From positions 1-64,000 of the forward strand of contig NZ_JAMXMY010000012.1 in the NCBI RefSeq assembly GCF_024055795.1: a stretch of 64,000 bases of DNA. Reading direction: 5' to 3'. Origin of the DNA: Actinoallomurus purpureus (GTDB taxonomy: Bacteria > Actinomycetota > Actinomycetes > Streptosporangiales > Streptosporangiaceae). The notes beneath the pieces were generated by a model. That model had not been told where the DNA came from, did not search any database, and worked only from the letters and a program-made list of their open reading frames with translations. Both the position numbers and the translations under genes were made by a program. Below, piece by piece: positions 1 through 64,000 of this stretch (position 1 is the first letter of the stretch; each line of letters opens with the position of its first letter).

Positions 1-126
1 ATCGGTGGGAAAACGGCAGGATTGCCGCTGGGCGGCCCTTGCAGTCTGCTTGAGCCGGATGCGATGAAAGTCGCCCGTCCGGTTCTGAGGGGGCCGGGGC
101 GCAGCAATGCGCTCCGGCTACCCGAC
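1..126 (+). mobile_element. Group II intron, 3' end (domains V-VI)
   Basis: The window opens inside a group II intron. Positions 52-85 fold as a textbook 34-nt domain V. The lower stem GAGCCGGA pairs with UCCGGUUC, a 2-nt bulge follows, the upper stem GCGAU pairs with GUCGC, and a GAAA tetraloop closes it. The catalytic AGC triad is at 53-55. Domain VI follows (about 89-123) as a GC-rich hairpin with a GCAA loop. A probable branch-point A lies at 120, seven bases before the end, and the intron ends in AC at 126, matching the usual 3' AY boundary. The intron-encoded reverse transcriptase/maturase would lie upstream, outside the window. The fold was read by eye. Confidence 0.85.
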
Positions 127-368
127 AGTGCTGCGAGTGCGACCACATCGACGCCAAGAACCGGGTAAGCCAATCCCTTTTCATCTGCCGGAACTGCGGG
201 GTCGTTGCCCACGCAGACCGGAACGCCTCCCGCAACATCGCCCGCAAGGGCGGGACCGCGTGGACCGCGGGGCGTGAGTCACGCGTCCCTGCCACCCATA
301 AGGGGTGCCTGGACGGAGGAGCCCACCCAGCAGCCAGTTGGGCGCTACCTCCAAGCCCGGTCGTTTAG
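127..368 (+). pseudogene. TnpB/OrfB-type gene, C-terminal exon interrupted by intron
   Basis: The frame directly after the intron encodes the C-terminal zinc ribbon of an IS200/IS605-family TnpB (IscB/Cas12 ancestor family). It shows C-x2-C (CCEC, 129-140), C-x2-C (CRNC), then HADRNASRNIA, and stops at TAG 366-368. The intron junction falls next to the first zinc-ligand cysteine, so the gene is split at its metal-binding site. Spliced RNA could still restore the frame if the upstream exon exists outside the window. No RuvC motifs are visible here because that part lies upstream. Called broken because only the 3' exon is seen. Confidence 0.75.
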
Positions 369-574
369 GACCCTTGAGGACCGGGGCAAGTTGACTCATC
401 CGACTGAAGGAACGGCTAGCGTCGTACCCGAAATGGGGAGTGTGCTCGACGCCGCCCGCGCCGTCGGGCTGAGGAGCCGGATGACCGGTCCTCCCACCGC
501 CGTCCGCGGGCCGGCGTCGCAGCCACGTCCGCAGTCAAATGACTGAAGCCGTGGCAGGTCGGGACAGGTGATGA

Positions 575-745
575 TGTCGTGACCAAGACGCGGGCCATCG
601 CGTCCAGAAGCGGTTCGAGCTGGACGGGGCCGCGGTGACCGAGGAGACCTTCGGGTCCGCCTGGTCGATCGTGTTCGACCAGGCGGAGAACCGGATGCAC
701 GCCATCAAGGCGCTGCTGGTGAGAGCTTTGGAGGATCGACCATGC
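575..745 (+). pseudogene. arcB remnant (ornithine carbamoyltransferase C-terminus)
   Basis: The frame through 602-730 encodes a stretch that I recognise as the last ~45 residues of a catabolic ornithine carbamoyltransferase: VTEETF, then SIVFDQAENRMHAIKALL. No start or N-terminal catalytic part exists upstream; an in-frame stop lies at 572-574. The usual end is lost too, and the frame runs on into arcC. It lies immediately before arcC, as expected for an arcABC arginine deiminase operon, so this is a deletion scar of that operon. The ~200 bases between the tnpB stop and this remnant (369-574) show no recognisable gene. Confidence 0.7.
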
Positions 746-1668
746 GTATCGTCGTCGCCGTCGGCGGGAACGCGCTGCTGGAACGCGGCGAGTCGCCGGA
801 TGCAGAGATTCAGCGCGATCATGTCCGCCGCGCGGCGCAGGCCCTGGCACCGCTCGCCGCCGAGCACCAACTCGTCATCTGCCACGGCAACGGACCCCAG
901 GTAGGGGCCCTGGCCCTCCTGAGCGAGACGGACAAGTCGCTGGATCGGCCGTACCCACTCGACGTCCTCGGCGCGGTGACCCAGGGCATGATCGGCTACT
1001 GGCTGGTCCAGGAACTCCAGAACGCCGGGATGCGGCGGCCCACCGTCGCGCTCGTCACCCAGACCGTCGTCGACGCGGCCGACCCGGCCTTCGCCCAGCC
1101 CACCAAGTTCATCGGCCCGGTCTACGACCACCGGCGCGCGCGGGCGCTCGCCGACCGGCACGGCGTGACGATCGCCGAGGACGGCCCTGGCTGGAGGCGT
1201 GTCGTACCGTCACCGGAGCCGATCTCCCTCGTGGAGGGCGACACCATCGAGGCGCTGCTCGAACACGGGCACGTCGTCGTCTGCGGAGGCGGGGGAGGCG
1301 TCCCGGTCGTCGACACCGGCACGGGCGAACTGCGCGGTGTCGACGGGGTCGTCGACAATGACCTCACCGCGGCCCTCCTCGCCCTGAGGCTCGGCGCCGA
1401 ACGCCTGCTCGTCCTCACCGACGTCCCCGCCGTGATGCGGAACTGGGGCACCGCCGACGCCGAACCCATGCGCAGCATCGACGTGGAGTCGCTGGCCCGG
1501 ATGGACTTCCCGGCCGGATCGATGGGACCCAAGGTCGAGGCATGCCTGCGCTTCGTCCGGGCGGCCGGATACCACGCCGCCATCGGCTCGATCACGGACG
1601 CCGAGGCGGTCCTGGCGGGACGCGCGGGCACCACCGTCACGGTACGTCCCGCTGCTGCGTCCAGCTGA
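742..1668 (+). CDS. arcC: Carbamate kinase
   Basis: This 308-residue protein matches carbamate kinase in length and motifs. It has VGGNALL near residue 8, the CHGNGPQVG loop near residue 50, a glycine-rich VVCGGGGGVPV segment, and GSMGPKVEAC near the C-terminus. It transfers phosphate from carbamoyl phosphate to ADP, giving ATP, CO2 and ammonia, as the last step of the arginine deiminase pathway in the cytosol. The ATG at 742 has GGAGG about 6 bases upstream. The preceding arcB is only a scrap and arcA is not in the window, so the enzyme may lack its local substrate supply here. Confidence 0.95.
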   Translation: MRIVVAVGGNALLERGESPDAEIQRDHVRRAAQALAPLAAEHQLVICHGNGPQVGALALLSETDKSLDRPYPLDVLGAVTQGMIGYWLVQELQNAGMRRPTVALVTQTVVDAADPAFAQPTKFIGPVYDHRRARALADRHGVTIAEDGPGWRRVVPSPEPISLVEGDTIEALLEHGHVVVCGGGGGVPVVDTGTGELRGVDGVVDNDLTAALLALRLGAERLLVLTDVPAVMRNWGTADAEPMRSIDVESLARMDFPAGSMGPKVEACLRFVRAAGYHAAIGSITDAEAVLAGRAGTTVTVRPAAASS

Positions 1669-1726
1669 TCACTGGAACGGACCGGCGTCCCGCCGCTACT
1701 GGCGACGTACATGAAGAGGACGAACG

Positions 1727-1957
1727 ATGGACACGATGATGGCTCTGCGGGCGCACAGCCGAGGCGGTCCGGAGCAGGCGTTCCAGGACCTCCTCGCTTG
1801 GGAGCGCTGTCACGAAACGCCCAGATTGGGGCAATCAGCTACAGTGGGGCCTAAAGTTTTGAGGCCGCGCTCCGCGTGCAGAGCGATCAGCTGTGTGGGA
1901 AGCCGGTCAGTCGGACGGAGTGTGCTGGATGGGGCCGGGGGGCCTGTTCGGGCGTGA
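1727..1957 (+). pseudogene. Oxidoreductase N-terminal scrap
   Basis: A 76-codon frame starts with MDTMMALRAHSRGGPEQ. The first ~17 residues resemble the N-terminus of zinc-type or quinone-type NADP-dependent alcohol dehydrogenases (from memory of the family). After that the sequence has no family resemblance and the frame runs into the next gene. Most likely it is the stub of a deleted gene that once followed arcC. It could also be a chance frame, since the supporting stretch is short. Confidence 0.4.
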
Positions 1958-4658
1958 GAGCGAATCGAAGGTCCTGCTCGATCTGATCGACGCGCTTCCC
2001 CTGCGCGGTGGGGCGCTCGTCGTTCGGGGAGAGCCGGGCATCGGCAAGTCGGCGTTGCTGAACGTCGCCACGGATCATGCACGGGCGACCGGCCTGTCGG
2101 TGTTCGAAGCCGTTGGGGTGCCGGCGGAGGCGAAGATGCCGTACGCGGGGTTGCACCAGTTGCTGCGGCCCGCCCTCCCCAACAGGCGAGCGTTGGCGAC
2201 GCCCCAGCGGCGAGCCCTGGCAATCGCGTTCGGCGAATGCGACGGTCCAGCTCCCGCGCCGATCCTCGTCGGGCTCGCGACTCTCAACCTGCTCATCGAG
2301 ACGGCCGTGAGCCGTCCGGTGGTGGTCTTTGCCGATGACGTGCAATCGCTGGACCGGCCCACTCACGAGGTACTCACCTTCGTCGCACGGCGTGTGGAGT
2401 CCGACCCCATCGCGGTGATCGGTGCGGTGCGTTCTGATTACCTCTGTCCGTTCGCGGACGCGGGACTGACGGAGCTGCGGCTCTCCGGGCTGACGGCGGA
2501 GGCGGCACGGGACTTGTCGCGCGCATGTGGAGGCGGCCTGCAGGACGCGGTCAGGAAACGGATTCTCCGGGTGGCGTCCGGGAATCCGCTGGCCATCGTG
2601 GAGCTTTCGGCCGCCTGGCGGGCGGGGCTGTCCGGCGAGGTGCTCCAGCGGGAGCTTCCGCTCACCTCGCGTCTGCGGAGGGCGTTCGCGGAGCGGCTGG
2701 AGGAACTGCCCGCAGCGACACGGGACGTACTCCTCGTGGCCGCCGAAGCGTCGGTGCGAGAACTGCCGCATATCCTGGCGCCCGCGTCCGTATTGGCCGG
2801 ACACGGGGTGACGGCCACGGACTGTGATGCCGCGATGGCCGTCGGCCTCATCACGGTCGAGGGCGCGGAGGTGCGATTCCGCCACCCGCTGATGCGTTCC
2901 GCGATCGTAGACGCCGAGTCGATGGCGCGACGACAAGCGGCGAATGAGGCGATCGCCGCGACGCTCGACGATCAGCCGTACCTCCGTGCGTGGCACCGGT
3001 CCCTGTCCATCGTCGGCCCGGACGATGGAATCGCGGATGACCTCGAAACGAACATCGCCGTGCCCTTGCGGCTGGGAGACACCCACGCCGCCATCAGAGG
3101 ACTCGAACGCGCCGCGGAGCTGACGACGGACCCCCGCCGGCGTGCCCGGCGGCTCCTCGCCGCGGCGGAGCACGCATCCCGTCTCGGTAAGCCCGACCTC
3201 GTGGAGCACCTGCTCGCCGCCGCGTCACGGCACCCGCTGAGCGCCGTCGAGCAGGCCAAGGCCGAATTGCTCCACGAGGGGCATGGCGCGGGATCGGCGA
3301 ACGACCCGGTCCGGGTCATGCGGCTGTGCGCGCTCGCTGGTGAGGCGGCCGGCTCCGGCGACACGGACCTCGCCCTGGATCTGCTGGTCGCCGCCGCACT
3401 GCGGTGCTGGTGGGCCGATCCGGGCGCGCAAGTGCGAGGCCATGTGGTCTCCCTCACGGACCGGCTGGCATGCCCCGGCGGCGATCCCCGACACTTGGCG
3501 GCACTCGCCTTGGCCGAACCGATCCTTCGGTGCGCCGAGGTCATGAAGCGGCTGGCGCAGATCGTCAGTGTTGATCATTTTCGGGTTGATGAGATCCGGT
3601 ATCTGGCGCTCGCCGCCCACGCGATCGGAGATCCTGAACGGGCCGCGGACTACCTCGAGGTCGCCGAGGCGAGGCTGCGTGGACAAGGGCGGCTCGGCGG
3701 GCTGGCCCTCGTGCTCGCTCTGCAATACAACGTCTGGCTCGACCTCGGCCTGCGGGGCAGGGCCGCCTCCGCCGCCGATGAGGGAAGGCGGATCGCACAA
3801 GAGACCCGACAGCCCATCGTGACGAAGGGAACCTTGATGGGCGAGGCCAGAGCGGCCGGTCTGTCCGGTGACGCCGACACCGCACTCCGGCTCGCGACGA
3901 CTCTCGAACGCGAAGGCGAGCGCAACCACCTCAACAACCTCCTCTCCGGTGTCGGTCTGGCCCGGGGGACCGCCCTGCTCGGCCGGCGACGGTATGCCGA
4001 GGCCTACGCCGTACTCCGCAGGCTCTTCGATCCCGCCGACCACGGATTCCACCTCCGCCAACGTTTCACGGCCATCACCTTCCTCGCCGAAGCGGCCGTG
4101 CGCGCCGACCAGCAGGACGATGCGCAGGCCATCCTCTCCGAACTGCAGGACCTTGCCGCAGAGACCCCGTCGCCCATGTTGCACATCCACCTCTTGCACG
4201 CTCGAGCCGTCCTCGCCGGCGACGATGCCGAATGCTTCTACACCGCGGCGCTGGCGACGGACCTGCGTCGATGGCCGTTGATCCGGGCGCGCATCGAACT
4301 GGCCTATGGCGCGTGGCTGCGCCGCCGACGGCGGACCGCCGATTCACGGGCGCCTTTGCGGTCGGCGCTGGCGACGTTCGAGCGTATGCAGACACGTCCG
4401 TGGGCCGACCAGGCGCGGGCGGAGCTACGGGCGGCAGGTGTGCGGGAACCCGAGACGGCGCACGATGCCCGGCACCTGCTGTCACCACAGGAATTGCAGG
4501 TCGCGCGACTCGCCGTCGAGGGGCTCACGAACCGGGAGATCGGCGAGCGCATGTACCTCTCGCCCCGCACCGTCGCCTCCCACCTGTACCGGATCTTCCC
4601 AAAGCTCAATGTCACATCCCGGGCGCAGCTGGCCGCTCGCCTTCAATCCGAGGACTGA
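1929..4658 (+). CDS. LAL-type LuxR family transcriptional regulator
   Basis: This is a large ATP-binding LuxR (LAL/MalT-like) activator of about 909 residues. The N-terminus reads LFGRE, then a Walker A motif GEPGIGKS around residue 35 and a Walker B-like VVVFADD about 95 residues later. A long alpha-helical TPR-like middle follows. A C-terminal LuxR helix-turn-helix (LSPQELQVARL, LTNREIGERMYLSPRTV) ends the protein. Such proteins act as nucleotide-dependent activators, often of secondary metabolism. I chose ATG 1929, with GGACGGAG upstream, over the in-frame GTG at 1893. It is flanked by gene fragments, so its target is not evident; the biosynthetic cluster at 15.9-34 kb is a candidate only. 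Confidence 0.9.
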   Translation: MGPGGLFGRESESKVLLDLIDALPLRGGALVVRGEPGIGKSALLNVATDHARATGLSVFEAVGVPAEAKMPYAGLHQLLRPALPNRRALATPQRRALAIAFGECDGPAPAPILVGLATLNLLIETAVSRPVVVFADDVQSLDRPTHEVLTFVARRVESDPIAVIGAVRSDYLCPFADAGLTELRLSGLTAEAARDLSRACGGGLQDAVRKRILRVASGNPLAIVELSAAWRAGLSGEVLQRELPLTSRLRRAFAERLEELPAATRDVLLVAAEASVRELPHILAPASVLAGHGVTATDCDAAMAVGLITVEGAEVRFRHPLMRSAIVDAESMARRQAANEAIAATLDDQPYLRAWHRSLSIVGPDDGIADDLETNIAVPLRLGDTHAAIRGLERAAELTTDPRRRARRLLAAAEHASRLGKPDLVEHLLAAASRHPLSAVEQAKAELLHEGHGAGSANDPVRVMRLCALAGEAAGSGDTDLALDLLVAAALRCWWADPGAQVRGHVVSLTDRLACPGGDPRHLAALALAEPILRCAEVMKRLAQIVSVDHFRVDEIRYLALAAHAIGDPERAADYLEVAEARLRGQGRLGGLALVLALQYNVWLDLGLRGRAASAADEGRRIAQETRQPIVTKGTLMGEARAAGLSGDADTALRLATTLEREGERNHLNNLLSGVGLARGTALLGRRRYAEAYAVLRRLFDPADHGFHLRQRFTAITFLAEAAVRADQQDDAQAILSELQDLAAETPSPMLHIHLLHARAVLAGDDAECFYTAALATDLRRWPLIRARIELAYGAWLRRRRRTADSRAPLRSALATFERMQTRPWADQARAELRAAGVREPETAHDARHLLSPQELQVARLAVEGLTNREIGERMYLSPRTVASHLYRIFPKLNVTSRAQLAARLQSED

Positions 4659-4682
4659 TCGGAGAAGGTCGCGATTGCCGGC

Positions 4683-4900
4683 TCAGTCGGGGGACATGCG
4701 TGGGCGGCGTTGCCAGGCGTGCTCGGGGCCGTGGGGCCGGGTGGCCGTCAGGGCTCGCTCGGCGAAGTCATCGATCGGCCCGGAGGTGTCGATCATGGTC
4801 GCGGGGCGGCGCGGGCAAGGAGCTCGGTGTAGGTGCGCCGGGTCCAGAAGGCGTTGTAGATGCCGGTGCTGTACGGGGCCGGGGTGTCGGGTGAGAGTCC
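4683..4900 (-). pseudogene. Decayed coding remnant, unknown family
   Basis: On the minus strand two overlapping frames look protein-like but neither has a proper gene. One holds STGIYNAFWTRRTYTELL and ends at a stop. The other holds TMIDTSGPIDDFAERALTA and ends at 4683. The switch between frames suggests a frameshifted C-terminal remnant. I cannot name the family. The whole 4659-5072 stretch contains no intact gene. Besides this remnant it carries the 53-bp dispersed repeat. Confidence 0.3.
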
Positions 4901-4929
4901 GGAAGACCATGATCCACGGGACGCTGCCT

Positions 4930-4982
4930 AGCGGCGCGGTGGCGCGTCCCTCGCCTGGAGGAACATCAGCAGCCAATCCCCT
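4930..4982. repeat. 53-bp dispersed repeat, copy 1
   Basis: These 53 bases recur without a mismatch at 38352-38404, in the same orientation. Read on the minus strand, one frame gives GDWLLMFLQARDAPPRR and then stops in this copy. In copy 2 the same frame continues into a second, diverged version of the motif. Sequence on both sides of the two copies differs. Confidence 0.9.
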
Positions 4983-5072
4983 TCTCAGGCACGCCCGACC
5001 CGGAGACGGCGTCGTGAGGAGCCGGGGGCACCCACGTACGGTCGAAGCCCGCGTCGCGCGGCCGGTGAGGCG

Positions 5073-5306
5073 TCATGCGTCCGCGTGCTCCGGTGACGTT
5101 CGCGCGGTCCTCGGGCCGGTGAAACCGCTGAGGTGGAGCAGCGGCGGCGTCAGGACGAACGGGGCGGCGGCGAGGGCCGCCACGGCGACCATGGCCCCGC
5201 GCAGTCCCGTGGCGTCCGCCCACAGGCCGACATAGACCGGACCGAGCAGGAAACCCAGGTAGGACACCGTGCTGACGACCGAGGTCGCACGGCCGGTATG
5301 CCTCGT
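5073..5306 (-). pseudogene. MFS transporter C-terminal fragment
   Basis: The frame ending at 5073 encodes RATSVVSTVSYLGFLLGP, then a hydrophobic segment (GAMVAVAALAAAPFVL). This fits the last two or three membrane helices of a YbjJ/fucose-permease-type MFS carrier. Everything upstream of about 5306 belongs to an SDR gene in another frame, so at least nine helices are missing. It is the distal half of a deletion fusion. Confidence 0.7.
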
Positions 5307-5698
5307 CGACGTTGCGCGACACGGGCCTGGCGCAGGGCGGGCAGGAGGAGCTGAGTGAGGTGGTAGCGGCTGAGGTAGTTGACCGCGAAGAACGGGTGGA
5401 GCCCGTCGGCTGTGCGGCTCTCCTGGAAGGTGAACACCCCGGTGGTGTGCACGAGGGCGTCGATGCGGTCGTGTTGGCCGAGGACGCGCTGGGCGGCGTC
5501 GCGGACGCCGTCGTGGGTGGGTAGGTCGGCGGCGAGGAAGGACGCCCGGTCGCCGGCGGTGCCGAACGAGGCGAGGGCGGCCTCACCTTTGCGCGGGTCA
5601 CGGCCCAGCAGAATGAGCCGGTGGCCGTCGGCCAGGAGGTCGCGGGCGGCCTGGAGGCCGATGCCGCTGTTGCCGCCGGCGATGAGGATGGTCTTCAT
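5150..5698 (-). pseudogene. SDR oxidoreductase, truncated and fused to MFS DNA
   Basis: The start at 5698 (MKTILIAGGNSGIG, with GGAG upstream) opens a short-chain dehydrogenase. The Rossmann GGNSGIGLQ motif is at residues 8-16, ADLPTHDGV follows, and an N-YLSRYHL stretch holds the active-site region (VNYLSRYHLTQLLLP). After about LLPALRQAR (near 5310) the family match stops. The missing part would include the YxxxK catalytic tail. The reading frame continues only as out-of-frame translation of an MFS gene to 5150. Non-functional as an SDR. Confidence 0.75.
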
Positions 5699-5779
5699 GA
5701 TGCTCCGGGGAAGAAGACGGGCGGCCATCGTCCGGTGACAACGTGGACCGGGGGGCCGCCCGTCGTTGGTGTCTGGGGG

Positions 5780-6445
5780 TCATGCGCCGATGAAGTGCTC
5801 GGCCTGGTCACGGCTGGTGTGGAGGGCCCAGTAGTCGAGGGCGATCTCGTCGGGCGCGCGGTAGGGGACGCCTTCGGGGGCCTCGGTGCCGATCATGAGG
5901 TCGATGGCCACGTTGGCCGCGTAGATGCCCTCGGCGGCCAGGGTGTTGTGGAGGTTGATCGCCCAGTTCCGCTGGCCCGCCTGGGCGATGTTGACGTCGG
6001 CGAGCATCGGGTACGGGCTGACCGCGCCGCCGCCGGTGGTGAACAGCAGGGTGCCGGATCCGGCCTCGATCATCCCGGGCAGCACCGCAAGGACGGCGGC
6101 GACCGCACCGTAGAGAAGGCTGTCGATCTGCGGACGCAGGGTGTCGATGGTCACCTCCTTGGGCGCGGTCATGGACGGGCCCGCATGCGGGGAGAACTCC
6201 AGGACGTCGATCCGCCCGAACCGCGCGATCGCGGCCCCCAGCGCATCGGTGAGCTGGGCGGGGTCGGCGACATCGGCGGGAAAGGCTTCCGCAGTGATCC
6301 CGGTGTTGGTGAGTTCGGCGACCAGGGCGTCGAGCTTGTCCTTGGTGCGGGAGATCAGGGCGACGTCGAAGCCGTGGCCGCCGAAGACCTTGGCGAGGGA
6401 CAGGCCCAGGCCCGGTCCGGCTCCGACGATGGCGATGGTGGGCAT
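5780..6445 (-). CDS. SDR family NAD(P)-dependent oxidoreductase
   Basis: A 221-residue short-chain dehydrogenase-like protein begins at ATG 6445 with AAGGAG 11 bases upstream. The Rossmann motif GAGPGLGLSLAKVF lies at residues 7-20, followed by ISRTKDKLDAL. The later part has LLFTTGGGAVSPYPML where the catalytic Ser is expected. The usual YxxxK is not obvious (AQAGQRNWAINLH occupies that place), so it may be an atypical SDR with altered chemistry. It is divergent neither in length nor codon use from its surroundings. The gene follows the MarR regulator on the same strand and may be its target. Confidence 0.8.
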   Translation of the reverse strand: MPTIAIVGAGPGLGLSLAKVFGGHGFDVALISRTKDKLDALVAELTNTGITAEAFPADVADPAQLTDALGAAIARFGRIDVLEFSPHAGPSMTAPKEVTIDTLRPQIDSLLYGAVAAVLAVLPGMIEAGSGTLLFTTGGGAVSPYPMLADVNIAQAGQRNWAINLHNTLAAEGIYAANVAIDLMIGTEAPEGVPYRAPDEIALDYWALHTSRDQAEHFIGA

Positions 6446-6522
6446 GCGTACGTACTCCTTGGCGGGGGGTGGTGCGGTCCCGGCCGGTCGGCCGGGCGAA
6501 GACGAAGGGGCGTGCGCGGGGG

Positions 6523-7050
6523 TCAGTGCTGGTCGGTCGGCGGGGTGGCGCCGGGCGGTGCCCAGTCGGTGGGACACGGCGCGTTGAGGGCGCCGAGGAT
6601 GCGCTGGGAGAAGGCACCGAGCTGACGCTGCTGCGCTTTGGTCAGCGGGTCGAAGACCAGGCGGCGCACCGCGTCGACATGGCCGGGGGCCGCGGCGGTG
6701 ACCTTGTCCATGCCGTCGTCGGTCAGGGTGGCCAGGGTGGCGCGACCGTCGGAGGGGTCGGGGTGGCGGTGCACCCAGCCGCGCTTCTCCAGACGGATGA
6801 CCACGTTGGACAGCCTGGAGAGCGTGCTTCCGGCGTACTGGGCCAGCTCACTCATCCGCAGGGTGCGCTCCGGCGCCATCGACAGCGACGACATCACCAC
6901 GTAGTCGAAGTGGGCGATGCCCGCGTCCCGCTGCATCCGCGCCTCCAGCGCGGCCGGCAGCTGGGTCAGTACGTAGGCGAATGCGTACCACTGCTGCTGC
7001 TCGTCGGCGTCGAGCCAACGCGGCTCAGTGGTCTCCCGTTCCTCTTCCAT
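6523..7050 (-). CDS. MarR family transcriptional regulator
   Basis: A 175-residue winged-helix regulator. It has a helical N-terminus (WYAFAYVLTQLPAALEARMQRDAGI), the recognition-helix region LAQYAGSTLSRLSNVVIRLEKRGWV, and the wing DPSDGRATLATLTDDG. The ATG at 7050 has GGGGG just upstream; an in-frame TTG at 7068 is less likely. It is divergent from the truncated DoxX gene at 7160 and precedes an SDR on its own strand. This layout is common for MarR proteins that control DoxX/SDR genes involved in redox or phenolic stress (family knowledge). Confidence 0.9.
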   Translation of the reverse strand: MEEERETTEPRWLDADEQQQWYAFAYVLTQLPAALEARMQRDAGIAHFDYVVMSSLSMAPERTLRMSELAQYAGSTLSRLSNVVIRLEKRGWVHRHPDPSDGRATLATLTDDGMDKVTAAAPGHVDAVRRLVFDPLTKAQQRQLGAFSQRILGALNAPCPTDWAPPGATPPTDQH

Positions 7051-7060
7051 GCCCCCAGCA

Positions 7061-7150
7061 TACTCCAAGCATGGAATAAAAAGCCAAGCATCTCACTCTT
7101 AGCTTGAAGTAAGTGGACGTTATGGTCAGTACAACCTTGAAGTTACTGAA
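7061..7150. promoter_or_regulatory. Divergent MarR operator/promoter region
   Basis: This AT-richer gap lies between the MarR gene and the DoxX fragment. It contains the direct repeat CCAAGCAT at 7065-7072 and 7084-7091 (19-bp period), and CTTGAAGT at 7103-7110 and 7135-7142. The CAAGC and GCTTG elements are inverted relative to each other. This is compatible with MarR-dimer sites controlling both directions. Confidence 0.5.
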
Positions 7151-7159
7151 TGGAGTGAT

Positions 7160-7360
7160 GTGCCGATGAACGTCTTCTTGTGGATCGTCGCCAGCGTGCT
7201 TGCGGTCGCGTTCCTGCTGGCCGGGGCGATGAAGCCAAGCCGCACGCCGCAGCAGCTAGCCGCCTCGGGACTGGGTTGGGCCGAGGATTTCGGCGCCGGG
7301 TCGGTCAAGATCATCGGTGGGCTCGAAGTCCTCGCCGCCCTCGGTTTGATTCTCCGCCGC
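7160..7360 (+). pseudogene. DoxX-family membrane protein, truncated
   Basis: The start at 7160 (or ATG 7166) encodes MNVFLWIVASVLAVAFLLAGAMK, a first membrane helix of the DoxX type. A loop (QLAASGLGWAEDFGAGSVK) and the beginning of a second helix (IIGGLEVLAALGLIL) follow. The family resemblance ends near 7355, at about residue 65 of an expected ~120. Downstream frame is out-of-family and overlaps metH antisense. It is a 3'-truncated gene whose right part was replaced by DNA at the end of metH. Confidence 0.7.
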
Positions 7361-7519
7361 TGCCGGATGGCCGGCGGCCGGGACCGGTCGGTGACGGTTA
7401 CGTCGGCGGCCGTCGCCCACGTTGAGTTTGGGCGTGTCGCCCTTCCCGGCCCGGGTGGAACGGCGATTTTCCCGAAGTCAACGTTCAGGTGGCCGGGAGG
7501 GGCGGTGTCGGCGGACCGT

Positions 7520-11170
<3,651 letters not shown>

Positions 11171-11177
11171 TGGACCA

Positions 11178-11261
11178 CCTCCCGTTGTCGGGAGGCGCCC
11201 TTGCGAACATCAGCGATGGCCGAGCGTGGCGGGCATGAGCCCGTTGCAGCGCCTCTCGGCC
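11178..11261 (-). promoter_or_regulatory. SAH (S-adenosylhomocysteine) riboswitch of metH
   Basis: On the minus strand the leader matches the SAH riboswitch layout. P1 is GGCCGAG (11261-11255) pairing with CUCGGCC (11224-11218). The conserved GCGCUGCAA segment and hairpin P2 (CGGGC/GCCCG) lie inside. A pseudoknot pairs GAGGCGC (11255-11249) with GCGCCUC (11198-11192). The 3' pseudoknot strand overlaps an alternative hairpin, CCUCCCG/CGGGAGG at 11195-11178, that buries the GGGAGG Shine-Dalgarno. Ligand binding should therefore free the SD and switch metH on. Assigned by eye without a covariance model. Confidence 0.85.
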
Positions 11262-11462
11262 TCTGAGACCGAGCGTATCAAGATCTGGCGGTGCGATCGA
11301 AGCGGACCGGGATCGACGGTGCGCGAGGTCCTCCGGGCGGGATGGGATGAGGCGGTAGGCGTCGCCGCGACCCGTGCCGGGATGCCGATCGGCATGCGGC
11401 TGATGGGCCGGCCGCGCTGCGGGCCCTGGCTCACGCGGCCTGGCCGACTGTTGACAAATGTA

Positions 11463-11509
11463 TTGACTCGACACAAATAGCGGCATAAGAACCTCTCGAC
11501 AACGTTGTC
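11463..11509 (+). promoter_or_regulatory. Promoter with LacI-type operator for the GH92 gene
   Basis: A sigma70-like pair TTGACT (11463-11468) and TAAGAA (11486-11491) is spaced by 17 bp. A perfect 12-bp palindrome GACAACGTTGTC at 11498-11509 covers the expected transcription start. The palindrome has the central CG and the shape of LacI/GalR-family operators common before actinomycete glycosidase genes. Repression relieved by a mannose-derived sugar is the natural reading. The regulator itself is not in the window. The remaining gap back to metH (11270-11460) shows no gene. Confidence 0.7.
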
Positions 11510-11545
11510 ATCGGCCCGATCCCCTCCGCGAAAGGGCGACCCGGA

Positions 11546-14299
11546 ATGACGCTCCCCCGCCCCCTGCGCGTCCTCCTGCCCTGCCTCCTGGTGCTGGGCG
11601 CGCTCTTCCTCCCCTCCCCGGCGAGCGCCGCCACGCTCGTATCCGACCCGGCCTCCCTCGTGAACCCGTTTCTCGGCACGAGCAACGGAGGCAACGACTT
11701 CCCCGGCGCCGACGCCCCGTTCGGCATGCTGCAGTGGAGCCCCGACACCGCGATCCGGGCGTTGGGCGGCGGCTACTCCTACGACAGCTCCACGATCACC
11801 GGGTTCAGCCTCACCCACATGGCCGGACCCGGCTGCGGCGCGTACGGTGACGTGCCGATCATGCCGACGGTCGGCGGAGTGACCAGCCCCGGCTCCGCCT
11901 CCTCCTCGTACGCGCACGCAGGCGAGTCGGCGTCCCCGGGGTACTACGGCGTGACGCTCGGCAACGGCGTCAAGACCGAGCTGACCACCACCACCCGGGG
12001 CGGCATCGGCCGCTTCACCTTCCCGTCCACCACCCAGGCGAACCTGCTGTTCAAGCTGACCGGCAGCCAGAACGGCGACTCCGCGACGACGTGGCAGACC
12101 GTCGGCGACACCGAGGTCGTCGGCTCGGTGACCAGCGGCCGTTTCTGCGGTGCCGGCAACGCCTACACGGTCCACTTCGCGGTGGCCTTCGACCGCCCGT
12201 TCAGCACCGGGACCTGGCTCGCATCCGGCGTGCGGTCCGGAGCGAGGCGGCTGGCGGAGAGGTCGACCGCGCGGCGCTCCCACGCCACCGTGTCACCGCA
12301 CTCGGCGGACCGGCCGGGCGAACCCCGTCTCCACGGGCCGGTGCCGGCGACGACGGCTCCGCTGGCCGCGCCGAACGGCGGGTACCTGACCTTCGACACC
12401 ACCGGGAACCGGGTGGTGACCGCGCGGGTCGGCATCTCCTTCACCTCCGACGCCAACGCGCAGGCGAACCGGGACGCCGAGGTGCCGAACTTCGACTTCG
12501 ACGCCACCCGTACGGCGGCGCACAATACCTGGAACACCCTGCTCGGCCGGATCCAGACGGCCGGCGGCACCGCCGCCCAGCAGCACATGTTCTACACGTC
12601 GCTGTACCACGCACTGCTGCACCCCAACGTGTTCAGCGACACGAACGGCCAGTACACGGGGTTCGACAACGCCGTGCACACCGCGGCCTCCGGGCACGCG
12701 CAGTACGCGAACTACTCGGGCTGGGACATCTACCGCAGCCAGGCCCAACTCCTCGGGATGATCGCACCGGCGCAGGCGAGCGACGTGGCACAGTCGGCGG
12801 TCAACGACTACGCGCAAGGCTCCCAGCTGCCGAAATGGGCGCAGGCCAACGGCGAGTCGTACGTCATGGTCGGCGATCCGGCGGCCTCGATCATCGGCGA
12901 TATCTACGCCTTCGGCGGCCGGGACTTCGACACGACCGCGGCGAAGAACGCGATGATCCACCAGGCCACGGTCGCGAACAACGACCGGCCCGGCCTGAAC
13001 TACCTGACGAGCATCGGTTACCTTCCCGGCGACGGGACGTACGGCTGCTGCAACTACTACGGGTCCGTCTCGACGACCCTGGAGTACGGCACGGCCGACT
13101 TCGCGGTCGGCGCGTTCGCCGGCGCGCTCGGTGACACGGCGAACCAGAAGAAGTTCGTCGACCGCGCCCAGAACTGGAAGAACCTGCTGAACACCTCCAG
13201 CGGCTTCATGCAGCCGCGTACGGCCAGCGGGCCGTGGAGTGGCGGCTTCTCCACGACGAGCGGCACCGAGATGGTCGAGGGCACCTCGTGGCAGTACACC
13301 GGGATGGTGCCGTTCAACGTCCGCGGCCTCGCCGACGCCAAGGGCGGGAACGCCTCGATGATCGGCTATCTCGACCACGTGCTCGCGGCCTACGACGGCA
13401 GCGGCGGCGACCACGCCGACCTCGGCAACGAGCCGAGCATCGAGCTGCCCTGGGAGTACGACTACGTGGGCCGGCCGTGGCGCACCCAGGAGATCATCCG
13501 GAACGTCCAGAACAAACTGTGGCCGGACTCCCCGACCGGGTGGGGCGTCGGCAACGACGACCTGGGCACGATGAGCGCCTGGTACGTCTGGTCGGCGATG
13601 GGGATGTTCCCCGAGACGCCGGGCACGGCCGACCTGGCCCTCGGCAGTCCCCTGTTCACCCAGGTCGTCATCACGCTCAAAACGGGCGACAAGCTGACCG
13701 TCAACGCGCCCCAGGCCGCGACGGACGCACCGTACGTGCAGAGCGCCACCTGGAACGGCGGAAACTGGAACAACGCCTATCTGCCCGCCTCGGCCGTGAC
13801 GGACGGCGGGACGCTCGGTCTGACGCTCGGCACGACGGCGAACACCTCGTGGGCGACCGCCTCCTCGTCGGCCCCACCGTCGTATCCGGGCACCGGCGGC
13901 ACGCCCACCCGGACCGGCCCGATCACCTCCGGCATCGCCGGGAAATGCGTCGACGTGGCGAACAGCTCGGCCGCGAACGCCGCACATGTCCAGATCTACA
14001 CCTGCAACAGCTCCAACGCGCAGAAGTGGACGGTCCAGGGGGACGGCACGCTGACGGCCTTCGGCAAGTGCCTGGACGTCGACCACAGCGGCACCGCCGA
14101 CGGCACGAAGGTGCAACTGTGGGACTGCAACACCTCCGGCGCGCAGCAATGGACCTACGACACGGCGAACAAGGCGCTGACCAACCCGGAATCCGGCAAG
14201 TGCCTCGACGACCCGAACAGCACCACCACGGACGGCACCCAGCTGCAGATCTACACCTGCAACAAGAGCGCCGCCCAGCAGTGGACGCTGCCGGGCTGA
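11546..14299 (+). CDS. Secreted GH92 alpha-1,2-mannosidase with ricin-type CBM13
   Basis: A 917-residue secreted enzyme. A signal peptide spans residues 1-28 (hydrophobic core, ending PASA-A). The GH92 N-domain begins VNPFLGTSNGGNDFPGADAPFGM. The catalytic (alpha/alpha)6 domain carries YANYSGWDIYRSQ, PKWAQANGESYVMVGDP and NEPSIELPWEYDYVGRP, which includes the acidic catalytic region. The tail (about residues 790-917) is a beta-trefoil lectin with QKW, QQW, QQW repeats and GKC(L/V)D motifs. It should remove alpha-mannose from glycans outside the cell. An arginine-rich linker around residues 230-280 is unusual. The promoter carries a LacI-type operator. Confidence 0.93.
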   Translation: MTLPRPLRVLLPCLLVLGALFLPSPASAATLVSDPASLVNPFLGTSNGGNDFPGADAPFGMLQWSPDTAIRALGGGYSYDSSTITGFSLTHMAGPGCGAYGDVPIMPTVGGVTSPGSASSSYAHAGESASPGYYGVTLGNGVKTELTTTTRGGIGRFTFPSTTQANLLFKLTGSQNGDSATTWQTVGDTEVVGSVTSGRFCGAGNAYTVHFAVAFDRPFSTGTWLASGVRSGARRLAERSTARRSHATVSPHSADRPGEPRLHGPVPATTAPLAAPNGGYLTFDTTGNRVVTARVGISFTSDANAQANRDAEVPNFDFDATRTAAHNTWNTLLGRIQTAGGTAAQQHMFYTSLYHALLHPNVFSDTNGQYTGFDNAVHTAASGHAQYANYSGWDIYRSQAQLLGMIAPAQASDVAQSAVNDYAQGSQLPKWAQANGESYVMVGDPAASIIGDIYAFGGRDFDTTAAKNAMIHQATVANNDRPGLNYLTSIGYLPGDGTYGCCNYYGSVSTTLEYGTADFAVGAFAGALGDTANQKKFVDRAQNWKNLLNTSSGFMQPRTASGPWSGGFSTTSGTEMVEGTSWQYTGMVPFNVRGLADAKGGNASMIGYLDHVLAAYDGSGGDHADLGNEPSIELPWEYDYVGRPWRTQEIIRNVQNKLWPDSPTGWGVGNDDLGTMSAWYVWSAMGMFPETPGTADLALGSPLFTQVVITLKTGDKLTVNAPQAATDAPYVQSATWNGGNWNNAYLPASAVTDGGTLGLTLGTTANTSWATASSSAPPSYPGTGGTPTRTGPITSGIAGKCVDVANSSAANAAHVQIYTCNSSNAQKWTVQGDGTLTAFGKCLDVDHSGTADGTKVQLWDCNTSGAQQWTYDTANKALTNPESGKCLDDPNSTTTDGTQLQIYTCNKSAAQQWTLPG

Positions 14300-14310
14300 G
14301 GCGCTGAGCG

Positions 14311-14340
14311 GCGTGCGGGGAGCCCGCCCTCCCCGCACGC
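14311..14340. terminator. Bidirectional terminator after the GH92 gene
   Basis: A 12-bp perfect inverted repeat, GCGTGCGGGGAG/CTCCCCGCACGC, with a 6-nt loop starts 12 bases after the GH92 stop. It can serve the GH92 gene and the opposing MarR remnant. Confidence 0.75.
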
Positions 14341-14353
14341 GTGGCGCGGCGGG

Positions 14354-14566
14354 CTACGTGGCCTCGGCGGCGAGCCGCCGCGCCTGGTCACGGCCCACCT
14401 TCGCGGCTTCGTGAAGGTAGTCGGCGATGATCTCCAATTGGTCGTCCGTGTAACGCTCCAGCAGCGCGCCGAACGCCTTCCCCGGGACCTCCCACGCGGC
14501 CGCGATCCGCAGGTGACGACCGGCGAGATCGCCCGGCTCGGCACTTCTACCTAAATGACTTCCCAT
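14354..14566 (-). pseudogene. MarR-family regulator, C-terminal remnant
   Basis: This 70-codon frame contains WEVPGKAFGALLERYTDDQLEIIADYLHEAA in two consecutive stretches, the typical C-terminal dimerisation helices of a MarR regulator. The winged helix is absent, and the first ~20 residues look unrelated. It faces a divergently transcribed MFS pump, the common marR/efflux pair, so the pump has probably lost its local repressor. The short gap to 14638 contains a possible -35 TTGACA at 14572. Confidence 0.55.
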
Positions 14567-14637
14567 CTGATTTGACAGACGCCATCAAAGCCGAGATCTT
14601 CCGGTACTGAATCCGTACCGAAGAATAGGAAGGTGAC

Positions 14638-15840
14638 GTGGCCGTGCGGCTCCTCCTGCTGATGGCAGGAACATTCTTCATCGGCACCGATGTATTCGTC
14701 ATCGCCGGGATGCTTCCCGAGATCGGTGATTCCCTCGGCGTATCCATCGCAGCCGTCGGACAGCTGATGACCGGCTTCGCCATCAGCTACGCCCTGCTCG
14801 GCCCTTTGCTGTCCAGTCTCCTCAGCAGCCGGTCACCGCGTATGGCCCTGCCGGCCGCGCTCGGTGCGGTCGCCGTGGGAAACCTGATCTGTGCCGGCGC
14901 GGACTCCTTCCTGGTCGCGATGCTCGGCCGCGTTCTGGTGGCCGCCGGAGCCTCGCAGTTCACTCCCCATGCATCGGCGCTCGCGGCAGAACTCGTGCCT
15001 GAAGACCGGCGGGGGAAGGCGCTGGCGTCGGTCACCGGGGGGCTGGCAATGGGTTCGGTGCTGGGCGTCCCGGCCGGCACTTGGGCTGCTTCGGCCTTCG
15101 GCTGGAGGCCCACGCTCGTGGTGCTGATCCTCGGCACCGCGTCTGTGGCCGTCGCATTGAGCGTGAGTCTCCGGGGAGTCGGGGTGCTTCGGCCGAGCAT
15201 CAGTGTGCGGGCACGGTTCGCGACGCTGCGAACGCCGGCGATTCGTTCGGTACTGGTCCTCACGGGAGTGATCGTGACCGCCGAGTACTGCGTCTACACT
15301 TACGTCAGCGCCGTCTTCGGCGACGTCACCCATGGCAACGGCAACCTCCTGGCAGTGCTGCTGCTGTCCTTTGGACTCGGCGGCGTGTCAGGCAACGCCA
15401 TCGCCGGGGCTCTCATGGACCGCCCGGCCGGGCGCCACATCGTGCTCGTGGCCGTTGTCGGGCAGGGCGTCAACTTCCTTCTCCTGCCACTGACAAGCCA
15501 GTCCTTCGCCTCGGCGATCATCGCCATGGCCCTGTGGGGCGTTACCGGATGGATGTACGCGGCACCGCAACAGCATCGGCTGCTACGTCTCGCCGGTCCT
15601 GCGGGTCCGCTGGCCATGGCGGCGAACAGCTCTGTCATCTACATCGGCGTTGCCATCGGTGGTGCGATGGGAGGCGTATTCCTAGGAAACATGAAGGGCA
15701 ACTGGCTGGCCCTGCCCGCCGCGGCCGTCTGCGCACTGGCCCTGATACCCGAGGTGCTCTTCCGCCGCGCGGAGGCAGAAAGGCGAAAGACGACAGGCGG
15801 CTCTTCCGAAGTGAGCGCCGATCAGGTTGCCAGCGTGTAG
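14638..15840 (+). CDS. MFS efflux transporter (sugar/drug efflux type)
   Basis: A 400-residue, roughly 12-helix major facilitator of the AraJ/YdhP-like group. The first helix carries FFIGTDVFVIAGMLPEIGDSLGVS. The region GRVLVAAGASQFTPHASALAAELVPEDRRGKALASVTGG fits the loop around helices 4-5. It probably exports a small drug-like or sugar-like compound at the cell membrane. GTG 14638 follows AAGGTGA. It converges with the assembly-line gene and sits between it and a broken MarR, so it may be the third exporter of the cluster or an independent resistance gene. Confidence 0.85.
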   Translation: MAVRLLLLMAGTFFIGTDVFVIAGMLPEIGDSLGVSIAAVGQLMTGFAISYALLGPLLSSLLSSRSPRMALPAALGAVAVGNLICAGADSFLVAMLGRVLVAAGASQFTPHASALAAELVPEDRRGKALASVTGGLAMGSVLGVPAGTWAASAFGWRPTLVVLILGTASVAVALSVSLRGVGVLRPSISVRARFATLRTPAIRSVLVLTGVIVTAEYCVYTYVSAVFGDVTHGNGNLLAVLLLSFGLGGVSGNAIAGALMDRPAGRHIVLVAVVGQGVNFLLLPLTSQSFASAIIAMALWGVTGWMYAAPQQHRLLRLAGPAGPLAMAANSSVIYIGVAIGGAMGGVFLGNMKGNWLALPAAAVCALALIPEVLFRRAEAERRKTTGGSSEVSADQVASV

Positions 15841-15854
15841 TCGTCATGTCATTT

Positions 15855-15890
15855 CGTAGCCGCGGGTGTTCTTCCTGCCCCACGGCTACG
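15855..15890. terminator. Terminator between MFS gene and assembly-line gene
   Basis: CGTAGCCG (15855-15862) pairs with CGGCTACG (15883-15890), extended by GGG/CCC. The stem overlaps the assembly-line stop codon at 15886-15888. It is placed to end transcription from both convergent genes. Confidence 0.6.
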
Positions 15891-18800
15891 CCGTTCGCTC
15901 TGTGAGGATGCGGGCCACCGCGCGAATCGTCGGCTCGTGCATGAACTCCGGCAGCGGGTACTGATATCCGAACCGCTCGCGGATCCTGGCCAGGATCCGC
16001 ACCGCCTTGAGGGAGTTGCCCCCGGTGTCGAAGAATGAACGATCCAGCGGGATCGACGGCACCTGAAGCTCCGCGCACCACATCGTGTGCAGCGCCTTCT
16101 GGGCGGGCGTCTCCGGTGCGGCGTCCTTCGCCGGTCCGGGCAGGGGCAGCGTCTCCATGGCGAGCTTGCCGCTGGCGTTCACCGGCAGACGGTCCACCCG
16201 GAACCAATGGTCGGGGATGAGGTAGGCCGGAAGCGTGCGGCGCAGCCCCTCACGCAGCGCGACGCTCCACTCCAGGTTCTCCGCGGCGCCGGGTTCGAGC
16301 ACGACATAGGCCACCAGTGCGCCCTCGCCATCATCGCTCCGGTGCACCACGACCGCGCTGTCCCGGACGCCGAGCAACCGGCCGAGCGCCCACTGGACCT
16401 CACCCGGCTCGACGCGATGGCCGCGGATCTTCACCTGGTCATCCAGCCGGCCGAGGAAGCACAGCACGCCGTCGGCTCGCCAGCGGACCAGGTCCCCGGT
16501 GCGGTAGACCCGCTCGCCCTGCTCCGCCGGTCCGTCGACGAAGCGCTCCGCCGTACGCGCCGGATCGCCGACGTACCCCGTGGCCAGCCCCGGGCCCGCC
16601 AGGCAGAGTTCGCCGACCGCGCCGACCGGCACCGGCCGCCCATGCCCGTCGACGACCCTGACGCGCACACCGTCGATGGGCGCCCCGATCGGAACGGTCG
16701 TCTCATCGCGGTCGGTGACCTCGTACGACGTGGCGATGACCGACGCTTCGGTCGGCCCGTACTGGTTGAAGAGCCTGGCCTTGGGATGCGCGTCGAGGAG
16801 GCGACGCAGCGCCGGGGTAATGACCAGTTGCTCTCCCGCCACGCAGATCTCGCGCAGGGACGGCACCCGTAGCCCGTGCTCGGCGAAGTACTTCAGCGGC
16901 GTGTACGCGATGTGGAGGCGCTCGACGCCGTGCCGGCTCATCAGCTCTCCGAGGGCCTCCGGGTCCTGCCGGACCCCGTCCCCCGGCAGAACGAGCGCGG
17001 CTCCGGACGCCAGCGTCCCGAAGATCTCCTGAACGCTGACGTCGAAGCCGGCGGAGGTCCACTGCAGGGTGCGAAGCGGAGGATGCGCGCGCAGCTGCCA
17101 CCGCACGAGGTTGACCGGGCCGCGATGCGGCACCAGCACGCCCTTGGGGCTGCCGCTGGAACCGGACGTGTAGATGAGGTACGCGGGATCCTCCGGCCCG
17201 ACCTCCGTCTGCGCCCCCGGCTCCGCCTCGGCCTCGGCCGCCGTGGAGAGCTCGGCGGGTCCCGCGTCTTCGGCCGGTCCTGCGCCTCCGGAAGGCCGGG
17301 TGCGCGCGGCGGGCGACGGGTCCGCGTCCGGTTCTGTCGCGACGACATGGGTGGGCCATTCCGACAGGGCCGGGTGAGCACCGGCGGACCCGGCGTCGAC
17401 CAGCAACAGCGAGGCGCCGCTGTCCGTCAGGCAGTACGCCAGCCGCGGTTCCGGCAGCGACACGTCGAGGGGCAGGTACGCGGCCCCGGTCTTGAGCACC
17501 GCGAGCATCGCGACGATCAGGCCGTGCCCGGGCGCCAGGCACAGGCCGACGACCTGGCCGCGGCCGACTCCGCGTTCGCGTAGCTCACCGGCGAGCCGGT
17601 CGGCCGCGCCGTCCAGCTCCGCATAGCTCAGGGTCGTCGTGTCATCGATCAGGGCCGGCGCGTCCGGGGTGCGCCGTGCCTGCCGTTCCACCAGGTGGTG
17701 CAGGCACTCGGTGGAGTCCTCGGTCACCGCGCCCTGCCACGACTGCAGCAGGGCGGCGTCCTCCGCCGTGAGCTCCGTCAGCCGGGACAGTGGGGCGGAG
17801 GCCATCGTGGTGGCCCGCCGCAGCACGTTCTCCAGGTAACCGAGGATCCGGTGTACGGTCGCCTCCTCGAACATCCCGGCGTTGTACTCGACAACGCACC
17901 GTACGCCGTCCGGCTCCCGCGTCAGGTAGAAGGTCAGGTCGAACGGCGCCCGCTCACTGGGGACGTCCACCGATCGTACGTCGAGGCCGGCCGAACCGAG
18001 ATCCGTCGCGGCGTGGTTCTCGTACTCCACCATCACGCCGAAGAGCGGATTGCCCCCGGGTACGCGTTCCGGGTTCAGCGCGCTCACGACCTCGTCGAAC
18101 GCCGCGTCCTGGTGGTCGTACGCGCGCAGGGTGCGGTCCCGTACCCGGCCGACGAGATCCTCGAACGAGGGGTCGCCGGACAGGTCCAGCCGGATCACCA
18201 CCGTGTCGATGTACATGCCGATCCGGTCCTCGGTGCCGTCTGGCCGGTTGGTCATGGCGGTACCGAGCATGAAGTCGTCCTGGCCGCTCATCCTGCCGAG
18301 GACGGACGCGAGCCCGGCGAGCAACACCATGAACGGCGTCGCCCCGCATTCGCGGGCCAGGCCGGCGACCTCCCGTCCCAGTCCGCCGTCCAGGTCGTGC
18401 ACCAGACTCCGGCCCGTCGCCTGTCGCCCGGGCCGGTCCGGCGGGAGGACCAGCACCGGTGCACCGGCCAGCTCCTCGATCCAGAACTCCAGGCTCCGCT
18501 CGCCGCGCCGCGCCGCGACCGCCGGGTCGGCGCGCGGCTCGTCCGGAAGCTCCGGCAGCGACTCCGGCTCGCCGGGCCAGGCGTCGTACGCCGCGACGAG
18601 ATCCCGGCAGAAGACCTGCGTGGACAGGGAGTCGAAAATGATGTGGTGCGCCACCAGGAAGAGGACGTGGAGGTCCTCCCCCAGCCGGGCGAGCCGTAGG
18701 GAGAAGAGCGGACCGTCGGCGAGGTCCAGCACGGTGTCCGCCGTCGAGCGCGTCAGCTCGGCTATCGCCTCGTCCACCGATCGGTGCCGCATGTCGACCG

Positions 18801-21800
18801 TGGGACACGCGACGGCCTTCGGCGGCCGGACGATCCGCCACAGCGTCCCGTCCGTCTCCGCGAACACCGAGCGCAGCTGCGAGTGCCGGGCGACCACCCG
18901 GTCGAGCGCGCCTTGGAACGCCGGCGGATCGAGCCGGCCGCGCAGCACGATCGCCTTCGGCTCGTAGTAGTCACGGCGCCCCGGGTACATCTGCTCGACG
19001 AGCCAAAGCCGCTGCTGCGCCGCAGACGCGGCCACGGCCTCACGCGGCGGTCCCGCCGGGGCGGCGGTCGCCGCCACGTCCGTGTCTCCGGGATGGACGG
19101 GCGGCGGCTCGGCCCGTGTGCCGTACGGCCGCCCCGGTGGTACGGCGGGGCCGGTCCTTCGGAGGGCCGCCGAGGTCCCGGCTCGGGACCTCGAATCGAT
19201 GTCTCCGGAAGGCGCGGGCGGGCGCCCGGCCTCCGGCCTGACGCCGCCGTCCGCGGGCCGGAGGTCGCGCAGGACCGGCACCAGCGGGAGCGCCGCGAGC
19301 ATCCGGTCGTGCGCCACGCCGAAGTCCACGAAACAGGCGATCTCGTCCGCGCCCGCCGCCACCACGGCATCGGCGATCGGGCGGCAACTGTCCGGCGTGC
19401 CGATCAGAGCCCGGTCTGCGCAGTATCGCTCGTATGCCCGCTCCAGCAGGAAATCCAGGTCCTCCGGGTCGGTACCGTCCAGGTCCGCATCGAGACCCAA
19501 GCTGCGGGCGAGACCGTCCAGCAGTGGCAGCGACGAGCGGAGGTAGTCGCGGAAGGGGCGCGACGCCTCCTCGCGAGCGGTCGCGAGATCGGTGCCGAGG
19601 TAGGTGTGCATGAGGACCACGACGCGGCCCGCCGCCGGATCCAGCCCGCACGCCGCGCGGGTCCGCCGGTACAGCGCGATGTTCGCGGCCAGATCCGCGA
19701 TGCTCTGCGACATCAGGTTGGTGACGATGCCGAGATCGTTCTCGGCGGCCGTTCGGTAGCTGTCCGGGTTGCCCACGACGGCCACGAACATCGGCGGCCG
19801 CTCCTGAACCGGCCGCGGGAACAGGCTCACCTCCACGTCGGACCCGGTGCCGGACGTGGCCCGTACCCGTTCCCCGGCCCACAGCCGCCGTACGGTGTCG
19901 AGCCCTCGGTACATCAGGTCCCGGCGGCCTCCGTAGTTGCCGGGCGCCAGCACGAAGTCGTTCGCGTGCCAGCCCGACGCCACGCACAGCCCGACCCTGC
20001 CGCCCGAGAGGTTGTCGACGACGGACCACTCCTCCGCGACCCGGATCGGCTCGTGCAGCGGCAGCACCACCGAGCCCGCGTTCAGCCGGATCCGCGAGGT
20101 ACGCGTCGCGAGTGCCGCGGCGAGCACGGAGGGGTTGGGAAAGATGCCGCCGAAGGAGGCGAAGTGCCGCTCGGGCAGCCACAGTGAGTGGAGACCGTGC
20201 TGATCAGCGAACTCCGCAGCGGCCAAGATATGCGCGTATTTGTCCGTAAGATCCTGATCCGGATAGTCACCGAAGAAGTAGAGGCTGTAGTCGCATCCCG
20301 CCGGCGGCGGACCGTCCGCGGGCGGATCGACCGACGGCGGAGCGACCGGCTGGGGAGCGACCGGCGTCACGGCGGACCGCGCCGTCCCCTCCCGCGAGCC
20401 GCCGATCGGCGCGGCGCCTGAACCGGCGCCCGTCCGTGCCGCGCTCCCCCGCGCGGGCGCCGGACGATCCGCGGTCGGATCCGGTCGGGCGGTGGCCGCG
20501 GTCATCGCGTCGAGCTGGCGGCCCATCAGGTCGGTCACCTTGTTGATCGCTTCGAGCTGCGCGGCGCACAACACGCTCAGCTCGCTGGGCGCGGCCATGC
20601 CCTGGACCGCCCCGGACATGAGCGAGCCATCGGGTCCGTCCGGCACATCCGGTGCGGCGGTCACGGGGGCCGCCCGGCCGATGCCGCCCGCCGGATCCGG
20701 GGCCCCCGATGCGGGAGCGGGACGCTCGCCCGCAGTGAACCCGCCGGCGGGTGGCCGGGCGGGTCGGGCCGTCACCGTCTCCGTGCTCGGCCGGGCCCGC
20801 GGAAGAGCGGGCGGCTGCGGGCGTGCGGCGGCGATCGCCCGGGCCAGCTTGCGCGGGGTGTCGGCCTCGGCGAAGAGGTCCCGTATCGGGATGCGCATGT
20901 CGTAGTCCCGCTCGATCTGGCGGGTCAGGCCGACCAGGGACAGGGAATCGCCGCCCATCGCGGTGAAGGTCGCGTCGACGTCGACGGCCTCCCGCGCGAG
21001 CCGGAAGCGGCGCGCGGTCAGATCCCGTACGGCCTCCAGGAATTCGCTGGTCACGCCGGTCTCCTCTGACTGGTCGCCGATGGACTCGTGCTCGTCACCG
21101 ATGGGTCCTTGCTCGCCGTCGACCGTCTCCGGCCGGCCGGTGATCGGCTCGTGCCGGTGGCCGGCGCCGTAGGGAGGCAGCGTGGTTCTCTTGAATGGAT
21201 ATCCGGGCAGCGGGACACGGCGCCCACCGCGCGCGACGGAGTCCCAGGCCACCTCATGGCCCGCGCGGTACAGCTCGGCGAGGGCCAGCAGTGCCGTCTC
21301 GGCCTGTCCCGCATCGGCGTCCGCACGCTGGGTGGCCGTCCAGGCCAGGCCGGTCAGCGCCCGCCGGCCGAGACGCACGAGTTCCGCGTCGGGGCCCAGC
21401 TCGATGACCCGGTCGCAGCCCGACGCGTCGAGCGTGGCCAGCGCCAGGTCGAAGCGCACCGGCCGGCGAGCCTGCGCGACGAGGTACTCGTGCGGGACGA
21501 CGGTGCCCGCCGGCACCTCGGCTCCGTCGACTCCCCGGATGAACGGCACCCGCAACGGCAGCAGGGTGCACCCGGCGGCGAGCTCCGCCAGAGGCTCCAC
21601 CACCGGATCGAGCATGCCGGTATGGAACGCGCGGGACACGCGGACGCGCCGCCACGCCATGCCGTACCGTTCCAGCAGCTCTTCGGCCATGCGCACGGCG
21701 TGCTCGGTACCGGCGAGGACGAAGCCGTTCGCGCCGTTGCGCGCGGCGATCTCCAGCCCGCTCTCCCGGCCGACGCGCTCGGCCATCGCGATGTCGGCGC

Positions 21801-24800
21801 GAACGGCGAGCATGCCGCCCGCCGCCATGCCGGACTCCATCAGCCGGCCGCGCCGCGATGTCAGGCGCACGCCGTCCGCCAGTGACAGGGCGCCCGCCGC
21901 GTACAGTGCGGCGATCTCGCCCATGCTGTGCCCGAGAACCCGGTCCGGCACGACGCCCCACGCCAGCCACTGCTCGGTCAGCGCCGACTGGAGGGCGAAC
22001 TGCGCCGGCTGGGCGAGCGCCGTGGGGAGTGCCTCCGCCTGCTCCGCCCGGTCCAGAAGCACGTCGAGCAGCCCGTCCCCGGTGGCCTCCCGGTGCACCC
22101 GGTCGCACTCGTCCAGCACCTCCCGCATCGCCGGGAAGGCCGCGTACAGCTCCCGCGCCATTCCCCGATAGGCGGAGCCCTGCCCGGTGTAGGCGAAGGC
22201 CGGCCTGCGGTCCGTGTCCCGTTTCGTACGCGAGACGGCCGCCGCGGCTTCGTTTCGTGATCCGGACGTCGCCGGGGAGCCGCCGTCGCCCGTACCGGAT
22301 CCCACCGTGGACGTCCTCTCGCCGGTACCGGCCGTCGCCGTCTCGCCTCCGCCGCGCGCCAGCCGGTTCAGCCGGTCGGCGAGTTCGGCGGAGGAGGAAC
22401 CGGTCACGGCCGTGCGTTCGGCGTACGCGGGGCGCGCGGCCATGGTGGCGACGACGTCGGCAGGCCGGGTATCCGGATGGCTCGTCAGGTGATCAGCGAG
22501 TCGCAGGGCGAGTTCCCGTACGGCGGCGCGATCGTGTCCCGATATCGGGACCAGGACGGGAACCTCACCGGTCCTCTCCCCGCGGTCGCCCTGGTTCCCG
22601 GTCGTCTCGCCGGCGTCTGCGCGCGCGTCGGCGGCGGACCGGGGCGCCTCGCGGAGCACGACGAAGGCGTTGGTGCCGCCGACGCCGAGCGCGTTGACGC
22701 CCGCGTACCGCGAAGAATCCGCAGACCGGGCGGGCATCGGCCGGGACTCGGTGACGAGTTCGAGCGGACCGCCGGCGAGATCGAGTTCCGGGCTGGGCCG
22801 GCGCAGGTTGACCGTTGGCACCAGCCGCCGGTGCCGGAGCATGAGGACCACCTTGATCAGTCCGGCCATACCGGCGCACGCGTCGAGGTGCCCGATGCCG
22901 GCCTTCACCGACCCGAGTGCGCAGCGGCCGGACGGTTCCGCGTCGCCGCCGGGGACTCGCGGTTCCGGGTCGTCGCCGAGGGCTCGGCTCAACGCCCTGA
23001 ACTCCACCGGATCGCCGACCGGGGTTCCGGTCCCGTGTGCCTCGACGTAGCTCAGATCCGCGCCGCGAACGCCCGCGCGCCGCAGCGCCGTGCGCACGAC
23101 CTCGGCCTGGCCCTCCACACTCGGCGCGGTGTATCCCACCTTGCGGGCGCCGTCGTTGTTGATCGCCGTGCCGGCGATGACCGCGAGGATCGGATCCTCG
23201 TCGGCGAGGGCGGCGGCCAGCGGCTTGAGAAGCACGGCGGCGACGCCGTTGCCGCCGACCGTGCCGTCCGCCTCGGCGTCGAAGGGACGGCAGACGCCGG
23301 TCGCCGACAATACCGACTCGGGGTGGTGCACGTACCCGGCGTCCTGCGGCAGAGCGACCGACGCGGCTCCCACCAGCGCCAGGTCGGCGTCCCCGCCGCG
23401 CAGCGCCTGCACGGCCAGGTGCACGGCGACGAGCGAGGTCGAGCAGGCCGTTCGCACCCCGACGGCCGGACCGGTCAGACCGAGCCGGTAGGCCACCCGG
23501 GAGGCCAGGAAGTCGGGTTCGGCGCCGAAGGTGGCCAGCATCGAGTCGGCGAGGTCGAGTCCACCGGGCCGGGTGCCTCCCGTCTGGTAGTCGCGGAGGT
23601 TCGCCCCCTCTCCGGCGTACACGCCGATTCGTACGCCGTCCGCGTGCCTCGCGTAGCCGGCGCTCTCCAGCGCAAGGTAGGCGCATTCCAGGAACAACCG
23701 GTGCCCCGGATGGGTCAGCGCCGCCTCCCGGGGGTGCATGCCGAAGAACGCCGCGTCGAACGCGTCGACCTCGGCCAGCACGCCGCCGGCCGACCGGTCC
23801 CAGGGCCCGCGTCGGGACTCTGGCCCGGATCCGGCGGGAGGATCCCCCTGGCGCGTCCGCGGGTCGAAGACCGTGACGCGGTTTCTGCCGTTCACCAGGT
23901 CGTCCCAGAACTGCTCGGGTGTGGTCGCCCCCGGAAACCGAAGGCTCATCCCGATGATCGCGATTGGCATGTCCGCTGCCGCAGGACCCCGGCCCGCCAT
24001 GGTCCCGGGCCCCGCCGCGCGGCTCTGCTCGGCCGGCCGACCTGGCGACGCCTCGGACCCTGCGGGCTCCGGTACGGGAGGCGTCAAGCCCGATTCCCGG
24101 AGGTGGGAGGCGAGTTCGGCGATCGAAGGATGTTCGAAGAACAGGACCGTCGAGAGGTCGACGCCCAGCTCCTGACCGATGCGGCCGCGCAGCCGGGCGA
24201 GCAGCACCGACGTCAGGCCCAGCTCGAAGAAGGGCGTGTCGTCGGCGCCGGCGAGCTCGTCCGGGGTCGTTCCGCACAGCGCGGCGATCTCCCTTCGCAG
24301 CAGGGCACGGACACCCCGTTCGCGGTCGTGGTGCGTTCCGGGCGCCTCCGGCCGTTCCCGGGAGGCGGGCGGGCCCGGCAGCATCCGTACGAGCTCGTCC
24401 CGGCGGATCTTGCCGTTCGGGGTACGCGGGAAGTCACCGGCCGGGACCGGGAGGACGTGCCGGGGGAACAGGCCCAGCCGGCGCGACACCGTGCGTCCGA
24501 TGTCACGGGCGATGTCGGCCGGCGGACGGCCGCCCTGCTCCGGGGCGAAGAAGAGCGCGAGGACCTCGCTCCCGGCCGCCTCGTCGGGCACGCCGCAGGC
24601 GGCGGCGAACCCGGCCGCGACCCCGTCGACGGACTCGACGACGGCCTCGATCGGGTGGCAGGGGTGGTTCTCCCCGTTGATGATGACGACGTCCTTGGCC
24701 CGGCCGACCATCACGATCTGGCCGTCCTGGATGAACGCCAGGTCACCGGTGTCGAGCCACGGCCGACCGCCGTCGTCCGCGGCGACGAAGGTCCGCGTGT

Positions 24801-26085
24801 CGGCCGCGTCGTCGCCCAGGTAACCGGGGGTGTTCCGCACCGAGCGGACCTGAAGACGGCCGACCGTCCCCTCGGTGAGCACGCGCTGCCCGTCGTCCAC
24901 GATCCGCACCGCCGCGCCCGGCGCCGGTCCGCCGGCCGCGACGAGCGTCGTGCACTCGTCGTCCGGCGTCTCCTCACCCACGTGGATCACCCGCCCGCGC
25001 AGGCTGGCGGTGCGGACCCGGTGGAGGCTGCCGGGGGCGCGGTACCGTCCCCAGGTGATGCCGGTGACGGTCTCGGTCATCCCCCAGGCCGGCACGAAAC
25101 AGTCCGTGGCCAGGCCGTACGGGGCCATCGCGGCGAGGAAGCCGTCGACCACACTTGGCACGATCTGCTCGCCACCGCAGATCAGCGACCTGACGCCGGA
25201 CAGGTCCCAGTCGCGTGGCTCGGCGTGCTGAAGCGCGGCCGAGACCATGCGGTACCCGAAGGTGGGCGCCCACGTGTGGCGCACCTGGTGCTCAGAGACG
25301 AGGTCGAACCAGCGAGTCGGCTCGGCGACGACCTGCTCGCCCGGCATGTGGACGTTGTCGGCTCCCACGAAGACCGGCAGGACGTGAAAGAGCAACAGGG
25401 CGGCGCTCGCGTCCAACGGCAGCCAGTTGAGGGTCGAGTCTTCGTGCGTCCAGCCGAGCACCTGCCGGGAGCCGGCGGCGAAGTCCAGGATGCCCTCGTG
25501 CGTCAGTGGAATGATCTTGGGCCTGCCGGTGCTGCCCGACGAGAGCAGCATCAGGGCGGTCTCCGGACCATCGGGCTGGAACGTTCCGTCCACCACGCCG
25601 CGCCCTCGGCAGGTGGCGATGTCGAGCACGGGGAACCGATCGTCGTGGGCCAGGCCGGCCGTTCCCCCCGCGCCGGTGAGGATCAGCGGGTCGTCCAAGA
25701 GCTCACAGGCGCCGGCGAGCCGGTCGGCGGACCCGGCCGGGGCGTCCCGCCGATCGAAGATCGGCAGCGGGACGAGCCCGCCGAGCAGGCAGGCCCAGAA
25801 GGCCGGGAAGAAGTCCGTGAGCTCCAGCCCGAACAGGACGACGACCTGCCCAGGCCGGCAGCCGGCGTCCAGGAGTCCCGCGAGGAGCACCCGGGCCTCG
25901 CCGAGCAGTTCGGGATACGACCTGGGCGGATGGCCGACGACGGTGACCCCGTGGCCGGGGCGGCCGGACGCGGCCTGGACGAGCGCCTCCGCCACACCGC
26001 GGAGGGCGGAGGCCTCCTGGCGCGGCTTCGCACCGTGGCACTCCGCCGGCCTGTCCGGAGCCGTGCCTGCTTCGTCGGGATGCAT
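15886..26085 (-). CDS. Hybrid PKS-NRPS: AL-ACP-KS-AT-ACP-LLM-C-A-PCP
   Basis: About 3399 residues. The order is: AMP-ligase (SSGSTGRPK, ~residue 185), ACP (LGLTS, ~623), KS (ACSTS ~878, VEAHGTGT, GHLDACAG), AT (GHSMG ~1384; RAFHT suggests malonyl-CoA) and ACP (GGDSL ~1712). An Ala/Pro-rich linker leads to a luciferase-like FMN monooxygenase (~1930-2270). It ends with C (HHIIFD ~2480), A (YTSGSSGSPKG) and PCP (GGNSL ~3355). No KR, DH, ER or TE is seen, so the beta-keto group should persist and release must occur in trans. The A-domain code reads DVQLCAQVIK, near proline DVQLIAHVVK. ATG 26085 lies 10 bases after the preceding stop, with GGAG upstream. Confidence 0.93.
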   Translation of the reverse strand: MHPDEAGTAPDRPAECHGAKPRQEASALRGVAEALVQAASGRPGHGVTVVGHPPRSYPELLGEARVLLAGLLDAGCRPGQVVVLFGLELTDFFPAFWACLLGGLVPLPIFDRRDAPAGSADRLAGACELLDDPLILTGAGGTAGLAHDDRFPVLDIATCRGRGVVDGTFQPDGPETALMLLSSGSTGRPKIIPLTHEGILDFAAGSRQVLGWTHEDSTLNWLPLDASAALLLFHVLPVFVGADNVHMPGEQVVAEPTRWFDLVSEHQVRHTWAPTFGYRMVSAALQHAEPRDWDLSGVRSLICGGEQIVPSVVDGFLAAMAPYGLATDCFVPAWGMTETVTGITWGRYRAPGSLHRVRTASLRGRVIHVGEETPDDECTTLVAAGGPAPGAAVRIVDDGQRVLTEGTVGRLQVRSVRNTPGYLGDDAADTRTFVAADDGGRPWLDTGDLAFIQDGQIVMVGRAKDVVIINGENHPCHPIEAVVESVDGVAAGFAAACGVPDEAAGSEVLALFFAPEQGGRPPADIARDIGRTVSRRLGLFPRHVLPVPAGDFPRTPNGKIRRDELVRMLPGPPASRERPEAPGTHHDRERGVRALLRREIAALCGTTPDELAGADDTPFFELGLTSVLLARLRGRIGQELGVDLSTVLFFEHPSIAELASHLRESGLTPPVPEPAGSEASPGRPAEQSRAAGPGTMAGRGPAAADMPIAIIGMSLRFPGATTPEQFWDDLVNGRNRVTVFDPRTRQGDPPAGSGPESRRGPWDRSAGGVLAEVDAFDAAFFGMHPREAALTHPGHRLFLECAYLALESAGYARHADGVRIGVYAGEGANLRDYQTGGTRPGGLDLADSMLATFGAEPDFLASRVAYRLGLTGPAVGVRTACSTSLVAVHLAVQALRGGDADLALVGAASVALPQDAGYVHHPESVLSATGVCRPFDAEADGTVGGNGVAAVLLKPLAAALADEDPILAVIAGTAINNDGARKVGYTAPSVEGQAEVVRTALRRAGVRGADLSYVEAHGTGTPVGDPVEFRALSRALGDDPEPRVPGGDAEPSGRCALGSVKAGIGHLDACAGMAGLIKVVLMLRHRRLVPTVNLRRPSPELDLAGGPLELVTESRPMPARSADSSRYAGVNALGVGGTNAFVVLREAPRSAADARADAGETTGNQGDRGERTGEVPVLVPISGHDRAAVRELALRLADHLTSHPDTRPADVVATMAARPAYAERTAVTGSSSAELADRLNRLARGGGETATAGTGERTSTVGSGTGDGGSPATSGSRNEAAAAVSRTKRDTDRRPAFAYTGQGSAYRGMARELYAAFPAMREVLDECDRVHREATGDGLLDVLLDRAEQAEALPTALAQPAQFALQSALTEQWLAWGVVPDRVLGHSMGEIAALYAAGALSLADGVRLTSRRGRLMESGMAAGGMLAVRADIAMAERVGRESGLEIAARNGANGFVLAGTEHAVRMAEELLERYGMAWRRVRVSRAFHTGMLDPVVEPLAELAAGCTLLPLRVPFIRGVDGAEVPAGTVVPHEYLVAQARRPVRFDLALATLDASGCDRVIELGPDAELVRLGRRALTGLAWTATQRADADAGQAETALLALAELYRAGHEVAWDSVARGGRRVPLPGYPFKRTTLPPYGAGHRHEPITGRPETVDGEQGPIGDEHESIGDQSEETGVTSEFLEAVRDLTARRFRLAREAVDVDATFTAMGGDSLSLVGLTRQIERDYDMRIPIRDLFAEADTPRKLARAIAAARPQPPALPRARPSTETVTARPARPPAGGFTAGERPAPASGAPDPAGGIGRAAPVTAAPDVPDGPDGSLMSGAVQGMAAPSELSVLCAAQLEAINKVTDLMGRQLDAMTAATARPDPTADRPAPARGSAARTGAGSGAAPIGGSREGTARSAVTPVAPQPVAPPSVDPPADGPPPAGCDYSLYFFGDYPDQDLTDKYAHILAAAEFADQHGLHSLWLPERHFASFGGIFPNPSVLAAALATRTSRIRLNAGSVVLPLHEPIRVAEEWSVVDNLSGGRVGLCVASGWHANDFVLAPGNYGGRRDLMYRGLDTVRRLWAGERVRATSGTGSDVEVSLFPRPVQERPPMFVAVVGNPDSYRTAAENDLGIVTNLMSQSIADLAANIALYRRTRAACGLDPAAGRVVVLMHTYLGTDLATAREEASRPFRDYLRSSLPLLDGLARSLGLDADLDGTDPEDLDFLLERAYERYCADRALIGTPDSCRPIADAVVAAGADEIACFVDFGVAHDRMLAALPLVPVLRDLRPADGGVRPEAGRPPAPSGDIDSRSRAGTSAALRRTGPAVPPGRPYGTRAEPPPVHPGDTDVAATAAPAGPPREAVAASAAQQRLWLVEQMYPGRRDYYEPKAIVLRGRLDPPAFQGALDRVVARHSQLRSVFAETDGTLWRIVRPPKAVACPTVDMRHRSVDEAIAELTRSTADTVLDLADGPLFSLRLARLGEDLHVLFLVAHHIIFDSLSTQVFCRDLVAAYDAWPGEPESLPELPDEPRADPAVAARRGERSLEFWIEELAGAPVLVLPPDRPGRQATGRSLVHDLDGGLGREVAGLARECGATPFMVLLAGLASVLGRMSGQDDFMLGTAMTNRPDGTEDRIGMYIDTVVIRLDLSGDPSFEDLVGRVRDRTLRAYDHQDAAFDEVVSALNPERVPGGNPLFGVMVEYENHAATDLGSAGLDVRSVDVPSERAPFDLTFYLTREPDGVRCVVEYNAGMFEEATVHRILGYLENVLRRATTMASAPLSRLTELTAEDAALLQSWQGAVTEDSTECLHHLVERQARRTPDAPALIDDTTTLSYAELDGAADRLAGELRERGVGRGQVVGLCLAPGHGLIVAMLAVLKTGAAYLPLDVSLPEPRLAYCLTDSGASLLLVDAGSAGAHPALSEWPTHVVATEPDADPSPAARTRPSGGAGPAEDAGPAELSTAAEAEAEPGAQTEVGPEDPAYLIYTSGSSGSPKGVLVPHRGPVNLVRWQLRAHPPLRTLQWTSAGFDVSVQEIFGTLASGAALVLPGDGVRQDPEALGELMSRHGVERLHIAYTPLKYFAEHGLRVPSLREICVAGEQLVITPALRRLLDAHPKARLFNQYGPTEASVIATSYEVTDRDETTVPIGAPIDGVRVRVVDGHGRPVPVGAVGELCLAGPGLATGYVGDPARTAERFVDGPAEQGERVYRTGDLVRWRADGVLCFLGRLDDQVKIRGHRVEPGEVQWALGRLLGVRDSAVVVHRSDDGEGALVAYVVLEPGAAENLEWSVALREGLRRTLPAYLIPDHWFRVDRLPVNASGKLAMETLPLPGPAKDAAPETPAQKALHTMWCAELQVPSIPLDRSFFDTGGNSLKAVRILARIRERFGYQYPLPEFMHEPTIRAVARILTERTA

Positions 26086-26095
26086 GCGTCTCCGC

Positions 26096-27595
26096 TCAGC
26101 TCGTACGGCGCCAGAAGGCGCCGTACCCGTCGATGTCCTGGATCTCGTCATGGATGCCGTGCTGGTGCCGGAAGTCGTGCACGGCCTCGCGGCACACGTC
26201 GATCAGGTAGTCGTCGACGATCACGAAGCCCCCCACGGACAGCTTCGGGTAGAGATGGACGAGCGCGTCCATGGTCGACTCGTACAGGTCCCCGTCGAGC
26301 CGGAGCAGCGCGAGGCGCCGCACCGGTGCGGTCGGCAGCGTGTCGCGGAACCAGCCGGGCAGGAAACGCACCTGGTCGTCCAGCAGGCCGTACGTTTCGA
26401 AATTGCGCTTGACGGTGTCGAGGGAGACTCCCATGACGTCGTTGAACTCGTGCGTGCCCAGTTCGACGTCGCCGGGATGCCCCGCCACGACCTCGGGCAT
26501 CCCCTGAAACGAGTCGGCGCACCAGACCCTGCGGTCCGCCACCTCGTACGCGCGGAGCATCCCCCGCATGAAGATGCACGTCCCGCCGCGCCAGACACCT
26601 GTCTCGAGGAGATCCCCGGGAATGTCGTCACGCAGGATCCGCTCGACGCAGTCCTGGAGGTTGTCGAGCCGGCGCAGCCCCACCATGGTGTGCGCCGTGC
26701 TGGGCCAGTCGAGCCCGGCACCGCGGTTGATGTGGTCGTACGCGGTGTCGGATGCCCAGGCGCTCGGTATCGGCGGGTCCTCGTAGACGACGTTGGTGAG
26801 CACCTTCTTCATCAGGTCCAGGTACATCTGCGCACCCGTGTTCATGAGGAGATCGCCGTCCACTCCGGTCCTCCGCGTCTCGTGCGGGTCCCGCCGGACG
26901 GCCAACTCCGTCCGGAGGACGCGCGCGCAGTCCTGGGCTCGTCTCGTGATGAACTGGTGCCCGGCACCGCTCACCGTGTGCACGCTCACCGGTCGCCCGA
27001 CGGTCTCCCGCCACCGCTCCGGGTCGTGTTCCTTCGTGACCGGGTCGTCGTCTCCCCACAGCACCGTCACCGGGATCCCGAGCGGTGTGTCCGGGACGAG
27101 GACGGTGTGGCGGGCGAGCAGTGCCTCGTCCGCGCGCAGGAGGCCGACGTAGTACGCCATGGCCTCGGTATTGCGCGCGAGTTCCTCCGGGAGGTCACCG
27201 ACACTCCGGAGGAAGTCGACGATCTCCTGGTCCGGCGTGTCCGGACGCCAGCGGGGGCCGAAGCCGCACTGCGGCGGCGGGCAGCCGGACACGACGAGAT
27301 GCCCGTCGCCGGGGAGCAGCCGGGCCGCCTCGTACGCGATGACCGCGCCCATGCTGTGCCCGAGCAGCGCCCATCCGCCCGGCCCCGCCTCCGCCCGCAC
27401 GAGCCGGGCGACGTCCGCGGCGGCGTCCGCGACGTCCGCGTACGCCGGCTCGTCCGCCCGCGCGCCCTTGCCCGCGAGCTCGACCGGCCGGACCCGTGCG
27501 GCATCGCCCATCAGCGCGGACCAGCCGCGGAACATGGCGGCCGTCGCACCCGCCGGTGGGACGCAGAAGAGGGTCGGAACGGTTTCGGCGCACAC
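26096..27595 (-). CDS. Thioesterase-TylF-type O-methyltransferase fusion
   Basis: A single frame joins two enzymes. Residues ~1-235 are a type II thioesterase with VPPAGA, the nucleophile GHSMG, an Asp region GDDDPVT and GAGHQF. From about 250 to the end it is a macrocin (TylF/MycF)-type SAM-dependent O-methyltransferase with LETGVWRGGTCIFMRG, ADSFQGMP, and the Mg-binding RLDGDLYES and VDDY motifs. The family methylates sugar or polyketide hydroxyls. The TE half could edit or release the chain from the downstream assembly line. The start is uncertain: GTG 27595 fits the TE family best, GTG 27655 is an alternative. The gene is coupled to the assembly-line gene. Confidence 0.85.
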   Translation of the reverse strand: MCAETVPTLFCVPPAGATAAMFRGWSALMGDAARVRPVELAGKGARADEPAYADVADAAADVARLVRAEAGPGGWALLGHSMGAVIAYEAARLLPGDGHLVVSGCPPPQCGFGPRWRPDTPDQEIVDFLRSVGDLPEELARNTEAMAYYVGLLRADEALLARHTVLVPDTPLGIPVTVLWGDDDPVTKEHDPERWRETVGRPVSVHTVSGAGHQFITRRAQDCARVLRTELAVRRDPHETRRTGVDGDLLMNTGAQMYLDLMKKVLTNVVYEDPPIPSAWASDTAYDHINRGAGLDWPSTAHTMVGLRRLDNLQDCVERILRDDIPGDLLETGVWRGGTCIFMRGMLRAYEVADRRVWCADSFQGMPEVVAGHPGDVELGTHEFNDVMGVSLDTVKRNFETYGLLDDQVRFLPGWFRDTLPTAPVRRLALLRLDGDLYESTMDALVHLYPKLSVGGFVIVDDYLIDVCREAVHDFRHQHGIHDEIQDIDGYGAFWRRTS

Positions 27596-27617
27596 AAAAT
27601 CACTTTTTACAGCACAG

Positions 27618-27670
27618 TCCACATCAAGGAAAGATGTGGATATTCCCGACTCCACCCGTAGATACGGGTG
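27618..27670 (-). promoter_or_regulatory. Two adjacent dyads upstream of the TE-OMT gene
   Basis: TCCACATC/GATGTGGA (27618-27625 with 27633-27640, 7-nt loop) lies next to CACCCGTA-GA-TACGGGTG (27653-27670). Both are perfect 8-bp inverted repeats in an AT-richer patch just upstream of GTG 27595. They could be operators for a dimeric regulator or leader hairpins. If translation begins at GTG 27655 they would lie within the coding region. Confidence 0.5.
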
Positions 27671-27720
27671 ACCGTAATCGGGCCCTCCGGCGCGACCTGG
27701 GGTTTCTCGCCCGGCGGACA

Positions 27721-27745
27721 GGTCCTGCCGGGAACCGGCAGGACC
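27721..27745 (-). terminator. Hairpin between MFS and TE-OMT genes
   Basis: A perfect 11-bp inverted repeat GGTCCTGCCGG/CCGGCAGGACC with a 3-nt loop lies about 70 bases after the MFS stop on the minus strand. It looks like a terminator or attenuator that separates the upstream cluster genes from the TE-OMT/assembly-line pair. Confidence 0.65.
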
Positions 27746-27813
27746 CGGATTCGTGGCCCTGCGCTCGGCCCCTCTGCCCCCCGTCCGTCTCCCGGGGCTC
27801 CGGACCTGCTTCG

Positions 27814-29079
27814 TCATGGAGCGGCCAGAGAGTGCCGGCGTAGTCGGGAAAAACTGAAGACGGTGATCGCGAGACAGGCGATGGAGCACACAGTGAGGAG
27901 CACGGGCACGTCTCGCAGGGGTGTCGCCGCGACGAGGACGCCCGCGATGGGATAGGGAATGGCAACGAGAAGGACGACCGCGGAGACGGTGACGCCGAAG
28001 TCCTCCACCGGAATGACCCGGGCTCTGGCTATACGGAGAAAACAGGCAAAAGCGCCTTCGGATGCCAAAAACAGACAGGTCCACACAAGATAGATCGCAA
28101 AGCCGGATGCCATGCCGGCACCCACGGCCGCCAGGCAGGCGATCAGACCGCTGAACAGCCCGATCTTAAGAATCCCCATCCGGGAGGCGACGCGAGTCAT
28201 GACGATGATCACTGCGAGCGACGCCGTGGCGCCCAACGTCCAGACGATGCTGGCGTACGAGGTCGGGCGGCCGAAGCGGTCTTCCACGACGGCCGGCGTT
28301 ATCCCGAGGATCGTTGCGGCCAGCAGGTTGAAGGCCGCCGTGGCGAGGACTATGTGGATCAGCGCCCGATAGCGCATCACACCTCGCAGACCCGCCGTGA
28401 GCTCGGCCCACGTGGAGCGCCGGGCCCGCATGCCGGACGGCCGTTCGGGAAGCCTGCGGCACAGGCCCCCGCTGATCAGTACCAGTGCCAGCACGGCGGA
28501 CAGCACCCAGACGTCGCCCTGGCCGGCGAGGACTCCAGCGACGAAAGGCCCCGCGACGAGCGCCATCTGGTCGATTCCGGCTTGCGTGGATTGCATCCAC
28601 GCCATCGACTTCGATCCGTTGATCTCCACGCCCAGCTTCTCGACGGCTATGTAGGAGGCCTGGCCGAAGGTTCCGGCGGCGAAGGCGAGGGCCACGAGGA
28701 GCGCCCAGGCGTCCGGACGGGTGACGATGCCGATGAGCGCGCAGGTCAGCAACACGGTACGGACGGCCTCCGCGGCGAGGAGGCAGGTGCGGGATCCGAA
28801 GCGATCCACCAGCGGGCCGGCGATCGGGATGCCGATCAGGCGAGGCGTCCATTCAAGGGCCAGGACCAGCCCGGACCAGGCCATGCTGTGGGTGGCGTTG
28901 AAGATCAGCAGCGGGATCGCGAAGGCGAGCGTCTCCGTGGCGAGGCGGTTCGTGACGCGCACGATCATGGATCCGTAGAGCGCCTGCGCCGAGTCCGCGG
29001 CCGCCTCGGCCCGATCGGCCGGCGCCGTGACATCGCGTTCAATGGAGGCCGTCACCGTACGGCCGTGATCAGGCGACAA
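27814..29079 (-). CDS. MFS transporter (cluster exporter)
   Basis: A 421-residue MFS protein with about 12 hydrophobic segments. After a ~35-residue polar N-terminus it reads RVTNRLATETLAFAIPLLIF. The loop PLVDRFGSRTCLL is the helix 2-3 signature region. The second half opens with LTAGLRGVMRYRALIHIVL. It likely exports the cluster product. The TTG start at 29079 has AGGA 8 bases upstream and overlaps the last codons of the ATP-grasp gene, indicating translational coupling. GTG 29055 is an alternative start. Confidence 0.85.
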   Translation of the reverse strand: MSPDHGRTVTASIERDVTAPADRAEAAADSAQALYGSMIVRVTNRLATETLAFAIPLLIFNATHSMAWSGLVLALEWTPRLIGIPIAGPLVDRFGSRTCLLAAEAVRTVLLTCALIGIVTRPDAWALLVALAFAAGTFGQASYIAVEKLGVEINGSKSMAWMQSTQAGIDQMALVAGPFVAGVLAGQGDVWVLSAVLALVLISGGLCRRLPERPSGMRARRSTWAELTAGLRGVMRYRALIHIVLATAAFNLLAATILGITPAVVEDRFGRPTSYASIVWTLGATASLAVIIVMTRVASRMGILKIGLFSGLIACLAAVGAGMASGFAIYLVWTCLFLASEGAFACFLRIARARVIPVEDFGVTVSAVVLLVAIPYPIAGVLVAATPLRDVPVLLTVCSIACLAITVFSFSRLRRHSLAAP

Positions 29080-30385
29080 CGCTGATCCTGTCCGCGAGCG
29101 TCTGCCGCAGCCGCACGGCGTCGCCGTAGGTGTCGGCCGTGAACATTAGGTGGCCGATCCGCGACCGCAGGTCCTGACGGTCGGGGATCGGCTGCCCGGC
29201 GGATATGGAGATCTGCGCGTCGTGCACGCCTGGAAGGCGCAACGCCTCTTCCCAGCCGCGTAGCTCCGTGTATCCACGTCCGACGAGGCTGGGCTCGGTG
29301 ACGAAGTGGATGCCGGCGACCGCCGCCGAAGGCGTGACCGAGGCGGGGCAGGGCACTCCCGCCAGCGCGGCCAGCGATGCCTGGGCCAGAGACAGGCCGG
29401 TGACCGTTTCGACCATCTCGGCGATATGGTCCCCGGCCATGCGAGCCCCGACCTCGATGAGAGTCGGCCCTTCGTCCGTGACCCGATACTCGGCGTGGAA
29501 CGCACCCGTCGTGAGACCCAGGCCCTTGGTGACGTGGTCCAGGTAGTCCGCCACAACCTCATGGCCCGGCACCTCCGCCGCCGGACGGACGATATGACCC
29601 TCTTGTTGGAAGTACGGCTCAGGGCCCAGCCACTTCTCGGTGATGGCCAGGATGGTGGCCTGACCTTGCCGGACATACCCTTCGGCGGAGAACTCCTGGC
29701 CGCGAAGGTACTCTTCGACCACCACCGTCGAGCCCGGGAGCTGCTCGGCGATGGGCAGCGTCTCGGCCGCGATCCGCTGATAGCCGTCGATCAGATCACG
29801 CCGGCTGTCGGCCCGCCGGACACCGATGGTGCCCACCATCCCCGACGGCTTGATGACACAGGGATATCCGACCGTCTCGCCGGCGTCGGCGGCCTCCTCC
29901 AGCGAGGAGGCAATGACGAAGGCCGGAGCTCGCACGCCGGCCGCATGCATCCGCGCCCGCATGGCTGATTTGTCGCGAACCGCGTCTGCATCCGCCGGAT
30001 CGATTCCTTCGACTCCGAGATCCGTCGCGATTGCGGCCACGGCCGGAACGACGAACTCGACTCCGGCCACAACGGCCTGGATCGGATGCTCGCGGTGGAC
30101 CCGCCTGGCCGCCTCCCGGAGCTCGTGGAAGGACAGTGTGTCGACCATGCGGATGTCGTCGATGAATTCCCGGACGTTTTCGGGAAGCGCATAAAAGTCG
30201 CGACCAGTCGTGAGAACCGTGGTGCGCATCTGCAGCTGGTGCGCCGCACGCGGATACAGCTGCCCGGAAGAAGCAGGAGCTACGATCAATACATGCACGT
30301 CATTACTCGTTTTCTGGTCAGGTCGAAACACGTAATATAGCCGGTCTTCCGTTTCGGAAGGTTTTCCTTCAGGTAACATGATCAT
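29069..30385 (-). CDS. ATP-grasp carboxylate-amine ligase
   Basis: A 438-residue ATP-grasp protein. The preATP domain is N-terminal (VHVLIVAPASSGQ). The ATP-grasp core has DKSAMRARMHAAGV, YPCVIKPSGMVGTIGV, VVVEEYLRGQEFSAEGYV, and the metal-binding end EVGARMAGDHIAEMV. The C-terminal lid resembles BacD/L-amino-acid ligases. These enzymes join a carboxylate to an amine through an acyl phosphate. Within this cluster it could form a dipeptide-like or amide bond on a precursor or on the released acid. The N-terminal start is unsure: ATG 30385, or GTG 30298 just before VLIVAP. A small hairpin (30346-30360) lies between these options. Confidence 0.85.
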   Translation of the reverse strand: MIMLPEGKPSETEDRLYYVFRPDQKTSNDVHVLIVAPASSGQLYPRAAHQLQMRTTVLTTGRDFYALPENVREFIDDIRMVDTLSFHELREAARRVHREHPIQAVVAGVEFVVPAVAAIATDLGVEGIDPADADAVRDKSAMRARMHAAGVRAPAFVIASSLEEAADAGETVGYPCVIKPSGMVGTIGVRRADSRRDLIDGYQRIAAETLPIAEQLPGSTVVVEEYLRGQEFSAEGYVRQGQATILAITEKWLGPEPYFQQEGHIVRPAAEVPGHEVVADYLDHVTKGLGLTTGAFHAEYRVTDEGPTLIEVGARMAGDHIAEMVETVTGLSLAQASLAALAGVPCPASVTPSAAVAGIHFVTEPSLVGRGYTELRGWEEALRLPGVHDAQISISAGQPIPDRQDLRSRIGHLMFTADTYGDAVRLRQTLADRISVVA

Positions 30386-30474
30386 GACCGGCAGGCGGCG
30401 TCGCTTAGCCGCATCCCCCGGCGCCGACGGCCGGTTCGCAGGGAAATGGCGGCTGACTCCTGACGATCGTCCGG

Positions 30475-30897
30475 TCAGGCGCGTTGCTCGGTCAGGTAGC
30501 GGCGGATGGCGTCGTGGATGTAAGGCGGAATGGCCAACGTCGACAGCTGTTCCGGCGCGAGGAACCGGAGCTCGACGCCCTCGGCGAGCGGTAGCCCGGT
30601 CTCGTCGCCGTCCCAGGAGGCGGCGAAGAACGTGATCATCTGGCCGGAACCGTCGCTGTCACGGATCTCGAACAGCTCGGTCATCCCCTCGACCGCGAGA
30701 CCGGCTTCTTCGGCCAGTTCGCGGACGATGGCCTCCGCCGGGGGCTCGCCGGGGTCGCAACCGCCACCGAGCAGGCTCCAGTGGCCGGGCCAGGCGATAC
30801 CCGGCAGATCATCCCGCAGGTGAAGAAGGAGTTCACCGCTGTGATTGACGATGATCGCGACTGCCCCACGCGCGGTGGCCGGCTCTTGACGGGACAT
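30475..30897 (-). CDS. Nudix hydrolase
   Basis: About 140 residues with a complete Nudix box: GCDPGE, seven residues, then RELAEEAGL, matching G-x5-E-x7-REU-x-EE-x-GU. It should cleave a nucleoside-diphosphate-linked substrate with a divalent metal. ATG 30897 shares its A with the TGA stop of the asparagine-synthetase-like gene, so the two are translationally coupled (a GTG three bases earlier is also possible). Placement inside the cluster suggests housecleaning of a nucleotide side product from adenylating enzymes, or tailoring of a precursor. This is inference. Confidence 0.9.
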   Translation of the reverse strand: MSRQEPATARGAVAIIVNHSGELLLHLRDDLPGIAWPGHWSLLGGGCDPGEPPAEAIVRELAEEAGLAVEGMTELFEIRDSDGSGQMITFFAASWDGDETGLPLAEGVELRFLAPEQLSTLAIPPYIHDAIRRYLTEQRA

Positions 30898-32663
30898 CAC
30901 GCGGCGGCCCTTTCCTTCTGGCCGGAATACCAGGCGGCCGCCATGAGCGCCTGCGTCCTCGTGCGGTCGAACCGGCCGTCTGACTTCAAACCGCTTTCCA
31001 GCAACTGCCGCATGCCGATCGGGACATCGGTGAGCGCGGCGTGGATGTGGGCGTCGGTCCAGGACGCGAGCGGGCCGGTGAGCCAGGTCGGTACCGGGCT
31101 GGCGAAGCCGAGCTTGTCGCGGGTGTCCCAGACCTTTCGCGGAAGACCGAGAGCCATGGCGGCGTCTCTCAGGATCCGTTTGCTCGCCACCGGCTCACAG
31201 ATCTTGTAGTCGGACGGCAGACGGTACGCGAATTCGACGAGTGCTCGTGCGAGATAGGGAGACCGGCGTTCGATGGCGAACGCGGAGGCGAGCTTGTCAC
31301 TCGTCATGACCAGCGGCCGCCAGGCGGTGGACAGATCCACCAGCGTCAGGGCTCGCGCCAGGTCACCACCGGCCCGGCACAGGGCATCTGCGACCAGCTC
31401 GCGGATTCGTTCTTCCGGGTCAGGCCCGCGCAGGATCAGCTTGGTCACCGCTTCGACGGGGTCCGGCCGCTCTCCTGCCGCGTACAACAGTTTCGCGGCG
31501 AGGGGACGGTACGCATCCAGGCCGGCCGACAGGACGGCATCCGGGCCGAAGAGCGCGATCGCGTGACGAATGTAGCCCATCAAGAACTCGTCCGGGCCGA
31601 TGCCGCCGACCACCACGCGGATACCGCGGTCCGCGACCGCCTTGTAGGCCATGTACTCGGAGAACGTCGATGCGTTTCCCATCGGGTAGTCCAGCGCCGT
31701 CACGATGTGCGGCAGGGCGGCGACGAAGTCCGCGATGTCCGGTTCGATGACGACGAGTTCCGCGCCGATGTCCCGGGCGATCGTCGCCGCGATCTCGGAT
31801 TCGTCGAGGCGATCCTGGCCGGGATAACGGACCGTGACGCAGACCGGCGGCCGCATGAGGTAGGCCAGCATGGAGGAGTCAAGCCCGCCGGACAGGAGCA
31901 GGGCGAAGTCGCCGTCCGGGGCCCGTAGCGGAACCTGCTCGGCGAGCGTGACGGAGTATTCCGCGAGTGCGCTCCGGTAATCGCCGCGCCAGGGCTCCAG
32001 ATCCTCCAGTCGCCAGAACGTCCGTTGCTCGAGTGACCCTGTGTCGACATCGAAGGTCAGCAACGTGGCGGGAGCCAGCAATTGGATCCCCTGGAACGGG
32101 GTGTCGACGCCGACCGGAGTCTCGATCGCCACCATCTCTGGCCGGATCACCAACGGCGCGGGCCCGTAGCCGGTCAGAGTGGTGACCTCTGACGCGAAGG
32201 CCAGCCGCCCGCCGTCCAGCCGCCAGTAGAGCGGCTTCTCCCCTAGCCGGTCCCGGGCCAGGAACAGCTTTCCGATCTTCGTGTCGTAGATGGCGAGTGC
32301 GTACATCCCGTCCAGCCCGTCCAGGCAGGACGGACCGAACTTCGCCCAGGCCCGTAGCACCAGATGCGCGTCCGTCTCACCTGCGGCCAGCGGGATGTCC
32401 CAGGCTGCCGCCTGCCGCCGGTAGTTGTAGACCTGTCCGTTGAAGGTCAGCAGCAGTCCCGAATCGTCGTCGACATAGGGACCGAGTGCCGCCGTCGAGT
32501 CGACGATCAGAAGGGTGTTCATGCCCAGTGTCGCGCCGCCATCGGCCGCGACGACACACCTGCTGCCGTCAGGGCCACGGTGCGACTGCGCGAGTCCCAT
32601 CGCCGCGACCGTACTCTCATGCCGATCGGCGTATGCCCCGGCCAGTCCCACTATTCCGCACAT
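30897..32663 (-). CDS. Asparagine-synthetase-like glutamine amidotransferase
   Basis: A 588-residue AsnB-type enzyme. ATG 32663 has GGGAGG upstream and gives MCGIVGLAG, so Cys2 is the expected glutaminase nucleophile after Met removal. The N-terminal Ntn domain also has SHRGPDGS and FNGQVYNYR. The C-terminal synthetase domain has the PP-loop SGGLDSS (~residue 250) and GGIGPDEFLMGY. It can move glutamine ammonia onto an adenylated carboxylate. In the cluster it may amidate the product or act as a condensing enzyme. A housekeeping asparagine synthetase is less likely given the Nudix coupling and neighbours. Confidence 0.9.
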   Translation of the reverse strand: MCGIVGLAGAYADRHESTVAAMGLAQSHRGPDGSRCVVAADGGATLGMNTLLIVDSTAALGPYVDDDSGLLLTFNGQVYNYRRQAAAWDIPLAAGETDAHLVLRAWAKFGPSCLDGLDGMYALAIYDTKIGKLFLARDRLGEKPLYWRLDGGRLAFASEVTTLTGYGPAPLVIRPEMVAIETPVGVDTPFQGIQLLAPATLLTFDVDTGSLEQRTFWRLEDLEPWRGDYRSALAEYSVTLAEQVPLRAPDGDFALLLSGGLDSSMLAYLMRPPVCVTVRYPGQDRLDESEIAATIARDIGAELVVIEPDIADFVAALPHIVTALDYPMGNASTFSEYMAYKAVADRGIRVVVGGIGPDEFLMGYIRHAIALFGPDAVLSAGLDAYRPLAAKLLYAAGERPDPVEAVTKLILRGPDPEERIRELVADALCRAGGDLARALTLVDLSTAWRPLVMTSDKLASAFAIERRSPYLARALVEFAYRLPSDYKICEPVASKRILRDAAMALGLPRKVWDTRDKLGFASPVPTWLTGPLASWTDAHIHAALTDVPIGMRQLLESGLKSDGRFDRTRTQALMAAAWYSGQKERAAA

Positions 32664-32777
32664 CTGGTTACCTCCCAGGAAGATCGAGGATCCGACCGGC
32701 ACGTGGTCGCGCCGGCGCAGGTCGAGGGAATCGAGGTCACGAGCGTCAGGGCCGCTGCCAGGCGGCCGAGCGAGTGG

Positions 32778-33971
32778 TCACCGAGCAGGCGCCAGAGCGC
32801 GATGGGATCCGATCGCGACGGCGGCCGCGAGAAGAACGGGCAACGCGAGAGCGAGGGACAGACTGCTGACCGAGGCGAGAGCCCCGATCGCGGCCGGCCC
32901 GATGAGCATGCCCAGATAGCCGGTGCCGGCGACGGCCGCCACGGCACGAGGCCCGCCGCTCCCGGCGGCGGTGATGAGAGACGGGACCACCGTGGACAGG
33001 CCCAGGCCGAGGGCGGTCCAGCCCAGCAGGGCGGCGGGGGCGGTACCGATGGCCAGCCCCGTACCGAGGCCCACCGCGGCGATCAGGCCGCCGACGCGGA
33101 CCAGCTTGGCGGGCCCGTAGCGCGCCGTGAGGCGATCCCCTATCAGACGTCCCGCCGCCATCGCCGCGCTGTAGACCGCGTAGGCGACGGCCGAGACGGC
33201 GGCGGATGCGCGCAAGGTGTCCAGATGGACGGCCGACCAGTCTGCGGCGGCGCCCTCTCCCAGCAGGCAGGCCGCCGCCAGCGCGCTCAGCAGCCAGATC
33301 GCGGGTCCCCGCGTGCGCACCGGACGGCCGGAGCCCGCCTCGTGGTCCTTGATGGCGCCGTCTCCGTCGAGCCGGGCGACGATGCGGATCGCCGGAGTGG
33401 ACGCGAGGGCCGCGAGCGCGAGCGTCATTCCGACTCCGACGAACAGCGCCTCATGTGGCAGACCGGCGGTCACCACTGCGAGAGCGGCACCGAACAGCGC
33501 GCCGAGGCTGTAGGAGGCGTGCAGCCCGGACATGATCGGCCGCCCGTACGCCTCCTGGCAGCGGACCGCCGTGGCGTTGGTCCCGATGTCCAGCAGACCA
33601 TGGGCCAGCCCGAAGAACACCGCCGCCACGATGAGAGTCGGCAGCGTACGACACAGGCCGAGTGCGGACAGCGCCAGGCCGAGAGCTGCCGTCGGCATCA
33701 CCAGCAGCTTGGCCGAACCATAACGATGAGCCACGCGGCCGCCGAGCTGTAGACCGGCGAGCAGTCCGGCCGCCGCGCCGAGCAGCACTGCGGCAAGGCG
33801 CCCCGAGCTGAGATGTGCCGCCGCCTGCACGGCAGGCATCCGGGCGCCCCATACCGCCATCGCCGCACCGAGCCCGCTGATGTATGCGATCAGCAGACGA
33901 CGAGCCGCCACCGGCGGTGCTGGAGAGAGGAGAGGAACCTCGGGTGTGAAAGTGGAGGTGGGGGCTGTCAC
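32778..33971 (-). CDS. MFS transporter (YbjJ/fucose-permease type)
   Basis: A 397-residue MFS protein with about 12 membrane helices. It has RLLIAYISGLGAAMAVWGARMP in the first helix, LGGRVAHRYGSAKLL in the 2-3 loop, and the second-half repeat RLIGDRLTARYGPAKLV. It is the first gene of the minus-strand cluster, separated from the AsnB-like gene by ~114 non-coding bases. The gene fragment at 5073 belongs to the same general carrier type. Likely a membrane exporter; the substrate is unknown. Confidence 0.85.
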   Translation of the reverse strand: MTAPTSTFTPEVPLLSPAPPVAARRLLIAYISGLGAAMAVWGARMPAVQAAAHLSSGRLAAVLLGAAAGLLAGLQLGGRVAHRYGSAKLLVMPTAALGLALSALGLCRTLPTLIVAAVFFGLAHGLLDIGTNATAVRCQEAYGRPIMSGLHASYSLGALFGAALAVVTAGLPHEALFVGVGMTLALAALASTPAIRIVARLDGDGAIKDHEAGSGRPVRTRGPAIWLLSALAAACLLGEGAAADWSAVHLDTLRASAAVSAVAYAVYSAAMAAGRLIGDRLTARYGPAKLVRVGGLIAAVGLGTGLAIGTAPAALLGWTALGLGLSTVVPSLITAAGSGGPRAVAAVAGTGYLGMLIGPAAIGALASVSSLSLALALPVLLAAAVAIGSHRALAPAR

Positions 33972-34027
33972 GTCTCACAACCTCTGTACGAAGCCGCGGC
34001 TCACCACGGTTTTGGCGGGGGCACCTC

Positions 34028-34354
34028 GTGGGCGAGGTGATCGGTCCTGAACCCCGGCCGGCCTGTTCCTCCTCCGTCACCGCTACCGGGCGAAGATCGT
34101 TTGGGTCGCTGTACGCGGCCCGGCGGCGCGGGGGTTCAACGGTTCTCGATCTTTCTCGCGGATTTTTTTCCGTGGGGCTCACGACGGTCGGTGCCGCAGT
34201 CCCCGGCGCCTTCGCGGAGTGCCTGCTGGACTGGTGGGAGTCCAACGACGGATCACCCGTCGAGATCACCGACACCGTGCGGGAGTTGACCGGCCGTCCC
34301 GCCCGCACGTTCGCGACATGGGCCGAGGATCACGCCGCCGACTTCGTGTCCTGA
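34028..34354 (+). pseudogene. NmrA/NAD(P)H-binding oxidoreductase, C-terminal remnant
   Basis: The last ~50 codons (about 34195-34354) read PGAFAECLLDWWES, then VRELTGRPARTFATWAEDHAADF. This resembles the C-terminal end of NmrA-like NAD(P)-binding reductases. The preceding ~55 codons do not resemble the family and no Rossmann motif is present. A truncated gene at the outer edge of the biosynthetic cluster. The rest of 33972-34412 holds only this remnant and a terminator. Confidence 0.5.
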
Positions 34355-34376
34355 GCGGACATCATCACCGAGCCCG

Positions 34377-34402
34377 CGCGGGCCGCCGCACGGCGGCCCG
34401 CG
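34377..34402. terminator. Terminator after lpd
   Basis: A 12-bp inverted repeat CGCGGGCCGCCG/CGGCGGCCCGCG with a 2-nt centre lies just past the lpd stop on the minus strand and after the oxidoreductase remnant on the plus strand. Confidence 0.7.
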
Positions 34403-34412
34403 TCACGCGAAC

Positions 34413-35834
34413 TCAGAAGTTGATCATGTGGCCGGCCAGGCCGTGAATCGCCTCCTTGACCGCCTCGCCCAGAGTCGGGTGGGCGTGGACGTTCCGGGCG
34501 ACCTCGTGAACGGTGAGGTCCCACTGCTGGGCGAGCGTCAGCTCCGGCAGCAGCTCGGTCACGTCGGGCCCGATCAGGTGCGCGCCGAGCAACTCGCCGT
34601 ACTTCGCGTCGCTGAGGATCTTCACGAAACCGGTCGGGTCGCCCAGGCCGTGGGACTTGCCGTTCGCGGTGAAGGGGAACTTGGCGACCTTGACGTCGAA
34701 GCCCTTCTCCCGCGCCTGCGCCTCGGTCCAGCCGAAACTGGCGATCTGCGGCTGGCAGTAGGTCGCGCGCGGGATCATCACGTAGTCGAGCTCCATCGTC
34801 TCGGCGTCCGCGATGGTCTCGGCGGCGACGATGCCCATCGACTCCGCCGCGTGCGCGAGCATCAGCTTGGCGGTCACGTCCCCGATCGCGAAGATGTGCG
34901 GCACGCTGGTGCGGCCCCGGCCGTCGATGTCGATGGCGCCGCGTTCGGTCAGCCGCACGCCGGTCTTCTCCAGGCCGTAGCCGTCGACGTTCGGGGCGAA
35001 GCCGATGGCCTGCAGCACCTTGTCGGCCTCGAGGACCTGCTGCTGCCCGTCCTTGGAGACGGTGACGCGGACCTTGTCTCCCGACTCGTCGATGCCCTCG
35101 ACGCGGGTGGAGGTCAGCACGTCGATGCCGAGCTTGCGGTAGCGCCGGCCCAGTTCCTTGGAGACCTCCTCGTCCTCCAGCGGCACGAGCCGGTCGAGGA
35201 ACTCCACGATCGTGACCTTGACGCCGTAGTTGCTCAGGACGTACGCGAACTCTACGCCGATGGCGCCCGCGCCGGCGATGACGATGCTGCCCGGCAGCTC
35301 CTCGGTGAGGATCTGCTCCTCGAACGTTACGACCCGCTCGCTCAGCGACGTGCCCGGCAGCAGCCGCGCGCTCGCGCCGGTCGCGAGGATGCAGTGGTCG
35401 AACGTGACGGTCTGTGTTTCACCCCCTTGGCTACGCCCCGCCGCCCCCAAACCGTTGACCTGGATGGTGTTCGGGTCGGTGAAGGTGCCCCGGCCGTTGA
35501 ACTCGGTGATGCCGTTCTTCTTCATCAGGTAGTGGACGCCCTTGACGCGGCCGTCCGCGACCGTACGGCTGCGGCGGAACGCCTCGCCGTAGTCGAAGCG
35601 CACCTCGCCGTCGACCTGGATGCCGAACGTCTTCGCCTCACGGGTGAAGATGTGCGCCAGCTCGGCGTTGCGCAGCAGGGCCTTGGACGGGATGCAGCCG
35701 ACGTTCAGGCAGACGCCACCCCAGTATTTCTCCTCGATGACCGCGGTCTTGAGGCCCAGCTGGGCGGAGCGGATCGCGGCGACGTACCCACCCGGGCCCG
35801 CGCCGAGAACGACGACGTCGAAATGAGTGCTCAT
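34413..35834 (-). CDS. lpdA: Dihydrolipoyl dehydrogenase (E3)
   Basis: A 473-residue FAD/NAD disulfide oxidoreductase. It has the FAD dinucleotide fold [13 protein letters not shown] (residues 8-20), the redox pair [13 protein letters not shown] (~residues 39-51), the NAD fold [13 protein letters not shown], the FAD-binding [15 protein letters not shown], and the C-terminal His-Glu dyad in HAHPTLGE. It reoxidises dihydrolipoamide of 2-oxoacid dehydrogenase complexes in the cytosol. Length is standard. Transcribed away from the TetR gene; no E1/E2 genes are nearby, so it is a stand-alone locus. Confidence 0.95.
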
Positions 35835-36022
35835 GAGCAGTAACGATATTGCCCATGAGCGGGTCCGGCCGACACCGTCCCCGGCCCGGCCGGACCCGCG
35901 CCGCGCCGGGTCGGCGCTCGCCGTCCAACGCGGCCATCTGGGCGGGGACGTGACGGTCGCCCGCTGCCGCCCCTGGGATCGTGGCGACGCTCTCCGCCTC
36001 GCCGGCCGGGCGGCAACTTCGC

Positions 36023-36038
36023 TACATTGATCGATGTA
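36023..36038. promoter_or_regulatory. Palindromic operator before TetR gene
   Basis: TACATTGATCGATGTA is an inverted repeat (arms TACAT/ATGTA around TGATCG) that ends 11 bases before the GTG start. Its position over the expected promoter suggests autoregulation by the TetR protein. Confidence 0.6.
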
Positions 36039-36049
36039 CCATCGTTTTC

Positions 36050-36727
36050 GTGACGGAGACCGGTACTCGCGAGCGCATCCTCCACGCGGCCGCCCGGCTG
36101 CTCAGTGAATCCGACGGCGCGCCGCTGTCCACCCGCGCCGTGTGCGCGGCGGCCGGGATCGGCGCGCCGACCCTCTACCACCACTTCGGCGACAAGGACG
36201 GGCTGCTCGATGCGGTCGTCGCCTACGGCTTCGAGCGCCATATCGCCGACGAACGCGCCCAGCAGACGACCGGCGACCCCGTCCAGGACCTGCGCCGGGG
36301 CTGGGACGGCCACGTCGCCTACGGTCGGGAGTACCCGGCGTTCTACACGCTGATGTACGGCACGGGCCGACGCGGGGGCGCCGCCGAGGAGGCGCGCCGC
36401 ATCCTCGTCGAGGTGCTGGAGAAGGTCGCGCGGGCGGGCCGGCTGCGCGTGCCGGTCGAGACGGCGGCGGGAATGATCGGCGCCGCCTGCGTCGGTGTGA
36501 CCCTCGGCCTGATCTCCGGCGACCGGGGCGACCCCGAGCTGTCACCGCGCACCCGCGAGGCCGTGCTCGCCGCCGTCACCACCGACCAGGCCGCCGACGG
36601 CCCGTCGTCACCGTCCGCCCTGGCGGTCGCGCTCGCCACCGCGCTCGCGGACCGGGCGCCGACGGCGCTGAGCGAGGCGGAGAACACACTGCTGCGCGAG
36701 TGGCTCACCCGCCTGGCCGGGGCCTGA
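36050..36727 (+). CDS. TetR family transcriptional regulator
   Basis: A 225-residue TetR regulator. The N-terminal helix-turn-helix reads [15 protein letters not shown], then [31 protein letters not shown]. The ligand-binding part is helical, with [12 protein letters not shown] and a typical TetR_C tail. GTG 36050 was chosen because it places [11 protein letters not shown] at the N-terminus. A palindrome lies directly upstream, so it probably represses itself. No obvious target operon adjoins it; lpdA is divergent about 200 bases away. Confidence 0.9.
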
Positions 36728-36783
36728 TAGGTCTCGCCAGGCGATCCGATAGAGCGTCCTCGGGCCGCCCTGTGGCGGTGCCG

Positions 36784-37458
36784 TCAGGCCGCCCGGTAGA
36801 CGACGAACGACACCGCGATGTACTGCGCGACGTAGGCCGCGATCGTGAACGCGTGGAACACCTCGTGGAAGCCGAACCAACGCGGTGACGGGTCCGGGCG
36901 CCGCAGCCCGTACACCAGGCCGCCCATGCTGTAGAGCAGACCGCCCACGCACACGAGGATGAGCGCCGCCGGACCGGCGCCGTCCAGCAGCTGCGGCATG
37001 AAGGCCGCCGCCACCCAGCCGAGCCCGACGTACAGCGCGGTGTACAGCCAGCGCGGCGCGCGCACCCACACGATGCGGAACAGCACCCCGGCGCCGGCGC
37101 CCGACCAGATCACCGACAGCACCACGGTGCGCGCCGTGCCGTGCAACGCCAGCAGGGCGAAGGGCGTGTAGGTGCCGGCGATGATCAGGTAGATGTTGGC
37201 GTGGTCGAACCGGCGCAGCACCGCCTCTCCCCGCGCCGACCAGTGTCCTCGGTGGTAGAGCGCCGACACACCGAACAGCAGCGCCGACGTCACGGCGTAC
37301 ACCGCGGCGGCCAGCCGCGCCGACAGGGTCGGGCCCAGGGCGACCAGCACGATTCCGGCGATCAGCACGGCCGGGAAGGTGCCCGCGTGCAACCAGCCGC
37401 GCAGCCGTGGCTTCACCGCCTGTGCGAGCTCCCCCACGCGTGCCGCCGGTCCCCCCAT
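36784..37458 (-). CDS. trhA: Hemolysin III/TrhA family membrane protein
   Basis: A 224-residue, seven-helix membrane protein of the HlyIII/PAQR superfamily. It contains SALYHRGHWS after helix 2, RFDHANIYLIIAGTYTPF in the middle, and WFGFHEVFHAFTIAAY near the end. These carry the conserved Ser, Asp and His residues that form the metal site in the superfamily. ATG 37458 has GGAGG 7 bases upstream. Bacterial members are linked to membrane-fluidity homeostasis rather than to proven hemolysis. It ends shortly before the convergent TetR gene. Confidence 0.92.
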   Translation of the reverse strand: MGGPAARVGELAQAVKPRLRGWLHAGTFPAVLIAGIVLVALGPTLSARLAAAVYAVTSALLFGVSALYHRGHWSARGEAVLRRFDHANIYLIIAGTYTPFALLALHGTARTVVLSVIWSGAGAGVLFRIVWVRAPRWLYTALYVGLGWVAAAFMPQLLDGAGPAALILVCVGGLLYSMGGLVYGLRRPDPSPRWFGFHEVFHAFTIAAYVAQYIAVSFVVYRAA

Positions 37459-37498
37459 GGGCCCCTCCTTCGTCCGTGCCGATGATCCGTGCTCGGAC

Positions 37499-38239
37499 TC
37501 AGTATTCCGAACGACGCGCCAGCCGTCTTCCTCCACCCAGGCGTGAGGTGAAGTCGGTCTCGGCCTCCTGGACGTCCTCGACGGTCACGGCCACCTCCTC
37601 CAGGGTAGGCCGGTCCCGGAGCCGGTCGGCCGCCCGGCGCAGCGCCCGCTCGCCGACGAGCCGGCTCAGCTCCAGGCCGAAGCAGTCCAGCTTGTCGGCG
37701 TCGGTGAGGTCGTCACGGGCCCGCAGGTCGGCGGCGAGCTCGCCGAGCCGCTGCGCCTCGGCCAGCTCGTACCGCCGTAGCGCGTGGCTGCACAGCTCCG
37801 CCAGGGCGGCGTGGTCGCGGGCGAAGGACAGGCCGTTCAGGTCGTTGCCGGCCAGCCGGCTGAGCGCGCGCTTGCGGTCCATCGCCGCGTCGACGATCTT
37901 CAGGAGTCCCGACAGCAGCAGGATGGGCCCGATACTGATGCCCTTGTCCTGAGCGATCATGAAGGACGAGCGGAAGACCGCGGCCGAGCCGATCGCGGCG
38001 GCCATCACCTGCGCGACGTCGGCGCCGACGGGCGGAGCACCGTCCGGCAGCGCGAAGCGCCAGCCCATCGACTCGGCCAGGATGAGGGCCAGCGTCGAGG
38101 CGGACGCGTTGACGATGACGTACAGCATCCCGGACGGGGAGAACACCGCCGCCGCGGGTTTGTCCTGGTAGCGCCCCACGAGCTCCGCGATGCCGATGAC
38201 GGCGCCGAGCAGGGCGGCGAAGAGCATCCTGGTGACCAC
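37499..38239 (-). CDS. Putative membrane protein of unknown function
   Basis: About 246 residues. I do not recognise the family. Four hydrophobic segments occupy the first ~130 residues: LFAALLGAVIGIAELV, VFSPSGMLYVIVNASASTLALI, VAQVMAAAIGSAAVF, and GPILLLSGLLKIV. The second half is charged and helical (LAELCSHALRRYELAEAQRL, then DKLDCFGLELSRLVGERAL) and probably cytosolic. GTG 38239 follows GAGGGGGG, and its G overlaps the TAG stop of the small upstream frame, suggesting coupling. It ends 40 bases upstream of trhA, so the two may share an operon. Confidence 0.6.
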   Translation of the reverse strand: MVTRMLFAALLGAVIGIAELVGRYQDKPAAAVFSPSGMLYVIVNASASTLALILAESMGWRFALPDGAPPVGADVAQVMAAAIGSAAVFRSSFMIAQDKGISIGPILLLSGLLKIVDAAMDRKRALSRLAGNDLNGLSFARDHAALAELCSHALRRYELAEAQRLGELAADLRARDDLTDADKLDCFGLELSRLVGERALRRAADRLRDRPTLEEVAVTVEDVQEAETDFTSRLGGGRRLARRSEY

Positions 38240-38442
38240 TAGGCCCCCCTCACGCGTACCGGTTCCAGGCCGGCGGTCATCAGCCGCCCCGCCCGCGCGG
38301 CCTCCAGGAAGACCAGGAGCCACTCCCCCGGCCCGGTCGCCGTGCCGTACCAGCGGCGCGGTGGCGCGTCCCTCGCCTGGAGGAACATCAGCAGCCAATC
38401 CCCTGTGCCCGAGGCTGTGCCCCGGCGCATTCGTGTCGACAT
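38239..38442 (-). CDS. Small protein with duplicated WLLxFL motif
   Basis: A 67-codon frame from ATG 38442 contains GDWLLMFLQARDAP and, 16 residues later, GEWLLVFLEAARAG. These are two versions of one motif. It ends in a TAG that overlaps the GTG of the next membrane protein gene. The motif resembles the N-terminus of small actinobacterial proteins that begin (D/E)WLLxFL (from memory, not checked). It could be a decayed paralogue pile-up rather than a gene. Its first motif lies within the 53-bp repeat. Confidence 0.35.
   Translation of the reverse strand: MSTRMRRGTASGTGDWLLMFLQARDAPPRRWYGTATGPGEWLLVFLEAARAGRLMTAGLEPVRVRGA
38299..38404. repeat. 53-bp dispersed repeat copy 2 plus diverged tandem copy
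   Basis: Positions 38352-38404 match 4930-4982 exactly. Directly beside it, 38299-38335 is a diverged version of the same element, recognisable both in bases (AGGAAgAcCAGgAGCCA against AGGAACATCAGCAGCCA) and in the encoded WLLxFL motif. Confidence 0.75.
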
Positions 38443-38692
38443 GGCGAGTACTCTCGCGAGCCCGCCACGGGAAGGCGACGACCAGCCGACCACGGGTTCC
38501 GAACCCGCTGCCCACGGCGTCCGCGGGGCAGAGTTGTGGCGAGTCCGTGGCATCTCGGCGAATTCTTCGCACACCAGGAGTACAGGCCGCCGCCTTTACA
38601 AAGTAAGTCGGCGGGGTGAGGCCACACGAAGCCCGCCGCGATCGGTCGCGGCGGGCGGGACGACGACGGGGATGGACGCACCCCGGGACGGG

Positions 38693-39133
38693 TCACAACC
38701 GGGGCGGGCGGCCCTCGTAGGGGGTGCTCAGCACGACGGTGGTCCGGGTGGAGACGTTCGCCGCGGCCCTGATCTGCTGCAGCAGCTCCTCCAGCGCGAA
38801 CGGCGAGGCCACCCGCACCTTCAAGATGTAGCTCTCCTCACCCGCCACCGAGTGACACGCCTCGATCTCCTGCAGGTGGGCGAGCTTCTCCGGCGCGTCG
38901 TCCGGGGCGGCCGGGTCGATCGGCTTGATCGAGATGAAGGCCGTGAGCGGCAGGCCGATCGACTCGTGATCCAGCACCGCCGAGTAGCTCTTGATCACGC
39001 CACGCTTCTGCAACCGCCGTACCCGCTGGTGCACGGCGGACACGGACAGGCCCGTCTCCCGGGCCAGGTCCGTGAAGCTCATACGGCCGTCCTCGGCGAG
39101 CAGGCTTACGATCTGCCGGTCGATGTCCTCCAC
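38693..39133 (-). CDS. Lrp/AsnC family regulator
   Basis: A 146-residue leucine-responsive-type regulator. The N-terminal HTH reads IDRQIVSLLAEDGRMSFTDLARETGLSVSAVHQRV in two consecutive stretches. The C-terminal RAM/AsnC ligand domain reads AFISIKPID, CHSVAGEESYILKVRV, and VSTRTTVVLSTPYEGRP. It likely senses an amino acid and controls amino-acid or branched-chain metabolism. The neighbouring acyl-CoA dehydrogenase on the same strand is a plausible target. The ATG start fits the family's N-terminus. Confidence 0.92.
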   Translation of the reverse strand: MEDIDRQIVSLLAEDGRMSFTDLARETGLSVSAVHQRVRRLQKRGVIKSYSAVLDHESIGLPLTAFISIKPIDPAAPDDAPEKLAHLQEIEACHSVAGEESYILKVRVASPFALEELLQQIRAAANVSTRTTVVLSTPYEGRPPRL

Positions 39134-39231
39134 GCCTCAGAACCTATCGCGATGGACGGTTTCGCGGGGGAACGCCCTGTGGACACTCGCGGACGGCGCC
39201 CGTTCACACTGCCAGTCACCCGCGGGACACG

Positions 39232-40380
39232 TCAGCGTGGCCCGGCCAGGTGCCGTCCGATCACCATGCGCTGGACCTGGTTGGTCCCCTCGACGATCTG
39301 CAGGACCTTCGCCTCACGCATGTAGCGCTCGGCGGGGAAGTCGCTGACGTAGCCGTAACCGCCCAGCACCTGCACCGCGTCGGTCGCCACCCGCATCGCG
39401 GTGTCGGTGGCGAACAGCTTGGCCATCGCGGCCTGCGGACCGTACGGCTTCCCGGCGTCGCGGCGGCGCGCGGCGGTGAGGTACAGCGCCCGGGCCGCCG
39501 CCACACCGGTGGCCATGTCGGCGAGCATGAACCGCAGGCCCTGGAAGTCGGCGATCCGCCGGCCGAACTGACGACGCTCGCGGGCGTAGGCGACCGCCGC
39601 GTCCAGCGCCGCCTGGGCGACGCCGACGGCGCAGGCGGCGATGCCGAGCCGCCCGCCGTCCAGCGCCGACAGCGCGATCGGGAAGCCCTGCCCCTCCGCG
39701 CCGATCCGGTCGCCCTCGGGAACACGCGCGTCGTCGAAGTGCATCTGCGCGGTCGGGGACGAGCGCAGGCCCATCTTCTTCTCCGGAGGCGCGGCGCGGA
39801 CGCCATCGGTGTCGCCGGGGACGTGGAAGCAGGAGATGCCGCGGCTCTTGTCGGCCGAGGTGCGGGCGAAGACGGTGTAGAAGTCGGCGTGCCCGCCGTG
39901 GGTGATCCACGCCTTGGTGCCGCTGATGGTGTACGCGCCGGTGTCGTGGTACGCCTTCGTGGTCAACGCCGCCGCGTCGGACCCGGAGTGGGGTTCTGAC
40001 AGGCAGTACGCGCCGAGCAGCTCGCCGCCGATCAGGTCCGGCAGCAGCCGCTCCCGCTGTTCGGCCGAGCCGTGCGCCGCGACCGGGAAGCATGCCAGGG
40101 TGTGCACGCCGGCCCCGAGGCCGACCGCGAGCCAGCCCGTGGCCAGCTCCTCCACCACCTGGAGGTACACCTCGTACGGCTGCCCGCCGCCGCCGAACTC
40201 CTCCGGATAGGGCAGCCCCAGCAGCCCCGCCCGGCCGAGCGTCCGGAACACCTCGCGGGGGAACCGGCCGGCCTCCTCGTCGGCGGCGGCCCGCGGCGCG
40301 AGCTCCGCGCCGACCAGGTCACGGGTCAGTTCGAGCAGGTCGTACGCCTCCGGCGTCGGCAGCTCACGATCAACACCCAT
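39232..40380 (-). CDS. Acyl-CoA dehydrogenase
   Basis: A 382-residue flavoprotein. ATG 40380 begins MGVDRELPTPEAYDLLELTRD. The family signatures are AYCLSEPHSGSDAAALTTKA (FAD/substrate loop), the middle-domain TKAWITHGG, GGRLGIAACAVGVAQAALD, RRQFGRRIADFQGL, and QVLGGYGYVSDFPAERYMREAK. The catalytic base region IVEGTNQVQRMVIGRHL is at the end. It oxidises an acyl-CoA to the 2-enoyl-CoA and passes electrons to ETF. The substrate chain is not readable from the sequence. It lies ~100 bases upstream of the Lrp gene. Confidence 0.93.
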   Translation of the reverse strand: MGVDRELPTPEAYDLLELTRDLVGAELAPRAAADEEAGRFPREVFRTLGRAGLLGLPYPEEFGGGGQPYEVYLQVVEELATGWLAVGLGAGVHTLACFPVAAHGSAEQRERLLPDLIGGELLGAYCLSEPHSGSDAAALTTKAYHDTGAYTISGTKAWITHGGHADFYTVFARTSADKSRGISCFHVPGDTDGVRAAPPEKKMGLRSSPTAQMHFDDARVPEGDRIGAEGQGFPIALSALDGGRLGIAACAVGVAQAALDAAVAYARERRQFGRRIADFQGLRFMLADMATGVAAARALYLTAARRRDAGKPYGPQAAMAKLFATDTAMRVATDAVQVLGGYGYVSDFPAERYMREAKVLQIVEGTNQVQRMVIGRHLAGPR

Positions 40381-40532
40381 CGTCCACTCGCCTTCGGCCA
40401 CGGCCCCTCCACGCTGAGGGGACACCTCCGGAAATAGTAGGACGTCCAAGTAACTGATCGCTATCACCCGAAGGCGACGTACGGTACGTCCTGGTGTCCC
40501 ACTACTTTGTTCCGACCGGTCGAGGAGGCGCG

Positions 40533-41813
40533 ATGCGGGTCCGGCTGTCGTACGGTGAGACCGGGCTGGAGGTGGAGCTCCCGGACGCGGCCACGACCGT
40601 CGTGACCCCACGGCACCACCCTCCCGCCCCCGACCCGGCGGCCGCGCTCCGCGCCGCGCTGCGCACGCCGATCGCCGGGCCGCCGCTGCGCGATCGCGTG
40701 CGCCCCGGGCAGACCGTGGCGATCTCCGCCTGCGACGGCACACGGCCGCAGCCGCGCGACCTGATGATCCCGGCCGTCCTCGACGAACTCGCCGACATCG
40801 TCGACCTCGACGACGTCACGATCCTCGTGGCGACCGGCACCCACCGCGGCAACACCGAGGCCGAGCTGCGTGAGATGTTCGGCGACGCCGTCGTCGACGC
40901 GGTCCGCGTCGTGAACCACGACGCCCGCGACCCCGGCCGCCTGACCTACGTCGGCACCCACGGCGCGGGCGTCCCCGTCTGGCTGAACAGCGCCTGGGTA
41001 GACGCCGACGTGCGCATCACGACCGGATTCGTCGAACCGCACTTCTTCGCGGGCTTCTCCGGGGGTCCCAAGCTCGTCGCGCCCGGCCTGGCCGCGCTGG
41101 AGACCGTCCTGACGCTGCACGACGCCGCCCGCATCGGGCATCCGTCGGCCACCTGGGGCATCACCCACGGCAACCCCGTCCACGACGACGTCCGCGCCAT
41201 CGCGACCGCCACCGGCGTCACCTTCGGCCTCGACGTGATCCTCAATGGGGACAAACAGATCGTCGCCGCCTTCGGCGGAGACCTCCTGGCGATGCACGCC
41301 GCCGCCACGGCCGCCGCCCGCGACGCGGCGATGCGCCCCCTGGACGCGCCGTTCGACGTGGTGGTGACCACCAACTCGGGCCATCCCCTCGACCAGAACC
41401 TGTATCAGTCCGTCAAGGGCATGTCCGCCGCCTACCAGGTCGTCCGGCCCGGCGGCGTCATCGTGTGCGCGGCGGAGTGCCGGGACGGGTTCCCCGACCA
41501 CGGGTCCTACCGCGAGGTGCTGGCCTCGGCGTCGTCCCCGCAGGCGCTGCTCGCCGAGATCACCGCACGCGCGCACACCATCCCGGACCAGTGGCAGGTG
41601 CAGATCCAGGCCCGTATCCAGGCGGGCGCCCGCGTGGTGATGCACACGTCGCACCTCGGCGACGCCGAACTGGCCGGCGCGCACCTGGAACAGACCCGCG
41701 ACATCTCCGCGACCGTCGCGGCCGCCCTCGCCCAGGCGGGTCCGGGCGCCCGGGTCTGCGTGCTGCCCGAAGGCCCCCAGACCATCCCCTACCTCGCCGC
41801 CGGAGCCTCCTGA
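40533..41813 (+). CDS. LarA-like (nickel-dependent lactate racemase family) protein
   Basis: A 426-residue protein of the LarA/DUF2088 family. The N-terminus reads MRVRLSYGETGLEVELP. The motif GTHRGNT occurs near residue 110. VEPHFFAGFSGGPKLVAPGLAA carries the conserved His and Lys that bind the nickel-pincer cofactor in LarA (family knowledge). ATG 40533 follows GAGGAGG. LarB, LarC and LarE, which make the cofactor, are not in this window. So it may use cofactor made elsewhere or racemise a different 2-hydroxy acid. Confidence 0.88.
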   Translation: MRVRLSYGETGLEVELPDAATTVVTPRHHPPAPDPAAALRAALRTPIAGPPLRDRVRPGQTVAISACDGTRPQPRDLMIPAVLDELADIVDLDDVTILVATGTHRGNTEAELREMFGDAVVDAVRVVNHDARDPGRLTYVGTHGAGVPVWLNSAWVDADVRITTGFVEPHFFAGFSGGPKLVAPGLAALETVLTLHDAARIGHPSATWGITHGNPVHDDVRAIATATGVTFGLDVILNGDKQIVAAFGGDLLAMHAAATAAARDAAMRPLDAPFDVVVTTNSGHPLDQNLYQSVKGMSAAYQVVRPGGVIVCAAECRDGFPDHGSYREVLASASSPQALLAEITARAHTIPDQWQVQIQARIQAGARVVMHTSHLGDAELAGAHLEQTRDISATVAAALAQAGPGARVCVLPEGPQTIPYLAAGAS

Positions 41814-41912
41814 ACCACCGCACGACGGGCCGGCCGGCGGCCTCCCGGACCATCCCACCCGTCACGGGCCGGATCGCCCCCGGTCGAGCGGCGGAGAATC
41901 CCCTGCCTCACG

Positions 41913-41936
41913 GCGCGGCCGCCTGAGCGGCCGCGC
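41913..41936. terminator. Bidirectional terminator, larA-like/M24 peptidase
   Basis: A 10-bp perfect stem GCGCGGCCGC/GCGGCCGCGC with a CTGA loop lies between these convergent genes. Confidence 0.7.
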
Positions 41937-41994
41937 GGCGACCCGCCCAGGACCGGGCCGCCGGACCGGCGCGACGGCCGGTCCGGCGGACCGG

Positions 41995-43113
41995 TCAGAC
42001 GTCGGCGACGATGAGGTCGCGGGTGACGTGATTGACGCTCTCGTGACCGTCGGCGGTGCACACGACGATGTCCTCGATGCGCGCGCCGTGCGGTCCCGGG
42101 TAGATCCCCGGCTCGATGGAGAAGGCCATCCCCGGCTCGAGCGGCTCGGTGTTGCCCGCCACGATGTACGGCTCCTCGTGCGTCTCCAGCCCGATGCCGT
42201 GACCGGTGCGGTGGATGAAGTACTCGCCGTACCCGGCGGCCGCGATGACATCACGCGCCGCCGCGTCGACGGCCTCGGGGGTGACGCCGGGGCGGACGGC
42301 GGCACGGGCGGCCTCCTGCGCCTCCTTCAGCACCGCGTAGTACGCGCGGAAGTCCGCCGGCGCCTCGCCGACGGCGTAGACGCGGGTCTCGTCGGAGCAG
42401 TACCCGCTGGGCATCGTGCCGCCGATGTCGACGACGACGGGATCACCGGCCTGGATGACGCGGTCGGACAACTCGTGGTGCGGGCTGGCGCCGTTGGGGC
42501 CGGACCCGACGATGACGAAGTCGACCGTCGCGTGTCCCTCGGCCACGATCGCCTCGGCGATGTCGCGGCCCACCTCCCGCTCGGTACGGCCCGGCTTCAG
42601 CAGGGCCGGGACGATGCCGTGGACCCGGTCGATCGCCGCTCCGGCCTCGCGCAGCGCCTCGATCTCGGCCGCGCTCTTGCGCTTGCGCAGCTCGCCCAGG
42701 ACCCGGCCCGCCGCGACCTGCTCCGCGCCCGGCATCGCGGCGCGGAAGCGCAGGGCCATGACCGCCCACATCCGGTCCGCGACGCCGACGCTGCCCAGGT
42801 CGCGCGGGAGCCGCGCGGCCACCAGCGCGTACGGGTCATCGGCCTCGTCCCAGGGCACCAGCTCCACATCGAGCGCAGCGGCCGTCGACGCCCGCGCGGC
42901 GGGCAGTTCGAGCCGGGGCACGACCAGGAAGGGGTCGCCGGCCGCCGGCACGACGAGGCACGTGAGCCGCTCGAGCGGAATGGCGTCGTAGCCCGTGACG
43001 TAGCGCAGATCGGGCCCTGGCGTCAGCAAGAGCGCTCCGAGTCCGGAGTCGGCGGTCGCCTCGCGCACCCGGGCGAGGCGGTCGGGCTCGAATAGGGCTG
43101 TCGGGCTTGTCAC
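41995..43113 (-). CDS. M24 family metallopeptidase (Xaa-Pro peptidase type)
   Basis: A 372-residue protein with an N-terminal creatinase-like domain (LGALLLTPGPDLRYVTGYD) and a C-terminal pita-bread catalytic domain. The five metal ligands are in VDIGG, SDETR, GHGIGLETHEEP, and FSIEPG/ARIEDI. It should cleave N-terminal residues ahead of proline in the cytosol. GTG 43113 is preceded by GGAGAGGGAA. Length is standard for PepQ-type enzymes. Confidence 0.92.
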   Translation of the reverse strand: MTSPTALFEPDRLARVREATADSGLGALLLTPGPDLRYVTGYDAIPLERLTCLVVPAAGDPFLVVPRLELPAARASTAAALDVELVPWDEADDPYALVAARLPRDLGSVGVADRMWAVMALRFRAAMPGAEQVAAGRVLGELRKRKSAAEIEALREAGAAIDRVHGIVPALLKPGRTEREVGRDIAEAIVAEGHATVDFVIVGSGPNGASPHHELSDRVIQAGDPVVVDIGGTMPSGYCSDETRVYAVGEAPADFRAYYAVLKEAQEAARAAVRPGVTPEAVDAAARDVIAAAGYGEYFIHRTGHGIGLETHEEPYIVAGNTEPLEPGMAFSIEPGIYPGPHGARIEDIVVCTADGHESVNHVTRDLIVADV

Positions 43114-43449
43114 ACCGTTCCCTCTCCTGTGAGACCTATCTGTCGGCCGCAATCTACTCCGCCCGACCGGGCCGGTCGCCTCCGGGCGGCGGCGGGCCCG
43201 ATTCCCGGCCTGCGGCACGGGCACCGCGGCCCCGACGGCGTCGCCCGGCGATGCACAAGACGCGCACAAGCACGATGGAAGATGCTCGCTGTGTGCGATA
43301 ACCCCATCACGGACAGCGAAAATCGCTACCATGACGTACATGCTCCTGGCGTGCACAAGGCGAGCGCAGACCCCGCTGGCCTCGTGCGTCACACATTCCG
43401 TACATCCACCATCGCCCCCGCAGACGATCACACAGTGAAAGTGGTCTCC

Positions 43450-44991
43450 ATGGGATTCCCTCACACCACGGGCGACACGCCCCAAGGCCCGCAGGCGGAC
43501 GCGTCGGATACGACCATCGATCGGCTCCGCGCCGAGAACGAGCAGCTGCGCGACACGCTCCGCACCAGCGCCGCCATCGAGCAGGCCAAGGGCGCGCTCG
43601 CCGAGCGCCTGCGCTGCGGTGTCGACGCCGCGTACGCCCATCTCCTCAAGCTGGCCCGGGACAGTGACATCTCCCCGTTGGACGCCGCCTCATTACTGTT
43701 CGCCCCGGAGAGCCGTGACGGCGAGTCTCCCCCGCCCCCGCGATCTCCCTCCGACGACGCGGGCCGCGCCGCGGCACCGGCCGCGGGCGACCGCCCGTCC
43801 GCGGCCGTTCGGACGGACGGTGAACGGAGCGCCGCCGCAGGCTCCCCGGCCGTCCTCGCCGGCCCGCTCGACCAGTTCCAGCACGCTCAGCGCCTCGGCA
43901 ACCTCGGCTGCGGCGTCTGGGAGCCGGCGACCGGCGCGAGCCACTGGTCCGAGCAGGTTTACGCGATCTTCGGACGTGACCCCGAGGAAGGCCCGCTGCC
44001 GCTGGACCGGCTCGCCGCGGTCGTCGTCCCGGAGGACGTTCCGCTCACCGCGCACCTCGTCAGCACTCTGGTCGACGGCCGGGAGCCCGTCGACAGTGAG
44101 ATCCACATCCGGCGTGACGGGGAGACCCGCGAGCTGCGGCTGATCGGCGAGCCCGTGGTCGACGCGACGGGCCGGCCCAAGGCCGTCCGCTGCGTCTACC
44201 AGGACGTCACGGGCTGGCGGCGCGGCGAGCGCGCGCTCACGGCGTCGCGCCGGCAACTGGAGCAGCTCCGCGTCGACGAGGAGCGCCGCCAGGCCATCGA
44301 CATGCAGCGCTCGATCCTGCCCCTGCCCGAGCGCGTCATCGACAAGCCGGGCCTGCGGGCGGCGGTCCGCTACCTGCCGGCCGGCATCCTTTCCCGCGTC
44401 GGCGGCGACTGGTACGAGACCAGCGCGATCGACGGGGAAGGCGTCTTCCTCGCCATCGGCGACGTCTCCGGGCACGGCCGGACCGCCGCGGCCGCCATGG
44501 CCCGGCTCCGCAACGGCCTGAGCGGGCTGGCGTTCACCGGTGCGCCGCCCGACCGCCTGCTGGCCTGGCTGAACCGCCTCACCCTGCACTGGCCGAGCTC
44601 GTTGACCGCCACGGCGCTGGCCGGCCGGTTCGACCCGGAGACTCGCACGCTGACGTGGGCGCAGGGCGGGCACTTCCCGCCGCTGCTGATCCGTGACGGC
44701 AAGGCGACGACGCTCGACCCGCCGGAGGGGATGCTGCTCGGCGCGGTCGACGACGCGGAGTTCGGCGTCGCGACCACGTCGCTGGAGTCCGGAGACCTGC
44801 TGCTGCTCTACACCGACGGGCTGATCGAGCGGCGCGACCGCGACCTGCAGGTCGGTCTGGATCTGCTGCTGCGTGTCGCGTCCACGGTCGGCAGCAACGA
44901 CCCCGAGACCGTGCTGGACCGCGTCCTGTCGGCGTTCGGCGCTCCCAACCCCAACGACGACACCTGCGTCGTGGCCATCCAGATCGTCTGA
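43450..44991 (+). CDS. ANTAR-PAS-PP2C (SpoIIE-type) phosphatase
   Basis: About 513 residues. An ANTAR RNA-binding module (AAIEQAKGALAERL, AYAHLLKLARD) lies at residues ~35-85 behind a short coiled coil. An Ala/Pro-rich linker follows. A PAS fold comes next (WSEQVYAIFGRDPEEG, ~residues 170-270). A PP2C/SpoIIE serine phosphatase ends the protein, with GGDWYE, IGDVSGHG, LYTDGLIER and NDDTCVV as metal-binding motifs. Such proteins usually dephosphorylate anti-sigma antagonists. ANTAR plus phosphatase in one chain is less common. Start uncertain (ATG 43450; GTG 43435/43441). The 43114-43434 gap holds only promoter-like sequence. Confidence 0.88.
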   Translation: MGFPHTTGDTPQGPQADASDTTIDRLRAENEQLRDTLRTSAAIEQAKGALAERLRCGVDAAYAHLLKLARDSDISPLDAASLLFAPESRDGESPPPPRSPSDDAGRAAAPAAGDRPSAAVRTDGERSAAAGSPAVLAGPLDQFQHAQRLGNLGCGVWEPATGASHWSEQVYAIFGRDPEEGPLPLDRLAAVVVPEDVPLTAHLVSTLVDGREPVDSEIHIRRDGETRELRLIGEPVVDATGRPKAVRCVYQDVTGWRRGERALTASRRQLEQLRVDEERRQAIDMQRSILPLPERVIDKPGLRAAVRYLPAGILSRVGGDWYETSAIDGEGVFLAIGDVSGHGRTAAAAMARLRNGLSGLAFTGAPPDRLLAWLNRLTLHWPSSLTATALAGRFDPETRTLTWAQGGHFPPLLIRDGKATTLDPPEGMLLGAVDDAEFGVATTSLESGDLLLLYTDGLIERRDRDLQVGLDLLLRVASTVGSNDPETVLDRVLSAFGAPNPNDDTCVVAIQIV

Positions 44992-45031
44992 CCCGCGCAG
45001 GGCACCGGCGCGAAGCTGAGAGGATGGCGGC

Positions 45032-45940
45032 GTGGGTGGACTCATGCTGCTCGACACACCGTCGCTGTACTTCCGCGCGTTCTTCGGAGTGCCCGAGACG
45101 GTGACCGCGGCCGACGGAACGCCGGTCAACGCCGTGCGCGGCCTCCTGGACATGATCGCGCGCCTCGTCCGGGAGCGCTCGCCGCACTCCCTGGTCGCCT
45201 GCATGGACGCGGACTGGCGGCCGGCGTTCCGGGTCGAGGCGCTGCCGTCCTACAAGGCGCACCGGGTCGCACCGGACGGCGGCGACCAGACGCCGGACGC
45301 GCTGGCGGCCCAGGTCCCGGTCATCGAGGAGGTCCTCGACGCGTTCGGGATCGCCCGGATCGGCGCTCCCGGCTTCGAAGCGGACGACGTGATCGGCACG
45401 CTCGCCACCGCGCACGAGGGCGAGGTCGACGTCGTGACCGGCGACCGTGATCTGTTCCAGCTCGTCCGCGACGACAAGCCCGTGCGCGTGCTCTACACCG
45501 CGCGCGGGATCAAGGCGCTGCAGATCGTCGACGAGGCGGAGGTCACCGCGAAGTACGGAATTCCCGGCCGCGCCTACGCCGACTTCGCCACGCTGCGCGG
45601 CGACCCCAGCGACGGGCTGCCCGGCGTGCCGGGGGTCGGGGACAAGACCGCAGCGGCTCTGATCACCCGGTTCGGTTCCCTGGAGGACATCGAGCGGGCC
45701 CTGGACGCGGGCGAGACGTCGGGTTTCCCCGCGGGCGGCCGGCTGAAGCTCGAGAAGGCACGGGACTACCTCGCGGCGGCGCGGACGGTGGTCCAGGTCG
45801 CCACGCGGATTCCCATTCCCGCCTTCGAGGCGGGTGTGCCGCGCACGCCCCGCGATCCGGAGCGTCTCGTCGCGCTGAGCGATCGCTGGAGCCTCGACAG
45901 CCCGGTGAACCGGCTCCTCGCCGCCCTGGGAGACGACTGA
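45032..45940 (+). CDS. 5'-3' exonuclease (Pol I exonuclease-domain type)
   Basis: A 302-residue FEN-like nuclease related to the N-terminal domain of DNA polymerase I. It shows MLLDTPSLYFRAFFGVP, ACMDADWRPAFRVEALPSYKAHR, FEADDVIGTLA, VTGDRDLFQLV (metal-binding acids), and the helix-hairpin-helix GVPGVGDKTAAALI. It would remove RNA primers or flaps. GTG 45032 gives MGGLMLLD; ATG 45044 is an alternative. Stand-alone copies like this are common in actinomycetes beside a full-length polA elsewhere. Confidence 0.94.
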   Translation: MGGLMLLDTPSLYFRAFFGVPETVTAADGTPVNAVRGLLDMIARLVRERSPHSLVACMDADWRPAFRVEALPSYKAHRVAPDGGDQTPDALAAQVPVIEEVLDAFGIARIGAPGFEADDVIGTLATAHEGEVDVVTGDRDLFQLVRDDKPVRVLYTARGIKALQIVDEAEVTAKYGIPGRAYADFATLRGDPSDGLPGVPGVGDKTAAALITRFGSLEDIERALDAGETSGFPAGGRLKLEKARDYLAAARTVVQVATRIPIPAFEAGVPRTPRDPERLVALSDRWSLDSPVNRLLAALGDD

Positions 45941-45993
45941 CGGGGCACCGCACGGCCCCGGCATGTGACCGCTGGGTGACTGTTTGCATTTCT

Positions 45994-46046
45994 TGCGTCA
46001 TTTGGCGCAGTACGGCGGCATATCCGGCGTTGTCATTTCAGTGACA
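45994..46046. promoter_or_regulatory. Crp/Fnr-type dyad sites upstream of the small membrane protein
   Basis: TGTCATTTCAGTGACA at 46031-46046 is a perfect TGTCA-N6-TGACA dyad, the half-site length and spacing used by Crp/Fnr proteins. A second dyad TGCGTCATTTGGCGCA lies at 45994-46009. Its core GTCATTTGGC recurs before the vWA gene. A Crp/Fnr regulator is encoded at 46701. Confidence 0.6.
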
Positions 46047-46088
46047 GGGTCGGTGAAAGTTGCGGCCCGCGCGGGAGAAAGGCTGCCG

Positions 46089-46589
46089 ATGACGCCCACT
46101 CTTAGCCGCCGGACGCCGGTCTCTCCTGGAGACGATGAGGCGGCGTTCGCGACCGTGACGGAGATGTTCGCCATGACGCAGCGCTCGAACCACGCCACGG
46201 CCTTCGCGGGGTGGGTGGTCGCGACGAGCGCCATGGGCCTGGTGCTGGAATGGGGCACGATCCAGTCGCTCACCGGGTCGGCTCCGGGCCGGGTCCTGCT
46301 GGCCGCTCTCGCCCCCCTCGCCGCCGCCCTCGCGTACGTCGTGGTGCTCCTCACGCGCGCCCACGCCGTCACCGCCGGCGCCCAGGAGGACTTCCACCGC
46401 TTCATCGCGACGACTCCGCCGGACGCGCCGGAGTTCGCCGCCCCCGCCTTCCGTCGGCTGCGTCTGCTGACCGCCGCCGCCCGTCACCGCGCGATCCTCA
46501 CCCGGACCGCCCTGGCCTGGGCATACGTGTCGGGCGCGGCCTTCCTCCTCTGGAGCGCCGCCGCGATGGCGATGGCCACCGGTCACTGA
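46089..46589 (+). CDS. Small membrane protein, unknown function
   Basis: A 166-residue protein with two central hydrophobic helices (FAGWVVATSAMGLVLEW and VLLAALAPLAAALAYVVVLLT) and a third near the C-terminus (ALAWAYVSGAAFLLWSAAAMAM). A charged loop between them has AQEDFHRFIATTPPDAPEF. I do not recognise a family. ATG 46089 has GAAAGG upstream and puts the dyads 43-95 bases upstream. It precedes the Crp/Fnr gene in the same direction and may be part of its regulon. Confidence 0.6.
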   Translation: MTPTLSRRTPVSPGDDEAAFATVTEMFAMTQRSNHATAFAGWVVATSAMGLVLEWGTIQSLTGSAPGRVLLAALAPLAAALAYVVVLLTRAHAVTAGAQEDFHRFIATTPPDAPEFAAPAFRRLRLLTAAARHRAILTRTALAWAYVSGAAFLLWSAAAMAMATGH

Positions 46590-46700
46590 AGGACACCACG
46601 GACCGGCCGGCATCCGGGGCGCGGAATTCCGCCACCTCCCCCATGACCCCGGGTGCCGACCCCTAGACAGATTTCCCCTTCATTAGGTCCACTGGCGGTA

Positions 46701-47444
46701 ATGGGGTTCAATAGCGAACCTCTGCCGTCACGGGCAGACGGAGACCGGGTGCAGGAGATCCTCGCGAACAGACACGGGTTTTGGCAGGCATTGCAGGAGT
46801 CCGAACGAGCCGCGTTGCGCGCGGCCGGCCGGACTCGTGAGTATGCGACCGGCACACTGCTGTGCAGCCAGGGCGCCGACCCCGACCACGTCCTGATCAT
46901 TCTGGACGGCTGGGTGAAGGTGACGGCCGGCCGTGCGGACGGTCAGGAGGTCATGCTCGCGATCCGGGGACCGTCGGACACGATCGGCGAGAGCGGCTGG
47001 CTGAACGGCCGGCCGCGGTCGGCGAACGTCAAGGCGCTCAACCGGGTCCGTGCGCTCGCGATCCCGGCCGAGCCGTTCGCCGCCTTCCTCAACAGCCACG
47101 CACACGCGGCGCAGGTGCTCGCGCGGGTGATGGTCGGGCGGATGGACGACGCCGACCGCCGGATGACCTCGCAGGTCGGCACGAGCGGCCCGAAACTGCT
47201 CGCCCTGCTCCTCCTGGACCTGGCCGAACGCTACGGCGTACCGGGCGGGGGCGGCTCCGTCACGCTGCCGCTCCCGCTCACCCAGCAGGAACTCGCCACC
47301 ATGATCGGCCGCGCCCGTGAGACCGTCGCGCGAGCCCTGACGGTCTGGCGGCGGGAGGGGATCGTGGTCACGCGCCGAATGCGCATCGTCATCCTGCGCC
47401 CCGACGCGCTCCACGACATCGCCGAACACGACGAGGACGGCTGA
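46701..47444 (+). CDS. Crp/Fnr family transcriptional regulator
   Basis: A 247-residue regulator. The N-terminal cyclic-nucleotide-binding fold has TLLCSQGADPDHVLIILDGWVKV, GQEVMLAIRGPSDTIGESGWL, and RPRSANVKAL. The position corresponding to the Crp Arg-Ser cAMP contact reads RPRSANV. So cAMP or another ligand is possible but not proven. The C-terminal HTH reads LTQQELATMIGRARETVARAL. No Fnr-type cysteine cluster is visible. Dyads of the matching class lie upstream of 46089 and at 47459. ATG 46701 fits better than the in-frame GTG at 46653. Confidence 0.9.
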   Translation: MGFNSEPLPSRADGDRVQEILANRHGFWQALQESERAALRAAGRTREYATGTLLCSQGADPDHVLIILDGWVKVTAGRADGQEVMLAIRGPSDTIGESGWLNGRPRSANVKALNRVRALAIPAEPFAAFLNSHAHAAQVLARVMVGRMDDADRRMTSQVGTSGPKLLALLLLDLAERYGVPGGGGSVTLPLPLTQQELATMIGRARETVARALTVWRREGIVVTRRMRIVILRPDALHDIAEHDEDG

Positions 47445-47458
47445 CCGCCGGACCGTAC

Positions 47459-47472
47459 GTGTCATTTGGCAC
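47459..47472. promoter_or_regulatory. Candidate Crp/Fnr site before vWA gene
   Basis: GTGTCATTTGGCAC shares GTCATTTGGC with the site at 45997-46006 and keeps flanking inverted bases (GTG/CAC here, GCG/CGC there). It lies 75 bases before the vWA gene start, just after the Crp/Fnr gene. Confidence 0.5.
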
Positions 47473-47546
47473 AGATGGCATCGAAGGGACGACGTTACAC
47501 TTCATCCCCCCGATCACCCCCGCGCTGAGGGGAGCGTCACCCCCAG

Positions 47547-49505
47547 ATGACGATCGATCCATCGCCGGGCGACGGATCGGGGCGCTCGAAGATCCTGCGC
47601 CAGCTTCTGGAAGTCGTCACCAACCTCTGGCAGCTGATCATCTTCCTGGCGCCCGCCGCGGGCATCGGCGCGGCCGTCCTCCTGCATCATCTGGACCAGA
47701 TCTCGGTCGCGCTGACGTGGGCGATCGCCGTGGCCAGCTCCCTGTCCGGCCTCGTGGTCCTGGCCACCAAGAAGGACACGATCACCAAGTGGCTCCGCAA
47801 GTGGGCCAAGCACGCCTGGGCGGCGCTGGTCGGACTCGGCCGGTCCATACTCGCGTGCGGCCTGACGGCCGCCGTGGTCGCCGGCGTCGGCTGGGCCGCC
47901 ACCGGCACGGTGGCCGCGATGTTCGGGGGCTCCTGCTCCCCTCCCCTCGACCTGCGGGTGCTGACCGCGCCGGAGAACCTCACCGCGCTGCGCCGGGTCG
48001 CCGCGGAGTACACCACCGCCGGTGACACCCGCTGCCGGCCGGTGCGGATCACCGTCGCGGCCTCCGGGAGCGTCCTCAACGTCGCGTCCGGTTTCCAGAA
48101 CGGCTGGTACTCCGCCCCCGGAGCCGGCGAGAACGGCCGCGGTGCCCTCCAGCCGGACATCCTCGTCCCGGCCTCGTCCGGCGAGGCCGACCGGCTCCTC
48201 GCCGCGCCGCATCCGAACGTGCGGCTGGAGAACGAAGGGTCGATCGGCAGTTCGCCGCTGGCGGTCGGGATCTCCTCCTCCGCCACCGGCGACCTGGACA
48301 ACGCGCTGGCCGGCCGGGACCGGCCGCGCCTCGGTGAGCTGCTCGACGCGGCCCGCCGCAACGGCGTCCAGCGGATCTTCCGAGCGAGCCCGGACGTGTC
48401 GGAGATCGGCGTGCTGGCCAGCGTCGACCTGTACGCCGGCGGCGCCCTCGGCGATCCCCGGTCGACCGAACGTGCCCTCGGCAACGCCACCCTGCCGCTC
48501 AGCGACTCCGCGGCACTGCTGTGCGAACTGCGGCACCGGCCGGCCTCCGCCGAGCGCCTCGCGGTGATCGCCCCCGAACAGGTGCTGGCCGACTACGTCC
48601 ACGGGCGGGCGCTGGGCGCCACCTGCCCGGCCCCCGGCTGGGGCGGCCCGCAGCTCACCATCCACCGCGTGTCGGACACGCACACGTTCGACTACCCGTT
48701 CATCCGTGTCACGTGGGACGGCCAGTCGTCGACGCGCCGGACCCACGAGATCGACGCCTTCCGCCGGTGGTTAGGCCACGGCAGGCTGCGAAGCGAGGCG
48801 TTCCGTGACGCCGCCGGCCGTCCGGGCACCGCCGACTCCACCGGTGGCAGCCTCAACCTCGGGCCGGCCCCGCCCGTGACCGTGCGGCCGTACCACCGCG
48901 CCGAGATCGACGACGCGCTCGCCCGCTTCGCCCAGGTCCGGCCTCCCCAGCACATCGCCCTGGCCCTCGACGTGTCCGGGTCGATGAGCGGCGGGCGTTC
49001 TCAGGGCGGTTCCCGCTTCACCTACGCCGTTCAGCTCGCCCGTACCGCGGCGCAGACCGCGATCCACGACACCGACACCGTGGAGCTCGACGTCTTCTCC
49101 CGCCTCCAGAAACAGCCTCCGTTCCGCGCGGTGGCTCCTCCCGGGCGGCGTGGCGCGATCGGCACCGCGCTCGACGGCCTGACGCCCCAGGGGAGCGACA
49201 TCCCGCTGTACGACGCGATCGGCGACGCCGCCGCCCGCGTCGCGGCCTACCCGCAGGCGATCGTCGTGGTCCTCACCGACGGTGGCTCCGAGGCCGCGGA
49301 TCCGCGCGGCCGCGCGACGGCCCTGCGCCACGCGCTCAAGACCCGTCCGATCGTCGTCCTGACGGGCACCGACACCTGCGGGCGGTCCGCGTCGATCAAG
49401 GCACTGGGGACGGCGGTGCGCTGCGTCGACGCCGGCGGCGGCCGGGAGCCGAACGACGTGGTGACGTCCGTCTTCGACCTCACGACGCAACCCGGCGGAG
49501 GGTGA
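47547..49505 (+). CDS. Membrane-anchored substrate-binding/vWA domain protein
   Basis: A 652-residue protein. The N-terminal ~130 residues have three hydrophobic segments (LWQLIIFLAPAAGIGAAVLL, VALTWAIAVASSLSGLVVLA, LTAAVVAGVGWAATGTVAAM). A periplasmic-binding-protein-like part follows (LRVLTAPENLTALRRVAAEYT, then QPDILVPASSGEADRLL). The C-terminal von Willebrand factor A domain (~residues 465-650) has an intact MIDAS: DVSGSMS, a Thr region TPQGSDIPLYDAI and LTDGGSE. It probably displays a metal-dependent binding module outside the membrane. Its stop lies 5 bases before the next start. No ABC permease is nearby. Confidence 0.8.
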   Translation: MTIDPSPGDGSGRSKILRQLLEVVTNLWQLIIFLAPAAGIGAAVLLHHLDQISVALTWAIAVASSLSGLVVLATKKDTITKWLRKWAKHAWAALVGLGRSILACGLTAAVVAGVGWAATGTVAAMFGGSCSPPLDLRVLTAPENLTALRRVAAEYTTAGDTRCRPVRITVAASGSVLNVASGFQNGWYSAPGAGENGRGALQPDILVPASSGEADRLLAAPHPNVRLENEGSIGSSPLAVGISSSATGDLDNALAGRDRPRLGELLDAARRNGVQRIFRASPDVSEIGVLASVDLYAGGALGDPRSTERALGNATLPLSDSAALLCELRHRPASAERLAVIAPEQVLADYVHGRALGATCPAPGWGGPQLTIHRVSDTHTFDYPFIRVTWDGQSSTRRTHEIDAFRRWLGHGRLRSEAFRDAAGRPGTADSTGGSLNLGPAPPVTVRPYHRAEIDDALARFAQVRPPQHIALALDVSGSMSGGRSQGGSRFTYAVQLARTAAQTAIHDTDTVELDVFSRLQKQPPFRAVAPPGRRGAIGTALDGLTPQGSDIPLYDAIGDAAARVAAYPQAIVVVLTDGGSEAADPRGRATALRHALKTRPIVVLTGTDTCGRSASIKALGTAVRCVDAGGGREPNDVVTSVFDLTTQPGGG

Positions 49506-49510
49506 GGCGG

Positions 49511-50875
49511 ATGCTCGGACGCTATTTCCGACGGTACTGGATCCCCATGCTCGCGGGCGTGGGGTTCGGCATCGCGGCCGTCCTCGTCCCGCTGGCGCTG
49601 GGGGGCGACTCCACCGGCCGCACGCCCTGTCCGGGACACGTGGGGCTCGTGGTCGCCGGTGGCACCGACGTCAGCGCCGGAGCCGAACGCCAGGCGCTGG
49701 TCCGGAAGTGGAACACCCTGCACCAGGACGATCCGGACCTGCAGGCCCGGATCGTGGAGATCTCCAGCCTCGCCGACCTCCAGCGCACGCAGCTCGCCGC
49801 GGCCTCCGAGGCCCGCAGCTGCGACTATGACGTGCTCACCCTGGACGCGCCCTGGACCGCCGAGTTCGCCGAGAAGAAGGCGATCGTCCCGTTCCCGCTG
49901 CCGCACGGCTGGGACCCCGACTTCCTCCCGGAGCTCAGGCAGTCGGTGACCTGGCACCGCACGGTCTACGCGCTGCCCTTCAACGCCGACGTCGGCCTGC
50001 TGTACTACTGGAACGACGCGCGGCGCCAGCCTCCCGTGGGCCTGCCCGACCTGCTCGGCCAGGCCGCCGAGGCGGCGAACGGACACGGCTTTCCGGCCGG
50101 ATACTCCGTGCAGCTGGCCGACTATGAGGGCGGCACGGTGAACGCCCTGGAGCTCATCTGGGGATTCGGCGGCGACGTCGTCCACGACGACCAGATCGTC
50201 ATCGACAGGTACGCCACGCAGGTGAGGTCCGCGCTGGCGGCCGTGCACACCAACCTGCCGCCCCAGGGGGCGGGCGTCGACCGCACCGTGGGCGACGCGA
50301 CCGAGGCATCGAGCATCCAGGCATTCGAGGGCCGTCAGGTCGCCTTCATGCGGAACTGGCCGTACGCCTTCCGCGTCCTGGCCGCCGACCCACGGATGCG
50401 CGCCGGCGGCCGGCTGAGGTTCGGGGTGTCGCCGCTGCCCGGCCCCAGCGTGCTCGGCGGGCAGAACCTCGCCATCTCGGCCCACAGCAGGAAACAGGAG
50501 CAGGCGCGCCGCCTCATCGAGTTCCTCACCGACCATGACGCGCAGAGCGAACTCTTCGTCTGCGGAGGGTTCGCGCCGACCCGGGAGTCGGCGTACCAGG
50601 CGCCCCGGCCCTGTCTGGGATCGTCCCCGAGCGAGCAGTCGATCGGCCAGGCCGACCTGACGCAGCTCGCCGCCCAGATCCGGCAGGCGATCGCCACGGC
50701 GCGGCCGCGGCCCGTGGCCCCCGCCTATCAGGAGTTCAGCGAGGTGTTCCGCCGCTGCTTCCGCGCCGCGGCGTTGCAGTCCGCCGACGTGGACTACGCC
50801 GCCTTCGCCCGGTTACTCCGCTCGGCCTACTCCGGAAAGCCCCTACGCACCGACCCGCCCCGGCCGTGCGGCTGA
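49511..50875 (+). CDS. Membrane-anchored extracellular solute-binding protein
   Basis: A 454-residue family-1-type (sugar) binding protein anchored by one N-terminal helix (YWIPMLAGVGFGIAAVLVPLAL), not by a lipobox. The body has LVRKWNTLHQDDPDLQARIVEI, CDYDVLTLDAPWTAEFAEKKAIVPF, YALPFNADVGLLYYWNDA, LELIWGFGGDVV and GGQNLAISAHSRKQEQARRL. ATG 49511 has GGAGG 9 bases upstream. It is tightly coupled to the vWA protein gene. The absence of permease and ATPase genes suggests a sensing or surface-binding role rather than transport. This is inference. Confidence 0.85.
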   Translation: MLGRYFRRYWIPMLAGVGFGIAAVLVPLALGGDSTGRTPCPGHVGLVVAGGTDVSAGAERQALVRKWNTLHQDDPDLQARIVEISSLADLQRTQLAAASEARSCDYDVLTLDAPWTAEFAEKKAIVPFPLPHGWDPDFLPELRQSVTWHRTVYALPFNADVGLLYYWNDARRQPPVGLPDLLGQAAEAANGHGFPAGYSVQLADYEGGTVNALELIWGFGGDVVHDDQIVIDRYATQVRSALAAVHTNLPPQGAGVDRTVGDATEASSIQAFEGRQVAFMRNWPYAFRVLAADPRMRAGGRLRFGVSPLPGPSVLGGQNLAISAHSRKQEQARRLIEFLTDHDAQSELFVCGGFAPTRESAYQAPRPCLGSSPSEQSIGQADLTQLAAQIRQAIATARPRPVAPAYQEFSEVFRRCFRAAALQSADVDYAAFARLLRSAYSGKPLRTDPPRPCG

Positions 50876-50960
50876 ACCGGCGCCTCGTCGTCATGCGCCG
50901 GCTGAACCGAAGCCCCGTCATACGTGCGGCTGAAACCGGGCCCCGCCGTACGCGCACGAC
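50868..50960. repeat. Imperfect ~30-bp triplicate
   Basis: The element GCGGCTGAACCGG followed by a CGTC/CGTA-rich tail occurs three times in a row, at about 50868, 50898 and 50930. It begins in the last codons of the binding-protein gene and fills the gap to helY. Confidence 0.5.
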
Positions 50961-50984
50961 GGCGGCGGAGCCCGGCCTGCGGGA

Positions 50985-53708
50985 TCAGGTGACGGAGGAG
51001 TAGGCCACGACGCCGCGCCGGATCGCGTCCATCGCCCGGCCCGCGACGGCGCGCACGCCGCCGCCCGGAGGGGCGGCGTCCGCGATCTGCCCGAGCATGT
51101 CGAGCAGTTGCTTCGTCCAGCGCACGAAGTCACCGGCGGTCAGGTCGGTGTCGGCCAGCACGGCGTCCAGCTGGTCGCCGCTCGCCCACCGGTGCGCCGC
51201 CCAGGCGAACCCCGGATCCGGCTCACGCAGGAACGCCACCCGATGGTCCTTCTCGGTCTCCTGCAGCTCACCCCACAGGCGGAGCATCTCGGTGAGGGCC
51301 TCCCGCACCGGCCCGGCCGGCACCCGGGGCGGCCGTCCGTCGTCGGCCGCCCGGGACTCGTAGACCAGCGCGGAGACGGCCGCGGCGAGCTGCGCGGGCC
51401 CCAGATCGTCCAGGATCCCGGCCCGCAGGCACTCGGCGGTCAGCAGGTCCAGCTCGGTGTAGATCCGCCCGAGCCGGCGGCCCTCGTCGGTGACCCGCTC
51501 CTCCTCGAGGTAGCCGAGCTGCTCGAGCACCGCGCAGACCCGGTCGAAGGTACGGGAGATCACCTGAGAGCGGCCCTCGACGCGGCGGCGCAGCGCCGCC
51601 GTCTCCTTCTCCAGCCGGAAGTAGCGCTCCGCCCAGCGCGCGTGGTCCTCCCGCTCGGAACAGCCGTGGCAGGGATGTTCGCGCAGCCGCCGCCGAAGGT
51701 CGGCGATCTCCGGATCCTCTCGGGTCAGGTCCGGCCCCTTCTCCGGACGAGGCTTGTCGACGTGGGTCGTCTTGTTGCGCAGCGTGGAGGCCAGGTCGCG
51801 GCGATGCTGCGCCGACCTGCGATTGAACCACTGCGGGATCTTGATGCGCTCCACCGGCTCGACGGGGCCCCGGAAGTCCGCCAGGGCCAGCTGCCTCACC
51901 TGCCGGTTGGCGGTGAGCACGAGCGGTGACGGATCGTCGGAACGCTTGGCGGCCCCCGGCTCCAGGACCACGGCCACGCCCGCGAACCGTCCCTGCGGGA
52001 TCACGATGACGTCACCGAACCGCAGCTTCTCCAGCGACCGCGCCGCCTCGGCCCGCCGCGCCCCCGACCGCTCCCGGGCCAGCTCGCGCTCGCGTTCGGT
52101 GAGCCGGCGCCGGAGCCCGGCGTACTCCATGAAGTCGCCGAGGTGGCAGCTCGCCGCCTCGAGGTAACCCTCCATGGCCTCCTCGTTGCGGCGCAGCTGC
52201 CGGGCCAGCCCGACGACCGCACGGTCCGCCTGGAACTGCGCGAAGGACGCCTCCAGCAGCGTGCGCGCGCGCTCGCGGCCCACCTGGCCGACGAGGTTCA
52301 CCGCCATGTTGTACGAGGGGCGGAAGCTGGAGTTCAGCGGGTACGTGCGGGTGCCGGCCAGACCGGCCACCGCGCCGGGATCGACCCCGGGCGTCCACAG
52401 CACCACCGCGTGGCCCTCCACGTCGATGCCGCGCCGCCCCGCCCGCCCGGTCAGCTGGGTGTACTCGCCGGGGGTCAGGTCGGCGTGCATCTCGCCGTTC
52501 CACTTGACGAGGCGCTCGATCACGACGGTGCGGGCGGGCATGTTGATGCCCAGCGCCAGCGTCTCGGTGGCGAAGACCGCCTTGATCAGCCCTTCGGCGA
52601 ACAGCTCCTCCACGACCTCCTTGAACGTCGGGAGCATGCCCGCGTGATGCGCGGCCAGGCCACGCTCCAGCCCGGCCAGCCACGCGCCGTAGCCCAGGAC
52701 CTCCAGATCGGCGCGCGGGATGTCGGCGGTGCGCGCCTCGACGTGCGCGCGGATCTCCTCGGTCTCCTCCTTCGAGGTGAGCCGCAGCCCGGAGTACATG
52801 CACTGCTCGACCGCCGCGTCACAGGCGGCGCGGCTGAAGATGAAGGTGATCGCGGGCAGCAGACCGGCGCGGTCCAGGCGGTCGATCACGTCCGCGCGCG
52901 ACGGCGGCCGGTACCGCTGGGGGCGGCCTTCGCGCCGCCGCCCGGAGCGCCGGCTCTGGTTGATCCTCGTACGCCGGAGGTCGTCGAGTGCGAAGCGGCG
53001 CAGCTCCGGGTTGACCTTGGTGTGCTCGTCGTCGACGAACAGGTCGTACAGCCGGTTGCCGGCGAGCATGTGCTGCCACAGCGGCACCGGCCGCTCCTCG
53101 TCGACGATGACGGTGGTCTCGCCGCGGACCTCCTGCAGCCACTCGCCGAACTCCTCGGCGTTGCTGACCGTAGCCGACAGCGCCACGAGCCGCACCGACT
53201 CGGGAAGGTGGATGATCACCTCTTCCCAGACCGCGCCCCGGAACCGGTCGGCGAGGTAGTGCACCTCGTCCATGACGACGTACGCCAGGCCGGAAAGCGT
53301 CGACGATCCGGCGTACAGCATGTTGCGCAGGACCTCGGTCGTCATGACGACGATCGGCGCCTCGCCGTTGATGGTGTTGTCGCCGGTGAGCAGGCCGACC
53401 TTGCCCGATCCGTAGCGGCGTACGAGGTCGGCGTACTTCTGGTTGGACAGCGCCTTGATCGGGGTGGTGTAGAAGCATTTCTGGCCGCCCGCGAGCGCCA
53501 GATGCACGGCGAACTCACCGACGACGGTCTTGCCCGACCCGGTGGGCGCGGCGACGAGCACGCCGTGGCCGTTCTCCAGCGCCCGGCAGGCGTCGACCTG
53601 AAAGAAGTCCAGGTCGAAGTCGTAGAGGGCTTGAAACTCGGTCAACGCGGGCGTGAAGCCCGCCATGCGCTGCCGGTGCGCGGCGTAGCGCTCCGCGGGG
53701 GTCGTCAT
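50985..53708 (-). CDS. helY: Ski2-like DEAD/DEAH-box RNA helicase
   Basis: A 907-residue superfamily 2 helicase of the Ski2/Mtr4-like HelY group. It has motif I APTGSGKT (~residue 55), motif Ia TTPIKALSNQKY, motif II DEVH, motif III LSATVSN, motif V ETLALGINMPA and motif VI QLTGRAGRRG. A long C-terminal DSHCT-type helical region follows, preceded by a basic arch-like stretch. Probably acts in RNA turnover. It sits next to tatC/tatA as in many actinobacteria. Confidence 0.93.
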   Translation of the reverse strand: MTTPAERYAAHRQRMAGFTPALTEFQALYDFDLDFFQVDACRALENGHGVLVAAPTGSGKTVVGEFAVHLALAGGQKCFYTTPIKALSNQKYADLVRRYGSGKVGLLTGDNTINGEAPIVVMTTEVLRNMLYAGSSTLSGLAYVVMDEVHYLADRFRGAVWEEVIIHLPESVRLVALSATVSNAEEFGEWLQEVRGETTVIVDEERPVPLWQHMLAGNRLYDLFVDDEHTKVNPELRRFALDDLRRTRINQSRRSGRRREGRPQRYRPPSRADVIDRLDRAGLLPAITFIFSRAACDAAVEQCMYSGLRLTSKEETEEIRAHVEARTADIPRADLEVLGYGAWLAGLERGLAAHHAGMLPTFKEVVEELFAEGLIKAVFATETLALGINMPARTVVIERLVKWNGEMHADLTPGEYTQLTGRAGRRGIDVEGHAVVLWTPGVDPGAVAGLAGTRTYPLNSSFRPSYNMAVNLVGQVGRERARTLLEASFAQFQADRAVVGLARQLRRNEEAMEGYLEAASCHLGDFMEYAGLRRRLTERERELARERSGARRAEAARSLEKLRFGDVIVIPQGRFAGVAVVLEPGAAKRSDDPSPLVLTANRQVRQLALADFRGPVEPVERIKIPQWFNRRSAQHRRDLASTLRNKTTHVDKPRPEKGPDLTREDPEIADLRRRLREHPCHGCSEREDHARWAERYFRLEKETAALRRRVEGRSQVISRTFDRVCAVLEQLGYLEEERVTDEGRRLGRIYTELDLLTAECLRAGILDDLGPAQLAAAVSALVYESRAADDGRPPRVPAGPVREALTEMLRLWGELQETEKDHRVAFLREPDPGFAWAAHRWASGDQLDAVLADTDLTAGDFVRWTKQLLDMLGQIADAAPPGGGVRAVAGRAMDAIRRGVVAYSSVT

Positions 53709-53822
53709 GGCTCAAGCCTACGGACCGCCACTGACCGAAATGGCGGCACTCCGGCGATCCACCACCCGACCGAGGCCCCGAGCGCGGCGGAACCGGCGCC
53801 GTGGGGCGCGGGGGGTACGGCC

Positions 53823-54692
53823 TCAGACGCGCTCGCCGTCCGCCGGCTCGTCGTCCGGCAGGTCGCCGTCCGGCAGGTCGAGCGGTGAGGCCTCGTCGTC
53901 GGACAGGTCCGCGTACGGGTCGGGGCGGGCGGCCTTACGCCGGTCATGGACGTAGGCGATGAGCTCGGCGACCTCGAAGAGCACGACGGTGGGGAACGCC
54001 AGCGCCAGCATCGTGAACGGATCCTGGCTCGGCGTGGCGACCGCCGCGAACACGAACAGACCGAAGATCATCAGCCGGCGCGACTTACGGATCCGCGCAT
54101 GCGTCAGCACACCGGCCATATTCAGGATCACGACGAACAGCGGCAGCTCGAACGTCAGCCCGAACACCAGGAGCATCCCGACCGCGTAGCCGAGATAGCT
54201 CGACACCGTGATCAACGCGGTGGTGCCGTCGGGGACGAACCCGAGCAGGATGCCCAGCCCCTTGTCGAGCGTGAGGTAGGCCAGGACCGCGCCGCCCGCG
54301 AACAGAGGACCCGAGGCGGCCAGGAAGATGTACGTCCAGCGACGCTCACGCTGGTAGAGCCCCGGGGCGACGAACGCCCAGATCTGGTAGAGCCAGATCG
54401 GGGAGGAGAGCACCGCTCCGACGATCAGCGAGATCTTCAGGTTGAGGAAGAAGCCCTCGGTGAGGCCGTTGACGACCAGGCCGCAGCCCTTACCCAGGCG
54501 GTTCTTCTCCGGAAGCTGGCAGTACGGCTGCTGGAGGAACTTCCAGACTGGGTCGAAGAACCACAGCCCCACGCCGGTGCCCACGAGCAGGCCGAGGAAC
54601 GCCTTGAGCAGGCGGCTGCGCAGTTCGCGGATGTGCTCGATGAGCGGCATGCGCCCGTCGGGGCTCGCAGTCCGCGGCGACTTGGTCGTCAT
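53823..54692 (-). CDS. tatC: Sec-independent protein translocase TatC
   Basis: A 289-residue six-helix membrane protein. The N-terminus MPLIEHIRELRSRLLKAFLG is the TatC signature that binds twin-arginine signals. FVAPGLYQRERRW, LTFELPLFVVILNMAGV, and FAAVATPSQDPFTM are further signature segments, with the conserved Glu in FELP. The acidic C-terminal tail (~40 residues) is a cytosolic extension usual in actinobacteria. Just downstream of tatA on the same strand. Confidence 0.97.
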   Translation of the reverse strand: MTTKSPRTASPDGRMPLIEHIRELRSRLLKAFLGLLVGTGVGLWFFDPVWKFLQQPYCQLPEKNRLGKGCGLVVNGLTEGFFLNLKISLIVGAVLSSPIWLYQIWAFVAPGLYQRERRWTYIFLAASGPLFAGGAVLAYLTLDKGLGILLGFVPDGTTALITVSSYLGYAVGMLLVFGLTFELPLFVVILNMAGVLTHARIRKSRRLMIFGLFVFAAVATPSQDPFTMLALAFPTVVLFEVAELIAYVHDRRKAARPDPYADLSDDEASPLDLPDGDLPDDEPADGERV

Positions 54693-54712
54693 GATCTCTT
54701 GTCGTGGCCGGG

Positions 54713-55051
54713 TCAGGACTTCTTGCCGGGCTCCGTCTGCGACAGCGGTACGCCGCTGACGGTCGTGCCATCGTCCGCGCGGGCGCTCAGCTGCGGCTGC
54801 TGGGCGGCCGCCTGCTGCTCCAGCAGTGCCGCCTGCTCGCGGAGCCGGGCCGCCTGGGCACGGGCGTCCTGCGGCTGGGCGTGCGTCTGCGGCTGGTCAT
54901 CGTCGTCGCTGATCAGACCCTTGGTCTCGGACTTGAAGATGCGCATCGACCGGCCGAGCGAACGGGCGGCCTGGGGCAGCTTCGCGGAACCGAACAGCAC
55001 GAGGATGACGACCGCGATGATCAGAATTTCCCACGGGCCAAGGTCAGGCAT
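54713..55051 (-). CDS. tatA: Twin-arginine translocase subunit TatA
   Basis: 112 residues: a short N-terminus, one membrane helix ([20 protein letters not shown]), the [23 protein letters not shown] amphipathic helix region, and an Ala/Gln-rich tail. Forms the Tat pore with TatC. Spacing to tatC is 20 bases, so they form one operon. Confidence 0.95.
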
Positions 55052-55112
55052 ACTCAGTCCTCTTCAGCAGTGGCTGTTTCTCATCCGATCGTACGCCGTC
55101 GGGCCGGATGTC

Positions 55113-55301
55113 TCACTCCCCCGGCCCCTCAAGACGCCGCATCTCACGGGCGAGCTCCGCGTGTTTCGGCTCCAGACGCGCCCTGGTCCGCCGCAGTTCA
55201 CGGCCCAGACCGCGGACCGCGAACGACACTTTGATCGCGCAGCCGCCGAGAACGACCAACCCGGCGAAGGCCAGCGCGACGTACAGCATCATCCACGGCA
55301 C
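55113..55301 (-). CDS. Small single-pass membrane protein
   Basis: 62 residues: a membrane helix (MMLYVALAFAGLVVLGGCAIKV) followed by a charged helical tail (RGLGRELRRTRARLEPKHAELAREMRRLE in two stretches). It lies between pafC and tatA in the same direction. Small proteins of this type recur at this spot in actinobacteria (memory, unchecked). Function unknown. Confidence 0.7.
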   Translation of the reverse strand: MPWMMLYVALAFAGLVVLGGCAIKVSFAVRGLGRELRRTRARLEPKHAELAREMRRLEGPGE

Positions 55302-55415
55302 AGGCAGACCCTAGCGAATCACCGCCGCAGCGTCTGCCCCTGACGGCACCGCGCTCAGGACGCGCCCCCGACCCGGACGGCGTGCGCCCGCGTGCCCGAT
55401 GGCGGGCGCGCCCGC

Positions 55416-56363
55416 TCACGCGTCGTAGAGCTTCAGGGCGCGGGCGGCGTCCTCGCGTACCTGGGCGGCCAGTTCGGCGGGTTCGACGATGCGCCCGGTG
55501 CCGGCCAGCCGCAGCGCCAGGCGCCGCACCCAGCGCACGTCACGGGTGCGCAGCACAACGCGGACGCGACCCTCACCCAGTTCGGCGATGCTCTCGCAGG
55601 GGTAGTGGTCGGCGACCCACCGCCCGGCGGCGGACAGCTCGAAGGTCACCCGCACGTCCTCCGGCGAGGGACGGAACAGGCCGGCGTCCAGGTCGAGCGG
55701 CTCGGCCTCGTCCGGGATCCGCGCGGTCACGTCGAGGACCTGCAGATCCACGATGCGATCCAGGCGGAACAGGCGGACCGCCTCGGCGCGGCGGCACCAG
55801 CCCTCCAGGTAGGACCAGCCGTCGACGATGAGCAGCCGCATCGGGTCGACGTCGCGCACGGTGTTCTCGTCGCGGCCCGGCACGTAATAGGTCATCCGCA
55901 GGCGCCGATCCTGGTCCAGCCCCGACTGCACCTGGACGAGGACGTCCGGGCGGACGTCGAGCTGCACGGCGACCTGGCTGCTCGGCCGTGCGGCGGTGCC
56001 CGCCGCGACCTCCAGTTTGGCGATCACCTGGCTCACGGCGTCGCCGTGTTCGGGGATCTCGGCGATCGTGCGCAACGCCACCAGCAGGGCGGCGGCCTCG
56101 TCGACGTCGAGGCGCAACGGCCGGCTGATCGACTCGGCCTCGCAGACCACGATCTCGCCGCCTTCGTACGACAGGTCGATCGGGCAGTACGGGTCGGGGG
56201 CGCGCAGCTCGACGCACCACAGGAGGTTCAGGTCGTCGATGATCTGCTTCTCAGTCACGCCGAAGGCCGCGGCGGCCTCCTCGACACTGACCGAGCTGCG
56301 GTTGATGACGTACGGCACCAGTGCGAGCAGCCGCCGCAGCCGTTCGGAGGAGCTCACTGGCAT
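55416..56363 (-). CDS. pafC: WYL-domain regulator PafC
   Basis: A 315-residue protein: N-terminal HTH (SSERLRRLLALVPYVINRSSVSVEEAAAAFGV in consecutive stretches), a WYL domain (VDPMRLLIVDGWSYLEGWCRRAEAVRLFRLDRI) and a C-terminal WCX domain. PafB and PafC form the heterodimer that activates the LexA-independent DNA-damage response in mycobacteria. ATG 56363 overlaps the last 10 bases of pafB, showing tight coupling. Confidence 0.93.
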   Translation of the reverse strand: MPVSSSERLRRLLALVPYVINRSSVSVEEAAAAFGVTEKQIIDDLNLLWCVELRAPDPYCPIDLSYEGGEIVVCEAESISRPLRLDVDEAAALLVALRTIAEIPEHGDAVSQVIAKLEVAAGTAARPSSQVAVQLDVRPDVLVQVQSGLDQDRRLRMTYYVPGRDENTVRDVDPMRLLIVDGWSYLEGWCRRAEAVRLFRLDRIVDLQVLDVTARIPDEAEPLDLDAGLFRPSPEDVRVTFELSAAGRWVADHYPCESIAELGEGRVRVVLRTRDVRWVRRLALRLAGTGRIVEPAELAAQVREDAARALKLYDA

Positions 56364-57304
56364 ACCGCCTTCAGGTGCTGGATCATCGCGTCGCGCACGT
56401 CCGGCGGCTCGACGACGACGACGTCGTCGGCGAACCCGGCGAGGTAGTCGGCGAGCCGGTCGACCTCGGCGAACGTGAGCTCGGCCAGGTCCCAATCGTC
56501 GTCGTCGGCGCGGATGTTCGCCGCCCAGCGCCGGATGCCGTCCGCCGCGCCGTGCCGCAGCCGTACGGTGGCCGTGCGCCGTCCGGGTGCGGGGCCGCCC
56601 ATCGAGGTGACGACCTGCCGCAGGTCGACGCCCTCGGGAACAGTGATCGTACCGGCGGCGCCGTCGGCGACGACCTCGCCCCTGATGCGGCTGAGGCGGA
56701 ACACCCGCGCCTCGCCGCGGTCGCGGTCATGGCCGGCGACATACCAGCGGCCGTGCCTGCTGACCACGCCCCAGGGCTCCAGATGCCGGCGCTGCGGCCC
56801 ACTGCGGCCGACGCCCTGGTACTCGAAGGTGACCGGCCGGCGGTCCCGCACCGCCCGCCACAGGGCCGGGAACGCGGGCTCGTCGGTGCCGACCCTGGGC
56901 TCGATGCCGAGGGAGGCGGCCTCGTCGGTGTCGACCCCGGCGGCGCGGAGTTTCAGCAGCGCCCCGGACGCCGCCTCGGCCAGGCTGGCCCGCTGCCACA
57001 CCCGCGCGGCGAGCCCGAGCACGGCGGCCTCGTCGCGGGCCAGCTGGATCTCCGGCAGCTCGTACGCCTGGCGCTGGATGCGGTAGCCGGGCTCCTCGTC
57101 GCCGTCGCTGCCCATCTCCAAGGGGATGCCCAGCTCGCGCAGCTCCTCCTTGTCGCGCTCGAACATGCGCTTGAACGCCTCGTCCCCACCGGGATAGCCC
57201 GGCACGGCCTGGCGGATCTGCTCAGCGGTGAGGTACCGCCGGGTGGCCAGCAGGCACACCACGAGATTGAGCAGCCGCTCGGTCTTGCGGCGCGACATCG
57301 TCAC
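56354..57304 (-). CDS. pafB: WYL-domain regulator PafB
   Basis: A 316-residue partner of PafC. It has an N-terminal HTH (RKTERLLNLVVCLLATRRYLTAEQI), a middle region with FKRMFERDKEELRELGIPLE, a WYL domain (LEPWGVVSRHGRWYVAGHDRDRGEARVFRLSRI) and a WCX tail. Start GTG 57304 or ATG 57298. Divergent from the DUF3866 gene across about 44 bases, which must hold both promoters. Confidence 0.93.
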   Translation of the reverse strand: MTMSRRKTERLLNLVVCLLATRRYLTAEQIRQAVPGYPGGDEAFKRMFERDKEELRELGIPLEMGSDGDEEPGYRIQRQAYELPEIQLARDEAAVLGLAARVWQRASLAEAASGALLKLRAAGVDTDEAASLGIEPRVGTDEPAFPALWRAVRDRRPVTFEYQGVGRSGPQRRHLEPWGVVSRHGRWYVAGHDRDRGEARVFRLSRIRGEVVADGAAGTITVPEGVDLRQVVTSMGGPAPGRRTATVRLRHGAADGIRRWAANIRADDDDWDLAELTFAEVDRLADYLAGFADDVVVVEPPDVRDAMIQHLKAVCQ

Positions 57305-57348
57305 TCCTTCTGGCCCGTCCCCGTGGCCTCCGACGCTACCGTTGGCGG

Positions 57349-58419
57349 GTGATCCGATGGCGCAAAGGCACGGTTGTCAAGATACGCCGCGAATGGCCCG
57401 GAGCGGTGGAGCTCGACGTCGTGATCGACGACGACGGCGAGGCCCGCGCTCTGGCCTATCCGGCCCTGGTGGGACGGCCCCGGCCAGGCGACGTCGTGCT
57501 GCTCAACACGACGGCGCTCGCGATGGGGCTCGGCACCGGAGGGTACGCGATGGTGATCGCGGTGCCCGACCGTTTCCCACCGGATCCGTCCGGTCCCGGC
57601 CATCTGGTCAAGGCACGCTACACCCCCCTGCAGGCCACCGTCCTGGGCTCCGACGAGCAGGACTCCGCCCACCACGAGGTGCTGCGCGCCGCCGAGTCGA
57701 TCGACGGCATGCCGGTCGTCGTCGCCGACCTGCACTCGGCGCTCCCGGCGATCATCGCCGGGCTGCACCTGGACCGCCCCGGCACCCGCGTCGTCTACGT
57801 CATGCCGGACGGCGGAGCGCTTCCCGCGTGGTTCTCCCGTACGATCGCGGCGCTGCGCGAGGCCGGCGCGCTGGCCGCCACGGTGACGGTCGGGCAGGCG
57901 TTCGGCGGTGACCTGGAGGCGGTCACCCTGCACACCGGCCTGCTCGCCGCGCGCCTGGTGCTCGACGCCGAGGTCGCGATCGTGGCGCAGGGCCCCGGAA
58001 ACCTCGGCACGGGCACCCGCTGGGGGTTCTCGGGCGTGTCGGCGGGCGAGGCGGTGAACGCCGCGGCCGTCCTCGAGGGCCGCCCCGTGGCGTCCCTGCG
58101 GGTCAGCGAGGCCGACGCCCGCGAGCGCCACCGCGGGATCTCCCACCACAGCCTGACCGCCTACGGCCGCGTCGCCCTGGCGCGGGCGCAGGTGGTGGTG
58201 CCGGACCTGCCGGGCGCCTTCGGCGACAGGGTCCGGGCCGAGGCCGAGCCGCTGGGCGAGCGGCATGAGCTCGTCAGCGTGCCCGTGGACGGCCTGGAGG
58301 AGGCGGTCCGCGACTCGCCGGTGCGGGTCTCGACGATGGGCCGGGGGCTGGACGAGGATCTCGCGGGCTTCCTGGCGGTCGCGGCCGCCGGCCGTCACGT
58401 CGCGAATCTTCTAAGCTGA
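57349..58419 (+). CDS. DUF3866 family protein
   Basis: A 356-residue protein of the actinobacterial/firmicute DUF3866 family. It has an N-terminal small beta region (KGTVVKIRREWPGAVELDV), GYAMVIAV, HLVKARYTPLQATVLGSDEQ, and a C-terminal region with AQGPGNLGTGTRWGFSGVSAGEAVNAA and RHRGISHHSLTAYGR. Biochemical role not established. Position beside pafBC is conserved. Confidence 0.85.
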   Translation: MIRWRKGTVVKIRREWPGAVELDVVIDDDGEARALAYPALVGRPRPGDVVLLNTTALAMGLGTGGYAMVIAVPDRFPPDPSGPGHLVKARYTPLQATVLGSDEQDSAHHEVLRAAESIDGMPVVVADLHSALPAIIAGLHLDRPGTRVVYVMPDGGALPAWFSRTIAALREAGALAATVTVGQAFGGDLEAVTLHTGLLAARLVLDAEVAIVAQGPGNLGTGTRWGFSGVSAGEAVNAAAVLEGRPVASLRVSEADARERHRGISHHSLTAYGRVALARAQVVVPDLPGAFGDRVRAEAEPLGERHELVSVPVDGLEEAVRDSPVRVSTMGRGLDEDLAGFLAVAAAGRHVANLLS

Positions 58420-58603
58420 CGCCTTTACGGCATAGATCGATAGTCGAGAATTCACCAAGCCATCCAGAAATGCCCCTCTCGTTACCATTTGCTTGTTTTA
58501 CCGCGAGCGCGCCCGAGGATCCTGGAAGCGGAAGGCCCACCGAATCGCCGCAAGTAGGACTATTCACGCGGCCTTCCGTCTTTCCGGCCACGAGGAGAAC
58601 AAC

Positions 58604-59077
58604 GTGCTCAGCAGGACAAGCGCCTCTGTCGGCCTGGCCGCGATCGCCGTCACGGCCGGCACGCTCTTCACCACCCCGCCCGCATCCGCTCAGAGCACCC
58701 CGGCGGCGCACGTCAGCGCCGTCTCGGTCCAGGCGAGCGCGAGCGCACCGCTAAGCGACGGCTGGTGGCGACACCACCGCCACTTCCGGCATCATCGCTT
58801 CCATCACTTCCGGCACCATCACCACTTCCGGCACCATCACCGCCACTTCCGGCACCACCGCTTCTTCCCGCGCCATCGCTTCTTCCGCGCCGGCGACTTC
58901 GACTCCCGGCACTTCGGCGGCTTCCACGAAAGCCACGCGGGCTTCCACAACTTTGACCATTTCGGGGGGAATTTCAACCGGAACGTCAATGTCGTGAGCA
59001 GCGGCATCGGGGTCAGCAGCAGGAGTAGCAGCTTTGGGTTCGGTGGCAGGAGCGGCAGCTTCGGGTTCGGACACTGA
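58604..59077 (+). CDS. Secreted histidine-rich repeat protein
   Basis: 157 residues. GTG 58604 has GAGGAG 6 bases upstream. A signal peptide (SVGLAAIAVTAGTLFTTPPASAQ) is followed by a ~45-residue tract built on HHRHFRHHRF-like repeats (58770-58880), and a Gly/Ser/Phe-rich end. No domain is recognised. The density of histidine suggests binding of Zn, Cu or Ni outside the cell (inference). The leader 58420-58603 is less GC-rich and may be structured. Confidence 0.75.
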   Translation: MLSRTSASVGLAAIAVTAGTLFTTPPASAQSTPAAHVSAVSVQASASAPLSDGWWRHHRHFRHHRFHHFRHHHHFRHHHRHFRHHRFFPRHRFFRAGDFDSRHFGGFHESHAGFHNFDHFGGNFNRNVNVVSSGIGVSSRSSSFGFGGRSGSFGFGH

Positions 59078-59096
59078 ACGGGAAACGAGACGTGAA

Positions 59097-59122
59097 GACG
59101 CCGGAGCCGTCGCTCCGGCGTC
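59097..59122 (+). terminator. Terminator after histidine-rich gene
   Basis: An 11-bp perfect stem GACGCCGGAGC/GCTCCGGCGTC with loop CGTC lies 20 bases past the stop. Confidence 0.8.
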
Positions 59123-59175
59123 TCGCCATCTCCGGCCCGTTACGGATGGCCGGGCCGCCGCCTTTACGTTGTAGA

Positions 59176-59640
59176 TCAACTGCGGACGAGCTCCCCACCC
59201 GCGTCGTACACCTCCCGGAACGTGAACGCCTCCGGCCCCGGACCGTCGCGCCGCACCCGCCCCAGACGCTCCCGCGCCTCCTCCACCGACGGAATCCGCC
59301 CCGCCGGCACCCACCACATCACGGTCTCCGGCTCCGCCATGCGCAGGAGCCATTCGCGGCGACGGCGCAGCAGGTCCAGATGGGCCGACCGGTAGACGAA
59401 GTCCCACAGCGCCTCGCGCGACTCCCAGACCGACATGTTGATGATCACGTCATCGCCGTACGGGCGGATGCCGGTCGCGTCGTCGGCCGCTCCGTCGGCC
59501 AGCCGCCAGACGAAACCGGGCGCGGAGTCGGCCAGGGCGTTGATGGGCTCGAAGAGGGCCAGGAACTCGGCCATCGACGGGGCGTCGAGGGGCTCACGGA
59601 GGCGGGCGACGTTGAACTCTGCCAGGTGGTGGTCCGTCAT
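59176..59640 (-). CDS. DUF3291 family protein
   Basis: 154 residues. It begins HHLAEFNVARLREPLDAPSM and continues FLALFEPINALADSAPGFVWRL, VIINMSVWESREALWDFVYRSAH, and MWWVPAGRIPSVEEARERL. This is the DUF3291 pattern, a ferredoxin-like fold related to antibiotic-biosynthesis monooxygenase domains. Function unknown; small-molecule binding or oxidation is possible. Confidence 0.88.
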   Translation of the reverse strand: MTDHHLAEFNVARLREPLDAPSMAEFLALFEPINALADSAPGFVWRLADGAADDATGIRPYGDDVIINMSVWESREALWDFVYRSAHLDLLRRRREWLLRMAEPETVMWWVPAGRIPSVEEARERLGRVRRDGPGPEAFTFREVYDAGGELVRS

Positions 59641-59673
59641 GGCCGCCAGCAGACCATCACCCGAACCTCTATG

Positions 59674-60471
59674 TCAACTATGATTATTTTTAGAATCCAG
59701 CACCACACAGCACTCCCCGGGCCGCGGATCCATGCGCGCCGTCATCCCGGTCGCCTCCAGGCCGTCGAGCAGCCCCTCCAGCAGCGCCAGGTTCATGCCG
59801 CAGACCAGGGGCGGGAACTCGACCGCCAGCGCGTGGAAGGGACAGTTGCGCAGCCGCAGCCCGGTGCCCTCGCGGTACGGCTCGTACCCACGGGCCGCCA
59901 GCGCCGCCTCCACCCGGCCGCCCACCGCGACGCCGTCCACATTCGGGCCTCCGCCGGGAGCCTCTGCCGGCCCCGCGTCCCCGCCCTCGCCCGGTCCCGC
60001 GCCCGGTCCCGCGCCCGGTCCCGCGCCCGGCCCCGCGCCCGTGCCTTCGGCCCCGCGCCGTGGGTCCTCGCCCGGCCCCGCGGCGGCGCCGGCCGACCGG
60101 CCGCGAGCCCGTGCCAGCCGCTCCAGGATCTCCTCGCCGCCGACCTCCGCGACGACCTCCGCGAGGAGCTCGGCCAGCGCCCGGTAGTCGCGTGGCGGCA
60201 CGCTCACCACCCGCTCCGCCGCCGAACGCCGGTAAAGCTTCGCGGGCCGGCCCGCGCCCGGACCGGTGCGCCCCGCGGGCCGCCGGAACACCGTGTCCAG
60301 CAGGCCGGCGTCGGTCAGCCGGTCGAGGTGGAAGGCGGCCAGGGTGCGCTGGATCCCGGCGGCCTCCGCGGCCTCCGCCCGGCCCACCTCGTGATCCTGC
60401 GCGGCCACGTACTCATAAAGCCGCCGGCGTACCGGGTCCTGCAGGGCCGCGATGGCCTCGACGTCGTCCAC
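59674..60471 (-). CDS. ArsR/SufR-like HTH regulator with repeat insert
   Basis: 265 residues. The N-terminal winged helix reads IAALQDPVRRRLYEYVAAQ, then AAGIQRTLAAFHLDRLTDAGLL. The C-terminal domain has NCPFHALA, CGMNLALLEGLL and PGECCVVL. These cysteines are placed like the Fe-S-binding cysteines of SufR-type regulators (family memory). A Gly/Pro/Ala-rich insert (~residues 140-175), encoded by a 12-bp tandem repeat near 59990-60045, separates the halves. The DUF3291 gene follows 34 bases downstream on the same strand, which suggests shared transcription. Confidence 0.8.
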   Translation of the reverse strand: MDDVEAIAALQDPVRRRLYEYVAAQDHEVGRAEAAEAAGIQRTLAAFHLDRLTDAGLLDTVFRRPAGRTGPGAGRPAKLYRRSAAERVVSVPPRDYRALAELLAEVVAEVGGEEILERLARARGRSAGAAAGPGEDPRRGAEGTGAGPGAGPGAGPGAGPGEGGDAGPAEAPGGGPNVDGVAVGGRVEAALAARGYEPYREGTGLRLRNCPFHALAVEFPPLVCGMNLALLEGLLDGLEATGMTARMDPRPGECCVVLDSKNNHS

Positions 60472-60499
60472 GTCCCGAGTCTAGGGACGGCTGGACGGG

Positions 60500-61408
60500 T
60501 CAGTAGGCGGCGAGGACGTCGATGACGAAGGCGAGGGTGTCGCCCTTCTTGATCCCGGAGGCGGCGTGTCCCTTCGCGCCGTAACCGTCCTTCGGCGGGA
60601 CGATGACGAGCACCCGGCTGCCGACCCGCTGTCCGACCACGGCCCGATCCCAGCCGTTGATCATCTGGCCGGCTCCAGCCACCACCGAGTCCGGAAGTCC
60701 CCGGGCTCGCGTCGACTCGAAGACGTTACCCGTCCGCCAGACCTGCCCCAGGTCGTGGAAGACGACCAGCTGGTGCGCCTGGACCGGCGGCCCGCTCCCC
60801 TGGATGATCGTCTTGACCCGCAGCCGCCCCGGAGGCGCCGCGGACGGGATCTTCATCGTCGGCGCGGACCCGGCGGTGACCTGCGGGAGTGCCGGGTCGT
60901 TCTGCGGCTGCGGCTGTCCCTGCGCGCTCCCGGCGTTGTGATACGTCGCGATCACATCGAGAACGAAGACCATGGAGTCGCCGGCGCCGATCTGCCACGG
61001 CGCGTACCCGTTCGCCCCGTAGCCCTGACCCGGCGGGATGACGGCCAGCACGCGGCCCCCCGGACGCTGGCCCTCGAGGGCCCTGTTCAGGCCCGTGACC
61101 AGGCGGCCGTAGGGGAACATCGCCGGCCGCCCGGCGTCGAAGCTGCTGGCGACCAGCTTGTGGTCACCACCGTTCCAGCGGTACCCCACGTAGTTGGCGA
61201 CCACGAGGTCACCGTCCGTCACCTTCGCGCCCCTGCCCTTGTGCAGCGTCTCGACCTTCAGCTTCCCCGAGGGAGCCGACGCCGGGATCGTCACCGTGGG
61301 CTGACGGCCCACGACACCCGCGACCTTCAGACCGTCGGGCAGGCCGCCCCCGCCGCACGCCGTGACGGCGACGAGGGGAAGCACGGCCAGCGCGGCGACG
61401 CGCCGCAT
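60500..61408 (-). CDS. Double-FKBP lipoprotein peptidyl-prolyl isomerase
   Basis: 302 residues. ATG 61408 has GGAGG 8 bases upstream. The signal peptide ends in the lipobox VTAC, so it should be a membrane lipoprotein. Two FKBP folds follow. The first has DLVVANYVGYRW and IPPGQGYGANGYAPW. The second has LVIVPPKDGYGAKGHAASGIKKGDTLAFVIDV. Several canonical aromatic pocket residues of the first domain look altered. It folds exported proteins. It follows the next FKBP gene by 25 bases, in the same operon. Confidence 0.9.
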   Translation of the reverse strand: MRRVAALAVLPLVAVTACGGGGLPDGLKVAGVVGRQPTVTIPASAPSGKLKVETLHKGRGAKVTDGDLVVANYVGYRWNGGDHKLVASSFDAGRPAMFPYGRLVTGLNRALEGQRPGGRVLAVIPPGQGYGANGYAPWQIGAGDSMVFVLDVIATYHNAGSAQGQPQPQNDPALPQVTAGSAPTMKIPSAAPPGRLRVKTIIQGSGPPVQAHQLVVFHDLGQVWRTGNVFESTRARGLPDSVVAGAGQMINGWDRAVVGQRVGSRVLVIVPPKDGYGAKGHAASGIKKGDTLAFVIDVLAAY

Positions 61409-61433
61409 GCGCAGACCTCCGAACACCGGGCGA

Positions 61434-62828
61434 TCAGTAGGAGCCGAGGACGTCGACGACGAACACCAGGGTGTCGGTCCCCTTGATGCCCCCCTGCGAG
61501 GAGCCCTTCGAGCCGTACCCGTCCTTCGGCGGCACCACGAGCAGGACCCGGCTGCCGGCCTTCAGGCCGACCAGGCCCGTGTCCCAGCCCGGGATGACCT
61601 GCTTGACGCCGATCGGGAACGACGCGGGGGTGCCGCGCTTCCACGAGGAGTCGAAGACCGTCCCGTTTCGCCACAGCACGCCGTGGTACTGCGCGATCAG
61701 CGTCTGCCCCTTCGTCACCACCGGGCCGTTGCCCTGGATCAGGGTCTTGACCTGAAGGGTGTCTGGGGCGTCCGTGGACGGGATCTTGACCGTCGGCGCC
61801 ACACCCGCCGCGCCGGTCACCGCCGGAAGCTTGGGATCGTCGACCTTCTGGGGTGTGCCCTGCGCCGAGGCGGTCTTGCCGTAGGCGTTGATCACATCGA
61901 CCGTCACGACGAAGTCGTCGGTCTTGGCGAGCTGCAGCGACTGACCGATCTGGTCGCCGACCTCCCCGTACGGCAGGGTCATCACCAGACGCGTGCCCGC
62001 CTTACGCCCGACCAGCGCCTTGTCGAGCGCCGGCAGGCCCGTCAGCTGGCCCGCCTGCCCGATGATCGGCTGCTTCTTCGTATAGGTGTTCAGCAGCTCC
62101 TTACCGCCGCCCTTGGCGCCCCACTTGTAGGCGACCAGCTGGGCGACGACGAGGTCACCGTTCGCCACGGCGTTGCCGGAACCCTGGACGACCTCCTTGA
62201 CCTGCCTCTTGACGCTCGGCTTGGACTTGGGCACCGAGATCGACGGCGCCTTGCCGAACGCGCCCTTGACCTTCACCGACGGCGGCGGGAGGGTCTCGTA
62301 CCAGACCGCCGCGCTGGTCGCCAGCGCGACGACCACCACGGCGGCCGTCGTGAACACGATCCTGCGGCGCTTCGCCTGGGCGCGGGTGCCCGAGCGAGGG
62401 GCGCCACGGCCCTTGGCGCCCAGCGCGTGCGGCGTGAAGTCGGTGCGCGTGATCTCCTGCGCCGCGGGGATCTTCAGCTTGATCGGATCCGGATGGGCGA
62501 ACCGGCTCTTCGGGTCCTCGGACGACGTGTCATCGGACCCGGAGTCGGCGGCGGTCGCGTCGGCGGCCTCGGAGCCGGGGTCGGCGGTGGCCCCGTCGGT
62601 GTCCCCGGCCGTCGCCTCCTCAGCCCCGTCCTCGCGCTCGCTCACTCCATCCTTCGGCTCCTCGGTCTCGGCCCGCTCGTCCTCGGCCCGCCGCGCGTCC
62701 TCCGTCTCGGGCCGCTCGGCGGCTCCGGGCTCGCCGCCCGCCGGAGCGTCCGACGCCGAGGCGTCCCGCTCCTCGGCGTCCTGCGGCTCGTCCGTCCGCG
62801 CCTGCGCGCGGCCTTTGACTTCAGACAT
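61434..62828 (-). CDS. Membrane-anchored double-FKBP peptidyl-prolyl isomerase
   Basis: 464 residues. A long acidic, low-complexity cytosolic N-terminus (~140 residues, Glu/Asp/Ala/Ser-rich) precedes one membrane helix (IVFTTAAVVVVALATSAAVW) and two extracellular FKBP domains. The second is the more canonical: YHGVLWRNGTVFDSSWKRG, VIPGWDTGLVGLKAGSRVLL, VVPPKDGYGSKG. ATG 62828 has GGAG upstream; GTG 62837 is the alternative. It sits next to pafA, as in other actinobacteria. Confidence 0.9.
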   Translation of the reverse strand: MSEVKGRAQARTDEPQDAEERDASASDAPAGGEPGAAERPETEDARRAEDERAETEEPKDGVSEREDGAEEATAGDTDGATADPGSEAADATAADSGSDDTSSEDPKSRFAHPDPIKLKIPAAQEITRTDFTPHALGAKGRGAPRSGTRAQAKRRRIVFTTAAVVVVALATSAAVWYETLPPPSVKVKGAFGKAPSISVPKSKPSVKRQVKEVVQGSGNAVANGDLVVAQLVAYKWGAKGGGKELLNTYTKKQPIIGQAGQLTGLPALDKALVGRKAGTRLVMTLPYGEVGDQIGQSLQLAKTDDFVVTVDVINAYGKTASAQGTPQKVDDPKLPAVTGAAGVAPTVKIPSTDAPDTLQVKTLIQGNGPVVTKGQTLIAQYHGVLWRNGTVFDSSWKRGTPASFPIGVKQVIPGWDTGLVGLKAGSRVLLVVPPKDGYGSKGSSQGGIKGTDTLVFVVDVLGSY

Positions 62829-62914
62829 CTTCTCCACCGTTCCGCGGGTCGACGACTATCGCGACAAGGCCCCCACCCTGCCAGCGGGCATCTAAAGGTA
62901 GCGTGAGATCGCCG

Positions 62915-64000
62915 CTACATTCCCGCGATCAGCTTGTCGACGCGATCATCGACCGACCGGAACGGGTCCTTACACAGGACGGTCCGCTGTGCCTGATCGT
63001 TCAGTTTCAGATGCACCCAGTCGACCGTGAAGTCACGCCGCTTCTCCTGCGCCTTGCGGATGAACTCCCCGCGCAGCCGGGCCCGCGTCGTCTGCGGTGG
63101 CACCGACTTGGCCTGGAAGATGTCCAGGTCCCGGGCCACCCGCTCGACGGCACCCTTGCGCTCCAGCAGGTAGTACAGGCCACGCCCCCGGTGCACGTCG
63201 TGGTAGGCGAGGTCGAGCTGGGCCACCCGCGGAGAGCTCAGCGGCAGATCGTACTTGCGCCGATACCGCTCGATCAGCTGGTACTTCGTCACCCAGTCGA
63301 TCTCACGGGCCACCAGGTCCAGATCGCCCGTCTCCACCGCGCGTACGGTCCGCTCCCACAGGTCGAGCACCCGCAGCACCACCGGATCCGCGCCACGCCG
63401 GTCGATGAACTCCCGAGCCTTGTCGAGGTACTCCTTCTGGATCTCCAGCGAGCTGGCCTCCCGGCCGTTGGCCAGGCGCACCTTGCGCCGCCCGGTCATG
63501 TCGTGGCTGACCTCGCGGATCGCCCGGATGGGGTTCTCCAGGGTCAGGTCCCGCATGACGACGCCGGCCTCGACCATGCGCAGCACCAGGTCGGTCGCAC
63601 CGACCTTGAGCAGCATCGTCGTCTCACTCATGTTCGAGTCGCCGACGATGACGTGCAGCCGGCGGAACCGCTCGGCGTCCGCGTGCGGCTCGTCCCGGGT
63701 GTTGATGATGGGCCGCGAGCGCGTCGTCGCGGACGACACGCCCTCCCAGATGTGCTCGGCGCGCTGACTCACGCAGTACACCGCGCCGCGGGGGGTCTGC
63801 AGCACCTTGCCGGCACCGCAGATGATCTGACGGGTGACGAGGAACGGGATCAGCACGTCGGCCAGCCGGCCGAACTCGCCGTGCCGCCCGACGAGGTAGT
63901 TCTCGTGGCATCCGTAGGAGTTGCCGGCCGAGTCGGTGTTGTTCTTGAACAGGTAGATGTCACCCGCGATGCCCTCCTCACGGAGGCGCCGCTCGGCGTC
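62915..64000 (-). CDS. pafA: Pup-protein ligase PafA (partial, 5' end outside window)
   Basis: The last 361 residues of PafA, which attaches the ubiquitin-like Pup to lysines of proteasome targets. Visible motifs are [21 protein letters not shown] in two stretches, [39 protein letters not shown], and the C-terminal [24 protein letters not shown] region. The catalytic N-terminal ATP loop lies beyond position 64000. Homologous to the depupylase Dop, but the C-terminal part and neighbours (FKBP pair, pafBC) fit PafA. Confidence 0.95.

Follow-up and report, generated by a model that had tools for sequence, protein, structure and literature searches.

A predicted small hybrid PKS-NRPS pathway in Actinoallomurus purpureus with an in-line luciferase-like monooxygenase and a TylF-type O-methyltransferase

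Introduction

The question raised by this locus is what a luciferase-like monooxygenase (LLM) set in-line between a PKS module and an NRPS module does to the chain carried past it, and which of the genes alongside take part in the same pathway. The window, by which is meant the whole stretch of 64,000 nucleotides analysed (G000:C3:1-64000, from a genome of 9.25 Mb), carries a single minus-strand open reading frame at 15886..26151, of 3421 aa, encoding a hybrid PKS-NRPS megasynthase, with a TE-TylF fusion among the genes of the same run. The domains, motif patterns and gene order are described here, and the LLM, C and TylF domains are shown to group with a TylF-linked type of cluster. On this basis it is proposed, at close to even odds (a probability of about 0.48), that the pathway is a small hybrid PKS-NRPS system built round the pair of LLM and O-methyltransferase, in which alpha-hydroxylation and then O-methylation would precede amide formation, with the chemical steps, substrates and product all predicted.

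Domain organization of the synthase

Pfam and NCBIfam matches follow one another through the synthase as AMP-binding, PP-binding, KS, AT, PP-binding, luciferase-like monooxygenase, Condensation, AMP-binding and PP-binding (Table 1), with a pattern search locating three carrier serines, the KS motifs TACSTS, EAHGTGT and GHLDACAG, both AT motifs listed in the table and HHIIFD in the C domain. The domain order that the initial annotation had read in this single protein is borne out by these matches, as is the start that it had chosen at 26085, an ATG that follows a GGAG and lies 10 nt from the preceding gene. The AFH motif of the AT is presumably that of a malonyl type. No aminotransferase, a domain expected of a PuwE-type beta-amino-alpha-hydroxy acyl synthase, and no KR match was found in the Pfam/NCBIfam scan of the 3421-aa protein, and in the domain scan and motifs no further C domain follows the PCP, at which the protein stops. 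The spacing between ACP2 and the LLM is about 190 aa.

The LLM scores 457.8 bits against TIGR04020, passing the curated cut-off of 244.45 and covering model positions 1-339 of 341, and its nearest PDB chain is PuwE (6ket, 391.9 bits) with the next at 91.9 bits. The nearest solved chains to the AL domain are 6ulx (282.8 bits), 6ulw (279.1 bits) and McyG (4r0m, 276.2 bits), with 7r7e at 147.8 bits and the fatty acyl-adenylate ligase 3pbk at 115.2 bits. A fatty-acid starter by default was dropped, the AL being closer to 6ulx and McyG than to fatty acyl-adenylate ligase structures. The modular proline code of A domains is VQ(Y/F)IAHVV in the available excerpt of its description (PMC3874040), with which the corresponding VQHCAQVI of the synthase agrees at only four of eight positions. 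The code of the synthase does not point to a particular amino acid, and proline was not adopted for it, though the codes of some relatives are near.

Table 1. Features of the synthase and of the minus-strand run in the window
Feature	Position	Strand	Basis or remark
Hybrid megasynthase, AL-ACP-KS-AT-ACP-LLM-C-A-PCP	15886..26085	-	Pfam/NCBIfam and motifs; ORF open to 26151
AL loading domain, acyl-adenylate type	24352..25974	-	Nearest solved chains
ACP1	24100..24303	-	Pfam/NCBIfam and motif
KS	22441..23967	-	Pfam/NCBIfam, motifs; its partner in the tree is a KS of type A (no TylF)
AT, GHSMG and AFH	21352..22197	-	Pfam/NCBIfam and motifs
ACP2	20857..21084	-	Pfam/NCBIfam and motif; predicted carrier for beta-ketoacyl oxidation
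LLM domain, MupA/Atu3671 family TIGR04020	19273..20289	-	NCBIfam, trees, nearest structure
C domain	17749..19038	-	Pfam/NCBIfam; falls with the C domains of type B (TylF-linked)
A domain, motif-extracted code DVQHCAQVIK	16147..17709	-	Pfam/NCBIfam
PCP, last domain	15889..16134	-	Pfam/NCBIfam and motif
TE-TylF fusion	26096..27817	-	Start uncertain: ATG 27817 (overlaps MFS stop) or GTG 27655
TE part of TE-TylF	about 26945-27574	-	Domain match
TylF part of TE-TylF	about 26105-26830	-	Domain match
MFS transporter	27814..29079	-	Domain match
ATP-grasp L-amino-acid-ligase-like enzyme (LAL_C2)	29069..30385	-	Domain match
Nudix hydrolase, doubtful pathway member	30475..30900	-	Domain match; recurrent AsnB neighbour elsewhere
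AsnB-like glutamine amidotransferase, doubtful pathway member	30897..32663	-	Domain match; MCGI and SGGLDS motifs
MFS transporter, likely edge of the run	32778..33971	-	Domain match

Neighbouring genes

The accessory set previously listed with the synthase was recovered in full on the one strand (TE-TylF, two MFS transporters, a LAL-type ATP-grasp enzyme, Nudix and AsnB), with adjacent genes spaced by -11 to 176 nt given the chosen starts. A dihydrolipoyl dehydrogenase gene at 34413 forms the boundary past the outer MFS gene, while at the other end the boundary is formed by an MFS gene and a gene for a GH92 enzyme, both on the plus strand. The domain scan found no FMN reductase match within the run. 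The L-amino-acid-ligase-like enzyme has a best match elsewhere in the family genomes of 43% identity and may attach another amino acid. Of the two plus-strand proteins, the GH92 glycosidase (11546-14299) has a ricin-type lectin domain, and the MFS protein (14638-15840), encoded opposite to the run, matches the Cmx/CmrA family at 159.2 bits, far below the cut-off of 400.

The TylF part of the fusion scores 337.3 bits against PF05711 (cut-off 23) and contains RLDGDLYEST and VDDY, which we take to be acidic active-site motifs. Among the relatives searched only the window's own match covers the TE part, such that the TE-TylF fusion is without comparative support.

Related synthases and clusters

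Matches to the LLM were found in 39 of 297 family genomes, own genome counted (E <= 1e-60), with LLMs that are 60-68% identical and lie in long ORFs in five other genomes and at a second site in the own genome. Seven such LLMs were used as queries in a scan of GTDB species genomes that gave 410 relatives, the best 80 of which were kept. Among these best 80 of 410 loci, 46 combine AL, KS, AT, LLM, C, A and PCP with another C in a single ORF (both ACPs being detected in 30 of the 46). In seven, AL, KS, AT and LLM-C are present but a further C was not called; of these, L148 is also without A-PCP in its ORF and several have a C match just outside the called ORF. A further 15 run into a contig end or lack enough flanking sequence, and five are split or odd. 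One MFS gene family is recurrent in 31 of the best 80 loci, and TylF is present in seven. Synthases of the first kind, termed type A, are like that of the window in having AL-(ACP)-KS-AT-(ACP)-LLM-C-A-PCP in one ORF, the ACPs sometimes being undetected, and are unlike it in their extra terminal C and in having no TylF in the fetched stretch. The absence of TylF from the fetched stretch of all 46 full type A loci indicates that methylation is not generally required.

By predicted domain content, a single-protein assembly line of this kind proves to be common among the relatives. The architecture had been taken as apparently undescribed, a view that does not survive the finding that 46 of the best 80 loci share it with an added C and the publication of PuwE. 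In two relatives within the family (G018 and G045) an aminotransferase class-III domain lies between the ACP and the LLM. A synthase found beside some foxicin clusters, A-PCP-KS-AT-KR-ACP-C-A-PCP-C, resembled type A and was set aside, the available excerpt of its description listing a KR and no LLM.

PuwE of the puwainaphycin pathway, described in 2014, has a PKS module, an aminotransferase, a monooxygenase and an NRPS module in one protein according to the available excerpt (PMC4219810). It is like the window synthase in its in-line monooxygenase between PKS and NRPS modules, and is the nearest solved LLM, but differs in having the aminotransferase before the oxygenase and in that the puwainaphycin FAAL and ACP are separate genes; the same excerpt notes no O-methyltransferase partner, in contrast to the TylF at the window (PMC4219810). 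MupA shares the NCBIfam family name TIGR04020 (MupA/Atu3671) with the window LLM and, in the available excerpt, has an ACP-bound beta-keto substrate, but it is free-standing and comes from a trans-AT PKS, whereas the LLM of the window is in-line.

A second type of cluster, for which the label type B is coined here, has TylF beside ACP-LLM-C-A-PCP, with ACP-KS-AT and A-PCP on separate proteins. It was found at eight of the best 80 loci (L074, L075, L107, L138, L143, L147, L149 and L151), where L138 is an exception with no C and no KS-AT within its stretch and L143 is type B by gene content with the TylF side off the contig, and also in the own genome. This second LLM cluster of the own genome (G000:C4, about 104.0-116.4 kb, from L056 14025 to L057 6399) contains TE, A-PCP, TylF, ACP-LLM-C-A-PCP, ACP-KS-AT and a 262-aa protein, its TylF and LLM being 65% and 68% identical, respectively, to those of the window. 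Type B clusters, for example those of Streptomyces viridochromogenes (L149) and G000:C4, are like the window in pairing LLM-C-A-PCP with a TylF of the same group. They are unlike it in their A-PCP starter and ACP-KS-AT on separate proteins and in a TylF unfused to TE, where the window has AL and KS-AT in the LLM protein and TE fused to TylF.

Two side observations concern type B clusters. The A-PCP code of G000:C4, DVQFAAHVAK, is by eye near the modular proline code. A protein of about 275 aa near the KS-AT gene recurs in five of the best 80 loci (L074, L107, L143, L149 and L151), and the 262-aa ORF after ACP-KS-AT in G000:C4, which has no Pfam match, resembles it by eye.

Phylogeny of the domains

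In a TylF tree of 35 rows the window TylF and seven LLM-linked TylFs fall on one side of a branch (83/97), and 27 TylFs with no LLM seen beside them, judged on same-strand matches over about 1.5 kb each side, fall outside this group. Support is moderate, with the window and LLM-linked TylFs forming one clade in 78% of bootstrap trees. The L151 TylF was left out of this tree by a 200-residue filter and, when added in a separate tree, has a long branch within the LLM-linked group (79/97, 77% bootstrap). The window LLM and nine type B LLMs fall on one side of a branch (SH-aLRT 96 with 109 rows, 100/97 with 42 rows), and the window C domain groups with eight type B C domains (96 with 79 rows, 99/95 with 41 rows). 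The window A domain joins type B in a single clade when the set is thinned (99/94), a grouping that is lost when all 75 rows are included. For the KS, grouping with type B was rejected (p-AU 0.018, a quick KS tree having been inspected before the test), and the window KS pairs with a type A KS from Streptomyces cinnamoneus (96/93). For the AT, p-AU was 0.63 and constraining it to type B gave a tree slightly better than the unconstrained one, so that the AT could come from either side. All five domains are present in 59 of the type A loci, of which 32 entered the careful trees and 27 were left out.

Because the LLM, C, TylF and, less firmly, A domains group with type B while the KS groups elsewhere, the simplest reading is that the synthase would be a mosaic, with its loading part and KS derived from type A and its LLM, C and TylF derived from type B. 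It is tentatively suggested, at rather less than even odds, that LLM and TylF constitute an inherited oxidise-and-cap cassette. Once the chain has been extended, this cassette would make alpha-methoxy-beta-keto amides on the assembly line, as an alternative to methoxymalonyl extender units. The co-inherited C domain would be its gatekeeper, and the cassette would have travelled between two designs of synthase, TylF being fused to TE in the present one.

Proposed pathway

In the proposed pathway a carboxylic acid would be loaded onto ACP1 by the AL domain and malonate added by KS-AT to give a beta-ketoacyl-ACP2, the alpha carbon of which would be hydroxylated by the LLM with FMNH2 and O2 while the chain is still on ACP2. 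The new oxygen would then be methylated by TylF, brought on the TE-TylF protein, capping an otherwise labile alpha-hydroxy-beta-keto thioester. The alpha-methoxy-beta-keto acyl group would be handed by the C domain to the PCP-bound amino acid, and the product would be freed by the TE and exported by MFS. That methylation precedes the amide bond is suggested by the grouping of the C domain with the type B lineage, the modified chain being the donor of this domain.

In the available excerpt on MupA (PMC10953402), hydroxylation by this enzyme is restricted to a beta-keto substrate bound to an ACP, and the hydroxylated product is unstable. The earlier proposal of an in-line flavin oxidation of a carrier-bound beta-keto chain before amide formation fits this biochemistry as there described (PMC10953402). 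The designs compared here may handle such an unstable intermediate differently, by amination in G018, G045 and PuwE, by direct passage in type A, and by O-methylation in type B and the window.

No product matching the synthase or the large actinomycete synthase group was found in the open-licence literature searched, in agreement with the initial annotation, which could name no known product. Lipoxazolidinone and synoxazolidinone were considered as LLM precedents; neither name occurs among the open-licence papers matched, and both were set aside. The methoxy group of haliangicin was likewise rejected as a parallel, since in the available excerpt it comes from a methoxymalonyl-ACP cassette.

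Alternative readings

The accessory genes had also been read as one pathway, and while they are real and lie on one strand, the membership of AsnB and Nudix is doubtful as the pair recurs side by side without the synthase. Relatives of AsnB, 59-75% identical, occur in five genomes besides the window's own (four of 297 family genomes at E <= 1e-70 and, from 394 class genomes searched at E <= 1e-120, G350), with a Nudix gene (61-76% identical) adjoining in all five and a UDP-glucose dehydrogenase-family gene following in three. Over 24.9-40 kb in each of the five, judged first on called ORFs and then by tblastn (E <= 1e-5), no match to synthase, TE, TylF or ligase was found near the pair, and for MFS there was a single match, of 32%, in G289. 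In addition, G+C is 0.655-0.678 in AsnB, Nudix, LAL and one of the MFS genes against 0.73 in the synthase. From this distribution AsnB and Nudix are probably a separate portable pair that landed in the run. All seven genes might nevertheless lead to one product, AsnB amidating a carboxylate and the ligase adding an amino acid, a reading favoured by the common strand and close spacing, by the glutaminase and synthetase motifs of AsnB and by its nearest solved relative being a hydroxyamidotransferase (7ylz, though at only 90.3 bits), but which is unlikely given the recurrence of the pair elsewhere and the difference in G+C. Nothing on the AsnB-Nudix pair was found in a search of open-licence literature. 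A portable pair is also favoured by G350, where AsnB-Nudix-UGD (G350:C1, about 177-188 kb, L196 and L197) lies beside two integrase-family genes, with a gene with NAD-dependent DNA ligase domains and a further gene with HHH and BRCT domains in the same region.

A different question is whether TylF acts on the oxygen set by the LLM. The solved relatives of the window TylF include MycF and NovP, which we take to be sugar-type methyltransferases, and TylF could therefore act on another hydroxyl after release, with the LLM still hydroxylating the alpha carbon and the LLM/TylF pairing reflecting shared cluster ancestry only. The presence of TylF and TE on one protein would suit such a timing, as would L151, where the TylF (8664-9314) beside the type B LLM has a broken frame and is 40.6% identical, such that one type B locus seems to manage without TylF. 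Against this, the window TylF has its place among the TylFs adjacent to LLM genes rather than among the 27 others, and the scan of the minus-strand genes gave no match to a sugar gene, making methylation after release somewhat unlikely. That the LLM instead performs a Baeyer-Villiger-type oxygen insertion or chain shortening is quite improbable, as a TylF partner requires a hydroxyl and the nearest solved relative, PuwE, belongs to a pathway with a 2-hydroxy acyl unit in the available excerpt (PMC4219810).

Implications

What is distinctive here is that the LLM, C, TylF and, less firmly, A domains of a one-protein synthase appear from their sequences to be tied to a second, TylF-linked type of cluster. 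The case of AsnB and Nudix cautions against counting all same-strand neighbours as pathway members. If alpha-hydroxylation and O-methylation do precede amide formation, the locus would show a way for polyketide-peptide assembly lines to introduce an alpha-methoxy group once the chain is extended and to keep a labile intermediate stable, and it would mark out a large actinomycete synthase group that is small enough to be expressed whole, as a gene of about 10 kb with one or two partners.
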